A program made the translations under genes and the position numbers. The notes beneath the pieces were generated by a model that was given only the letters and a program-made list of their open reading frames with translations, did not search any database and was not told where the DNA came from. From Acidobacteriota bacterium (lineage in GTDB: Bacteria; Acidobacteriota; Blastocatellia; Pyrinomonadales; Pyrinomonadaceae): a stretch of 43,868 bases of DNA. Location of the stretch: NCBI GenBank assembly GCA_021323895.1, contig JAJPKD010000274.1:1-43868 (forward strand), in the 5' to 3' direction. Every line of letters starts with the position of its first letter. The first letter of the stretch is position 1. Positions 1 to 43,868 of the stretch are shown here, piece by piece.

Positions 1-2091
1 GTCGGCGGCGGTCGGCATGATGTAGTTGGTCATCTGCCCGTTAGCCATGCGGCCGTTTTGCCAGACGACGTTTTCATAGAGCGTCATGCCGATAGCTTGA
101 GCAACACCGCCTTCGATCTGTCCGGCGGCGAGCGTGGGATTGATGACGCGACCAACTTCCTGGACCGCCACAAAATCATCGACGCGCGCTTCGTAAGTCA
201 GCGGATCGTAAGAAACTTCCGCGACGTAAACGGCCCAGGCAAACGCGCCGTACGCGTCGCCCTGATATTTCTCGTCGTCCCAGTGAACATTCGGTGGCGG
301 TTGATATTGGCTCGCAGTTTTCAGCGAGCCAAACTTTGCGATGTAATCGGCGCAGGCTTTTTGAAATTCAGGTTGAGTGAATTGATCTTGCAAAAGACCG
401 CTGCCGATCAGAGTTTGTTTCAGACCGAGCACGGCTGACTCGACCAACTTGCCGACGATCATCGTCGTTCGTGATGCGACCGTAGGGCCACTGTTGGGAA
501 CGTTGGCGGTGTCGGGTTGGACAACTTCGATCAAATCGTAATCGATGCCGAGCGCCTCCGAAGCAATCTGACCAAAGATCGTGTTCGTGCCTTGCCCAAT
601 TTCCGTGCTGGCCGCGAGAATCTTGATGCGTCCTTCGACTGTCGCTTCCGCGCAGACAACCGACTGCAAATATACTTCACCCGAACCGGTGAAACCTGCG
701 CCGTGCATGAACGTCGCGAAGCCGATGCCTTTCAAGTGGCGCAAATTGCCAATTTGCGCTACAGCGTTCTCCTTCGCGAACCGCTCTCGCTTCACATGAT
801 AATCCGTTAACTCGAATGCGCGATTTAGCAGTCCATCAAAATCAACTTTCTCGCGAATCGTTTGACTAGTTGCCGTCGTCTCGCCTTGCTTGATGAAGTT
901 GCGCCGGCGAAATTCTTCCGGCGTAAGGCCAATCGTCTTCGCGACTTTGTCCATGTGCCGCTCGAGCGCAAAGATGCTTTGCGGCGCGCCGAAGCCGCGA
1001 AACGCTCCGTGCGGCGGCGCGTTCGTCGCAACCGCGCGACTGTTGATGCGCACGTTCGGACAGGAGTAAGGACCGGCAGCGTGAATTGTCCCGCGCGAGA
1101 GCACGACCGGCGAAAGCGTGCAGTAAGCCCCGCCGTCGATCACGAAATCGATCTCCATCGCGAGCAGCTTTCCGTCTTTAGTGACTGCGGTCTTGTGACG
1201 CGTGCGCGAAGGATGACGCTTCGTGGTCGCAACCATGTCTTCCGCGCGGTCGTAGATCATCTTCACCGGCTTGCCCGACTTCCACGCCAGCAGAGCCGCG
1301 TGACCGCTGATCATCGACGGATATTCTTCTTTGCCGCCAAAGCCGCCGCCGGTTTCGGTTTGAATGACGCGAATTTTTTCTTCGGGCAGGCCGAACAGTT
1401 TCAGCAGCGCTTTGTGCACGTAGTAAGGGCACTGCATCGATCCCCAAACCGTCACGCCATCGTTTGGATTGGCAATCGCGATTGCGCCGTTCGGCTCGAT
1501 ATAAAGCTGCTCCTGCGCGCTGGTTTCGTATTCGCCTTCAACGATGAAGTCGGCGTTGGCCCAGGCGTCATCGACGTTGCCTTTATCAACCAGAAGCTTT
1601 TTGAAGACGTTGTCGTCGCCCCAAATGATTTCGTTCTTAGCAAGCGAATCCTGCGGCGAGAAAATCGCGGGCTGCTCTTCGTAATCAATTCGCACGTGAC
1701 GACGCGCTTCTTCGAGCAAGTACTTGTCGTGATGAGCCAGCAGCACGATCGGCTCCTCAGGGTGATTGACGAATCTGTCGGCGAGATACGGCTGGTCATT
1801 GAGGATCAGCGCGACGCAATTCTCGCCTGGAATATCTTTCGCGGTGACGATCGTGAATTCATCCCAGGGAATGAAGTCAGTACCACCTGCGGTAGCGGGT
1901 GGGTTATCCGGGGCAGTTGACGGGGCTGGTTGTTCGAACGAAATATTCTTGATGCGTCCGCGCGGAATCGAGCTGCGCACAGTTACTCCGTGCAGCATCC
2001 CATTGAACGAGAGATCGTCAACGTAGAGCGCCGCGCCGGTAACTTTCTGGCGACCTTCTTTGCGGGGAATGGATTTGCCGATGAGTGCCAT
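1..2091 (-). CDS. Xanthine dehydrogenase-like molybdopterin-binding subunit (3' end outside window)
   Basis: This is the large Mo-cofactor subunit of a xanthine dehydrogenase/aldehyde oxidase family enzyme, which hydroxylates purines or aldehydes. The minus-strand frame is open for 697 codons from an ATG at 2091 to the window edge, so the C-terminus is missing. It opens with IGKSIPRKEGRQKVTGAALYVDD, the usual N-terminus of the family, here read as two parts: IGKSIPRK and VTGAALYVDD. The glycine-rich GGGFGGKEEYPS motif lies near residues 246-257, followed by the AFRGFGAPQ and GQGTNTIFGQIASEALGI segments that line the Mo-pterin pocket. It starts 9 bp after the purF stop, so it is probably cotranscribed with purF, which would fit a purine-related substrate. 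Two segments look like captured dispersed repeats: about 18 residues near residue 60 (NPPATAGGTD) and AQIGNLRH near residue 445. No FAD or Fe-S subunit is visible here. The family call is firm; the substrate is not. Confidence 0.9.
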   Translation of the reverse strand, partial: MALIGKSIPRKEGRQKVTGAALYVDDLSFNGMLHGVTVRSSIPRGRIKNISFEQPAPSTAPDNPPATAGGTDFIPWDEFTIVTAKDIPGENCVALILNDQPYLADRFVNHPEEPIVLLAHHDKYLLEEARRHVRIDYEEQPAIFSPQDSLAKNEIIWGDDNVFKKLLVDKGNVDDAWANADFIVEGEYETSAQEQLYIEPNGAIAIANPNDGVTVWGSMQCPYYVHKALLKLFGLPEEKIRVIQTETGGGFGGKEEYPSMISGHAALLAWKSGKPVKMIYDRAEDMVATTKRHPSRTRHKTAVTKDGKLLAMEIDFVIDGGAYCTLSPVVLSRGTIHAAGPYSCPNVRINSRAVATNAPPHGAFRGFGAPQSIFALERHMDKVAKTIGLTPEEFRRRNFIKQGETTATSQTIREKVDFDGLLNRAFELTDYHVKRERFAKENAVAQIGNLRHLKGIGFATFMHGAGFTGSGEVYLQSVVCAEATVEGRIKILAASTEIGQGTNTIFGQIASEALGIDYDLIEVVQPDTANVPNSGPTVASRTTMIVGKLVESAVLGLKQTLIGSGLLQDQFTQPEFQKACADYIAKFGSLKTASQYQPPPNVHWDDEKYQGDAYGAFAWAVYVAEVSYDPLTYEARVDDFVAVQEVGRVINPTLAAGQIEGGVAQAIGMTLYENVVWQNGRMANGQMTNYIMPTAAD
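740..763. repeat. Dispersed palindromic repeat inside the xanthine dehydrogenase gene
   Basis: A 24-bp segment is identical to 25644-25667, which is intergenic. It contains an 8-9 bp inverted repeat (CGCAAATT-GCC-AATTTGCG). In this copy it is translated in frame as part of AQIGNLRH in the minus-strand gene. It reads as one family of dispersed stem-loop elements that has entered a coding region. Confidence 0.7.
1874..1906. repeat. REP-like element inside the xanthine dehydrogenase gene
   Basis: The element begins GTCAGTACC and continues as a hairpin with arms CCACCTGC and GCGGGTGG around GGTA. It matches the arms of the REPIN at 25131-25242 at about 21 of 27 positions, including the complete GTCAGTACC head and the TAGCG core. 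It is translated as NPPATAGGTD and falls where the protein seems to have an insertion of about 18 residues. Confidence 0.65.
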
Positions 2092-2100
2092 GAATGAAAA

Positions 2101-3531
2101 TCAAATCTCGACCGCCACTTCAGCGGCCTCTTCGCGTGAGTGCATCGTCTCAGCGGCGCGCGTGATACGCGTGGGATAGTTTCCGCTCCAACAGGCGACG
2201 CATGATTCGTCGGCGCTCAAGCCGGTCGCTTCCTGCATGCCTTCGAGAGAGAGATAGCCGAGCGAATCAGCGCCGATGAATTGACAAATCTCATCGATCG
2301 ATTTGTTGGCGGCAATCAACTCTAACTTGTCAGGCGTGTCCACGCCGTAATAGCAAGGACTGATTGTCGGCGGACACGAGATGCGCACGTGAATTTCCTT
2401 CGCGCCGGCTTCGCGCACCATGCGAACGATCTTTTTGGACGTCGTGCCGCGCACGATCGAGTCGTCGATCAGGACGATGCGCTTGCCTTCGATCAGGTGA
2501 CGCACCGGATTGAGTTTGATGCGCACGCCGAAACTGCGAATCGATTGCTTCGGCTCGATGAAGGTGCGTCCGATGTAGTGATTACGCACCAGACCGAACC
2601 GAAACGGCAGCCCGCTTTCCGCCGAGTAACCGATCGAAGCCGGCACGCCCGAGTCGGGCACCGGCACCACGATGTCCGCGTCAGCCGGCTGTTCGATCGC
2701 GAGCTGCTTGCCCATCTTGTGCCGCGAACGATTAACCGATTGACCAAAAATCATCGAGTCAGGCCGCGAAAAATAGACGTGCTCGAACATGCACATCGAA
2801 TGCTTCTGCGGCGTCAGTGGATGCGTCGAGCGCAAGCCATCTTCATTGATGACGATCATCTCGCCGGGTTCGACGTCGCGCACATACTTCGCGTCGATGA
2901 GATCGAAAGCGCATGTTTCCGACGCGATGACGTAAGCATCGCCCAAGGTGCCGAGCGCCAACGGCCGAAAGCCGCGCGGGTCGCGAATCGCGATCAGTTC
3001 TTTCGGCGTCAGAAACAACATCGAGAATGCGCCTTCCGTGTCGCGCAGCACTTCGGGAATGGCGTCGGCGACGCTGGCCGCGTGCGAACGCGCGACGCCG
3101 TGGAGCACGACTTCAGTGTCGGAGGTCGATGAAAAAATCGCGCCTTCGCTTTCCAGTCTTTTTCGTTCTTCGCTGGCGAACGGGAGGTTGCCGTTGTGAC
3201 AGACGGCGATTTGTCCGTGCTGGCACGTTACGGAAAACGGTTGGCACTCGCGAATCGAAACGTCACCGGTGGTCGAATAGCGTACGTGCCCAATCGAACT
3301 ACTTCCCGCGAGCCGATCGAGATGTGCCTGATCGAAAGCTTCCCGCACATGGCCCATCGCATGCTCAGAAATCAATTGCGTACCGTTCGAAGCAACCATG
3401 CCGCACGACTCCTGGCCGCGATGCTGCAAGGCATACAAACCGAGGTAGGTCATGCGCGCGGCTTCCGCGTGTCCGAAGATGCCGAACACGCCGCATTCTT
3501 CGCGCAACTTGTCATCCGCAAAATCGATCAT
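2101..3531 (-). CDS. purF: Amidophosphoribosyltransferase
   Basis: PurF catalyses the committed step of purine synthesis, making phosphoribosylamine from PRPP and glutamine. It has 476 residues, the normal length. A short N-terminal propeptide ends in EE before Cys13 (ECGVFGIFGHAEA), the expected nucleophile of the class II glutamine amidotransferase domain. The C-terminal half has the PRPP-binding motif VLIDDSIVRGTTSKKI. Cysteines in CMFEHVYFSRPDS, SCPPTISPCYYG and ESCVACWSGNYP match the Fe-S cluster ligands of the Bacillus-type enzyme, so this is probably an oxygen-sensitive Fe4S4 PurF. It is divergent from the cytochrome c gene and leads into the xanthine dehydrogenase-like gene 9 bp downstream. 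A good -10 box lies only 10 bp before the ATG and no Shine-Dalgarno is visible, suggesting a nearly leaderless mRNA. Confidence 0.97.
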   Translation of the reverse strand: MIDFADDKLREECGVFGIFGHAEAARMTYLGLYALQHRGQESCGMVASNGTQLISEHAMGHVREAFDQAHLDRLAGSSSIGHVRYSTTGDVSIRECQPFSVTCQHGQIAVCHNGNLPFASEERKRLESEGAIFSSTSDTEVVLHGVARSHAASVADAIPEVLRDTEGAFSMLFLTPKELIAIRDPRGFRPLALGTLGDAYVIASETCAFDLIDAKYVRDVEPGEMIVINEDGLRSTHPLTPQKHSMCMFEHVYFSRPDSMIFGQSVNRSRHKMGKQLAIEQPADADIVVPVPDSGVPASIGYSAESGLPFRFGLVRNHYIGRTFIEPKQSIRSFGVRIKLNPVRHLIEGKRIVLIDDSIVRGTTSKKIVRMVREAGAKEIHVRISCPPTISPCYYGVDTPDKLELIAANKSIDEICQFIGADSLGYLSLEGMQEATGLSADESCVACWSGNYPTRITRAAETMHSREEAAEVAVEI

Positions 3532-3541
3532 CGATTGGTGG

Positions 3542-3570
3542 ATTATAACGACTCGCGCAGCTTTCGACTA
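3542..3570 (-). promoter_or_regulatory. Probable purF promoter
   Basis: On the minus strand a perfect TATAAT lies at 3547-3542. A weak -35 candidate, TAGTCG, lies 17 bp upstream. Only 10 bases separate the -10 box from the purF ATG, so transcription would start about 3-5 bases before the start codon. Confidence 0.5.
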
Positions 3571-3585
3571 TCTTTCGCGATTCGC

Positions 3586-3614
3586 GAGACAAACGATTTC
3601 AATTGAGATATAAA
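3586..3614 (+). promoter_or_regulatory. Probable promoter of the cytochrome c gene
   Basis: GAGACA at 3586-3591 and TATAAA at 3609-3614 are spaced by 17 bp. The site lies about 40 bp before the GTG start of the cytochrome c gene, in the divergent gap shared with purF. Confidence 0.45.
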
Positions 3615-3655
3615 TCAGGATAAGCAATCGCAAATCGTTTCGGAGGTTTTACCTG

Positions 3656-4018
3656 GTGAAGCAGATACGCAAGCTTTCAATTCTGATTGGCGGAATCGTC
3701 GCGGCGTGCGCGGTCGTTTTCGCTAGCGTTCTTATCAAATCAGCGACGGCGAATTCCGCCGAACCGTTCGATGCGGCTGCGACTTACAACAGCAAGTGCG
3801 CGAAGTGTCATGGCCGCGACGGCCGATCAAAGACGACGCGCGGACGGCTAACGCATTCGCGCGACCTGACGAAAAGTGACTGGCAGGACGACGTTTCTGA
3901 CGAGCGCATCTACAACTCGATCAGCAACGGCAAAGGCAAGATGCACTCATTCAAAAAGAGTCTGACTGACGCTCAGATCAACTCGCTCGTGTCGTACGTG
4001 CGAAGTTTGAAGCGATAA
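3656..4018 (+). CDS. Exported c-type cytochrome, single heme
   Basis: A 120-residue periplasmic or membrane-tethered electron carrier. Residues 1-34 are a signal or anchor segment (basic start, then a hydrophobic stretch IGGIVAACAVVFASVL). A single heme-binding motif CAKCH covers residues 48-52, and Met96 in GKGKMHSF is the likely distal ligand. The ending LTDAQINSLVSYVRSLKR is the usual C-terminal helix of class I cytochrome c (Cytochrome_CBB3 type). The GTG start is supported by GGAGG at 3642-3646, 9 bp upstream. The next gene begins 6 bp after the stop, so the two are probably cotranscribed. The redox partner cannot be deduced. Confidence 0.9.
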   Translation: MKQIRKLSILIGGIVAACAVVFASVLIKSATANSAEPFDAAATYNSKCAKCHGRDGRSKTTRGRLTHSRDLTKSDWQDDVSDERIYNSISNGKGKMHSFKKSLTDAQINSLVSYVRSLKR

Positions 4019-4024
4019 CCAAAC

Positions 4025-4534
4025 GTGCCGGAACAGAATCCGCTGATAAAGATTCTCGAAGTGCTGCTGGCGCTGATGCTGCTGGGCGCGTTGTTCTTTG
4101 CCGGCTGGCGGATTTATCGAGCGCTGCCCGTCGGCAGCGGCGGCACGCAGATCGTCTTTGACGACGCGCGGGCTAATTCCGAGTTAACGATTATCATTCG
4201 CGACGCAAACACAATCAGCCCCGCGAAAGTCGAGCTTTATCCGATCGACTTCAGCACGGTGCAGCGCGGGTTTTCCAGAAACACGCATCCGGGGAAAACG
4301 ATGGAGGACTTTCTCGCGCAGCGACTGAAGGATTTGGTTCCGGTGCAACCGCAGATGGATCGCAACGGGCGCGCGGTGGCGAAACTGAGCGAGGGCAACT
4401 GGTGGATGCGCGCGACATCGGCATCATCGAGTGGAGAATCACTCGAATGGCGCATGCCGGTGCTCATCTCGCAGCGCGCACACACAATCGAGCTGTCGAT
4501 CGACAATGCGTATGAGCGGAGCAAGAAGTTTTGA
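4025..4534 (+). CDS. Hypothetical membrane-anchored protein
   Basis: I do not recognise a family. The 169-residue product starts at a GTG 6 bp after the cytochrome c gene. One transmembrane helix lies at about residues 8-30 (ILEVLLALMLLGALFFAGWRIY), leaving a soluble extracytoplasmic part of about 135 residues. That part has a beta-rich look (TQIVFDDARANSELTIIIRD, RAVAKLSEGNWWMRATSASS), suggesting a small beta-sandwich. There are no cysteines, so no heme motif. Its placement suggests it is expressed with the cytochrome, possibly as an accessory or anchor; this is inference. Confidence 0.7.
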   Translation: MPEQNPLIKILEVLLALMLLGALFFAGWRIYRALPVGSGGTQIVFDDARANSELTIIIRDANTISPAKVELYPIDFSTVQRGFSRNTHPGKTMEDFLAQRLKDLVPVQPQMDRNGRAVAKLSEGNWWMRATSASSSGESLEWRMPVLISQRAHTIELSIDNAYERSKKF

Positions 4535-4656
4535 AGGCAGAGGCTAGAGGCTAGAGACTAGAGGCTGGTAATTCTGAAAACGGCGTGCCGGTTTGGAGCT
4601 TTTTGCAAATCGTGTCCTTTTCTTTTCTAGCCTCTAAGCTCTAACCTCCAGCCTCT
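4535..4656. repeat. Paired inverted repeat, AGGCTAGAGG family
   Basis: The left arm at 4535-4568 is built from short GAGGCTAGA-type repeats. The right arm at 4627-4656 is the complementary CTAGCCTCTA-type text. The arms flank about 58 bp of unrelated sequence and fill the gap between the hypothetical gene and the alcohol dehydrogenase gene. The right arm ends 5 bp before the next start codon. A related element lies at 7277-7344. Confidence 0.7.
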
Positions 4657-4661
4657 CGTTT

Positions 4662-5594
4662 ATGAAAGCCCTGCGCTACCAAAATCAAGAAGTCTCGGTC
4701 GCTGAAATCGATCGGCCAATCGCCAATGGCGAAGCGTTGGTGCGCGTTACGCTTTCCGGAATTTGCAATACTGATTTGGAAATCGCGCGCGGCTATGCGG
4801 GGTTTGAGGGAACGCTCGGCCATGAATTCGTGGGTGTGGATGAAGGCGGTCAACGCGTCGTAGGCGAGATCAACGCCGGTTGCGGTCTCTGCGATCTTTG
4901 CCGCGCGGGTGATTCGCGTCATTGTCCGAGCCGAACCGTGCTCGGCATCGTCGGCCGCGACGGCGCGCACGCTGAGTTTCTGCAATTGCCGGCAGTGAAT
5001 CTGCTGCCGGCGCCTCCTGAAATTTCAGACGAGCACGCAGTCTTCACCGAACCGCTCGCTGCCGCTTGCGGAATCCTGGAACGCGTATCGATCACCAACG
5101 AAACGAAAGTCGCGGTGATTGGCGACGGCAAACTTGGATTGCTCTGTGCGCAAGTTATAGCGACGACGGGCGCGCCGGTGATGTTGATCGGAAAGCATCC
5201 GAACAAACTTCACATTGCCGAGCGTCGCGGGATCGAAACTCTCTTGCTCGAAGAGGCAAAACGGCGCGCACGTGAATTCGATGTAGTCGTCGAAGCTTCC
5301 GGCTCGCCTGGCGGCTTCGATCTCGCGCTCGACCTGCTGCATCCCCGTGGCGTTTTGGTTTTGAAATCGACTTTTCACGGCCTGACTGAGATTAACTCGG
5401 CGCGAATAGTCGTCGATGAAATCAGTGTGGTCGGCTCGCGCTGCGGTCGATTCGCGCCGGCTCTGGAACTGCTAAGAGCCGGAAAAATCGATGTAGAAAA
5501 CCTGATTAGCGACGAATTCACACTAGCTGACGGCCTGCGCGCGATGGACCGCGCCGCCCAGTCTGGCGTCATGAAAGTTCTCCTCCGTCCATGA
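4662..5594 (+). CDS. Zinc-dependent medium-chain alcohol dehydrogenase family protein
   Basis: A 310-residue NAD(P)-dependent oxidoreductase of the MDR superfamily, slightly shorter than the usual 330-350. The GroES-like domain has catalytic-zinc ligands Cys35 (SGICNTD) and His54-Glu55 (GHEFVG). It also has a structural-zinc set Cys74, Cys77, Cys80 and Cys88 (CGLCDLC then HC). The Rossmann domain has GDGKLG at residues 154-159. The TEPLAAA segment near residue 130 is typical of sorbitol/threonine dehydrogenase-like members. The substrate is unknown. No Shine-Dalgarno is obvious, because the preceding bases belong to a repeat arm. The gene lies alone between repeats, on the same strand as its neighbours. 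Confidence 0.88.
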   Translation: MKALRYQNQEVSVAEIDRPIANGEALVRVTLSGICNTDLEIARGYAGFEGTLGHEFVGVDEGGQRVVGEINAGCGLCDLCRAGDSRHCPSRTVLGIVGRDGAHAEFLQLPAVNLLPAPPEISDEHAVFTEPLAAACGILERVSITNETKVAVIGDGKLGLLCAQVIATTGAPVMLIGKHPNKLHIAERRGIETLLLEEAKRRAREFDVVVEASGSPGGFDLALDLLHPRGVLVLKSTFHGLTEINSARIVVDEISVVGSRCGRFAPALELLRAGKIDVENLISDEFTLADGLRAMDRAAQSGVMKVLLRP

Positions 5595-5701
5595 CTTCTA
5601 GCCGCGTCGCATTTCGTTTATACTTTCCCAATCCTGTTCCCCAGTCGATGACAGTGGTCGAGCGCAAAACCAACAAGCTCAGATTCCGAAGGCGGTGAAA
5701 A

Positions 5702-7270
5702 ATGTTCGAGTCGTTAAATCAAACCAACGATGCTGAAAAAGTAATTTTGCGTAAGCTGCGAGTTTGGATCATCGCGTTGGCTGCGGTTTGCGTGCTCGCC
5801 GGCATCGGCATCGGCGCGATGCTCGCCGGTCGCCCGGCGGTCGCGCAGGACGGATCGCAGTTGGCGCGCGCGCCGGAGGCGCTCTCGGCTTCGTTCGTGG
5901 AAATTGCTTCGCGCGTCGAGCCCGCCGTCGTGAACATCGACACGATGACCACCGAAGGTCCGGAACTGGACAGCGAAGACAAGAACGACAAAGCGCCGGC
6001 GAATCCTTACGATCTCTTCCGCCGCCAGCAGCGTTCGACGCATGGCGTCGGCAGCGGCTTCATCATCGATCCGAAAGGTTACGTGCTGACCAACTATCAT
6101 GTGATCGACGGCGCGACGCGGATCACGATCGGCCTCCTTTCGGGTGAGCGCTTGCGCGCGAAAGTCGTTGGTATCGATCGCGAAACAGATCTGGCCGTGC
6201 TGAAAGTTGATACAGATCGAGATCTGCCGACGATGAAGTTCGGCGATTCGAATGCCGCACAGGTTGGCGATTGGGTGTTGGCGATCGGTTCGCCTTTCGG
6301 ATTGGATCAAACGGTAACGGCGGGAATCATCTCAAAGAAGGACCGCGATTCGGCGTCCTTTCAGACTTTCCAACGTTTCCTGCAAACCGATGCGGCCATC
6401 AATCGCGGCAACAGCGGTGGTCCGTTGGTCAACATGCACGGTGAAGCCATCGGCGTGAACTCGCAGATCGCGACGCTGACAGGAGACTACAACGGCATTG
6501 GTTTCGCTCTGCCTTCAAACGAAGCGAAGTTCGTCGCCGGCCAGATTTTGGCGCAAGGCAAAGTCCGACGCGGATTTCTGGGCGTGACCCTGGAATCGGT
6601 CAAAGCGGAGTTCGCGCGCGTCTATCGCTTGCCCGACGTGAAGGGCGCAGTCGTTGCCGATATTCAACCGGATCGCAATGGCCAACCGACGCCTGCCGGA
6701 AAGGCGGGACTGCAAGTCAACGATGTGATTGTCGAATTCAACGGGCAACCGGTTCAGGATTCAAATGATTTGATTGCTAAAGTCGCGGCCACGAAAGTCG
6801 GCGAGGCCGTGAGCCTGACTTTCCTGCGCGACATCGATGGCAAACTTGATCGACGCACGGTGACGGTGACTCTCGCCGAGCGACCGGATTTCACCGCGCG
6901 CGACGGCGAGGTTGGCCCGAAAGACAAACCCGACACGGTGAAGACAAACGGCGCGCGGCCTGGGTTAACGCTGACGGAACTAACGCCGCAACTCGTCGAA
7001 GAGAAGCATCTCAGCGGCGTGAAAGGTTTGCTCGTCAAGGATGTCGATCCAACCGGCGTCGCGGGCGATTTGCCCGAGCCTGTTCGCGTCGTCAGCGGTG
7101 AGGTCGTCACCCGCATCAATCGCGTTCCCGTCACGACACTTGCTGACTTTCAGCGCGTCGTCGATTCGCTGAAACCGGGCGATCCGGTGGTGCTCAATAT
7201 ATCGCGCTATGTGCGTTTGCAAGATCGCGCCGGCATCGTGCAGCGGATCGTGCAGGTAACTTATCAGTAG
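5702..7270 (+). CDS. htrA: HtrA/Deg-type periplasmic serine protease with two PDZ domains
   Basis: A periplasmic protease/chaperone that degrades misfolded envelope proteins. It has 522 residues. Residues 20-48 form an uncleaved anchor or signal (VWIIALAAVCVLAGIGIGAM). The trypsin-like domain spans about 60-270 with catalytic His133 (NYHVIDG), Asp163 (ETDLAVL) and Ser238 (RGNSGGPLV). PDZ1 is near 285-385 (GFLGVTLESV, AGLQVNDVI) and PDZ2 near 425-520, whose carboxylate loop is less typical. AAGGCGG upstream serves as a ribosome site for the ATG. All catalytic residues are present, so it should be active. It probably acts with the Lon and Hsp20 genes downstream in stress handling. Confidence 0.95.
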   Translation: MFESLNQTNDAEKVILRKLRVWIIALAAVCVLAGIGIGAMLAGRPAVAQDGSQLARAPEALSASFVEIASRVEPAVVNIDTMTTEGPELDSEDKNDKAPANPYDLFRRQQRSTHGVGSGFIIDPKGYVLTNYHVIDGATRITIGLLSGERLRAKVVGIDRETDLAVLKVDTDRDLPTMKFGDSNAAQVGDWVLAIGSPFGLDQTVTAGIISKKDRDSASFQTFQRFLQTDAAINRGNSGGPLVNMHGEAIGVNSQIATLTGDYNGIGFALPSNEAKFVAGQILAQGKVRRGFLGVTLESVKAEFARVYRLPDVKGAVVADIQPDRNGQPTPAGKAGLQVNDVIVEFNGQPVQDSNDLIAKVAATKVGEAVSLTFLRDIDGKLDRRTVTVTLAERPDFTARDGEVGPKDKPDTVKTNGARPGLTLTELTPQLVEEKHLSGVKGLLVKDVDPTGVAGDLPEPVRVVSGEVVTRINRVPVTTLADFQRVVDSLKPGDPVVLNISRYVRLQDRAGIVQRIVQVTYQ

Positions 7271-7276
7271 GAGAAA

Positions 7277-7344
7277 GCAGAGGTCGGAGGCTGGAGGTTA
7301 GAGGCTGGTGCGCAAGCGATTCCAGCCTCTAGTCTCTGGCCTCT
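7277..7344. repeat. Paired inverted repeat before the aldehyde dehydrogenase gene
   Basis: The left arm 7277-7308 (GAGGCTGGAGG-type text) and right arm 7322-7344 (CCAGCCTCTAG-type) are separated by 13 bp. The innermost 10 bp (TAGAGGCTGG/CCAGCCTCTA) pair perfectly. The text matches the element at 4535-4656. It begins 6 bp after the htrA stop and could also end htrA transcription, although no T-run follows. Confidence 0.7.
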
Positions 7345-7352
7345 TGAAAGCA

Positions 7353-8912
7353 ATGGCTCAAGCAAAAAAAGCACTCGCGAAAAAAGCGAAATCATCTCGC
7401 GCGGAGAAACGCGCGCAAACCTATCTCAATTACATCGATGGCCGTTGGGTGCCTACCTCAGGTGGCGAGTACACAGAGAACAGAAATCCCGCCGACACGC
7501 GCGACATCATCGGTCGCTTTCCCCATTCAACTGTGGATGATGTGAACGCAGCGATTGCCGCGGCTGAACGGGCTTTCAATGGCTGGCGGCTGACGCCCGC
7601 GCCGCGCCGCGCCGAGATTCTATTTCGCGTCGGCGAGATTCTCATTCGCGACAAAGATAAATACACTCGCGACATGACGCGCTAGATGGGCAAGGTCCTT
7701 AAAGAAGCCGGCGGCGACGTGCAGGAAGCGATCGATTGCACGTACTACGCGGCCGGCGAAGGGCGACGGCTGCATGGCTTCACGACGCCGGCGGAGATGC
7801 CGGACAAGTTCGCGATGTGCGTGCGACAGCCGGTCGGCCTCTGCGGATTGATCACGCCCTGGAATTTTCCCATGGCGATTCCGTCGTGGAAATTGATGCC
7901 CGCGCTGATCTGCGGCAACACGGTCGTCATCAAACCAGCGGAAGACACGCCGCTTTCAACGTACAACCTGGTCAAAGCCTGCGAAGAAGCCGGCGTGCCA
8001 CCAGGCGTTGTGAATCTGGTAATGGGCAGCGGCTCGACGATCGGCAAGCGGCTTACGAGTCATCCATCGATTCGTTTGATCTCGCTGACCGGATCGACTG
8101 AGACGGGCCGGATCGTTGCCTCGGCATGCGCCGAGCGAAACGCGATCTGCTCGCTGGAGATGGGCGGCAAGAACGCGATCATGATCATGGATGACGCGGA
8201 CGTGGACAACGCGGTCGAAGGCGCGATTTGGGGAGCATTTGGAACCTCGGGACAACGTTGCACCGCCTCGTCGCGACTGATCGTTCACAAGAAAGTTTAC
8301 AAACAGTTCAGCAAGAAGTTGGTTGATCGGGCGAAAGCCTTGCGCATCGGCAACGGCGCCGATCCCAAAGTCGATGTCGGACCTGTGGTCAACCCTAACC
8401 AGGTCGAAACGATAATGAACTACATCGACATCGGGCAGAACGAAGACGGCGCAACGCTCGCGTGCGGTGGGCACCGGCTGACCAAAGGCGACTACGCGCA
8501 CGGATATTTCATCGAACCGACAGTTTTCACAGATGTCACGCCCGACATGCGCATCGCGCAGGAAGAAATCTTTGGACCGGTCACTTCGGTGATTCCGGTT
8601 AAGTCACTTGATGAAGCGATCGAAGTCGCCAACGGCGTGCAGTACGGATTGTCAGCGGCGATTTACACTCAGGATGTGAATCGCGCGTTCCATGCGATGA
8701 ACGACATCTACACCGGAATCTTCTACGTGAACGCTTCCACCATCGGCGCTGAAGTTCATCTGCCGTTCGGCGGCACGAAAGGCACCGGCAATGGTCACCG
8801 CGAAGCCGGCACGCAGGTGCTGGACATCTTCTCAGAATGGAAGTCCGTTTACGTCGATTACAGCGGCAAGCTCCAACGCGCGCAAATCGATAATAAGAAA
8901 GCGATCGGATAA
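7353..8912 (+). pseudogene. NAD-dependent aldehyde dehydrogenase with an in-frame TAG
   Basis: This family oxidises aldehydes to acids. The reading frame runs without shift from ATG 7353 to 8912 (519 codons plus stop), but TAG at 7683-7685 splits it into 110 and 408 residues. The surrounding text reads TRDMTR[19 protein letters not shown]. The family usually has Glu here (TREMGKVL), so a GAG to TAG change is the simplest explanation. Both sides look normal: NYIDGRWVP near the start, then LITPWNFP, catalytic Glu (LEMGGKN) and Cys (SGQRCTA), and IFGPV. An ATG directly follows the TAG, so a 408-residue fragment lacking the first 111 residues could be made. A GTG at 7308 would add 15 residues encoded by the repeat; 7353 is preferred. 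The substrate is unknown. Confidence 0.88.
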
Positions 8913-8995
8913 TTTATCAAAGCTTCCCGCTCGCACCCCCCATTGGTTTCCGATGCGGCCTTGATTTTCCACAGTTTCACAGTTACCGTGAGATT

Positions 8996-9244
8996 ATGAA
9001 GAACATCACCGTAAGTGTTAACGATGAAATCTATCGACGTGCTCGTCGTAAGGCTGCTGAACACAATACGTCTGTGAGCAAGCTTGTCGCTGAATACTTG
9101 CGGAGCCTTACGAGGGATGAAGAGCTTCGCGCTGAGCGCACCAAGCGACTTCAGAAACTGTTTGCTGAAGTCGATCGAGATCCAAAGCGACGTCGGGCGG
9201 GTCGGCTGAAACGCGAGGACATTTACCAGCGTGGTCTTCGTTGA
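8996..9244 (+). CDS. VapB-like ribbon-helix-helix antitoxin
   Basis: An 82-residue protein that should neutralise the PIN toxin encoded next and repress the operon. The N-terminal ITVSVNDEIYRRARRKAAEHNTS part, read as strand ITVSVNDE then helix IYRRARRKAAEH, and SVSKLVAEYLRSL form a ribbon-helix-helix DNA-binding fold. The C-terminal half is highly charged (RAERTKRLQKLF) and probably wraps the toxin. The ORF overlaps the toxin start by 14 bp. The upstream gap is 83 bp and I see no convincing promoter in it. Confidence 0.85.
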   Translation: MKNITVSVNDEIYRRARRKAAEHNTSVSKLVAEYLRSLTRDEELRAERTKRLQKLFAEVDRDPKRRRAGRLKREDIYQRGLR

Positions 9245-9641
9245 CACCAACATCCTGCTCTACGCCGCGGCTAATGAACCTGCTGAACGCGCGAAATCAC
9301 TAACTGCCAGGCGAATTCTTGAAACTGAGGCAGTGGCGTTGTCAGCGCAGGTGCTTCAGGAGTTCTATTGGAACGCCACTCGGCCTCACAAACTAGGTTT
9401 CAATCGCCAACGAGCAATGACCTTCATAGAAGTCTGGAAATTGTTTCCTTTTCAACCCACGACTCTCGGAATTATCGAAGACGCACTATTTCTCAGTGAA
9501 CGCTTCCGCATTAGCTACTGGGATGGGGCAATAATTGCGGCGGCGCGACACCTGAACTGCGACACTATCTATACTGAGGATCTTAACGATGGCCAGGATT
9601 ATGAAGGCGTTATTGCCGTCAATCCTTTTGTGAAGCGATGA
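9231..9641 (+). CDS. VapC-like PIN-domain toxin (RNase)
   Basis: A 136-residue PIN-domain nuclease, the toxin of a type II VapBC pair. The acidic metal-binding residues are in place: Asp5 ([10 protein letters not shown]), Glu44 (LQEFYWN), Asp98 ([11 protein letters not shown]) and Glu116/Asp117 (TEDLNDGQ). The start is GTG at 9231, inside the end of the antitoxin gene, so translation is coupled. The stop overlaps the lepA start as ATGA (9638-9641), which ties lepA expression to the module. Such modules are often mobile, but the base composition does not differ obviously from its neighbours. Confidence 0.9.
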
Positions 9642-11437
9642 CCACTGAACGCATCCGCAACTTCTCGATCATCGCGCACATTGATCACGGCAAATCCACG
9701 CTGGCTGATCGTTTGCTTGAATTGACCGGCGCAGTGACTGGCCGCGACATGGAAGCGCAGGTGCTCGACGATATGGATCTCGAGCGCGAGCGCGGGATTA
9801 CGATCAAAGCGCACGCGGTGCGGCTGGACTACAAAGCGCGGGACGGGCAAAAGTACCTGCTCAATTTGATCGACACGCCGGGGCACGTCGATTTCTCATA
9901 CGAAGTTTCACGGTCGTTGTCCGCCTGCGAAGGCGCGCTGTTGGTCGTCGATGCTTCTCAAGGCGTCGAGGCACAGACACTGGCGAACACCTATCTGGCC
10001 ATCGAAAACAATCTCGAACTGATCCCCGTCATCAACAAGATCGATCTGCCTGGGGCTGAGCCTGAGCGCGCCATGGAAGAGATCGAGCATTTCATCGGCC
10101 TCGGCACGCACAACGCAATTCTTACCAGTGCCAAAACCGGCCAGGGAGTGCCCGATGTTCTGGAAGCGATCGTACGCGACGTGCCGCCGCCGAAAGGCGA
10201 CGCGGATGCGCCTTTGAAGGCTTTGATTTTTGATTCGTGGTACGACTCGTATCGCGGCGTGATCGTTTTGTTTCGCGTGATCGACGGCCTGATTCGTCCG
10301 GGCATGAAGATTCGTTTTATGAGCGCGGGCCGCGATTATCAGGTTGATACGCTCGGAGTGAATCGGCCGCGGCCGGCGCCGATCGATCAACTCGGTGTTG
10401 GTGAAGTAGGCTTCCTGACCGCTTCAATTAAGACCGTAGCCGACGTGCAAATCGGCGACACGATCACCGAAACTGCGCGACCTACGACTGAACCTTTTCC
10501 TGGCTATCAGGAAATCAAGCCCATGGTTTGTGCGGGACTCTATCCTGTGGACACAAACCAATACGAAGAGCTGCGCGATGCGATGGACAAGCTGCGCTTG
10601 AATGACGCGTCGTTCTTTTACGAACCCGAGTCGTCCACCGCTCTCGGTTTTGGTTTTCGTTGTGGCTTCCTCGGACTGCTGCACATGGAGATTGTGCCAG
10701 AGCGTCTGGAGCGCGAGTTCAATCTCGATCTGATCACCACGGCGCCCGGCGTGCGCTATAAAGTAACTACCACTGACGGCCAGGTCACGGAAATTGATTC
10801 GCCGGCAAAGATGCCCGAGCCTGGCCGGCTGGCGAAGATTGAAGAGCCCGCCATCCGCGCGACGATCCTCACTCCGGAAGAACACTTGGGCGGAATCCTG
10901 GCGTTGCTGGAAGAAAAGCGCGGAGAGCAGAAAGGCTTTGAGTACATAACCTCGAATCGAGTGATGCTGACCTACGAACTGCCGCTGAACGAAATCGTTC
11001 TCGACTTTTACGATCGCTTGAAGTCAACTTCGCGGGGATACGCTTCGCTCGATTATCACCTCGCCGGTTATTGGGAAAGCGATCTGGTGAAGCTGGACAT
11101 CCTGGTTTCCGGCGAGCCCGTCGATGCGCTTTCGCTGATTCTTCATCGCGACACTGCGGCCGCCAAAGGCCGGGCCCTCGCGGCGAAAATGAAAGAGCTA
11201 ATCCCGCGGCAGCTCTTCGAAGTCCCCATCCAGGCGGCCATCGGCGCAAAAATCATCGCGCGCGAAACTGTGAAAGCCATGGGCAAGAACGTGATCGCGA
11301 AGTGCTACGGCGGCGACATCACACGCAAGCGCAAGCTGCTCGAGAAACAGAAGGAAGGCAAGAAGCGCATGAAGAAAGTCGGTCGGGTTGAGATTCCTCA
11401 GGAAGCGTTTCTAGCGGTGTTGAAGGTGAATGAGTAG
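9638..11437 (+). CDS. lepA: Elongation factor 4 (LepA), ribosome-associated GTPase
   Basis: LepA is a conserved translational GTPase related to EF-G that acts on the ribosome under stress or during subunit biogenesis. It has 599 residues, the normal length. G motifs are clear: AHIDHGKST (G1) at residues 11-19, RGITI (G2/switch), DTPGHVDF (G3) and NKIDLPGA (G4). The C-terminal domain, unique to LepA, is intact and ends [20 protein letters not shown], read as [11 protein letters not shown]. Its ATG overlaps the vapC stop by 4 bp, so it is translated from the toxin mRNA unless an internal promoter exists. The next ORF begins at or shortly after its end. Confidence 0.97.
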
Positions 11438-11504
11438 TTTTCTTTTTGTGGCCACGACAGTCTTTTTTGACTGGGCAAATTCAAGTTGTTATAAGCTGCA
11501 GTCG

Positions 11505-11906
11505 ATGCCCGACTTTAGACCCGATCCGACGGGTCCAAAATTCCCAGATCAATGTTGCCGGTGTCTTAAGCGATCCGAGACGGTGTATTGGCACAGGGTC
11601 AAGACTACTAGTACGAAGACAAAATACGCGTTGCCGATTTGCCATAATTGCGACAGACACTACGGCCTCGTGAAGCGCCGATTCCTGATGATCATCCTGC
11701 CTTTCTTGTTGTTGGCTCTCGTCATGATGATCGCATCATATCCACTCGATCGACTCATGTTGTTGGCGGTCGGCTTCGGGATCACGGTGCTGGCGATGTT
11801 ATTCATCATGATCGGCAACCAATTCGCGACGCCGGCATCGGAAACTGAACTGCGTTTCCGAAACAAGGACTACCAGGCACTATTCGAGAAAATGAATCGC
11901 AACTGA
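11505..11906 (+). CDS. Zinc-ribbon membrane protein, function unknown
   Basis: I do not recognise a named family. From ATG 11505 it has 133 residues. The N-terminal part carries two cysteine pairs, QCCRCLKR and PICHNCDRHYG, forming a probable four-Cys zinc ribbon in the cytoplasm. Two adjacent transmembrane helices follow (RFLMIILPFLLLALVMMIAS and LMLLAVGFGITVLAMLFIMI). A short tail ends KDYQALFEKMNRN. An alternative ATG at 11430 overlaps the lepA stop (ATGAGTAG) and would add 25 residues of no obvious character. The short gap suggests cotranscription with lepA. Confidence 0.7.
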   Translation: MPDFRPDPTGPKFPDQCCRCLKRSETVYWHRVKTTSTKTKYALPICHNCDRHYGLVKRRFLMIILPFLLLALVMMIASYPLDRLMLLAVGFGITVLAMLFIMIGNQFATPASETELRFRNKDYQALFEKMNRN

Positions 11907-11978
11907 TGATTGTTTGAAAGGATTAAGAAACTCCGCGAACGCCCGCGGCAAATTGCATCGTAGATCGTTAAAGCAATC

Positions 11979-12488
11979 TTGAACGAACCAAATCCTAACC
12001 GGCGTCCCACCAAACTCGTGACTATCTATTGCGACGGCTCGAGCCTTGGCAATGGTCGCGATGCGGCGCGCGCAGCCTCAGTCGCACTGCTGGGCTACCA
12101 GGGAATCTGGCGCGCGTTTGGAACTTATCTCGGGCAAGCCACGAATCAGCAGGCTGAGATCGCCGCGGCGGCACTGGGCCTCGAAGCTTTGAAAGAACCT
12201 TGCCGGGTAGCCGTGCACACCGATTCGCGTTACGTGATTGAAACCATGAAGGGCAATTTGCGCCGTAAGACCAATCACGATTGGTGGAAGCGTCTGGATG
12301 AAGCTGCTGCGCGTCACCAAATCGATTGGCAATGGTCGCAGGGTCATGTCGGCCACGTGATTCAGGAAGCGGCGGACAAAGCCGCGCGCAAGATCGCCGC
12401 GCTTGGCCACGTCGAGCCGGCAGTTTTGCAAGATGCGGTCGACAAGATCGGCGTGATCGAGCCGGAAGAAGATACGGATCTTTTTTGA
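11979..12488 (+). CDS. rnhA: Ribonuclease HI family protein
   Basis: RNase HI cleaves RNA in RNA-DNA hybrids. The product has 169 residues with the catalytic carboxylates expected of the fold: Asp in IYCDGSSLGN, Glu in NQQAEIAAA, Asp in VHTDSRYVIETM and Asp in EAADKAAR. The conserved His lies in SQGHVGH. After the catalytic core there is an extra tail of about 30 residues ending in an acidic stretch (EPEEDTDLF). The start is uncertain: TTG at 11979 gives the full frame, and a GTG at 12018 would trim 13 residues. It stands between two non-operonic gaps. Confidence 0.85.
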   Translation: MNEPNPNRRPTKLVTIYCDGSSLGNGRDAARAASVALLGYQGIWRAFGTYLGQATNQQAEIAAAALGLEALKEPCRVAVHTDSRYVIETMKGNLRRKTNHDWWKRLDEAAARHQIDWQWSQGHVGHVIQEAADKAARKIAALGHVEPAVLQDAVDKIGVIEPEEDTDLF

Positions 12489-12505
12489 GAATTAGCGTCA
12501 TAGTA

Positions 12506-12551
12506 CCGACTTCAGTCGGGCCTTTGTCACGCAACCCCCAACTGAAGTTGG
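12506..12551. repeat. REPIN-like pair of small hairpins
   Basis: CCGACTTCAGTCGG at 12506-12519 and CCAACTGAAGTTGG at 12538-12551 are each a perfect 6-bp hairpin. The second is the inverted relative of the first (consensus CCRACTTCAGTYGG). Flanking bases are also related in inverse (TAGTA before the first, TGATAACT after the second). The pair starts 18 bp after the RNase H stop. Confidence 0.7.
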
Positions 12552-12623
12552 CTCTGATAACTCGCCCTCACTCTCGCTTTCTTTTTCCCACGAATCTATA
12601 ATCAGGCAACCGGCAAACCTTAA

Positions 12624-14648
12624 GTGCCCTTCTCAATCGAGAATATCGTGTCAGTTCAGTCGCAAAATTCTGGATCAAGCGGCAAGTCGCTGTTTCTCTG
12701 CCTGATGGCGCTAGTCGTCATCGCTATGTGTGCGCCTTGGATTTGCGCGCAAACTGCCGCGCGCGGTTGGGAATGGCAGAATCCGCTGCCGCAAGGCAAT
12801 GCGATCAGCGCGATTCGCTTCGCGAGCGACAAACTGCACGGCTGGGCGGTTGGCGCGGACGGCGTGATTCTCTACACGAACGATGGTGGGTTCCGTTGGG
12901 AGTATCAGCCAACGCGACTCGTCAATGCCTTGAATGGGCTCTACGTTTTTGATCGCCAACACGCGTTCGCGGTGGGCGCGCGCGGACTAATCATCGAGAC
13001 AAAAAACGGCGGCGAGAGATGGGCGGAAGTCCCGACGGCTTCAAAGGATCATCTCTACGCGATTACGTTTGCAAAGGACAACCCGCAGCGCGGCTGGGTA
13101 GTCGGAACTTATGGTTCGATTCTGGCGACGACGAACGGCGGCTTAACCTGGACCGCTCAGAAGACACCGACGCGTGCACATCTCTATTCAGTTTCCTTCA
13201 TCAACAAGAATCTCGGAGTCGCGGGTGGCGATCGCGGCACGGTCCTGCGCACCGGCGACGGCGGCAAGCACTGGAAAGAAGTAGTGCGTCTCGGCAGCTT
13301 GCCGTTCACTTGTGTGGCGTTCATTTCCGAAAAGCGGGCGATGGCCGTCGGCTATGGCGGACGAATTATCGCTAGCGAAGATGGCGGCACGATTTGGGAA
13401 CCAACGGACAGTTTGATTAGCGACGACTTGCTGTCGGTTTATTTTGTTGACGAACAGCACGGATGGATCACGACCAACAACGGCGTCGTGTTGAGCACCG
13501 TCAACGGCGGAAAGATCTGGCTGCCCGCAAGCGTGAGAACGAACCCGCGCCTGGTAACGATTTATTTTGCCGATTGCGACACGGGATGGACCGCCGGCAG
13601 TGATGGCTTAGTTCTGCGCAGCGATGATAGCGGGCTTGGCTGGTCACGACTCACTGATGGTGGCCGCGACGACGTCGCCGACATCACATTCATCGATAGC
13701 AATCGTGGTTGGGCTGTCGGCAGTCGCGGAAAAATCTTGTACACGCGTTCCGGTGGCAAGTTCTGGACTTCGCAAATTACGCGCACGACGGCGCATCTCG
13801 ACGCGGTTACTTTCATCGATGAGAAGAACGGTTGGGTCGTCGGCGACGAAGGAACGATTCTGCACACAGCGAACGGTGGCGCATCGTGGGAACCGCAGCA
13901 AAGCAACATCAGCGATCAGTTGCTCGGCGTTTGCTTCATCAACGAGAAGATCGGTTGGGCTGTTGGCGCGCGGGGCTACGTGCTGAAGACCGAAGATGGC
14001 GGCAACATTTGGATTGTGCAGCCGGCGGGAACGCGCGCGTGGCTCGAAGACGTTAAGTTTTTTGATGCGAAGCGGGGGCTGGCAGTCGGCTCAGGCGGGA
14101 CGATCCTGCGGACTGAAGACGGTGGCGAAACGTGGACCAACGTTTCTGCGAATTTGAAAGAGTGGCTGCACGCGATCGCTTTCGCGGATGGAGCGCGCGG
14201 ATACATCGTCGGCGAAAAGGGAATCATCCTGCGCACCGACGATGGCGGCAAGACCTGGAAGGACCAGGAGACGAACGTCAAAACAAACCTGTTCGCAATT
14301 TCAGTCGCGTCGCGCGACGATGTTTTGTTCGCCGGCGATCAAGGCCGCGTGCTGGCCACCAACGATGGCGGCGTAACCTGGGAAGCCCAACCGACGCTAA
14401 CCAGCTCGCCGCTTTTCGCCGTTGTGTACCGGGGTGGTGCGAACGCGTGGGTCGCCGGACGCGGCGGGGCGATTTTGCGGCGCACCGCGGAGGTCGCGAC
14501 AATCAAAATCTCCGGACCAAAAGGAAACGGCAACGCAACGGGTCTACCAAAACTGAAGGGCCAGGAAAACAGCCAACAGTTGAATCTCGACAGCAGCGAC
14601 GATATACCGCGCGCCGTGCCGCCGATACGAAAACCGGCTAAGCCTTAA
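12624..14648 (+). CDS. Secreted YCF48/BNR-type double beta-propeller protein
   Basis: A 674-residue secreted protein. The signal segment is near residues 21-43 (SLFLCLMALVVIAMCAPWICAQT), with possible cleavage after ICAQ. About 13 clear repeats of roughly 42 residues follow, each with GWAVG and a closing IL-T-DGG-TW motif, plus one degenerate repeat near residue 615. Fourteen repeats would make two seven-bladed propellers. This is the fold of photosystem II assembly factor YCF48, but no photosynthesis gene is present, so a sialidase-like or binding propeller role is more likely. The tail (residues 625-674) is low-complexity and polar. The start is GTG at 12624. An ATG at residue 28 would cut into the hydrophobic signal segment. 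Confidence 0.85.
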   Translation: MPFSIENIVSVQSQNSGSSGKSLFLCLMALVVIAMCAPWICAQTAARGWEWQNPLPQGNAISAIRFASDKLHGWAVGADGVILYTNDGGFRWEYQPTRLVNALNGLYVFDRQHAFAVGARGLIIETKNGGERWAEVPTASKDHLYAITFAKDNPQRGWVVGTYGSILATTNGGLTWTAQKTPTRAHLYSVSFINKNLGVAGGDRGTVLRTGDGGKHWKEVVRLGSLPFTCVAFISEKRAMAVGYGGRIIASEDGGTIWEPTDSLISDDLLSVYFVDEQHGWITTNNGVVLSTVNGGKIWLPASVRTNPRLVTIYFADCDTGWTAGSDGLVLRSDDSGLGWSRLTDGGRDDVADITFIDSNRGWAVGSRGKILYTRSGGKFWTSQITRTTAHLDAVTFIDEKNGWVVGDEGTILHTANGGASWEPQQSNISDQLLGVCFINEKIGWAVGARGYVLKTEDGGNIWIVQPAGTRAWLEDVKFFDAKRGLAVGSGGTILRTEDGGETWTNVSANLKEWLHAIAFADGARGYIVGEKGIILRTDDGGKTWKDQETNVKTNLFAISVASRDDVLFAGDQGRVLATNDGGVTWEAQPTLTSSPLFAVVYRGGANAWVAGRGGAILRRTAEVATIKISGPKGNGNATGLPKLKGQENSQQLNLDSSDDIPRAVPPIRKPAKP

Positions 14649-14703
14649 TGACGATCGCGGCTTGCCAGCTTAGGATTTCTTAATCACCTGGGCTATAAAT
14701 ATC

Positions 14704-14720
14704 TCGCTGCTATGCAGCGA
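14704..14720. promoter_or_regulatory. Perfect hairpin directly before the fumC start
   Basis: TCGCTGCTATGCAGCGA forms a perfect 7-bp stem with a TAT loop, ending 7 bp before the fumC ATG. It takes the place where a Shine-Dalgarno would be expected. It could be a lone REP hairpin or a translational control element. Confidence 0.45.
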
Positions 14721-14727
14721 CGAACGC

Positions 14728-16137
14728 ATGTCTCAAGAATCTCCAACTCAAAAACCAAACAAACGTATCGAGTCCGATTCGATGGGCGAGATCGCGGTGC
14801 CGTCCGATCGTTATTTGGGCGCGCAGACTGAGCGCAGCCTGCATCACTTCAACATCGGCTTTGATGTGATGCCGCGCGAAATGATTCGCGCCTTTGGCAC
14901 TTTGAAAAAGGCCTGCGCGCTGGTGAATCAGGATCTCGGAAAGCTGCCGGCTGATAAAGCAAAGCTGATCGTGCAGGCCTGCGACGAAGTGATCGAAGGC
15001 AAGCTCGATGCGCAATTTCCGTTGCGCGTCTGGCAAACCGGCAGCGGCACGCAGACGAACATGAACGCGAACGAAGTCATCTCGAATCGCGCCATCGAGA
15101 TCGCCGGCGGCGTCATGGGCAGCAAGAATCCGATCCATCCCAACGACGACGTGAACATGTCACAGTCTTCGAATGACACGTTCCCGGCGGCCATGCACAT
15201 TGCCGCGGCCGAGCAGATGAACAAGTTGATCCCGCGCGTGAAGGAAGTTCGCGATGCCATCGATGACAAAGCGAAAGAGTTCAAAGACGTCGTCAAGATT
15301 GGCCGCACGCACTTGCAGGACGCGACGCCTTTGACTGTTGGCCAGGAGATGTCCGGTTGGGTCAGCTTGCTTGAGCGAGATATCGATCGCCTGTGGGATG
15401 CTCTCGAAGGGTTATACGATCTGGCGATTGGCGGCACGGCTGTCGGCACCGGCCTGAATGCTCATCCTGAATTCGGAGAACGCGCGGCGAAGAAGATCGC
15501 GGAACTCACCGGCCTTCCCTTCAAATCTCATCCGAACAAATTTGCGGCGCTGTCAGCGCACGACGAGATTGTCTTCGCGAGCGGCGCGTTAAAAACTCTG
15601 GCAGCTTCGCTGATGAAGATCGCCAACGACATTCGCTGGCTGGCTTCCGGGCCACGCTGCGGCCTCGGCGAGTTGGTGATTCCGGAAAACGAACCCGGCT
15701 CGTCGATCATGCCCGGCAAAGTTAATCCGACGCAGAGCGAAGCGATGACCATGGTCGCCGTGCAGGTGATGGGCAACGACGCGGCGATTGGTTTCGCGGG
15801 CTCGCAAGGCAACTTTGAATTGAATGTGTTCAAGCCGGTGATGATTCACAACCTGCTGCATTCAATTCGCCTGATACATGACGCGTGTTATGGCTTCGTC
15901 GAGTACTGCATCTCGGGCATGACGATCAATCGCGAGAAAATCGATGAACATCTGCGCGATTCGCTGATGCTCGTGACCGCACTCAATCAACACATCGGCT
16001 ATGACAACGCGGCGAAGATTGCCAAGAACGCGCACAAGAAAGGAATCTCGCTGCGCGAATCGGCGGTCGAATTAGGTTTGCTCACCGGCGAACAATTCGA
16101 TGAGTGGGTCAAACCGGAAGAGATGACGCATCCCTGA
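14728..16137 (+). CDS. fumC: Fumarate hydratase, class II
   Basis: FumC interconverts fumarate and malate in the TCA cycle without an iron-sulfur cluster. It has 469 residues, the normal length. Family signatures include the substrate-binding [13 protein letters not shown] region, [11 protein letters not shown], the [12 protein letters not shown] segment and the SS-loop [16 protein letters not shown]. The C-terminal domain ends [16 protein letters not shown]. It is a stand-alone gene: a hairpin precedes it and a long inverted-repeat element begins 5 bp after its stop. Its oxygen stability fits an aerobic lifestyle. Confidence 0.97.
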
Positions 16138-16141
16138 CGCC

Positions 16142-16279
16142 ATCCGCAGATTACGCCGATTGCACAGATAGAAAGTTAGGCTTTAGATCAGGTCGAAGAA
16201 GTTGACACCTGCGGACTCGTAATGCTCGGTCTTCTTGTTGATTGATTCTTAATCTGTGCAATTTGTGTAATCTGCGGAT
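16142..16279. repeat. Paired inverted repeat, TCCGCAGATTAC family, copy 1
   Basis: Two 28-bp arms, 16142-16169 and 16252-16279, are inverted copies. The outer 13 bp (ATCCGCAGATTAC) and the inner 11 bp (ATTGCACAGAT) pair perfectly around a 4-bp mismatch. The spacer is 82 bp. It begins 4 bp after the fumC stop. The same family recurs at 24222-24320. Confidence 0.8.
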
Positions 16280-16291
16280 AGCCCGCTCAAA

Positions 16292-16320
16292 CTGACAAAT
16301 CACCCGCCAGAGCTTATAAT
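16292..16320 (+). promoter_or_regulatory. Strong sigma70-type promoter for hsp20
   Basis: CTGACA at 16292-16297 and a perfect TATAAT at 16315-16320 are spaced by 17 bp, 50 bp before the hsp20 ATG. No CIRCE-type inverted repeat is visible around it. Confidence 0.65.
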
Positions 16321-16369
16321 TCATTCAAACGAACCCCGTTTAATTCAGATCAAGTTTGGAAGTGTTGCT

Positions 16370-16759
16370 ATGTCCGGCGAATCTCTTGAACGTTACTTCC
16401 GCATGATTCGTGACGATCGCCGCACCCGGCCTTCGGGCCGCTTGTGGTGTCCCGCTGCCGATGTGTATCGGACCCAGGATGGCTGGATCGTGAAAGTCGA
16501 TCTGGCCGGCATCAAACCTGCTGACGTGGAAATTAAGATAGACGATGACATCCTGCGCATCAGCGGATCGCGACGCGACGGTATTTGCGGCGAAGGCGTG
16601 TCGCACTATCAACTCGAAACTACTTACAGCCGGTTTGAAAAGATGATTCAGTTTCCCCGTTCGATCGAACATGCCTCGATCGATCGTGACTATCGTGACG
16701 GCTTACTGATTTTGCGGCTCCGCGAAGAACAGGAGCAGGCTCGGGCAGCGAAGCGTTAA
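16370..16759 (+). CDS. Small heat shock protein (Hsp20/alpha-crystallin)
   Basis: A 129-residue ATP-independent holdase that binds unfolding proteins in the cytoplasm. The alpha-crystallin domain spans about residues 25-120: PAADVYRTQDGWIVKVDLAGIKPADVEI, read as PAADVYRTQDGW and VDLAGIKPADVEI. It continues ILRISGSRRDG and ends in DGLLILRLREEQ, in place of the more usual GVL motif. The C-terminal I-x-I anchor is missing or replaced by a charged tail (EEQEQARAAKR). GGAAG precedes the ATG. lon starts 24 bp downstream, so the two are probably cotranscribed as a proteostasis pair. Confidence 0.93.
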   Translation: MSGESLERYFRMIRDDRRTRPSGRLWCPAADVYRTQDGWIVKVDLAGIKPADVEIKIDDDILRISGSRRDGICGEGVSHYQLETTYSRFEKMIQFPRSIEHASIDRDYRDGLLILRLREEQEQARAAKR

Positions 16760-16783
16760 CGCAATCGCATTCATAAAAATTTC

Positions 16784-19260
16784 ATGGCGCAAACAGAAAC
16801 TAACCTGAACAATTCGCCTTCGCAGCAGACTTCCAAAAAACCGGAAGGCGTGCCGTTCGTCATTCCGGTGCTGCCTTTGCAGAACACGACACTCTTTCCG
16901 GAAACGATGGTGCCGCTATCGGTGGGACGGCCCGGTTCGATGGCCGCAGTCGAAGCCGCGTTAGCGGGTGAAGAGAAGTTGCTCGCATGCATCAGCGTGA
17001 AACCCGATCGAACTTCCGAAGGCGATGCCAAGCCCGAGGATCTGTTCGAAGTCGGCACGCTGGTCATGATCAAGCGCATGGAGCGCGTCGAAGACACGCT
17101 GCATTTGATTGTCCAGGGTTCGGATCGCATTAAGTTGCTCGCGTGGGAGCAGCAGGAGCCTTTTCTGCGCGCGCGCGTTTCCATCCTTCCTGATCTGGAA
17201 CTCAAGGACAAAGAGACCGTCGAAGCGACCAAGCGCAATGTGCAATCGCTGATTCAACAGGCGCTGGCGTACCTGCCGCAGGTACCGCCCGAGGTTCGTT
17301 TGATCGTGCTGGGCGCGGACGATCCGGTGCGACTCGCCTATTTCCTCGGATCGATTCTCAGCATGGGTGTCGAAAAAGAACAGCAGATGCTCGAAGCGAA
17401 CACCGTCGATGAGTTGATGCACCTCGCGCACGATTTTCTCGCGCATGAAGTTGAAATCATCCGGCTGCGCTCGAAGATTGCCAGCGAAGCGCAGACGGAA
17501 ATGGACAAGGCGCAGCGCGATTACGTCTTGCGCCAGCAGATGAAAGCGATTCAGAAGGAGCTGGGCGAGGACGAAGGCGGCGAAGCTGCCGAGGCCGCGC
17601 AATTGCGCGAGCGTCTGGCGAAAGCTGATCTGCCCGACGACGTGCGCAAAGAAGCCGAACGCGAGCTGAACCGGATGGAGAAGCTGCCGGCGATGGCGCC
17701 CGACTACCACGTCATTCGCACGTACCTGGATTTCATTCTGGAGTTGCCCTGGCGAGTTTCGTCGGAAGACAAACTCGATCTGAAGGAAGCGCAAAATATT
17801 CTCGACGAGGATCACTACGACATTCAGGACGTCAAAGAACGCATCCTCGAATTTCTCGCGGTGATCAAGTTACGGCCTGACGCGAAGAGCCCGATTCTCT
17901 GTTTCGTCGGCGCGCCCGGCGTGGGCAAGACTTCGCTGGGCCGTTCGATCGCGCGCGCGATGGGGCGCAAGTTCGAGCGACTGAGTCTGGGCGGCGTGCG
18001 CGATGAAGCCGAGTTGCGCGGGCACCGGCGCACGTACGTTGGAGCGATGCCCGGTCGCATCGTGCAATCGATTCGGCGCGCGGCGGTGAATAATCCGGTG
18101 ATGATGCTCGATGAGATCGACAAGCTCGGCGCCGATTATCGGGGTGATCCGGCGGCGGCTTTGCTCGAGATTCTCGACCCCGAACAGAACAACACGTTCA
18201 CGGATCACTATCTGGACTTGCCGTTCGATCTGTCGCGCGTGTTCTTTATCGCAACGGCAAATCAACTTGGCCCAATTCCACCGCCGCTGCGCGATCGCAT
18301 GGAAGTGATCCAGCTGCGGGTTACAGCGATCGCGAGAAACTGCAGATCGCTAAGCGCTATCTGGCGCCACGGCAGATTCTCGAAAATGGATTGTCGGCAG
18401 ACCAACTCGAACTCACCGACGATGGAATCAAAGAGATCGCAACGCGCTATACGCGAGAAGCCGGCGTGCGCCAGCTCGAGCGGAACATCGGCCGCGTGGC
18501 GCGCAAAGTCGCGCTGAAGATCGCCCAAGGGCAGACCGGAAAAATCATCGTTGATGCCAGCGACATCAAGGGATTCCTCGGCGGGCCGAAATTCTATCCT
18601 GAAGAGGCGCGCAAAGAATTACCCGCGGGTGTTGCGACCGGCATGGCTTGGACTGAGATGGGCGGCGAGATTCTGTTCATCGAAGCGAACCTGTTGCCCG
18701 GCGGTCGCGGCTTTACGATCACCGGACAACTCGGTGAAGTCATGCAAGAGTCGGCGCGCGCCGCGCAATCCTATCTCTGGTCGCACGCGCAGGACTTCAG
18801 CATCGAGCCGTCAATGTTCAGGGATTACGGCGTGCACCTGCACGTGCCGGCGGGCGCGATTCCGAAAGATGGACCAAGCGCCGGTGTCGCGATTACCGCA
18901 GCGTTGGCTTCGCTTTATACCGGCCGCCGCGTACGGCCGGACACCTCGATGACGGGAGAGATCACTCTATCAGGATTAGTGTTTCCGGTCGGCGGCATCA
19001 AAGAAAAGGTTTTGGCCGCGCACCGCGCGGGCATCCGTCGTATCATTCTGCCTGCGCGCAACGAATCCGACCTCGAGGAGATTCCTGAAGATGTGCGCGC
19101 GGAACTGAACATCAAACTAATCACCCGCATCAATGAAATTGCCGACGTGGCGCTCGAGAAATTCGTCGCGAACCCGCCACCGCCAGTGCCACCCGAACTA
19201 ACGCGCCGGCCGCCCGATCGCGAGGCCGACTCGCAGCCGCTGATTGCAAGAGAGCGGTGA
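16784..19260 (+). pseudogene. lon: ATP-dependent protease Lon with a one-base frameshift
   Basis: Lon degrades misfolded and regulatory proteins. The frame from ATG 16784 encodes the N-terminal LON domain (PVLPLQNTTLFPETMVPLSVG), a coiled coil and the AAA+ module with Walker A GAPGVGKTSLG and MMLDEIDKLG. It then loses homology after DRMEVIQLR and stops at 18517. The following frame, open to 19260, continues exactly with GYSDREKLQIAKRYLAPRQ. It carries the sensor region and the protease domain with Ser in PKDGPSAGVAI and Lys in [10 protein letters not shown], 43 residues apart as in E. coli Lon. The break is at GGG 18318-18320; one additional G restores an 825-residue protein. No classical slippery heptamer is visible. 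The cause is either a true frameshift or a homopolymer sequencing error. Confidence 0.9.
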
Positions 19261-19281
19261 GATCCCGTCAATTTCCGGCCC

Positions 19282-19310
19282 TTGACTCATGGTTCTCATT
19301 GTGAGAACAT
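19282..19310 (+). promoter_or_regulatory. HigBA promoter with embedded palindromic operator
   Basis: TTGACT at 19282-19287 and GAACAT at 19305-19310 are 17 bp apart. The spacer holds GTTCTCATTGTGAGAAC (19292-19308), a perfect 7-bp inverted repeat around TTG. This is the arrangement expected for an autorepressor site bound by the XRE-type antitoxin encoded downstream. Confidence 0.65.
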
Positions 19311-19388
19311 CAACGAACAGTGAACCACCAGAGTGCCCGTTTAGGTAAGAGGCATACTTTCTTATTCACGATCAAAGGAGACAACACT

Positions 19389-19523
19389 ATGGAAACTCGC
19401 AAAGCTTGTTTCATTCGAAAGGAAGACAATAATGAACGTTATCAGCTTCAAGCGGCTCCGAGAATTTTCCTTGGATCACCGCGAAGCGGAGGTTGCGCTA
19501 ACCGCATGGTACAAGACTGCTAA
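19389..19523 (+). CDS. Possible 44-residue leader ORF overlapping higB
   Basis: An ORF of 44 codons starts at ATG 19389 with an excellent ribosome site (AAGGAG, 8-bp spacing). It runs 92 bp into higB in another frame. Only its first 14 codons lie before higB. The product (METRKACFIRKEDNNERY...) resembles nothing known to me. It could set the translation rate of the toxin gene, or its start could be an accident. Confidence 0.35.
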   Translation: METRKACFIRKEDNNERYQLQAAPRIFLGSPRSGGCANRMVQDC

Positions 19524-19719
19524 GAGAGCCAATTGGCAGAACTTTGCTGAATTGAAGCGGGTTTATCCCTCTGCTGATATGGTTGGGAGGTATACGGTAT
19601 TCAATATCAAAGGTAATAAGTACCGCTTGATCGCACGAATAGTTTATCGAAGTCAGACGTTGTTTATTGTAGCCGTTATGACTCATGAAAAGTACGACTT
19701 AGGAAAATGGAAAGAATGA
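19432..19719 (+). CDS. higB: HigB-type mRNA interferase toxin
   Basis: A 95-residue RelE-superfamily toxin that cleaves mRNA on the ribosome. The family pattern is clear: AEVALTAWYKTAKRANWQNF in the helical N-terminal half, then YTVFNIKGNKYRLIARIVY and VAVMTHEKYDLGKW in the beta sheet. The C-terminal THEKYD segment is a hallmark of this HigB branch. GAAAGGAAG upstream of ATG 19432 serves as ribosome site. Toxin precedes antitoxin, the usual order for hig modules. The region is visibly more AT-rich than its neighbours, consistent with acquisition by transfer. Confidence 0.9.
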   Translation: MNVISFKRLREFSLDHREAEVALTAWYKTAKRANWQNFAELKRVYPSADMVGRYTVFNIKGNKYRLIARIVYRSQTLFIVAVMTHEKYDLGKWKE

Positions 19720-20126
19720 AACGAGCAGTACGCAGAATTGATCCAACGCGTTACAAGAGGCTTTTGTCTCGCACCATGCCTGTAATCATTGAGACCGAAG
19801 CAGAGAACGAACGAATGTTGGCCGTTATAGAAAAGTTAATGGACAAAGGTGAGAGCTTGTCGCCTGAAGAGGAAAAACTTCTCAAGCTACTCACCAGACT
19901 GGTCGAAGATTTTGAAGAGCGTTATTACCACCCTAAAGATGCAAGTCCACTTGAGGTGCTGCACCATCTCATGGAGTCTCGAGAGGTCAAGCAGACCCAC
20001 CTTTTAGACGTGTTCGGCTCAAAAGGAATTGCCTCTGAAGTGCTAAATGGGAAAAGAGGAATTAGTAAGACCCAGGCAAGAGCATTGGCTAATTATTTTC
20101 ATGTTTCGGCTGATCTATTCATTTAG
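19707..20126 (+). CDS. higA: HigA-type antitoxin with XRE helix-turn-helix
   Basis: A 139-residue antitoxin that neutralises HigB and represses the operon. The N-terminal 75 residues are helical and acidic (ETEAENERMLAVIEKLMDKG and SLSPEEEKLLKLLTRLVEDF). The C-terminal part is an XRE-type DNA-binding domain with QTHLLDVFGSKGIASEVLNG and KRGISKTQARALANYF, as in HigA antitoxins. ATG 19707 is inside the end of higB. A second ATG at 19716 overlaps the higB stop as ATGA and may be the coupled start. The likely target is the palindrome at 19292-19308. Confidence 0.9.
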   Translation: MERMKRAVRRIDPTRYKRLLSRTMPVIIETEAENERMLAVIEKLMDKGESLSPEEEKLLKLLTRLVEDFEERYYHPKDASPLEVLHHLMESREVKQTHLLDVFGSKGIASEVLNGKRGISKTQARALANYFHVSADLFI

Positions 20127-20150
20127 TTCTCACGCTCCGTCTAGCTCGTC

Positions 20151-22232
20151 CTACTTCGCATCAGGCGGCACCGCAATCGCATTCCCATTCAAGAATCGAT
20201 CGAACCAGTAGAGCTGCCAATTCAAACTCTCAACTAAATGTTTCGGCTCGCCCGTGCGTGTGAGGTTGTGGTTCTCGCGCGGAAAGAAAACGATCTCAGT
20301 CGTTACGCCAAAGTGCTTGAGCGCACGAAACCATTGTTCGCCTTGCTCGATCGGCACGCGATAGTCGTTGTCTGAGTGCAGAATCAAGGTCGGAGTCTTC
20401 ACATTCTTCGCATACTTCAAAGGCGAGCGGTCCCAGTAAAGATCCATCTTCTGAAAAATATCGCCTCCGAAATCCGCTGAGTGTCCGTAAGCGCCATCGC
20501 GCGTGCCATCGTCCGAAATGAAGTTTGAGACGCTGCGTAACGTCACCGCCGCTTTGAAGCGATCGGTGTGGCCGACGATCCAATTGGTCATGTATCCGCC
20601 GTAGCTTCCGCCGGTAACACCCATTCGCTCCTGATCGATCCAGGGATATTTTCGTAGCGCCGCGTCCAGGCCGTTCATGATGTCGAGGTAATCTTTACCG
20701 CCCCATTCGTTGACGATGCCGCGTTCGAATTTCTGGCCATAGCCGGTCGAGCCGCGCGGATTCGTGAACAGAACCGCATAACCCTTTGCGGCATAAACTT
20801 GAAACTCGTGAAACCAATCGACGCCGTATTGGCCCGACGGTCCGCCGTGAATGCTCAAAACCAGCGGATATGTTTTGCCTTCCTGCCAATCGATCGGCTT
20901 CACGAAGAAGCCATCAACGTCCCAATCGTCAGCGGTCTTATAAGTGAAGCGCTCGACGTCCGCGAGCTTGAGCTGTTTCCACAACGCTTCGTTCAGGCTG
21001 GTCAGTTTCCGTTCGTTCTTGCCGTTTAGATCGGCCACGTAGAGATCGTCGAGATGCTTGAAGTCGTTCGCGAGATAAACCATCTTGCCGCCGGTGAAAT
21101 TGAAATCGACGTTGCGCACGGCGCGTGGGCCAGATGTCACCTGCGTGACCGACTTCGTGGGAACATCAACGCGAAAGAGATGATTCTCGCCTTTGACGCC
21201 GGTTTCGAAGTAGATCGATTTCCCGTCGTCCGACCATTCCAGTTGCCCGGGAATCAGGTCGAGTCCGTTCGCGGCTAACGTCGACGCGGCGCCGCCACTC
21301 GATGGCGCCAGCCAAATTTTCGGATGATCGCGATCGTGGACTTCGCCCGCGAAGGCAATTGTCTTTCCGTCCGGCGACCAGCGCGGCTGATTGTCTGATT
21401 CATCGTGATTCGAAATCTTCGTCAACGTGCCGCTGCCGTCCGCATTGATCACCCAAACATCGGTGTTGCGGTTCTCGTCATACTCTTTGCCGGTGCGATT
21501 CGAGACAAACGCGATGCGCTTGCCGTCCGGTGACCATTGCGGATCACTGTCATTCCAATCATCGCCGCGCGTAATCTGTTTCGCTTCGCCTGACTTCATG
21601 TCAACGATCCAGAAATGTGTGCGTCGATCGTCGAACCATCCCGTGTCGTTGAATTTGTAAGAAGTATTCTTGTAATGACGCACATCGCTGCGGTCCTTCG
21701 CGTCCCCGGTTCTTGAATCGCTGGGTCCGATTCGACTCACCACGACGAGACGATTGCCATCAGGTGACCAGCGAAACAGGCTCACGCCGTTCTTAAGATT
21801 CGTAACGCGTCTAGCTTCGCCGCCATTCATCGACAAAACGTAAACCTGATTGCGCGGTGGTTCGGCACTTCCTGTCGGAGCCGCGCCAGCCGCTGTCGAA
21901 TCCGGCCGCGAAGACAAGAACGCCAGCGATTTTCCGTCCGGACTCCAGCGCGGCGAATTGGCGGATTGCGGAGATGTCGTGAACTGCCACGGCGCGCGGC
22001 TGCCATCGGTCGCGACCATCCAAATCGAAGAGTTACGCCGGTTCTGCGCGCGATCGATTTTCGTCAGAACGTAGGCGACCAAGTTGCCGTCAGGAGAAAT
22101 GTTCGGATCGCTGATGAACTCAAAGGCGAAGTAATCTTCCGGCGTGATTCCGCGCGGCGTTTGCGCGAGGGCACTTGCAACCACGCAACTCAGCAAGCTC
22201 ACCAGCAAGATCGATCTGCGACAGACTTTCAT
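20151..22232 (-). CDS. Secreted S9-family prolyl oligopeptidase-like peptidase
   Basis: A 693-residue exported serine peptidase of the acylaminoacyl-peptidase/DPP IV group, which cleaves short peptides. The signal peptide is residues 1-23 (ILLVSLLSCVVASALAQ). A WD40-like propeller covers about 30-420 with repeated SPDGK-type motifs (SPRWSPDGKSLAFLS, DPQWSPDGKRIAFVS). The alpha/beta hydrolase domain has catalytic Ser543 (GGSYGGYMTNW), Asp623 (DNDYRVP) and His655 (ENHNLTR). HGGPSGQYG near residue 460 is the oxyanion region. All catalytic residues are present. The gene stands alone and converges on the higBA module. Confidence 0.95.
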   Translation of the reverse strand: MKVCRRSILLVSLLSCVVASALAQTPRGITPEDYFAFEFISDPNISPDGNLVAYVLTKIDRAQNRRNSSIWMVATDGSRAPWQFTTSPQSANSPRWSPDGKSLAFLSSRPDSTAAGAAPTGSAEPPRNQVYVLSMNGGEARRVTNLKNGVSLFRWSPDGNRLVVVSRIGPSDSRTGDAKDRSDVRHYKNTSYKFNDTGWFDDRRTHFWIVDMKSGEAKQITRGDDWNDSDPQWSPDGKRIAFVSNRTGKEYDENRNTDVWVINADGSGTLTKISNHDESDNQPRWSPDGKTIAFAGEVHDRDHPKIWLAPSSGGAASTLAANGLDLIPGQLEWSDDGKSIYFETGVKGENHLFRVDVPTKSVTQVTSGPRAVRNVDFNFTGGKMVYLANDFKHLDDLYVADLNGKNERKLTSLNEALWKQLKLADVERFTYKTADDWDVDGFFVKPIDWQEGKTYPLVLSIHGGPSGQYGVDWFHEFQVYAAKGYAVLFTNPRGSTGYGQKFERGIVNEWGGKDYLDIMNGLDAALRKYPWIDQERMGVTGGSYGGYMTNWIVGHTDRFKAAVTLRSVSNFISDDGTRDGAYGHSADFGGDIFQKMDLYWDRSPLKYAKNVKTPTLILHSDNDYRVPIEQGEQWFRALKHFGVTTEIVFFPRENHNLTRTGEPKHLVESLNWQLYWFDRFLNGNAIAVPPDAK

Positions 22233-22447
22233 GGTTTGTCTCCGGAGTTAGGTTGAATCGGTCGAAGCGCGCGTATGGTAACCGAAATGATGCGGTTAGT
22301 GAACGACGCTGACGACGGGAAACATTTATCAAGTTTACCGGCGAAATTGTGGAACGAAACATCTCTTCGGTAAGTTACAATCCGGCAGCAATACTCTTCC
22401 CGAACTCGCCCGCGTTCTAACGAATGATTACGAAGGAGTGATGTGTG

Positions 22448-23053
22448 ATGAACAGGATTGGCTCGCTACTTCTGTTAGTTGTGGTGATCGCCGTGTCGGC
22501 GTCGGCCATTGAAGCTCAGAGACGTTGGGAGCGTCTGCCGCCGCCGCGCGATCCCCAGTTCTACGTGCCGCGGAACAAGCTTGAAGATTTCGATGGCCGC
22601 ATGGAAGTGCTTCTGATCAAGGGCCGAAGTTGGGCGGGCACGCTGCGCGCGCAAAATGGATCGGCCAGAGTGGAAGCGATCGAGATTCGCGACACTTCCA
22701 ATGCGGCGCAGGCCACCGGCGTCGTTGTTACGATCAACGCCGAAGGCGGCCCGCCGGGTGAAATTCGATCGCTAATTGATTACGACGAAATCGATGCGCT
22801 GGTTAAAGCGGTTGACACCGCAGCCAAAGCCGGCGAAACGATTACGAAGTTGACCCATTTCGAAGTTCACTATCGCACAAAGGGCGATTTTGAGGTGATG
22901 GTCTTCAAGCAGCTCTCGAACAATGCGATTGCGGCGGCAGTTGAAGGCGGCTTTTTCGATCGGTCCCGACTGTTGATGACGCTCGACGATCTTATCAAGC
23001 TGCGCTGGATGATCGTGCAAGCGAAAGAGAAGTTGGATGAGATTAAGGGCTAA
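22448..23053 (+). CDS. Hypothetical secreted protein
   Basis: I do not recognise a family. It has 201 residues from ATG 22448, chosen because AAGGAG at 22433-22438 has a 9-bp spacing to it; a GTG one codon earlier is also possible. The signal peptide is about residues 1-23 (LLLLVVVIAVSASAIEAQ). The mature part starts RRWERLPPPRDPQFYVPRNK, read as RRWERLPPPRDP, and has an alternating beta/alpha look (RMEVLLIKGRSWAGTLRA, HFEVHYRTKGDFEVMVFK). There are no cysteines and no catalytic motif. It is divergent from the S9 peptidase gene and not clearly part of an operon. Confidence 0.75.
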   Translation: MNRIGSLLLLVVVIAVSASAIEAQRRWERLPPPRDPQFYVPRNKLEDFDGRMEVLLIKGRSWAGTLRAQNGSARVEAIEIRDTSNAAQATGVVVTINAEGGPPGEIRSLIDYDEIDALVKAVDTAAKAGETITKLTHFEVHYRTKGDFEVMVFKQLSNNAIAAAVEGGFFDRSRLLMTLDDLIKLRWMIVQAKEKLDEIKG

Positions 23054-23055
23054 GA

Positions 23056-23124
23056 GCAAACGGCAAAGCGCTAAGAGTTAAGTGGCAGAATGCTTGGCTG
23101 TTTGCACTTACCACTTTGTGCTAA
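23056..23124. repeat. Imperfect inverted repeat downstream of the secreted protein gene
   Basis: The convergent gap holds text such as GCTAAGAGTTAAGTGG and, in inverse sense, CCACTTTGTGCTAA, plus GCAAAC/GTTTGC. It resembles the other paired-arm elements in style, but the pairing is weak. Confidence 0.35.
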
Positions 23125-23951
23125 TACCGATGCGAGGGCATGCCGATATGAATGTGCGGACCCGTCGCCACGCCGGGAATGGCGCCGCGAAATGCGGAAA
23201 AAGGAATGCCGTTCTTCCGCAAAAAATCCATCAGCGCCTGGCCTTCGACGCCGTCGGGATTCAGCGAGATGTCCATCGCATTGCGATGATCCAAACGCCA
23301 CTGGTTGTGAATCGCGCCCTGGCCGAAGACCGCGATCGGCAGTGGCCGTTTGAAGGTTTGCTGAAAGAAAGCTTCGACTTTGCCCGCCTGCGAAAGCACC
23401 CACGAGCCTGCGCCGGTGTAGCGAATGAATGACGCGCCGCGAATCGTTATTCCTTTGGCTAAGCGGCCGAGCTTTGCGATTTCCTTTTCGCCCTCGACCT
23501 CGATCAGGGTCTGCGCGATCTGCGCATCAGCGGTACTAATTTGATTTTCGACGCCACTAACTTTCAACTTGGCGTCAGCCACTGCCGCGTCAGCTTGGTC
23601 CAGATCCTTCTTCGCGATCAGGCCCTCCGCCAGGAGCTTCGCCATCTTGTCGCGTTGGGCCTCAGTCTTCTTCACGCTCTCCTGATACAGCGCGAGCAAT
23701 TTTTCGAGGCTTGCTTTGTACTCCTTTGTTGCCGAGATGTACGAGTCGCGCAGCTTCGAAAGCTCTGTGGGCGGCGGTTGAGTCTCGGTGGTTTTCGGTT
23801 TCTGCGGGCGCGATTTCTTTTGCGCCAACGCCGGCGGCGCGATCAAAGCGGCCAGCGCAACCATAACGATCATCAAAATCCAAACGCGCCGATTCCGAAA
23901 TAACAACGATCTAACTCCTGACGAGATCTCTCTGCCTCGCGATTGGCTCAT
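23121..23951 (-). CDS. Exported coiled-coil protein with a LAS/M23-like zinc peptidase end
   Basis: A 276-residue protein with an N-terminal signal or anchor at about residues 22-43 (VWILMIVMVALAALIAPPALAQ) and a Lys/Pro-rich linker. A coiled coil covers about 60-155 (KEYKASLEKLLALYQESVKK, AQRDKMAKLLAEGL). The C-terminal 60 residues contain LDHRNAMDISLNPDG and GVATGPHIHIG. The His-x4-Asp and His-x-His pattern resembles the metal ligands of LAS-type murein peptidases, and TGPHIHIG is close to the M23 TGPHLHF motif. The domain is shorter than a normal M23, and H-x4-D is not the canonical spacing. A wall-hydrolase role is plausible but unproven. Its ATG overlaps the stop of the upstream UBP finger gene (ATGA). 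Confidence 0.75.
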   Translation of the reverse strand: MSQSRGREISSGVRSLLFRNRRVWILMIVMVALAALIAPPALAQKKSRPQKPKTTETQPPPTELSKLRDSYISATKEYKASLEKLLALYQESVKKTEAQRDKMAKLLAEGLIAKKDLDQADAAVADAKLKVSGVENQISTADAQIAQTLIEVEGEKEIAKLGRLAKGITIRGASFIRYTGAGSWVLSQAGKVEAFFQQTFKRPLPIAVFGQGAIHNQWRLDHRNAMDISLNPDGVEGQALMDFLRKNGIPFSAFRGAIPGVATGPHIHIGMPSHRY

Positions 23952-24208
23952 AACTCATCGAACATTTCTTCGTCGATGTAACACCAGCCCCAATCTTCGC
24001 CCGGCTGGAATGACTTGATGATCGGGTGTTGCGTTGCGTGGAAATGTTTCGTGGCGTGCTTGTTCTTAGACGAGTCGCAACAGCCAACGTGGCCGCACGT
24101 CAAGCAGAGACGCAGATGGACCCAAGTGTCACCGATCTTCAGGCAGTCTTCACAGCCTTCAGCGCTCGGCGTGACTTCGCGGATTTGATCGAGATGGGTG
24201 CAGTTCAT
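23948..24208 (-). CDS. UBP-type zinc finger protein
   Basis: A small 86-residue protein consisting only of a ZnF-UBP domain, a fold that in eukaryotes binds the ubiquitin C-terminus. Zinc ligands are dense: Cys3, His5, Cys19, Cys22, Cys35, Cys38, Cys43, and His51, His55, His57 and His61, in CEDCLKIG, LCLTCGHVGCCD and HATKHFHATQHP. The ending WGWCYIDEEMFDE is typical of bacterial single-domain members. Bacteria lack ubiquitin, so the ligand is unknown. It overlaps the downstream peptidase-like gene by 4 bp, so the two are cotranscribed. Confidence 0.9.
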   Translation of the reverse strand: MNCTHLDQIREVTPSAEGCEDCLKIGDTWVHLRLCLTCGHVGCCDSSKNKHATKHFHATQHPIIKSFQPGEDWGWCYIDEEMFDEL

Positions 24209-24221
24209 AAATGTTTAGTTG

Positions 24222-24320
24222 TCCGCAGATTACGCAGATTACACAGATAGGAAATGCAACCGGAGATCAAGAGTCAGCTATACTCATGCCCTAATCTGTG
24301 AAATCTGCGTAATCTGCGGA
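24222..24320. repeat. Paired inverted repeat, TCCGCAGATTAC family, copy 2
   Basis: Arms of 27 bp at 24222-24248 and 24294-24320 are inverted copies with one mismatch. They share TCCGCAGATTACGCAGATTA-type text with the element at 16142-16279. The spacer is 45 bp and unrelated to that of copy 1. It lies between the SDR gene and the UBP finger gene, both on the minus strand. Confidence 0.8.
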
Positions 24321-24330
24321 TGGTGCTTCT

Positions 24331-25122
24331 TCAAAGCAAACTCTTTATCCAACCACCATCAACCGGCACCGACGTTCCGGTGATGTAGCTGGCGCGCTCG
24401 GAAACCAGAAACGCCGCCAGCGCGGCGAACTCGCTTGGTGTGCCAATGCGTCGCATCGGAATCTCTTGCTCCCAGCGCGCGACAAACTCTTCCGGCGTGA
24501 TTCCTTCTTTCTCTGCCATCATGCGCGACAATTCTTCGACGCGTTCGGTGCGCGTGTAGCCGGGCATGCTGTTATTGACTGTGATGCCGCTCTGTGCAAC
24601 TTTGTTCGCGAGCGTCCGCGCGAAGCCCGTCACCGCCGCGCGCAAGCTATTCGAAAGGATCAAATTATCGACCGGCTGTTTCACAGCGATGGAAGTAATG
24701 TTGAGAATCCGTCCCCAGCGTCGTTCCTTCATCCCCGGCAACACGTGACGAGCTAACTCGATCGCGCTGTGCAGGAGCAACCGCGTCGCGGCCTCCCATT
24801 GCTCGAGCGTGAAACTTTCAAATGGCCCAGCGGGCGGACCACCGGCATTTGTCACCAGAATATCGATGCGGCCAAATTGCTCGATGCCCGCGTTGACGAG
24901 TCGAGCAACATCATCCGCGTTCGAAACGTCCGCGCCCACGCCGAACACCTTGCTGCCGGTAGGGGTTTGAATCTCTTGCGCGACGCGATCGATTGCTTCC
25001 TGTTTACGGGAACAGATGATAAGCGATGCGCCTTCGGCAGCGAGTTCTTCCGCGACGGCACGCCCCAGCCCGCGACTCGACGCGGTGACGAGAGCGACTT
25101 TGTTTTTGAGACCAAGGTCCAT
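24331..25122 (-). CDS. SDR-family protein with altered catalytic residues
   Basis: A 263-residue Rossmann-fold protein of the short-chain dehydrogenase/reductase superfamily, resembling 3-oxoacyl-ACP reductase. The cofactor loop is TASSRGLG (residues 13-20) instead of TGxxxGxG, followed by NAG at 92-94 and catalytic-position Ser144 (NITSIA). The Tyr-x3-Lys pair is replaced by Ser157 and Arg161 (LSNSLRAAV). A known BKR-like SDR subgroup lacks a perfect motif, so this may be a real divergent subfamily. ATG 25122 is preferred. An upstream ATG at 25209 would add 29 residues encoded by a REPIN. No Shine-Dalgarno is visible. The cupin gene lies just upstream on the same strand. Confidence 0.88.
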   Translation of the reverse strand: MDLGLKNKVALVTASSRGLGRAVAEELAAEGASLIICSRKQEAIDRVAQEIQTPTGSKVFGVGADVSNADDVARLVNAGIEQFGRIDILVTNAGGPPAGPFESFTLEQWEAATRLLLHSAIELARHVLPGMKERRWGRILNITSIAVKQPVDNLILSNSLRAAVTGFARTLANKVAQSGITVNNSMPGYTRTERVEELSRMMAEKEGITPEEFVARWEQEIPMRRIGTPSEFAALAAFLVSERASYITGTSVPVDGGWIKSLL

Positions 25123-25130
25123 GACGTCTG

Positions 25131-25242
25131 TGTCAGTACCGCGAGCGATAGCGAGCGGATATAACAAGCTCCATTGAGAAAAAACGTGAAACGTATGCGC
25201 CAGATTCATTTGATCCGCTCGCTATCGCTCGCGGTACTGACA
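25131..25242. repeat. REPIN: two perfect 30-bp inverted arms
   Basis: Arms 25131-25160 and 25213-25242 are perfect 30-bp inverted copies around a 52-bp spacer. Each arm begins with GTCAGTACC-type text and contains a GCGATAGCG core. It begins 3 bp from the cupin stop and ends 9 bp from the SDR start, so it fills the intergenic space of this pair. A related single arm sits in the xanthine dehydrogenase gene at 1874-1906. Confidence 0.85.
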
Positions 25243-25244
25243 CG

Positions 25245-25619
25245 CTATTTCTGCCTTAGATAATCATCCGTCTTGTCCAACCAATCCTGTCGCGGCGGGC
25301 TGAAGATATCGACGTCAAGCGTGTCTTCCAGCGCTTCGGCTTTATGCAGCACGTGCGACGGAATGTGCAGCACTTCGCCGGCCATCACATCGATCACCTG
25401 CGCCTCATCAGCGCCAATCCAAAAGCGCAATCCGCCCTCGAGGATGTAAGTGATCTGTTCGTTCTCGTGCGAGTGCCGCGGCACGACGCAACCCTTCTTC
25501 AGATAGACATGCGCCAGCATCATGCGATCCCCGGTGATCAGCTTGCGCGAGAGTAATTCAGTCAGCGGTTCTTCGGGAATATCCTTCCAGCGATACTGCG
25601 TCACAGATTGTTGGGCCAT
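25245..25619 (-). CDS. Single-domain cupin protein
   Basis: A 124-residue beta-barrel protein. Cupin motif 1 is PRHSHENEQITYILEGG (His, His, Glu) and motif 2 is GEVLHIPSHVLHKAEAL (His), so a metal site is likely. Proteins of this size include isomerases, dioxygenase-like enzymes and sensors; nothing here decides the function. AGGAG lies 9 bp before the ATG. It is followed by a REPIN and then the SDR gene, probably in one transcript. Confidence 0.88.
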   Translation of the reverse strand: MAQQSVTQYRWKDIPEEPLTELLSRKLITGDRMMLAHVYLKKGCVVPRHSHENEQITYILEGGLRFWIGADEAQVIDVMAGEVLHIPSHVLHKAEALEDTLDVDIFSPPRQDWLDKTDDYLRQK

Positions 25620-25643
25620 TGGTTCGTCTCCTGTTCGATGTGA

Positions 25644-25667
25644 CGCAAATTGCCAATTTGCGCTACA
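25644..25667. repeat. Dispersed palindromic repeat, intergenic copy
   Basis: A 24-bp sequence identical to 740-763, with the hairpin CGCAAATT-GCC-AATTTGCG. It lies in the 271-bp gap between the divergent cupin and poly-Gln protein genes. I see nothing else definite in this gap. Confidence 0.7.
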
Positions 25668-25890
25668 AGGCCATTCAAATTACCCGATCACCTCGCCTCC
25701 TGTAAATTTGGAACCCCATCCAGGCGATTGGCGTGAAACTGATGCAGTGATTCAAGGGCTCAGTGTGCCACGTGCTATCATTTGGCCGTCCCGGACTTGA
25801 GGTTTAGTAACCAAACCGATTGCCTGATCGTCTAATCGATCAGAAAGCACCGAGCCATCTTCCCGCGTTCGGTCTCAGAGGTAACAATCA

Positions 25891-27840
25891 ATGCTGATAA
25901 AAAAGTTCCTTCCGTTCCTGATTCTGCTTTCGGCTGTTTCAGTTGCCGTGGCGCAGGACGCCACGTCGCAAACCGCGCTCGCGCAAGCGACGCCGGACAC
26001 GCAACAGCAGCAGGAAGAGAAAGCGAAGCTGGAAAAGAAAGCCGTCGCGCTGCTGGAGCAGGTGGTCACCGAATCGCAGGGAATGAAGCTGCCTGAGAAT
26101 CGCATTCGCGTGCAGATTGCCGCGGGCGACATGCTTTGGGACAAGACTCCGGCACGCGCGCGAAGTTTGTTGGCTGATGCCGGAGCGCTGCTGGGCCAGA
26201 TGCTGCTCGATGTCGATCGCACTGATCGAGACGAAGTGCAGATGGTGAATCAGTTGCGCCAGGAGTTGGTCCTGACGGCGGGCCGTCACGGTGCGGAACT
26301 CGGTTATCAACTGCTGCGATCGACACAACAGCAACAGACACCAGTGAACACGACAGTGGCGACGCGCGGAAACCGCGCCTTCATGTTCGATCAGACCAAC
26401 AACCTCGAACAGAATCTGCTGGCGACCATCGCGACAACCGATCCCAAGTTCGCTTATCAAAAGGCCGTCGAGTCGCTCGACAAAGGCGAGTTTCCGACGT
26501 CACTCAATCGCATTCTCACGCAACTGCAAACCAAAGACGCCGAGTTGTTCAAGAAGTTGTCGGATAAAACCCTGAGCCGTTTGGCTTCCGACAGTTTGCT
26601 TTCAAGTCGCGAAGCCACAAGTGTCGCGGTGAATTTGCTGATGTCCGGACCACGCGCCACCAACACTGCCGGCGTTGCGACGACCGATGCGAACGCGGGC
26701 GCGCGCGCGACGAATCCAGTTTTGAACGAGAGCGCTTATCACGATCTGATGGACAATGCGATTACTGCCGCAATGTCCGTCACCTCGGCCGGGCCGATGG
26801 TGAACAATCCGCGCGGTGGCGGTGGCGCGCGAGTCTATCGCGGCCCCCAGCAACAACAACAGCAACAGCAAACTCCGCCGACTGACGAACAGACGCGCCA
26901 GAACAACGCGCGCACGATCCTGTTTTCGCTCCAGGCGATGTTGCCGCAGATTGACCAATACCTTCCCGAGCGCGCGTCGTCGGTGCGGCAGAAACTTACC
27001 GACCTCGGCATCAACAACAACCAGATGATCAACTTCGGCAATCAGATGCGCGTCGCGATGCAGCAGGGCACCAGCGATAGCCTCGAGACCGCCGCGAAAA
27101 CCGCGCCGCCGCAAGTTCAGTCGCGTCTTTATCAACAAGCTGCACAGAAAGCGATCGATGAAGGCAACACGGACAAGGCGATTCAGATCGCGACCGATCA
27201 TCTGGATGAGTCGGGCCGCAACTCGATCATGCAGGCGGTCGATTTCAAGAAGCTGACGACCAACGCATCGCCCGAAAAGCTCGGCGAGATCAAGCTAAAG
27301 CTGGCGGCTTTGCCTTCGGATTCCGATCGCGTGAAGTACCTGACCGACCTCGCGACAGCCACCGAGAAGGACAATCCGAAGCTGGCACTGAAATTCTTGG
27401 ACGATGCGCGAAATCTCGTGACCAAACGCGCGACGAGCTACAAAGATTTCGAAGATCAGATCAAAGTTGCCGACGCTTACTCGTCGCTGCAATCGAAGAC
27501 GAGTTTCGAAATTTTGGACATGGGCATCGGACAGCTCAACGAATTGCTCAACGCCGCGACGGTGCTGAACGGATTTGAAGTTGACATGTTCAAGGAAGGC
27601 GAGCTGTCACTGCGCAGCGACAGCGATCTCGTCGGCATGGTGGCGCGTTACGGCCAGGAACTGTCGGCACTGGCGAAAGTTGATTTCGAAGGCGCGCGCA
27701 TGACTGCGGACAAATTTCTCCTACCCGAACCACGCATGAACGCGCGACTCAACATCGTGCAGAGCATCCTGGGGACACAGCCAATGGCGAACTTCAACAA
27801 TCGCCAGCGTGGTAATAATTTCCAGTTTCTTATGAGATGA
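25891..27840 (+). CDS. Large secreted helical protein with a poly-Gln tract, function unknown
   Basis: I do not recognise a family. The 649-residue product has a signal peptide at residues 1-22 (FLPFLILLSAVSVAVAQ). The mature protein is helix-rich and full of Gln, Asn, Ala and Asp. It includes TPDTQQQQEEKAKLEKK near residue 30 and a GGGGARVYRGP linker into eight consecutive Gln near residue 320. Segments such as QAAQKAIDEGNTDKAIQIA and KYLTDLATATEKDNPKLALK look like TPR/SEL-like helical hairpins, so it may be an extracytoplasmic repeat scaffold. There are no cysteines or catalytic motif. The start is ATG 25891, preceded by AGAGGT. It stands alone. Confidence 0.78.
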   Translation: MLIKKFLPFLILLSAVSVAVAQDATSQTALAQATPDTQQQQEEKAKLEKKAVALLEQVVTESQGMKLPENRIRVQIAAGDMLWDKTPARARSLLADAGALLGQMLLDVDRTDRDEVQMVNQLRQELVLTAGRHGAELGYQLLRSTQQQQTPVNTTVATRGNRAFMFDQTNNLEQNLLATIATTDPKFAYQKAVESLDKGEFPTSLNRILTQLQTKDAELFKKLSDKTLSRLASDSLLSSREATSVAVNLLMSGPRATNTAGVATTDANAGARATNPVLNESAYHDLMDNAITAAMSVTSAGPMVNNPRGGGGARVYRGPQQQQQQQQTPPTDEQTRQNNARTILFSLQAMLPQIDQYLPERASSVRQKLTDLGINNNQMINFGNQMRVAMQQGTSDSLETAAKTAPPQVQSRLYQQAAQKAIDEGNTDKAIQIATDHLDESGRNSIMQAVDFKKLTTNASPEKLGEIKLKLAALPSDSDRVKYLTDLATATEKDNPKLALKFLDDARNLVTKRATSYKDFEDQIKVADAYSSLQSKTSFEILDMGIGQLNELLNAATVLNGFEVDMFKEGELSLRSDSDLVGMVARYGQELSALAKVDFEGARMTADKFLLPEPRMNARLNIVQSILGTQPMANFNNRQRGNNFQFLMR

Positions 27841-27843
27841 CTC

Positions 27844-28284
27844 TTAGGGCTTAGGGCATTGGGTGTAGGGTGTAGGGGGTTAGGGTGCAGCAGCGCCGCA
27901 ATGCGGGATGGCGGACTACTGGAAATTCGTGCTAGATCAGTTTCTTAATTTGAAATCCCCAGGTCGATTTCTGGCTCTAATCACAACCACGAGACAGCCA
28001 ACAAATCCAACAACCGAAACAAGAAGGACGGCGCCATAAATTTGAGCAGCCCGCATGGCTCTGTTCGGTCTGAAATCAACACTATTACCCCCTAAGCTAA
28101 GGATGACAAAGGCGAGCAAGCAGTACAGCGAAGGAAGCGGAAAGAGCACCAAACCAATCTTTGACAACGTTCGCTTCATTTCGCGGCCGCCTCTCTGCTC
28201 TAACCGAAACTTGGACACTACCGGCCACCAGCTCACTTGGATGGTCTTCGTTTCTCTACACCCAAACCCCTAACACCTACACCC
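27844..28284. repeat. Inverted TTAGGG-like arms flanking a small membrane-protein gene
   Basis: The left arm (27844-27887) is GGGTGTAGGGTGTAG-type text with TTAGGG units. The right arm (28259-28284) is its inverse (CCCCTAACACCTACACCC). The core 26-27 bp match with a few differences. The arms enclose about 370 bp containing the small membrane protein gene, and the right arm forms the last codons of the esterase gene. Confidence 0.6.
27937..28236 (-). CDS. Small two-helix membrane protein, function unknown
   Basis: I do not recognise a family. It has 99 residues from GTG 28236, which overlaps the esterase stop (GTGA), or 80 residues from ATG 28179. Two transmembrane helices are clear (IGLVLFPLPSLYCLLAFVIL and IYGAVLLVSVVGFVGCLVVV), followed by a short basic tail (IRARNRPGDFKLRN). 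It is the third gene of the M61-esterase chain by position. Because it lies between inverted repeat arms it may instead be a passenger of an inserted element. Confidence 0.6.
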   Translation of the reverse strand: MSWWPVVSKFRLEQRGGREMKRTLSKIGLVLFPLPSLYCLLAFVILSLGGNSVDFRPNRAMRAAQIYGAVLLVSVVGFVGCLVVVIRARNRPGDFKLRN

Positions 28285-29156
28285 TTCAGCTTCTCGGCGG
28301 CAATACGCACAACTTCCTGCACTTGCTGATCCCAATATTGCCAACTGTGATTGCCGGGCAGTTCGCGGTACTCGTGCGGGATTTTCTTTTCCAGGAACAA
28401 TTCTGAAAGTTCGCGATTGCGATCGAAGTGTTGCGCCGCGTCTTCCGTGCCGCAATCAAAATAAAAGTAAGGAAGCGAAGCGACCCGCGCCGGTGACAAG
28501 CTGTGCGTGATTTCAAAAACGTCGTTCGCTTTGCGTGTTTCGCTTCCCAGCGGACCAAACGTTTTCATGAATGGTTCCAGATTCGGGCTGGCCATTTCCC
28601 TTTCGGCATAGCGCGTGACGCCGAACGCGCCGCTCATCGAACCCGCAAAGACGAACGTCGCTGGATATTTCAACCCAAACTTGATCGCGCCGTAACCACC
28701 CATCGACAAACCAGCAATCGCGCGTCCGTAGCGCGATTGAATGGTGCGGTAACGCTTATCGACGTCAGGCATCAGCTCTTTCAAAATATAACTCTCGTAC
28801 TTGTCGTTAATTCCCGCCGCCCCATCGATGTACCAACTGTCGTTGCCTTCCGGCATCACGATGATCATCCGGTATTGCGCGGCGTAGTCGGCGATATTCG
28901 TGCGCGTCAGCCAATCGGTGTAATGCCCGCCCCAACCATGCAGCAGATACAAAACCGGATAACGCGTCGTTGCCGCAGCGCGATAACCCGGCGGCAAGAT
29001 AACGTTGTAAGGCAAAGTTGCGTTGATTAGTTTGCTCTGAAACTGAATCGTTTCGACGGAAGTGTGCTGCGCGTTAGCAGTCAGACTGGCGGCGCTCACC
29101 AGCGCGAGTAGAACGCAAAAGCGAACAACGGCTTTCAGGGCGTTGGGGCGCGTCAT
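28233..29156 (-). CDS. Secreted esterase-D-like alpha/beta hydrolase
   Basis: A 307-residue exported carboxylesterase-like protein of the esterase D/tributyrin esterase group. A signal peptide covers about residues 8-29 (VVRFCVLLALVSAASLTANAQ). The fold motifs are LYLLHGWGGHYTDW, catalytic Ser151 in GLSMGGYGAI, Asp in DCGTEDAAQHFD and His in GNHSWQYWD. ATG 29156 is preferred because it overlaps the M61 peptidase stop as ATGA; an upstream ATG at 29171 would add 5 residues. The last residues (GVGVRGLGVEKRRPSK) are encoded by a repeat arm, so the natural C-terminus was probably near KLKG. Confidence 0.9.
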   Translation of the reverse strand: MTRPNALKAVVRFCVLLALVSAASLTANAQHTSVETIQFQSKLINATLPYNVILPPGYRAAATTRYPVLYLLHGWGGHYTDWLTRTNIADYAAQYRMIIVMPEGNDSWYIDGAAGINDKYESYILKELMPDVDKRYRTIQSRYGRAIAGLSMGGYGAIKFGLKYPATFVFAGSMSGAFGVTRYAEREMASPNLEPFMKTFGPLGSETRKANDVFEITHSLSPARVASLPYFYFDCGTEDAAQHFDRNRELSELFLEKKIPHEYRELPGNHSWQYWDQQVQEVVRIAAEKLKGVGVRGLGVEKRRPSK

Positions 29157-30979
29157 TTTTCGGCCAACCACGATCGATAGATTCGTTTCTGTTGATTTGT
29201 CGGCGAGGGCAACTGGACGATTCGATAAGGCACATCAACGCGCCCGCCGAGCTTGATTTCCAGCGTCCGGAGATTGTCGTCACGGAACAGCGTGAGGTGT
29301 ACTACATCCCCCGGTTTCTTATCGCTGATCAAAGTTTCGAAGAGTTCCTTGTTCACGCGCGCGCCGTCCAAAGCGATAATTTGATCCTTGGCACTCACTC
29401 CTTGTTCATAAGCGGGCGAGCCGGCACGCACGTTCTTTACCGAAATTACGCCCGCGGTCTCTTCCAAGTCCGCGCCAAAATAGGGCTTGAGCGATGAAGC
29501 GCCTTCGCCGCTTTCCAAACGCAGACCGGCCGCGGAAAGATACTCGTTGTAAGGAAGCTCCTCAACGCCGCGCACGTATTTCGCAAAGAAATCTTCGAGG
29601 CTCGCACCGGCCATTAACTCGCAAACCTTCTGAAAATCCGCAGGCGAGTAATTGCGATTCTTTTCATAAAACTCATGGTAGAGGTAGCGCATCACGTCAT
29701 CGAGCGACTTCGCGTTGTTGGTGCGCCGCCGAATGTCGAGATCGAGGAGTAGGCCCAGCATCTCGCCTTTGTCGTAATAAGAAATCTGCGAGTTCACCGA
29801 ATTTTCATCGGGCCGGTACTCTTTGATCCAGGAGTTGAAGCTCGCGTCTTCCGCGCTCATCTCCAAACGGCCGGGCGTGTTCTGAAAATCCTTGATGCGT
29901 CGCGCCAAACCAGCCAGATAATCGCTGTCCGAATTCAAACCAGCGCGGCGCGTCATCAGGTTGCCGTAATAATCAGTGATGCCTTCCGCGACCCAGAGGT
30001 TTCGCGTGTAGTTTTCTTTGGTGTAATCGAATGGTCCCAGCGCGTCGGGGCGAATTCGCTTCACGTTCCACAGATGAAAGAACTCATGCGCGACCAGGCC
30101 GTAGAAGCTTTGCCAGCCACGTTCAGTGGCAAAGTTGAAGCGGCGAAATCCAAGCGCCGTCGAATTCAAGTGCTCGATCCCGCCGCCCGTATTCGCGCGC
30201 AGGTGCAGGATGAACGTGTAATTGCGATAAGGAATGACGCCAAACATCTGGACTTCGGCCTCGACAATTTTCTGCACATCGGCCTTCATGCGGTTCGGAT
30301 CGTAGTTGCCTTCGCCATCGATCACGATGCGGTGCGGCACACCGCGCACCGTGAAGTCGATCTGTTTGAAGTTGCTGATTTCGAAGGGTGAGTCGTAAAG
30401 AATGTCGAAATTCTCGGCCTGAAAAGTGTTTGGTTGGCCGGCGACAGCAGGCAGGCCAGTCGCCACCTTCCAACCTGCGGGCGCGTTAACGCGCACAGTT
30501 GATGGCGCATTTATTCTTCCGTCGGGATACATCAACAGCGCCGCGTTGTTCCAGAAAGCATGCTCGGAATTCAGTTCGTTGGTGCGCACCGTCAATTCGT
30601 TTGCATAGACGCGATAGGTCGCACGCCACAGTCGCGCGCCGTTAGTCTTCACGCGCCAGGTGTTCTTGTTTACCTTCTGCCAAGCGAGCGCGCGGCCACC
30701 GGCATCAGCCGCAAAGTCCTGCACGTGCCGCTCGTATTCGCGGATTAAGTACGAACCCGGCGTCCACACCGGCATTACTAGATCGGTTTCGTTCGGTACG
30801 TTCAAATTTGCCGGAATCTGAAGGCGCATTTCGACTTCCAGCAGATGCGTCCATGGCTTGGGCATGGAGACCGTGAAAGAAATCTCCGAAGCGTTGGGCG
30901 ACTGCGCGTAAATTCCCGAAGCCGCGCATCCGATCAGCAGAAGCAAATGAAAGAGACGCAAAGAAATTATCCGCTGCAT
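29153..30979 (-). CDS. Secreted M61-family metallopeptidase with PDZ domain
   Basis: A 608-residue exported aminopeptidase of the glycyl-aminopeptidase (M61) family. The signal peptide is at residues 3-25 (IISLRLFHLLLLIGCAASGIYAQ). An N-terminal beta domain (VMPVWTPGSYLIREYERHV) precedes the zinc site His298-Glu299-x2-His302 (HEFFHLWNVKRIRP); EGITDYYG downstream supplies the third ligand region. A PDZ domain follows near residues 475-570 (GVISVKNVRAGSPAYEQGV, then SAKDQIIALDG). ATG 30979 is preferred; an upstream ATG at 31000 would add 7 residues. The stop overlaps the esterase start, so the two secreted hydrolases are made together. Confidence 0.93.
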   Translation of the reverse strand: MQRIISLRLFHLLLLIGCAASGIYAQSPNASEISFTVSMPKPWTHLLEVEMRLQIPANLNVPNETDLVMPVWTPGSYLIREYERHVQDFAADAGGRALAWQKVNKNTWRVKTNGARLWRATYRVYANELTVRTNELNSEHAFWNNAALLMYPDGRINAPSTVRVNAPAGWKVATGLPAVAGQPNTFQAENFDILYDSPFEISNFKQIDFTVRGVPHRIVIDGEGNYDPNRMKADVQKIVEAEVQMFGVIPYRNYTFILHLRANTGGGIEHLNSTALGFRRFNFATERGWQSFYGLVAHEFFHLWNVKRIRPDALGPFDYTKENYTRNLWVAEGITDYYGNLMTRRAGLNSDSDYLAGLARRIKDFQNTPGRLEMSAEDASFNSWIKEYRPDENSVNSQISYYDKGEMLGLLLDLDIRRRTNNAKSLDDVMRYLYHEFYEKNRNYSPADFQKVCELMAGASLEDFFAKYVRGVEELPYNEYLSAAGLRLESGEGASSLKPYFGADLEETAGVISVKNVRAGSPAYEQGVSAKDQIIALDGARVNKELFETLISDKKPGDVVHLTLFRDDNLRTLEIKLGGRVDVPYRIVQLPSPTNQQKRIYRSWLAEK

Positions 30980-31131
30980 TCTATTTCCAAAATTTTCCAA
31001 GACGATTTTTGAGTGATGTTACTACGAGAAACCGAGTTATCTGAACCCTCTGCGTTGGCTGCTCGCGATTCCGGCGGAAGAGATTTATATTTGCTCCGTT
31101 CCAAACACATTTCGATCAAGAGGTAACGATC

Positions 31132-31563
31132 ATGCTTCGCAGGCTCGCACAAACAGGCTCATCCTGGGCGCCGGTTCCTTTGCGGCTGGCTTTGGCAATT
31201 GCGTTCATCGGTCATGGCGCTCAGAAAGTCTTTGGTTCGTTCAATGGGCCAGGCTGGGCCAAGTGGACATCCTTGACGCAGGCCGTGCCGTTTCCCTTCA
31301 TGCGCCCGACCTGGCTGTGGCTGGGTGCGGCGGCGATATCAGAACTTCTCGGCGGAATCCTGGTGATGCTCGGCTTGCTGACGCGGGTCGGGGCCTTTCT
31401 TCTAATTTGCGTAATGCTCACGGCGATGCGCACTCAGTGGCCGGCCTTTTTTCCGCCGGCGGGAATGGAACTGGCGATGGCGATGCTCGCTATGTCACTG
31501 GCGCTGCTGATTTCCGGTGCTGGTCAGGTTTCAGTGGATCGAATGATCAGTCGAAGGCGATAG
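31132..31563 (+). CDS. DoxX-family membrane protein
   Basis: A 143-residue integral membrane protein with four predicted helices. The DoxX pattern includes PLRLALAIAFIGHGAQKVFG near the start, ISELLGGILVMLGLLTRVGA in the middle and ELAMAMLAMSLALLISGAG at the end. Family members are linked to quinone or thiosulfate chemistry and redox stress, but the role is not decided by sequence. AGAGGT precedes ATG 31132. The gap to the divergent M61 gene is about 150 bp. Confidence 0.88.
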   Translation: MLRRLAQTGSSWAPVPLRLALAIAFIGHGAQKVFGSFNGPGWAKWTSLTQAVPFPFMRPTWLWLGAAAISELLGGILVMLGLLTRVGAFLLICVMLTAMRTQWPAFFPPAGMELAMAMLAMSLALLISGAGQVSVDRMISRRR

Positions 31564-31566
31564 ACC

Positions 31567-31662
31567 GGTTTTGAGTTCTGAGTTGCATCGTTTACGCTAC
31601 CGGCTGGATGATCGTGAGCGGATTCGAGGAGATATCAAAACTGAAAACTGAAAACCCAAAAC
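31567..31662. repeat. Paired inverted repeat, AAAACTGAAAACTG family
   Basis: The left arm (31567-31584, GGTTTTGAGTTCTGAGTT) and right arm (31639-31662, AACTGAAAACTGAAAAC-type) are inverted relatives with a few mismatches. They lie between doxX and the MFS gene. The right arm ends 4 bp before the MFS start codon, so no ribosome site is visible there. Confidence 0.5.
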
Positions 31663-31666
31663 TGCT

Positions 31667-32929
31667 ATGAAACGCTCGCCGCTCCTTGTCATCTTCATCA
31701 CGGTCTTCATCGATCTCGTTGGCTTCGGGATCGTGATTCCAGTTCTGCCTTTCTACGCCGAAGGCACCAAGTTCGGCGCCACCCCCAGCCAGGTTGGTCT
31801 TCTGTTCGCATCGTATTCGGTAATGCAGCTTATTTTCTCGCCCGTGTTGGGCCGGCTGTCAGACAAATATGGTCGCCGGCCGATTTTGCTGATTAGCCTT
31901 TTGGGCACCAGCGCGGGATTTTTGATCCTTGGATTTGCGACAACGCTGACGATGCTGTTCATCGGTCGCATCATTGACGGAATTTCTGGCGGAAATATTT
32001 CGACCGCGCAAGCTTACATCGCCGACGTCACGACTAAAGAGAATCGCGCGAAAGGCATGGGGTCGATTGGCGCCGCGTTCGGACTTGGGTTTGTGTTCGG
32101 TCCGGCGATCGGTGGCGTGCTGAGCCGTTGGGGAATCAACGTGCCGTTTATGTTTGCCGGCGGTTTGGCTTTCGCGAACGCGATCCTGCTGTACTTTGCG
32201 TTGCCGGAAACCGTGACGAAGGATCATCCCGCGCGAGTCTCAGCCGCGAGTGGCTGCGGTTGGCATCAGCTAGTCGCTGCTTTGAAGAATCCCCGCCTGG
32301 GCTATGTGATGACGATTTATTTTCTGGGGATTGTCGCATTCTCGATCATGACGGCGACGTTCTCGCTTTTCCTGATGTTTCGGCTTGGCTATGACGCGTT
32401 TCACAACGGCTGGGTATTCGCGTTCGTCGGGATCATTTCGGCGGCAATTCAGGGCGGGATGATCGGCAAGCTGGTCAAGAAATTCGGCGAGCCGCTGCTA
32501 GTGATCGTCGGAGCGATCCTGTTCACCGCGAGTCTATTCGTAATTCCATTCGTTAAGCCGACCACCGGGCTGTTGGCAATTCTCACGATTGGCGCGGTGA
32601 CCGCGATTGGGCAAGCTCTCTCTGCGCCGTCGCTTAGCAGTCTGGCGTCGAAAAGCGTTGGCGCCGGCGAGCAGGGCGGCGTACTCGGCGCGATGCAATC
32701 AGTGGCCAGCCTGGCGCGCGCGGTTGGGCCCTTGCTGGCGGCCGTTTTGATCCATGATGCTTTGCACCAGGGCTTCGACGGTCTGTTTCAGAAGATGAGC
32801 GATGCATCGATCCTGCACACGTTCTGGACTGCCGCAGCGATTCAGTTCGCAGGTCTGCTGCTGGCTTTGTATTTCGCGCGCGCGTACGGAAAGCGATTTG
32901 CGGGGACTGAAATTTCTGAGAGCGCGTAA
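31667..32929 (+). CDS. MFS transporter, TetA-like drug efflux family
   Basis: A 420-residue inner-membrane proton antiporter with 12 predicted helices. MFS motif A, GRLSDKYGRRP, lies in the loop after helix 2 (residues 62-72), and GIVIPVLPFY in helix 1 is typical of the TetA/DHA1 branch. The second half has the relaxed repeat of motif A (GGMIGKLVKKFGEP). The substrate is unknown; homology to TetA does not mean tetracycline resistance. No regulator is adjacent. It converges on the giant secreted protein gene across an inverted repeat. Confidence 0.92.
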   Translation: MKRSPLLVIFITVFIDLVGFGIVIPVLPFYAEGTKFGATPSQVGLLFASYSVMQLIFSPVLGRLSDKYGRRPILLISLLGTSAGFLILGFATTLTMLFIGRIIDGISGGNISTAQAYIADVTTKENRAKGMGSIGAAFGLGFVFGPAIGGVLSRWGINVPFMFAGGLAFANAILLYFALPETVTKDHPARVSAASGCGWHQLVAALKNPRLGYVMTIYFLGIVAFSIMTATFSLFLMFRLGYDAFHNGWVFAFVGIISAAIQGGMIGKLVKKFGEPLLVIVGAILFTASLFVIPFVKPTTGLLAILTIGAVTAIGQALSAPSLSSLASKSVGAGEQGGVLGAMQSVASLARAVGPLLAAVLIHDALHQGFDGLFQKMSDASILHTFWTAAAIQFAGLLLALYFARAYGKRFAGTEISESA

Positions 32930-32932
32930 GAG

Positions 32933-33020
32933 TTAGCCGCAGATGAACGCGGATTGCGCGGATAGAAGAGAAAGCTAGTTTCTTTTCTATCCGCGCTTAT
33001 TTGCGTCTATCCGCGGCTAA
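32933..33020. repeat. Long inverted repeat between convergent genes; possible bidirectional terminator
   Basis: Left arm from 32933 (TTAGCCGCAGATGAACGCGG-type) and right arm ending 33020 (CTATCCGCGGCTAA) are inverted copies of about 41 bp, roughly 80% matched, meeting around a short loop near 32975. The A/T-rich inner part (GAAGAGAAA...TTTCTTTTC) would give a U-tract in either direction, so it could end both the MFS and giant-gene transcripts. It resembles the TCCGCAGATTAC family in style. Confidence 0.7.
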
Positions 33021-33028
33021 TTCTCTGT

Positions 33029-36000
33029 TCAGGGTCCAAATCGGCGACGATACTCAGTCGAGGTGAGGAACGCCTTGACCATTTCAGCGTCGATGTAATT
33101 ACCGTTGAATTGGTTCAGCTTGCTGAGCCAGAAGTTATAGCCCGCAAAGTTCAGGCCCGGCTCAGGCGCTGCATCCGGGTTTCTCCGCAGGTAACCGAAA
33201 TACTGCAACAGCACAAACGCGCGATTGAACTCGCGTTGCGCGAGCGTAGCGTTCTCAGCAACTTTCCTGAGGACACTGGCTCGCAACGTCGGGTTCGACG
33301 GGTTCGGCGACAACTCGCTGATCAGTGCCGCGCGTTCGCTAAACGACAGCACGTTGCCCGCGTTCGCATCCAGGGCGTCAACGAAAGCCGTTGCGCTCAA
33401 CGCCGCGGGATAGCGCGTCAGGAATGCGGGCCGTTGCACGAAGGCTTGAGCAAACGCCGTCTTGTTGGTGTCGAGCTGCGCCTGCCAGTTGCCGACACCC
33501 ACGATCACTCCGTTGCCGATCTGCTGCGTGTCCGTCAGGAAATTGGTGAATCGGACGGGCACCGGAATGGTCGGCGGATTGATGTCACCGAAGCCTGCCT
33601 TGTACGTTCGCTCGACGAAATAGCCGGTGTTCTGGAATTCAATCGACAGGAAGAAGGCCGCCGAAGTATCGATGCGTCTCACTTCGCGACATTGAGCGTT
33701 CGCTCCGCACGAGTCGATGTTGTTCTTCCAGAAAGCGAGACCCGACGGGTCGGGTTCGCGACTCAGGAAGTCGCGATACTGTTGCCGCACGAATGTGTCG
33801 GTGTCGTCCAGCGGATTGCCAGCCGGCTCAGTCACATCATCCGCGATTGTCAGTGTCGCCGTCATCGTCGTCGCGCCGGGTGTGGGGAAGCCAACTCCCG
33901 CTCCGGTCAAATTCGAGAGCGTCAGCGTCAACGATTCCGGACCTTCGACGAAGTTGTCCTGATTGATCAGGACAGTGAACGTCTTGGATGCGCCATCGCC
34001 TGATGCCCAACTCAACGTTCCCAGCGCCGTCTCAAAATCGCATCGGGAAGACGCGACACCACTCGCCGTGGAACACGGCAGCACCGTCGTGGCCGTGCTG
34101 TCATCGGGCGTCGCGTAGTTCACCGTGACGGCTTGAGATAAATCACCAATTCTTTGCACGGTGATCGTGGTGAAGCCTGCGCCTTCTGTGGTGTTGTAGG
34201 TCGCTGAGCTGAACCGAATGATCGATCCAACCTGTTGACCGCCCGACAGCGTGCCGCTGCTCGTGTTGAAGTTGGCGTCGCCGCTGTAGTCAGCCGTGAT
34301 GGTGTGTAGTCCTGGCGTCAGGGCGCTCGTCGAGAAGGTCGCTACTCCGCTGCCGTTCAAAGTCTGGGGCGAGCCGAGATTCGTGCCGCCGTCTTTGAAC
34401 TGGACTGTGCCTGTGGGCGTACCGGCGCTCGAAGCCACCGTCGCCGTAAACGTAACGCTTTGTCCGTTATTCGACGGATTGGGCAATGCGGTCAAAGCGG
34501 TAGTCGTTGCGGCCTTGGCAATGCTGAAAGTCTGCGGCACGTTCGTGGCGGCGTTGTAGTTGCTGTTACCGGCCTGTGAAGCGGTGATCGTGCAACTGCC
34601 GGCGCCAGTGAGGTGAACCGTTCCCGGAGCCGGTGTCGTCACCGTGCAATTGCCGCTCGCGCCGAGCGTGACTGCCAAGCTCGAGGATGCCGTCGGCGAA
34701 ACAACGAAGTCAGCGTCGCCAAACGTCTTGCCGGCAATCGATGCAAACGTGATCGTCTGGCTGGCCTTCGCAATGTTGAAGGTTTGCGAGAGATCCGACG
34801 CGGCGTTGTAAGTTGCGTTGCCTGCTTGAGAGGCCGGGATGGTGCAGCTTCCGGCTCCCGTGATGTGGACGGTGCCGGGCGCTGGAGTACTAACCGTGCA
34901 GTTGCCGCTCGCGCCGAGCGTGACTGCCAAACTTGACGAGGCAGTCGGGGAAACAACGAAATCTGCGTCGCCAAACGTCTTACCGGAAATTGATCCAAAC
35001 GTGATTGATTGGTTCAACTTGTTATTCGTCAGGCTGAAGCTCACCGTCGGAATGTTCGGCCCAACACTCGCGACGACGTTGTATGAACCGCCGATCGCAT
35101 TCGCCGTGAAGGTTGGCGCAGTCGCCACTCCGCTCCCGTCCGTGTTCACCGTGGCGGTCAGCGAGCTGCCGGGGAAAGTGCCGCTGGCGCCGCTGTTTGG
35201 CGCCGTGAACGTCACCCCGATCCCGGAAATGGGATTCCCCGAATTGGTCAACGTCGCCTTCAAAGCAGTTCCGAGAGCCGAATTGACGTTTGTGTTTTGT
35301 CCTGAGCCCGCGGTTACGGTCAACACGTAGTTGGTTTCGACCGCGCCGATGTCAACGGCGCTTCCAACTGCGCGATTGAGTCCGCGCTGATCGAACGGCA
35401 GCGGTTCCGAGGTATCGCTATTGCCGTTTAGATCGAAGGTGTCCGCGGGCAAGTTCGCATTGCTGCCGGCGTTGATTGCCGAACTTGCGGGCTGCGGCAA
35501 ATGAGTTTGCGTCGGTCCGCCATTGGCTGCCAAAGCCCCCAGCAGCGCGTTAATGGGCGAGCCGGCTGAGCCAACTTGATTGCCGTTGGATCCGTTCGTG
35601 ATGCCGGTCATGTTTGTGCCGTCACCGATTAGATTGAACGAACTGCTCGCATCGACTGCGCCACTGACATCATCACGAGTTGTTCCAGTGCCCCGGAAAT
35701 TACCGGCCACGATCGTGTTCTTCAGGGTCACTGTGCCGGCGTTGCGGAAAATGCCTCCGCCTTGCTCGGCGCCGCTGTTGTCAGAATCGGAACGGTTGTT
35801 GGTAATGGTCGCGTTGGTTGCGGTCAGCGTTCCAGCGCCATCGTTGTAAACTCCGCCACCTTGTCCGGCCGAGCTATTTCCGCTGATGGTGCCGTTAATG
35901 ATTGTCAGCGCGTTGGTGTTAACGAAACCGCCGCCGAAGCTCACCGAAATGTTGCCGCTCACCGTGCTGTTCAGCAGGGTTAGCGTGCCGCCGTTGGAAA

Positions 36001-39000
36001 TTCCACCGGCGCGGTCCGCGCTGTTGCGGGTAATCGTCACCTTGTTAAGGACCAACGTCCCGGAATTGAGAATGCCGCCACCCGGATTGACGGCAATGAA
36101 GCTCGGACTGATGCCCTCGGTCTTGTCCTCACTTGCGGCTGGAATCACCGCGCCATTGAGGTTGCCATTGGTGATTGTCAGCCCAGAGATGTTTACCGTA
36201 AAGGTGCTGGCTACGTTGAAGATGCGGAAGTTCGGAGTTCCGCCCGCGGTACTGCGCTGCACCGTCAACAGGTTCGCGCCAGGTCCCGTAATGGTCAGGT
36301 TCTTATTGATCAGCAATTCGCCACTCGTCAGCGAAATCGGACTCGCCACCTGACTCATGTCAAAAACGATGGTTGCGCCATCACACGCGTCAGCGATGGC
36401 CTGACGCAGACTTCCGGCTCCACTGTCGGCATTAGTCGTGACGACTGGATTGGTCAAACACGCAAACACGTCGGTATTCGCCGAGGAGTTGTTGTTGTCC
36501 GGATTGGGATCGTTTGTGCTGGAGCTAACCGTGAGGGTGTTGAAGTAAGACGTTCCCGGCGAAGCGCTCGAAGGGATGTGAGCCGTAAGAGTGAACACAT
36601 TGCTGCTGCCGACCGCGAAGCTGGCGTTTGTACAGCTGACTGTGCCGTTGGCGCCCACCGACGGAGTCGTGCATGACCAACCGGCCGGACTCGACAACGA
36701 AACAAACGTCATGTCGCCCGGTAACGGATCAGTCAGGGTTACACTCGCAGCCGCGTCCGGACCCGGATTGATGACAGTGAGCGAATAGACAATGTCGCGA
36801 TCGGGCAGAGAATTAGCCGCGTTCGCGGACTTCGTTACGCCCATGTCCGCACTCGCCGGAGGCGGCGTGAACGGCTTTTCAAATGCGCCAATATCGACGG
36901 TCACATGAACGACGCGCGGGAAGCCAGTTCCACGTTGGTCCGTGGTGAGCGCATTATTGTTCTGATCAACCGCCACCGAATTCTTACCGGTGTCGATTGC
37001 CGGACTGAAATCCCCAAGCGCTCGTGTGAACGTCGGCCCGCCGTTGTCTTGCAGTGCTCCCAGCAATGGGTTGACCGTTGCTTCGGTGGTGCCGATCTGA
37101 TTTCCATTGTCGTTGGTGATTCCGATCGCGCCCGTGCCGTCGCCTATCAGATTGTTCGAGCTGGAAGAGTTGATCGTGCTCTCCGGACTGCCGGCAAAGA
37201 AGAAATCAGCCGGCGCGCAGAAAATATCATTAGCGGCGTCACCAGCACTTTGGCCCAGCGCGACGATCGTGTTGTTGAGAGTGATCGGGTTGCTGCTGGT
37301 CTGCGCAATGTTGCCGCCATTCTGCCCATTCGACGTGTTACTTGCGATGGTCACATTCGTCAGCAGTGTTTGCGAAGTCCCCGAGTTGAATAACCCACCA
37401 CCATTGCCGTCTGCCTGATTGCCGCTGATCGTCGTGTTGATGATCTTGACCGTGCCGCCTCCGGTGTTGATGGCGCCGCCCTCACCCGGCGATCCAACCG
37501 CACTATTGCCCGTGAAGGTGCAATTGGTGATCGTCAGATTGCCGAGGCTATAGATTCCGCCGCCTGCTGTTGACTGCCCATTGGCGATGGTCAGGTTTGA
37601 GATAGCGAAATTCTTGGACGCGCTGATATTGAAAACGCGGCCGGCGCTATTCCCGCTGATCGTCAGGCTCTTAGCAGTTGATCCAGCAATCGTCAGATTC
37701 TTGGCAATGGCCAACTCGCCGGTGGTCAAAGTGATCGTGTCTGGGCCGCCGCCGGGGATGTTGAAATCGATCGTACCGCCATCACAGATGTCCGCGATCG
37801 CCTGACGCAATGAGCCCGCGCCCGAATCGTTGGTATTCGTTACCGTGATCGAGCTCTGGCCAGCGGCCAACGTAGTTGCGAGCGATGGGGCGCTGGAGCA
37901 ACCAGCGCCGGTTACAACTACCGTGTAGTTACCGATCTGGTTCGCGATGTAATTCTGATTATTGGCCCCGCCAATTGGATTTCCATTTAGATACCATTGA
38001 TTTCCGGTGGCGCTGCTCGAAGTCAGCGTGACGCTGCCGCTGGGACAGAGACTTGTGGTACCACTTGGGTTAATCGTCGGCGTCGCCGGAATTGGATTGA
38101 TCGTCACAGGCTGCGAACCCGAGACCACGCAACCATTCGGCGCGTTGACCGTCAGGTTCAACGTCACATTGCCCGACGCGCCCGCAGTGTAGGTTACGCT
38201 CTGAGTGTTAGTGGCCGACGTGATCGTGCCATTGGTAATACCCCACGCATAACTCGTCATGCCCGCTGGACCCGATGCCGTGTTGCCGGTCGAATTGGAA
38301 CAGACGGCGGCGGGCGTAGGCGTAATTGTGGCGGTGGTGCCACTACAAGCGACGACGTTGAAGCAGATAGTCGCATCGTTCAGCGACGGTGTGACATTCG
38401 CGTCGGTCGTAGAAAGAAACGCTTTGTACCGAAGATAGCGGAAGTTGTAGAACTGACTGAGAGAGACCGGACTCGTCGTGAAGAAAGTTCCGGCGGTCCC
38501 ATCAGGCCCGACGAAATTGAATGGGCCGTTCGGCGAATTACTTCCGGCTACCTGGAAATTGATGGCCGTGTTCGCCGGCGTGGTCGCGTTCCAACTGAGA
38601 GTACCCCAAATCGCAGTCTTGCCGGCGGAAGGATTCGCATCCTTTACTGAAGATATTAGGTTACCGGCGGTGAGATTCTGACCCATCCACACACGGAAGC
38701 CCGCGTCGGTGGTCTGAGTCGAGGTGAGCGGACTCGACCAGACTGTCCCGCTTGAGCTGCCAGAAAGGCGCATGCCTCCGGAATAGACGTCGGCGCCGCT
38801 GCGCGTCAGAGCATACGTGCCAGTAGGATTCACATTAGGATGAATAATGAAGGCGTACATGGTGCCGCCCGTGAGTGCCACGGGAGACGCAAACGTCGCG
38901 GTGTAATACTGCTGGGTGCCACTAATAAAACCGGGAATCGTCGCGGTAGCGAGATCCGCGCCTGTCGGAAAGCCGCCGCTCGTGGCGCGGATGCCGACGG

Positions 39001-41443
39001 TCAGGTTTTGCGGCGAGCCAGAACAACTGCTGCAAAAGAGATTGATGTCGATCTTCGTGACCTGTCCCGTGCTGATTGGAGTGAAAGTTTGGCCACCCCA
39101 AGTCGTCGCCGTGACACTGCCGCCCGACGTGGTAATAAGTGAGTTCTGCGGATCACCAGTCGAAAGGACCGCAGAACCCGGTGTCGTTACGAGATCGACG
39201 CCGGCGGGTGTGCCGCCCTGCAAGTCGATCTGGGTGGTGTCCACGAGGCAACCGGTCGTAGGGGCGTCGGCCAACGAAAAGTTTTGCGTGGTGGTATTGC
39301 CGTCAGTCACCGAAACCGCCGATGCCGAGGCAGCGATGAAACCGGGCTTACTCGCGCCGACTGAGGGATAAGTGCCAGCCGGAATGGAAAATGAATAGAA
39401 CCCGGCACCGTTTGTCGTGGTAGATCGCGAGCCGAACTGCACGGTGCTCCCCGCGATCGGTGCGCCACCGTTTGTGGCAGTCACGGTGCCGGAGAGAGTG
39501 CCGCCTGCGCCGACCGGCGTACAACCCGGAAATGGACCAAACGAGCCGATGCGCGTCAGATGATTGAGCCCGTCAACGGCGTAATACATGTTGGTGTACC
39601 AGAAAGTACAGCCGTTGGGATCGAGCGACATAGTGCTGTAGTCGCCCCAACGGGTACATGTTGAGCCGCCGCAGGTTCCCGTCTGCGTTCCCGTGCCCTG
39701 AATTAGAAGCTGCTCAGTCTGGCTGAAAGTGTTAATCGGATCGGTTGCCAGCCTGCCTGCGTACATGATCGCCGGCTTGGTCGTGCTGCTCGAAGTGCTG
39801 TAGCCGAGCGCCATGTCGCCCGCGCGATCGACTGCAAGACTCGGCATGAAGCGATACATTACGTTGGCCCCGTCGGGATCCCATGTCGTTGCTTGCGAAA
39901 TGTTGGGATTCACAGTGCCGCCGCTAACGTCCACCTGATACCAGCGCGGCGCAGCGAAACCGGATGTATTGCCTCTGCGGACGGTGTGTGTGGCCCACAG
40001 CGATTCAACGCCGCCAATGTTTGTGTACTGGTTCTGCATCATTGCCCGGATCTGCAGCACGTCGAGCGCGTTGCCGCCGAGCGATGGTGCGTTCGGTACC
40101 GCGGCGTTCGGCCAGCTCGTCGCAGCGGACGGTACGTCGGGCCCGGTGAAAGTCGATTGCGAAATGTGATTCCAATCGACGTGAAACTTGTATACCGTCA
40201 CCGCATTAAGATAGAGCCAGGTTGATAGATAGTAGTTCGGCGTACCTGGGGCCGGGGTGCCTGTTTGCAGCCGCGCGTTCGAATGAAGAATGGTGAAATC
40301 GCCGCCGAGAATATCGAATGAGACGACCTGTGGGTTCGCTACGCCGGCATACATCTGTTGCTTGTTAAAAGCATAGGCGCGTGCGTTCTGAAACGGCGCG
40401 CCACTCGGGAAGCCGAAGATACTCGCGGTCATGTACAGACCATCCGGCCAGATACCAAACTTGGGATAGTCGCCCAGACCGTAAGCGGTGTTTATCGAAT
40501 AGAAGTTCCATCCGCCTGAAACTGGATCACCGGTCTGCGATGCAGCTATGCACTGAAATGCCCCCGGCGGATTAACGACATTGCCGCTGCTAAGTTGAAA
40601 AGCAAAGTCGGTAATAATCCAACGGTCTTCGAAAGTATCGTAGAGGATGACAGGATCGCCGAAGTTATTTGTGTCACACAGGTTCCCAAAACTCCCCTGG
40701 CTCATGAATGTGTTCAGTGTGAACGCGGCAACGCGCACGCCGTCTGATTTGCGGAAGATGCCGATTGAAGAGTTAATCGATTGGATGTAGTAAGTCGGAC
40801 CGACATCACCGACAGTATCTGGCGGATGCCCCGCGCCCCACGTGGCGAAATCCAGACCATCAAAGCTTGCTGTGGGTGCGGGCGCGGGCGCGCTTGGCGT
40901 AATCTGTTGCCCGGGCGCGGCCAGATCTACTTGCGGCTGTACAGAACTTCTGCCCGGAAAAGTGATCGGGTTGGGCTCAGGCTCTTCACGCTCGGGCCGC
41001 TCGCGCTTGATGGGTGTCCGATAGGGCAAACTGCGGAGATCGCCCTTGAACGGACGCGCACTGGTGAGACGTTCTTCTTTCGGTTTAGATCTCCCCTGGT
41101 CACGCTGGGTAGGATTTTGCGCTGTTATTTCTTGCTGGAAACTGCCATCTGCTTTCGGCTCCTGCTCAGTTAAGGCTCGAGCGAAATTCGTTTCCGACGC
41201 CCCAATCACGGACGAAGTATTTGACGATCCGGTTCTGGCAGATAGTGTTCGCGGAGTGGCAAATACCTGTGCCCATCTTTGCTCCGCAGTTCCCGCCTCT
41301 TGCGCACTGAGCTTGGCGCGGGTCGTTTGCAACACGCCCAAAGCTACGATTGACACGACTGACAGTATGATTGCGCCAAAGCGCAGAACGCTGACCGACA
41401 CACGGCGGTCCGAGCGCCTCTTAAGGGGATTTGATTTTTTCAT
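33029..41443 (-). CDS. Giant multidomain secreted protein (beta-helix, DUF11, Ig-like, Calx-beta, DUF4214-like)
   Basis: A 2804-residue exported protein, probably cell-surface or matrix. A basic signal segment with a hydrophobic core lies at residues 20-48. Residues about 190-645 look like a propeller-type domain (FDGLDFATWGAGHPPDTVGD). A carboxypeptidase-regulatory-like domain follows (645-735), then Ig/PKD-like regions to about 1195. Two beta-helix parts with SGAGSLRQAIAD starts lie near 1198-1525 and 1668-2035. A DUF11 domain sits between them (VVYSLTVINPGPDA-type). Then come a Big1-like domain, two near-identical 84-residue repeats (2141-2310), an Ig-like domain, Calx-beta (2408-2535) and a C-terminal DUF4214-like region (2540-2801). 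No sortase or PEP-CTERM signal is seen. An adhesin or matrix role is inference. The ORF is uninterrupted. Confidence 0.9.
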   Translation of the reverse strand: MKKSNPLKRRSDRRVSVSVLRFGAIILSVVSIVALGVLQTTRAKLSAQEAGTAEQRWAQVFATPRTLSARTGSSNTSSVIGASETNFARALTEQEPKADGSFQQEITAQNPTQRDQGRSKPKEERLTSARPFKGDLRSLPYRTPIKRERPEREEPEPNPITFPGRSSVQPQVDLAAPGQQITPSAPAPAPTASFDGLDFATWGAGHPPDTVGDVGPTYYIQSINSSIGIFRKSDGVRVAAFTLNTFMSQGSFGNLCDTNNFGDPVILYDTFEDRWIITDFAFQLSSGNVVNPPGAFQCIAASQTGDPVSGGWNFYSINTAYGLGDYPKFGIWPDGLYMTASIFGFPSGAPFQNARAYAFNKQQMYAGVANPQVVSFDILGGDFTILHSNARLQTGTPAPGTPNYYLSTWLYLNAVTVYKFHVDWNHISQSTFTGPDVPSAATSWPNAAVPNAPSLGGNALDVLQIRAMMQNQYTNIGGVESLWATHTVRRGNTSGFAAPRWYQVDVSGGTVNPNISQATTWDPDGANVMYRFMPSLAVDRAGDMALGYSTSSSTTKPAIMYAGRLATDPINTFSQTEQLLIQGTGTQTGTCGGSTCTRWGDYSTMSLDPNGCTFWYTNMYYAVDGLNHLTRIGSFGPFPGCTPVGAGGTLSGTVTATNGGAPIAGSTVQFGSRSTTTNGAGFYSFSIPAGTYPSVGASKPGFIAASASAVSVTDGNTTTQNFSLADAPTTGCLVDTTQIDLQGGTPAGVDLVTTPGSAVLSTGDPQNSLITTSGGSVTATTWGGQTFTPISTGQVTKIDINLFCSSCSGSPQNLTVGIRATSGGFPTGADLATATIPGFISGTQQYYTATFASPVALTGGTMYAFIIHPNVNPTGTYALTRSGADVYSGGMRLSGSSSGTVWSSPLTSTQTTDAGFRVWMGQNLTAGNLISSVKDANPSAGKTAIWGTLSWNATTPANTAINFQVAGSNSPNGPFNFVGPDGTAGTFFTTSPVSLSQFYNFRYLRYKAFLSTTDANVTPSLNDATICFNVVACSGTTATITPTPAAVCSNSTGNTASGPAGMTSYAWGITNGTITSATNTQSVTYTAGASGNVTLNLTVNAPNGCVVSGSQPVTINPIPATPTINPSGTTSLCPSGSVTLTSSSATGNQWYLNGNPIGGANNQNYIANQIGNYTVVVTGAGCSSAPSLATTLAAGQSSITVTNTNDSGAGSLRQAIADICDGGTIDFNIPGGGPDTITLTTGELAIAKNLTIAGSTAKSLTISGNSAGRVFNISASKNFAISNLTIANGQSTAGGGIYSLGNLTITNCTFTGNSAVGSPGEGGAINTGGGTVKIINTTISGNQADGNGGGLFNSGTSQTLLTNVTIASNTSNGQNGGNIAQTSSNPITLNNTIVALGQSAGDAANDIFCAPADFFFAGSPESTINSSSSNNLIGDGTGAIGITNDNGNQIGTTEATVNPLLGALQDNGGPTFTRALGDFSPAIDTGKNSVAVDQNNNALTTDQRGTGFPRVVHVTVDIGAFEKPFTPPPASADMGVTKSANAANSLPDRDIVYSLTVINPGPDAAASVTLTDPLPGDMTFVSLSSPAGWSCTTPSVGANGTVSCTNASFAVGSSNVFTLTAHIPSSASPGTSYFNTLTVSSSTNDPNPDNNNSSANTDVFACLTNPVVTTNADSGAGSLRQAIADACDGATIVFDMSQVASPISLTSGELLINKNLTITGPGANLLTVQRSTAGGTPNFRIFNVASTFTVNISGLTITNGNLNGAVIPAASEDKTEGISPSFIAVNPGGGILNSGTLVLNKVTITRNSADRAGGISNGGTLTLLNSTVSGNISVSFGGGFVNTNALTIINGTISGNSSAGQGGGVYNDGAGTLTATNATITNNRSDSDNSGAEQGGGIFRNAGTVTLKNTIVAGNFRGTGTTRDDVSGAVDASSSFNLIGDGTNMTGITNGSNGNQVGSAGSPINALLGALAANGGPTQTHLPQPASSAINAGSNANLPADTFDLNGNSDTSEPLPFDQRGLNRAVGSAVDIGAVETNYVLTVTAGSGQNTNVNSALGTALKATLTNSGNPISGIGVTFTAPNSGASGTFPGSSLTATVNTDGSGVATAPTFTANAIGGSYNVVASVGPNIPTVSFSLTNNKLNQSITFGSISGKTFGDADFVVSPTASSSLAVTLGASGNCTVSTPAPGTVHITGAGSCTIPASQAGNATYNAASDLSQTFNIAKASQTITFASIAGKTFGDADFVVSPTASSSLAVTLGASGNCTVTTPAPGTVHLTGAGSCTITASQAGNSNYNAATNVPQTFSIAKAATTTALTALPNPSNNGQSVTFTATVASSAGTPTGTVQFKDGGTNLGSPQTLNGSGVATFSTSALTPGLHTITADYSGDANFNTSSGTLSGGQQVGSIIRFSSATYNTTEGAGFTTITVQRIGDLSQAVTVNYATPDDSTATTVLPCSTASGVASSRCDFETALGTLSWASGDGASKTFTVLINQDNFVEGPESLTLTLSNLTGAGVGFPTPGATTMTATLTIADDVTEPAGNPLDDTDTFVRQQYRDFLSREPDPSGLAFWKNNIDSCGANAQCREVRRIDTSAAFFLSIEFQNTGYFVERTYKAGFGDINPPTIPVPVRFTNFLTDTQQIGNGVIVGVGNWQAQLDTNKTAFAQAFVQRPAFLTRYPAALSATAFVDALDANAGNVLSFSERAALISELSPNPSNPTLRASVLRKVAENATLAQREFNRAFVLLQYFGYLRRNPDAAPEPGLNFAGYNFWLSKLNQFNGNYIDAEMVKAFLTSTEYRRRFGP
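34515..35019 (-). repeat. Tandem 84-residue repeat within the giant protein gene
   Basis: Two adjacent units of 252 bp encode nearly identical 84-residue domains (KTFGDADFVVSPTASSSLAV in each). The offset is seen directly between ACCGTGCA at 34641 and 34893. The DNA similarity implies recent duplication or gene conversion. Confidence 0.8.
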
Positions 41444-41628
41444 TTATCTGATGCGGATTGCCAGGAAAAGAGAATCACTGAAGCCGGCGATCTTAATGAA
41501 TCAACGCGTTCCGTGAATAACCTTTGACTTGCCTTCTTTTCGACTCAAATTGAACCAGCAAAGAGAAGTTATCACAGACGTATCGCAGTAACCAATTCAA
41601 GAGGCCGAGATGTCTTATGAGGATTGCG

Positions 41629-42585
41629 CTAACCGCGCCGCATAGAAATCTCAGCCGCGCAAAAATCCTTTAGCTCATCCAACTCTGGCAGCGCTGCGCG
41701 CCCGCCGAGCGCGCGACATTTCAATGCTGCGACGGCATTACCTAATCTCATGCACGTTTCCAAATCTTCTTCGCGCAACATGCCAAAGATAAAGCCCGCG
41801 TGAAATGCATCGCCTGCGCCCGTCGTGTCACGACAACCGCCAGGAACCTCGCACGCCGGTGATTCAATGAATTGACCTTGACAGAGAAGGATTGCTCCGT
41901 TTGCGCCCAGTGTCGCGCCGACAATCGCACAGCCATACCGAGATTTGATTTCAGCGAGCGCGGTTCGCAGATCGCTGATTCCGGTGAGTCGCTGCGGAAA
42001 TTCCGAAGAAGTAATCAGGACATCAATCAAAGGCAGCAGTTCTGGAAGTCCTTCGTAAACGTTGTCGATGTCGGCCGTAACTGCCGCGCCCGCTGCATGA
42101 GCCGCGCGCGCCAATTCGACACAAGCCGGCGGATCGTGCGCGTCCAGGTGAAGGATGCGACCTCGTGACGCAAGTTCGGTCGGCACTTCGTCGGCACGAT
42201 AAGACAATCGCTCGTCACGATCCCAGATGATCGTGCGCTCGCCGGAACGCGCATCGATGATAATGAAGGCCACCTGAGTGTTGGCGCCTTCGATTGTCTC
42301 TGCATAATTAAGATTCACGCCCTCGTATTCCAGCGACAGCAAACCAAACTGCCCATCTTCATCTGATCCAAATCTGCCTGCATAAGCGGTCCTCAATCCG
42401 AGTCGCTGCAATGCGACCATCGCCGTTGCAGTTTGTCCGCCGGCGGACTTCTCGTATTCGCTGAAGCGAGTTTTCGTGTCGAACGCCGGATAATGCGGCA
42501 CGACGAGCAGATGATCGACCGCGTTCAGGCCAAAGCCGACAGCATCGAAATCTTTTTCTCCCGGCAACTCAACTGGCAAGCGCAT
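41629..42585 (-). CDS. PfkB-family sugar kinase
   Basis: A 318-residue ribokinase-type kinase that phosphorylates a sugar or nucleoside. The N-terminal AGGQTATAMVALQRLG motif and the C-terminal DTTGAGDAFHAGF signature with the catalytic Asp are both intact. The substrate cannot be assigned. ATG 42585 is preferred; a TTG at 42603 would add six residues (MWTVFL) that approach a repeat arm. It is divergent from uvrC. The giant gene lies 185 bp downstream on the same strand. That gap contains no convincing terminator or promoter. Confidence 0.9.
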   Translation of the reverse strand: MRLPVELPGEKDFDAVGFGLNAVDHLLVVPHYPAFDTKTRFSEYEKSAGGQTATAMVALQRLGLRTAYAGRFGSDEDGQFGLLSLEYEGVNLNYAETIEGANTQVAFIIIDARSGERTIIWDRDERLSYRADEVPTELASRGRILHLDAHDPPACVELARAAHAAGAAVTADIDNVYEGLPELLPLIDVLITSSEFPQRLTGISDLRTALAEIKSRYGCAIVGATLGANGAILLCQGQFIESPACEVPGGCRDTTGAGDAFHAGFIFGMLREEDLETCMRLGNAVAALKCRALGGRAALPELDELKDFCAAEISMRRG

Positions 42586-42608
42586 CAAGAACACCGTCCA
42601 CAACTCAA

Positions 42609-42678
42609 GGTCAGGAAAGTGGGTTTACCCCCGCTTTCGAAATAGGTCAAGCAGGCGGGGCAAGCGCCCTTCCTGACC
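42609..42678. repeat. Inverted repeat between pfkB and uvrC
   Basis: GGTCAGGAA at 42609-42617 and TTCCTGACC at 42670-42678 are perfect 9-bp inverted ends. The inner sequence has further complementary G/C text (GGGTTTACCCCC and GGCGGGGCAAGCGCCC). It lies in the divergent gap, so it cannot be a simple terminator for either gene. Confidence 0.6.
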
Positions 42679-42735
42679 ATGAGATTTTCATCGCTGAGCC
42701 TTACAATGAGATGGATCTTGGTTGCTCGCTACAAA

Positions 42736-43868
42736 ATGACTCTCGAAGAGAAGCTCAAAGAAATTCCGCGCTCGCCCGGCGTCTATCTGCACAAAGACGC
42801 GAGCGGGAAGATCATCTACATCGGCAAGGCCAAGAACTTGCGCAATCGTGTGCGTTCATACTTCCAATCGGGACGTCGCGGCGAATTCAGTTACGGCATC
42901 AAGACCGAAGAACTCGTCAATCAAATCGCCGACGTTGAGGTCATCGTTACCGATAATGAAGCGGAAGCTTTCATCCTCGAAGCGTCGCTCGTAAAGAAGC
43001 ATCAGCCGTTCTTCAATTACAAGCTAAAAGACGACAAGTCTTACCCGCATCTGAAGCTGACAGTCAACGAACCTTTTCCGAAATGCGTGATCACGCGACG
43101 CATACAAAATGACGGCGCGCTCTACTTCGGTCCGTTTCTGCCGGCGTCGATGGCGCGCCGGACGATCGATTTGATCAATCGCACCTTTCAGTTGCGCACT
43201 TGCGACATCGAGATTGACGGCAAAGCGCCGCGCCCGTGTCTCGAGTATCACATCAAGCGCTGCCTTGGCCCATGCGTGAAAGGCCTTTGCACGCCGGAAG
43301 AATATCAGGAAGCCGTGCGCGATGTGCGGATGCTGCTTGAAGGACGCAACACTGAACTGGCTGACAAACTGGAGACGCGGATGCTGCAGGCGTCGGAAGC
43401 GACGCGTTACGAAATCGCCGCGAAGTATCGCGATCTGCGGAAGACCGTCATCAAGCTTTCCGAGCAGCAGAAGATGGCGACGACTTCGGAAAGCGACATC
43501 GACATCTTCGGTTACTACCGCGAGGGAAAGCGTCTGGCGCTGCAACTGTTCACCATGCGTGAAGGTGACATCGTCGGCCGCCGCGAATTCTTCTGGGAAG
43601 ACTTGCCAGAAGATGATTTCAATCCGGCGAACTTCATCGGTGAAGTCTTGATGCAGTACTACAGTGGCTCAGATGCGCCAACCGTTCCGGCTGCAGATCT
43701 GCAGACGCACGAGGTGCGCACATCGTTCTTGCCTCGCGAGATTCACGTGCCCGTGGATTTTGAGGATCGCGAGCTGCTCGAAAAAGTTTTGAGCGAGCGG
43801 CGCGGCCGTCGCGTGCATATTCTCGCGCCACAACGCGGCGAGAAGCGCGACATGATCGATCTCGTCGA
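42736..43868 (+). CDS. uvrC: UvrABC excinuclease subunit C (3' end outside window)
   Basis: UvrC makes both incisions in nucleotide excision repair. The window holds 377 codons. The GIY-YIG nuclease domain is at residues 10-95 (PGVYLHKDASGKIIYIGKAK, then NLRNRVRSYF), with the cysteine cluster CLEYHIKRCLGPCVKGLC near 170 as in iron-sulfur-type UvrC. The UVR motif lies near residues 215-250 (YEIAAKYRDLRKTVIKLSEQ). The C-terminal RNase H-like nuclease and HhH domains lie beyond the window. The ATG at 42736 gives the usual MTLEEKLKEIPRSPG start; an in-frame ATG at 42706 would add 10 residues. Confidence 0.96.
   Translation, partial: MTLEEKLKEIPRSPGVYLHKDASGKIIYIGKAKNLRNRVRSYFQSGRRGEFSYGIKTEELVNQIADVEVIVTDNEAEAFILEASLVKKHQPFFNYKLKDDKSYPHLKLTVNEPFPKCVITRRIQNDGALYFGPFLPASMARRTIDLINRTFQLRTCDIEIDGKAPRPCLEYHIKRCLGPCVKGLCTPEEYQEAVRDVRMLLEGRNTELADKLETRMLQASEATRYEIAAKYRDLRKTVIKLSEQQKMATTSESDIDIFGYYREGKRLALQLFTMREGDIVGRREFFWEDLPEDDFNPANFIGEVLMQYYSGSDAPTVPAADLQTHEVRTSFLPREIHVPVDFEDRELLEKVLSERRGRRVHILAPQRGEKRDMIDLV

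Follow-up and report, generated by a model that had tools for sequence, protein, structure and literature searches.

How does a palindromic repeat come to lie within the open reading frame of a conserved enzyme, and is such a case unique? The question is raised by the first gene of the DNA stretch analysed here (the window, 43,868 nt), which is contig C305 of the host genome G000 (4.4 Mb, 322 contigs). The features concerned are listed below.

1–2091, minus strand: gene for a molybdopterin-binding subunit of the xanthine-dehydrogenase (XDH) family; its 5' start is at 2091 and the contig start cuts it off
1873–1932, minus strand: residues 54–73 of the product, P0001 (QPAPSTAPDNPPATAGGTDF), a segment missing outside the genus in the orthologue alignment (net +18 aa)
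1876–1902, plus strand: REP hairpin core of subtype A (GTCAGTACC-ACC-TGCGGTAGCG-GGT-GG), an exact copy of a genomic 27-mer
25130–25243: REPIN away from the enzyme gene, made up of two 31-nt REP arms of subtype GTCAGTACCGCGAGCGATAGCGAGCGG in inverted orientation, 52 nt apart and 100% complementary in the repeat search
736–763: unrelated palindromic repeat in the XDH gene (GCGCAAATTGCCAATTTGCGC core at 739–759), coding for AQIGNLR (residues 445–451) and recognized from its genome copies
25640–25667: other window copy of the GCGCAAATTGCCAATTTGCGC palindrome, 96% identical to 736–763

The REP in the xanthine-dehydrogenase family gene

The host gene is intact and shares 86–89% identity with its orthologues in congeners. 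Pfam analysis found the a/b hammerhead and MoCoBD domains that mark membership of the family (MoCoBD_1 3.6e-86, MoCoBD_2 2.2e-60, Ald_Xan_dh_C 1.6e-13), and the top structural matches obtained with Foldseek were xanthine oxidase/dehydrogenase. The NCBIfam equivalogs for named substrates all scored below cut-off for P0001, and as far as this evidence goes the assignment therefore stops at the xanthine-dehydrogenase family.

The 27-mer at 1876–1902 of the plus strand is GTCAGTACCACCTGCGGTAGCGGGTGG. Read on the minus strand it is in frame and codes for the peptide PPATAGGTD, and the frame of P0001 runs open through it without stop or frameshift. It is predicted to fold into an 8-bp stem with a tetraloop (dG −8.1 kcal/mol, z −3.3), and it stands single, with no inverted partner. 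A degenerate REP pattern found only this site and the two REPIN arms in the window, the latter at 25132–25158 and 25215–25241, with a chance expectation of 0.00. The initial annotation had put the likeness to the REPIN arm at about 21 of 27 positions; direct reading gives exactly 21/27 against the arm at 25132, with mismatches at positions 10, 12, 13, 17, 23, and 25. The single stem pair said to change from A-T to G-C is pair 10-25, which is A-T in the XDH copy and G-C in the arm. An insertion of about 18 residues had also been proposed. This holds for the net length relative to the orthologues, but the REP core accounts for only nine residues; the remainder is made up of the neighboring residues QPAPSTAPDN, which are not clearly REP-derived and may be an older, decayed copy.

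In the AlphaFold model of P0001 (mean pLDDT 80) the insert lies between the strand at residues 45–52 and that at 80–82, with pLDDT below 50 at residues 63–70. The Mo-cofactor domains start near residue 164. On this model the insert is probably a disordered excursion outside these domains, and the REP hairpin is predicted to be translated as an extra surface loop of the enzyme.

A REP family with covarying stems

The genome of the host contains seven exact copies of the 27-mer and 27 with ≤3 mismatches, while the reversed control gave 0. The degenerate family comprises 222 copies genome-wide (105 + 117), again with 0 for the reversed control, as expected of a short imperfect palindrome with many dispersed copies. 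A Pro/Ala/Gly-rich loop whose codons resemble a REP by convergence might be imagined, given the low-complexity residues and the GC-rich codons. Against this stand an exact 27-mer with its seven copies in varied contexts, the empty controls and an expectation of zero in the window; the genomic copy number rules out a chance match, and we consider the probability of this explanation negligible.

Our census took in 142 of the ~222 copies. Their conserved consensus is about GTGTCAG(T/A)ACC-NNN-(A/T)GCGNTAGCG-NNN-GGATCA. Inverted pairs are frequent, as already seen for the pair in the window: for 82/142 REPs a second, inverted copy lies within 150 bp, mostly 28–31 nt away, so that the two form a REPIN. 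A comparison of 30 distinct units showed 28 changes affecting both members of the variable stem pairs 10-25 and 11-24 at once, vs. 9.4 in shuffles (0/500 reached 28). The covariation is 0.264, compared with 0.068 for the shuffles and ≤0.069 for slid controls, as for a stem kept up by compensatory changes. In DNA folding, subtypes A and B gave stems of 8–10 bp closed by a tetraloop. Position −1 of the REP is T in 104/142 copies and C in only 11/142. The tag of the GTAG/CGTC super-families is not a conserved feature of the 142 copies, which have a GTGTCAG head and no conserved GTAG foot, and no Rfam family covers the repeats of the window. A REP in the strict sense is extragenic. Here the XDH copy and 18 other events lie inside Pfam-bearing ORFs, and the majority of the remaining copies lie outside them.

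Empty and filled sites among orthologues

The relatives with names were Blastocatellia/Pyrinomonadaceae MAGs, and the genomes compared are drafts. Outside the genus the site is empty (..ISFEGDIPWDEF..) in >40 orthologues, where it reads like ..RGRIKNISFEGDIPWDEFTIVTA.. and is of near-constant length. Within the genus, the site is covered by G000, G001, G002, G004, and G006; G003 (a gene fragment) and G005 (no close orthologue) were left out. All five covering genomes (5/5) carry a REP peptide, in diverging versions:

G000: SFEQPAPSTAPDNPPATAGGTDFIPW, net +18 aa
G002: SFDQPPATAGGSDRNIPW, net +10 aa
G006: SFDNPPANAGGSDLSIPW, net +10 aa
G004: SFDQPPAIADGSEPNIRW, net +10 aa
G001: SFEQPPAGGNDKNIPW, net +8 aa

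At the DNA level G000 is an exact subtype A and G002 an exact subtype B, while an ungapped comparison gave 3 base differences for G006, 4 for G004, and 9 for G001. The insert had been expected to be absent or polymorphic in orthologues, and it is indeed absent from the >40 outside the genus and variable among congeners; the contrary outcome, distant orthologues with identical residues, was not observed. Together with the open frame and the genomic REP copies, the empty sites bear out the proposal that a mobile repeat entered a conserved enzyme without breaking its frame. Judged from these alignments, the insertion is genus-wide rather than new to the host strain. Since every covering genome has the peptide, the insertion goes back to the ancestor of the genus or to an earlier point on its stem, provided that it did not recur. 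Neither a target-site duplication nor an exact insertion boundary could be defined.

The four-fold sites of the XDH gene are only 44–57% identical between G000 and its congeners. Under plain decay (simple F81 model), a single lineage would keep all eight REP four-fold sites unchanged with a probability of about 0.01–0.07. Exact copies of two subtypes in two lineages, despite such divergence, therefore suggest that the REP was refreshed by re-insertion or gene conversion, few as these sites are.

The other palindrome within the XDH gene belongs to a family (GCGCAAATTGSCAATTTGCGC) with ~56 genomic copies with ≤3 mismatches and 0 in controls; most of the copies examined lie outside long ORFs, and two further in-frame copies are found in AddB (L121). 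AQIGNLR falls in a loop of variable length among orthologues; at this place the UBA6041 protein (L158) has a repeat-like peptide of its own, GAERGPRAGSPRGVLEG. In another loop, the G034 orthologue (L034) has a different insert of 14 aa after 'TAKDI', RGGGKYGKSHGGPL, which is not a REP by pattern. The window also holds a further inverted repeat family (TCCGCAGATTACGCAGATTACACAGAT...) at 16139–16282 and 24222–24323, with arms that are 87–96% complementary.

Instead of a single insertion in the ancestor that later decayed or was converted, each species might have received its own insertion into the same permissive loop. The exact copies of different subtypes in G000 and G002, at strongly diverged synonymous sites, would fit such recurrence. 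So would the eight extra residues beside the REP in G000, the different repeats per species in the loop near residue 445, and the loops of MutS2, SMC, and MetH, whose REP-like content differs between congeners. However, G002, G004, and G006 agree in net length (+10 aa), junction and orientation, for which a single insertion is the simplest explanation. We give recurrent insertion appreciable weight, well short of even, and favor the single ancestral insertion.

REPs in other conserved genes

A search for other in-frame copies, as the initial annotation had suggested, revealed PPATAGG(T/S)D- and S(V/E)PPAVAGG-type peptides in many conserved proteins of the same genome. Among the 142 REPs surveyed there are at least 19 in-frame REP or REPIN events in Pfam-supported genes of G000. 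Long ORFs that appeared spurious or to be N-terminal extensions (L075, L003, L125, L069, and L013) were left out, and L006, L120, and L145, which have no Pfam match, were not counted. By reading frame of the REP the events are:

Forward frame +1 (SVP.A.A.G): Lhr helicase (L118), L024, CarB (L129), RND pump (L115), MutL (L132), SMC (L072), AddB (L121), porphobilinogen deaminase HemC (L066), MetH (L062), MutS2 (L022), PrmA (L025)
Reverse frame 0 (PPATAGG(T/S)D): XDH, AMMECR1 (L009), VWA (L018), methyltransferase (L026), LUD (L017), geranylgeranyl-reductase-like protein (GGR, L078)
Forward frame 0: GH57 (L126), L078

Two Pro/Ala/Gly/Ser-rich frames of the four open ones hold 17/19 events (P = 3.6e-4, uncorrected and with the frames picked post hoc). 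Entire REPINs have been captured in CarB, Lhr, SMC, AddB, and MutS2. According to the orthologue alignments, the HemC REP is private to G000, the AMMECR1 REP is common to G000 and G006, the GGR REP to G000, G004, and G006, and the CarB REP is found in 5/6 genus members; decayed REPs also occur among the orthologues of decorated genes. The outgroup sites are empty for CarB, PrmA, MutL, AMMECR1, and GGR, and the loops of MutS2, Lhr, SMC, and MetH are variable in outgroups as well. Orthologues of the LUD-domain gene were not cleanly recovered. REP capture is thus pervasive and not one event.

Could the peptide, or the hairpin itself, be selected for a function, either in the mRNA (translation pausing, stability) or as a loop that alters the enzyme? 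The exact preservation of the XDH REP in two lineages could be read in this way, as could the fact that no genus member covering the site is without it, but the copies in G001 and G004 have lost REP bases and residues, the insert is disordered in the model, and the decorated proteins are unrelated and share no common function. We therefore regard a selected function as improbable and retain a tolerated insertion as the preferred reading.

Two observations on related genomes may be added. In the congener G001 a subtype-B REP is in frame in diaminopimelate epimerase (DapF; L093, 1355–2224), where it codes for SEPPAVAGG ahead of the SGNGTRC motif. A longer recurring peptide (ADRGPRAGSPRGVVDATGS / GAERGPRAGSPRGVLEG) is found in the UBA6041 orthologue (L158, 1501–3666), the MutL of G006 (L189), and the MetH (L296) and SMC (L303) of G004; it may stem from a third repeat that was captured, perhaps from a REP whose own loop became longer.

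REP capture within and outside the genus

REPs lie in ORFs of ≥150 aa in 34/142 cases in G000 and in 5/19 in congeners, vs. 2/82 in other genera (four genomes; p = 3e-6), counts that reflect one ORF criterion and partial sampling and in which REPIN arms are not independent. The picture was the same for a matched subtype, with 15/45 vs. 2/79. Both outgroup cases probably reflect spurious ORFs. In the other genera sampled, REPs have been captured in ORFs far more seldom, which we take as a strong lead and not as a rate.

RAYT transposases linked to the REPs

A RAYT gene bracketed by REPs is the arrangement that defines RAYT/REP systems. In G000 an ORF for a Y1 transposase (C88, 141–704; L060) is bracketed by six REPs. 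It passes the PF01797 cut-off of 23 weakly, with 26.5 bits, and by inspection contains NHVHTVV, a HUH-like motif. Its reading frame, 141–704, opens within a REP (MSVPRAIASRS), and from this sequence the transposase may carry a REP-encoded N-terminus.

RAYT homologs are present in 10 of the 12 genomes searched, and in many cases REPs of a single subtype bracket the gene. The congener G001 has a RAYT (L281) bracketed by GTCAGAACCGCCTGCGGTAGCGGGCGG, exactly the subtype B of the G002 XDH orthologue, and in G020 a RAYT (L270) is bracketed by GTCAGTACCGCCTGCGGTAGCGGGCGG. CCGG-type REPs bracket L266, L271, and L280. The bracketed arrangement was thus found for L060/L265, L266, L270, L271, L275, L280, and L281, and the same pattern gave no flanking REPs for L269, L272–L274, L282, and L283. 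It is also given as the defining one in the parts of PMC3733652 considered here. The high-scoring Y1_Tnp (PF01797) genes of relatives were considered as mobilizer and rejected, as they are mostly unlinked to REPs and only a low-scoring RAYT-like subfamily is linked. A RAYT bracketed by subtype A was looked for in G000 and not found, and the subtype-B RAYT of G001 appears broken; present-day mobility of the REPs is therefore unproven.

Proposed origin and implications

Very probably, a surface loop of the XDH subunit acquired an in-frame REP, in or before the ancestor of this Pyrinomonadaceae genus, from a source REP or REPIN moved by a RAYT, and this REP was then tolerated and turned over. The agent, we infer, was a RAYT-type Y1 transposase that acted in trans on the source element. 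Persistence of the insertion may be explained by two of the four open frames: they code for short Pro/Ala/Gly/Ser/Thr peptides, presumably neutral and tolerable in a surface loop, whereas selection would have purged insertions that hit the protein core or were read in other frames. The XDH site would later have turned over, by decay in G001 and G004 and by re-insertion or gene conversion in G000 and G002, and the same process would account for the REPs in many more conserved genes of these species.

More tentatively, RAYT-mobilized REPs might act as a standing generator of loops, which supplies many core genes in loop-compatible frames and is refreshed by re-insertion or conversion instead of decaying, so that a loop cycles through subtypes; we consider this rather doubtful at present.

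REPs are named as extragenic elements, and this lineage offers a replicated natural experiment in how selfish hairpins turn into protein sequence. One genome alone shows at least 19 events in conserved genes, relatives have empty sites, and congeners have shared, private and decayed copies. Other genera of the family are rich in REPs, of which hardly any in our sample lie in genes. It becomes possible to count directly which frames are used, which loops tolerate an insert and how copies turn over, and nature's own insertions map permissive loops of unrelated proteins such as CarB, HemC, PrmA, and DapF.

Comparison with known systems

The closest precedent is the survey of Di Nocera et al. (2013; PMC3733652), the only literature we found that joins REPs, Acidobacteria and protein-coding sequence. 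In the parts of this survey considered here, REP hairpins and dimers of the GTAG/CGTC type are described in ORFs of conserved genes, many of them for DNA repair; intragenic dimers or groups code for extra peptides of 20–30 aa, the REPs are associated with RAYTs, and insertion in linkers or loops is proposed. The same parts mention acidobacterial tyrosine transposases and no intragenic REPs in Acidobacteria. The in-ORF hairpins, extra peptides and RAYT link are shared with our case, which also includes mutL, mutS2, addB, and lhr. Unlike those REPs, the present ones come from another phylum and have a GTGTCAG(T/A)ACC head and no conserved GTAG/CGTC foot. Comparison of congeners here also resolves the empty site, the sharing across the genus, the bias in frame and the turnover of subtypes.

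A second parallel is the RPEs of Rickettsia, for which we know of no transposase. RPEs are palindromic mobile repeats of ~150 bp found in frame in unrelated genes, where their peptides are tolerated (PMC10969869). Compared by description, both systems show in-frame capture of such repeats in unrelated genes, but the present elements are REP units of 27–34 nt or REPINs, have a linked RAYT family and reside in non-Rickettsiales soil bacteria of another phylum. With the REPIN/RAYT systems of Pseudomonas and E. coli they share inverted pairs, subtype families and a REP-bracketed Y1 transposase (PMC8049555). Classic REPINs are described as extragenic (PMC8049555), whereas about a quarter of the REPs sampled here (34/142) lie in ORFs of ≥150 aa. 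In-frame palindromes in conserved genes were earlier known from only a few bacteria, e.g., Rickettsia and Opitutus. Since intragenic REPs and RPEs have already been described, in-frame REPs are a known kind, of which the acidobacterial case is a new one with better evolutionary resolution.

What the first reader, a model, noticed from the sequence alone, without database searches (positions are those of the whole stretch)
16142..42678. Many unrelated families of paired inverted repeats fill the intergenic gaps
At least nine gaps contain two inverted arms of 9-41 bp around a short unrelated spacer: 4535-4656, 7277-7344, 12506-12551, 16142-16279, 24222-24320, 25131-25242, 31567-31662, 32933-33020 and 42609-42678. 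They fall into at least six sequence families, and two families have two copies in this window. The arm/spacer layout matches REPINs (paired REP sequences). Having so many distinct families side by side is unusual, since one genome usually has one or two. No RAYT transposase is in the window.
Basis: partly seen in the sequence, partly recalled or inferred. Interest (0 to 1): 0.72.

Follow-up and report, generated by a model that had tools for sequence, protein, structure and literature searches.

The report
Tiny mobile elements crowd gene gaps
Most of the paired inverted repeats between these genes look like the ends of three unrelated kinds of very small mobile DNA element, two of them built around widespread proteins of unknown job (the four-helix-bundle 'S23' protein and the GxxExxY nuclease-like protein).

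Summary
In detail: all nine pairs exist, well above chance. The REPIN reading holds for one family: the 25130-25243 arm surrounds a RAYT-like gene elsewhere in the genome. The CGCAGATTA-type arms (16142, 24222; 32933 is similar) flank the genome's only GxxExxY (PF13366) gene. The 7-mer arms (4535, 7277, 31567) match arms flanking its S23 (PF05635) genes; all eight S23 genes lie between inverted heptamer arrays, each with its own heptamer. By one score, 56 of 66 S23 genes and 44 of 56 GxxExxY genes, sampled from several phyla, are flanked this way, against 18 of 216 shifted controls. Arms are alike when the proteins are close, point inward only (50 of 97 paired inward, 0 outward), and also occur without a gene. 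Among nine Nostoc plasmids two S23 elements are present in some and cleanly absent in others, at stop/start junctions. Congeners carry different classes in the same gap. Three palindromic families remain unassigned. Mobility of S23 elements is well supported and that of GxxExxY elements is argued by likeness. That these proteins do the moving is inferred; the chemistry is unknown.

The parts
4535..4659 (.). Gene-less pair, S23 type, heptamer AGAGGCT, 62-nt spacer between strict arms
   Evidence: same heptamer as arms of the S23 gene at G000:C144 (L135)
7277..7344 (.). Gene-less pair, S23 type, heptamer AGAGGCT, 13-nt spacer
   Evidence: matches L135 arms
12503..12555 (.). REP-like pair of palindromes CCGACTTCAGTCGG / CCAACTGAAGTTGG; driver unknown
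   Evidence: no convincing RAYT partner among 33 loci
16139..16282 (.). Gene-less pair, GxxExxY type (CGCAGATTA arms), 82-nt spacer
   Evidence: arm flanks the only PF13366 gene; same family at this gap in two congeners
23045..23116 (.).
   Evidence: matches arms of the S23 gene at G000:C66 (L142)
24222..24320 (.). Gene-less pair, GxxExxY type (CGCAGATTA arms), 45-nt spacer
25130..25243 (.). REPIN, RAYT type: two 31-nt identical inverted arms
   Evidence: arm surrounds the Y1_Tnp match at G000:C88
25639..25667 (.). Palindrome GCAAATTG/CAATTTGC, copy also at 736-762; driver unknown
   Evidence: no RAYT partner among 33 loci
27844..27885 (+). Single tandem heptamer array (TTAGGGC...), unpaired; by eye like arms of the S23 gene L137
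   Evidence: the likeness to L137 did not pass the score
31567..31662 (.). Gene-less pair, S23 type, heptamer like AAAACTG
   Evidence: right arm matches arms of the S23 gene at G000:C234 (L140)
32933..33020 (.). Gene-less pair, GxxExxY type (GCGCGGAT / CGCAGATGAA repeats), 5-nt spacer
   Evidence: class given by likeness to arms of GxxExxY genes such as L197, L304, L316, not by a matching gene in this genome
42604..42683 (.). REP-like inverted pair (GGTCAGGAAGGGCGC); driver unknown
   Evidence: no RAYT partner among 33 loci

Best explanation
The gaps are slots settled again and again by three unrelated kinds of very small mobile element. Each kind has a gene-bearing form (arm, gene, inverted arm) and gene-less pairs (arm, unrelated spacer, inverted arm): RAYT/REPIN; S23 elements (arms of roughly 4-6 tandem 7-mers around an S23 four-helix-bundle gene); and GxxExxY elements (arms of about 3 tandem 8-11-mers around a PD-(D/E)XK-type gene). 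SHOWN: arms bound the genes; arms go with the protein; inward polarity (tested for one arm family); gene-less arms in this genome match some of its own S23 genes; S23 elements are present or absent at conserved stop/start junctions. INFERRED: the encoded protein recognises both arms (one S23 subunit per 7-mer is a guess) and brings them together, and the unit moves with its spacer into gaps where insertion does no harm. GxxExxY would cut DNA itself; S23, with no known catalytic motif, would need a host nuclease or polymerase. Gene-less pairs are moved in trans by the resident protein, decay, and the gap is settled by another kind.
For: Own genome: the only PF13366 gene lies between exact 24-nt inverted copies of the window arm; 8 of 8 distinct PF05635 genes lie between inverted heptamer arrays. 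General: 31/36 and 25/30 S23 genes, 23/27 and 21/29 GxxExxY genes above the 99% level of 1000 random positions against 18/216 shifted positions in the same loci. Polarity 50 of 97 inward, 0 outward. Co-variation of arms and protein. Gene-less arms match own S23 families: 4 of 8 own against 8 of 49 foreign families, p=0.007. Filled and empty sites in nine Nostoc plasmids and in Picosynechococcus PCC 7003/7002. Flank homology stops beside the arms at the C197 element. Different classes in one gap among congeners.
Against: 10 of 66 S23 and 12 of 56 GxxExxY loci do not pass the score; with the stricter cross-pair control 25/36, 21/30, 17/27, 14/29 pass. Loci are mostly best matches per genome. Spacers of gene-less pairs show no GxxExxY remnant (0 of 31), so deletion origin is not shown. 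The overall S23 protein-arm correlation is weak (r 0.07; 48 of 500 permutations as high). No filled/empty pair was found for a GxxExxY element. S23 has no known catalytic motif. No excision or transposition was observed. Named S23 locus L366 and GxxExxY locus L323 fail the score.
Confidence: 0.76

Rival explanations
1. S23 and GxxExxY elements are mobile, but the encoded proteins are passengers or regulators; another enzyme in trans moves anything with such ends.
For: S23 shows no known catalytic motif (conserved residues); spacers without the gene are common; no defence or transposase model matched.
Against: Arms go with the protein: S23 pairs of at least 60% identity share arms in 8 of 10, and GxxExxY arms and proteins correlate (0 of 500 permutations). 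PD-(D/E)XK residues are invariant in 50 of 50 GxxExxY proteins.
Confidence: 0.16
2. The pairs are host-useful hairpins (terminators, mRNA ends), which every gap needs; S23 and GxxExxY genes merely lie near or bind them, and nothing moves.
For: In many congeneric gaps some inverted pair is present, whatever its family; arms can form hairpins; GxxExxY arms show a mild G:U excess on the gene strand (115 against 82).
Against: Nostoc gaps X/Y and Y/Z are 3 nt or less to 4 nt where the element is absent. Arms pair inward only and go with the protein. No G:U excess for S23 arms (94 against 114).
Confidence: 0.05
3. All families are REPINs moved by RAYTs.
For: RAYT-like genes occur here and in 18 of 20 relatives searched; the 25130 family surrounds one; three other families are palindromic.
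Against: Heptamer and CGCAGATTA arms bound other genes. The palindromic families at 42604 and 736/25639 were not found, and that at 12503 only weakly, in 33 RAYT-like loci.
Confidence: 0.03

Closest known systems
REPIN/RAYT system (PMC3116915, passages read)
   Same: Short inverted pairs in extragenic DNA, arm family tied to one protein, gene-less copies, several families side by side
   Different: Proteins are S23 or GxxExxY, not RAYT; arms are tandem 7-mers or 8-11-mers, not palindromic REPs; spacers unrelated between copies
S23-encoding intervening sequences of 23S rRNA (Coxiella, PMC4990558, passages read)
   Same: S23 ORF in a unit with terminal inverted repeats; tandem heptamers beside the ORF; thought selfish
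   Different: Here the units lie between protein genes, have gene-less relatives, and each has its own heptamer
Inverted GGGAATC heptamer pairs of Xanthomonas (PMC4692102) and heptamer elements of Geobacter (PMC2700814), passages read
   Same: Intergenic tandem heptamers, paired in opposite orientation in many cases
   Different: There no partner gene was named; whether an S23 gene carries these heptamers was not tested here
Diversity-generating retroelement Avd protein (PMC10053308, passages read)
   Same: Related fold; S23 proteins L135 and L137 hit the Avd model weakly (E 7.5e-8, 9.3e-7)
   Different: Scores lie below the Avd cut-off and the genome has no PF00078 reverse transcriptase match
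MITEs and their parent insertion sequences (recalled)
   Same: Gene-less inverted-repeat copies beside gene-bearing ones
   Different: Gene-less spacers are not recognisable deletions of the gene-bearing form (0 of 31); no known transposase domain

Membership tests
REPIN (25130-25243 family) | Two REP arms in inverted orientation, multi-copy | tested here: met
   31/31 nt arms; further copies in L001, L014 and by BLAST elsewhere in the genome
REPIN (25130-25243 family) | Arm found beside a RAYT gene of the same genome | tested here: met
   Six copies around a partial Y1_Tnp match, L023
REPIN (heptamer and CGCAGATTA families) | Arm tied to a RAYT gene | tested here: not met
   Arms bound S23 or GxxExxY genes instead; the four RAYT-like rows of the own genome were not systematically scanned for every heptamer
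REPIN (families at 12503, 42604, 736/25639) | Arm tied to a RAYT gene | tested here: inconclusive
   No or only weak matches in 33 RAYT-like loci, which are a part of those in the relatives
S23 element | S23 gene between inverted heptamer arrays | tested here: met
   8 of 8 in own genome by eye; 56 of 66 by score over all
S23 element | Present/absent at conserved junctions | tested here: met
   Nostoc plasmids, Picosynechococcus; own genus
GxxExxY element | GxxExxY gene between inverted arrays of 8-11-mers | tested here: met
   Own genome 1 of 1; 44 of 56 by score over all
GxxExxY element | Present/absent at conserved junctions | not tested
   The one search made for it (L325) found only its own record
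23S rRNA IVS | Lies within a 23S rRNA gene | tested here: not met
   No Rfam match in the window; the own C197 S23 element and named plasmid S23 genes lie between protein genes
MITE | Internal-deletion copy of a gene-bearing element | tested here: inconclusive
   0 of 31 family-A spacers match the GxxExxY profile; one spacer (L075) by eye keeps a start like the GxxExxY N-terminus

The most novel reading that the evidence does not exclude
S23 proteins, known mainly from rRNA intervening sequences, are the core of a bacteria-wide class of DNA elements that move without a known transposase: an oligomer that reads about five tandem 7-mers per arm, with a specificity that changes as fast as the protein, and uses host enzymes for strand transfer. 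rRNA intervening sequences are one niche of it. GxxExxY elements are a second, independent class. Together they explain much of the unexplained intergenic repeat families shared across bacterial phyla.
Probability: 0.4. Interest if true: 0.93.

Novelty: new variant of a known kind. Interest (0 to 1): 0.84.

Why it matters
Two very common families of unknown function gain a role that can be tested, and puzzling intergenic repeats (tandem heptamers, CACAGAG and CGCAGATTA arrays) gain an origin. It makes the open question of how S23 intervening sequences spread testable outside rRNA, in cultured cyanobacteria. It gives a plain reason for S23 genes reported inside cas loci (PMC3936711): some are inserted elements. 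Replacement of one class by another in the same gap is a natural experiment on competition between mobile elements.

Tried and rejected
Known RNA or tRNA features: no Rfam match or tRNA in the window; intrinsic terminators were not scanned with the terminator tool. RNA-level selection on arms: no G:U excess for S23, a mild one for GxxExxY. Reverse-transcriptase-driven movement in this organism: no PF00078 match in a 95%-complete genome. Short pairs as internal-deletion copies of GxxExxY genes: 0 of 31 spacers of 45 nt or more matched the profile. Defence role: no PADLOC match for four proteins. One S23 element nested in another (L122): the sequence shows a truncated second S23 behind the right arm, not a clean nested insertion, so not used. 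Two Calothrix plasmid loci share their neighbourhood and count as one event. A first random-position control was spoiled by a stretch of N and redone. The fold search on the GxxExxY model was too weak to name a nearest nuclease.

Rows dropped: L143 (part of L141), L193 (below the family cut-off), L200 and L201 (fragments), L165 and L307 (short flank), L007 (all N). S23 and GxxExxY loci of other genomes are mostly the best-scoring match of each genome, not all matches. Out-of-phylum genomes were chosen because they carry the CGCAGATTA arm; 32 of the genomes behind 109 loci were used.

Full report
OBSERVATION. The nine pairs exist as described. In 278 kb of this genome a strict ungapped finder gives 17 pairs against 1 in one locally shuffled copy; four of the nine listed pairs are too weak for that finder. 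Arms are multi-copy: 24 exact hits of CCGCAGATTACGC in the genome against 0 for the reversed pattern. The genome is 4.4 Mb in 322 contigs and about 95% complete. It is probably an acidobacterium; this is inferred from likeness to titles such as 'Acidobacteria gp4', not from a name.

WHAT THE ARMS BELONG TO. The genome has one PF13366 (GxxExxY) gene. It lies between exact 24-nt inverted copies of the arm seen at 16142 and 24222. It has eight distinct PF05635 (S23, four-helix bundle) genes, one of them with an inner stop. By eye all eight lie between inverted arrays of about 7-nt repeats, a different heptamer for each; by score L136 (17.5) is marginal and L137 (16.0) falls just below the cut. 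It has Y1_Tnp matches at three places, one below the cut-off; one is surrounded by six copies of the 25130 arm. So the window's families sort into: GxxExxY type (16142, 24222; 32933 by likeness), S23 type (4535, 7277, 31567, the degenerate 23045; the single array 27844 by eye), RAYT type (25130), and palindromic families of unknown driver (12503, 42604, 736/25639).

IS THE LINK GENERAL? I scored the best inverted match between 350 nt upstream and downstream of each gene. The 99% level of 1000 random positions in this genome is 16.5. Above it are 31 of 36 S23 and 23 of 27 GxxExxY genes in Acidobacteriota (the phylum of the window's genome), and 25 of 30 and 21 of 29 in genomes of other groups, which had been chosen because they carry the CGCAGATTA arm. 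Positions shifted within the same loci give 18 of 216. RAYT-like genes, the known case, give 18 of 28. Against a stricter cross-pairing control (99%), which is inflated because related loci share arms, 25/36, 21/30, 17/27 and 14/29 pass. Loci are mostly the best match per genome, so intact copies are favoured. Among the plasmid loci of named organisms that I fetched, 12 of 13 S23 rows (some of them copies of one element) and 2 of 3 GxxExxY rows pass.

ANATOMY. S23 arms repeat with period 7 (best lag 7 or 14 in 25 of 32; 8 in 6; 9 in 1) and GxxExxY arms with 8-11 (22 of 23). Titles name Chloroflexi, Acidobacteria, Planctomycetes, Nitrospinae, Prevotella, Oligosphaeraceae, delta- and betaproteobacterial groups, NC10, WOR-3 and Peregrinibacteria. 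Of 97 such arms with 400 nt on each side, 50 have an inverted partner inward and none outward; spacers (54 pairs) run from 7 to 373 nt. A GxxExxY gene or gene fragment is in 6 of the 109 loci, in 5 of them within 160 nt inward of the arm.

CO-VARIATION. Arms within an S23 element are alike (median 0.62) while arms of different elements are not (0.18). S23 proteins at least 60% identical share arms in 8 of 10 pairs; below that, in 16 of 1530. Over all S23 pairs the rank correlation is only 0.07 (48 of 500 permutations as high), so arm specificity appears to turn over quickly. For GxxExxY r is 0.44 with 0 of 500. In the 278-kb sample heptamer arms match this genome's own S23 families in 4 of 8 cases (13 arm places) and foreign families in 8 of 49, p=0.007; the top foreign one belongs to a same-genus relative of an own family. 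The arm of the C197 element occurs at seven further places of the genome.

MOVEMENT. In nine Nostoc plasmids with the same gene row W-X-Y-Z, an S23 element sits between X and Y in three (pC052_D, pNsp_a and, with a shortened S23 frame, pNPM1); the gap is 3 nt in five, and one has another gene. A second S23 element with another heptamer sits between Y and Z only in pNsp_c; the eight others have a gap of -1 to 4 nt. Flanks suggest 3-bp repeats (CTA, ATG), but this is two sites only, and the second has about 36 extra bases at its right end. Gene-less pairs with the X/Y element's heptamer lie at W/X in pNsp_a and pC052_B with different spacers. In Picosynechococcus PCC 7003 an S23 element separates cas10 and cmr3; PCC 7002 lacks it. 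In the window's genus, flank homology around the C197 S23 element ends within a few bases of the arms. One congener has the same element; four have a short pair of another heptamer and one a palindromic pair. Outside the genus one relative has a RAYT-like ORF between REP arms. No such filled/empty comparison was obtained for a GxxExxY element (one search).

SAME GAP, DIFFERENT CLASS. At the gap of the 25130 REPIN, congeners have heptamer pairs (G063, G064), palindromic pairs (G062, G061) or the CGCAGATTA arm followed by masked bases (G060). At 31567 they have other heptamers or REP-type repeats. At 16139 the same family persists in two congeners. I read this as a few permissive gaps settled repeatedly. 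A host need for some hairpin there is the rival reading, weakened by the nearly empty Nostoc gaps.

MECHANISM. Shown: bounded units, polarity, co-variation, presence and absence of S23 elements. Inferred: the protein recognises its arms and drives movement, also in trans. GxxExxY keeps E, Y, D, ExK, Q, N and F in 50 of 50 aligned proteins, fitting a PD-(D/E)XK nuclease (the Pfam name); the fold model is moderate (pLDDT 74.6) and Foldseek gave no match at E 0.001, the first being SSO0001 at 0.015 (that this is a Cas4-type nuclease is recalled). S23 shows no such motif. Its only solved relative found is XCC0516, 2gsc, five chains; a title cited in PMC3936711 calls it an assembly of five four-helix bundles, hence the one-subunit-per-heptamer guess. 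No PF00078 reverse transcriptase match is in the genome.

LITERATURE. Ten searches of the open PMC library showed me no paper that links S23 or GxxExxY genes outside rRNA to inverted tandem-repeat ends. Listings were capped (15 of 1,476, 15 of 20); I read passages of nine papers. Subscription journals and preprints are mostly not covered. Known pieces: S23 ORFs in rRNA intervening sequences with inverted ends and heptamers in Coxiella (PMC4990558), inverted heptamer pairs in Xanthomonas without a partner gene (PMC4692102), heptamer elements in Geobacter (PMC2700814), heptamers in Beggiatoaceae (PMC4679880), S23 genes in cas loci (PMC3936711), S23 ORFs in rRNA insertions of CPR bacteria (PMC11270868), REPINs (PMC3116915).

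VERDICT. Two further element classes account for most of the rest, and three palindromic families are open. I rate the class as a new variant of known small mobile elements. If S23 itself proves to move DNA, it would be a new kind.

Noticed in passing
L321 (Picosynechococcus sp. PCC 7003), L322 (Pseudanabaena galeata): S23 genes lie inside CRISPR-cas operons (cas10|S23|cmr3; cas6|S23|cas4); the first is absent from PCC 7002. Reports of S23 genes in cas loci may be insertions rather than cas genes.
   Followed up: partly
window 736-762 and 25639-25667; L011 11210: Palindrome GCGCAAATTGGCAATTTGCGC in at least three copies in the sampled genome, driver unknown.
   Followed up: partly
L122 579-1106: A full S23 gene with arms, followed directly by a truncated second S23 of another sequence.
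   Followed up: partly
L329 and L326, gap between genes W and X (Nostoc plasmids): Same insertion site and similar outer heptamer arms but a different spacer, one holding a further hairpin.
   Followed up: no
window 33029-41443, minus strand: A single open reading frame of 2804 aa; not examined.
   Followed up: no
L007 (G000:C100, 2572 bases): This contig of the window's genome reads entirely N.
   Followed up: no
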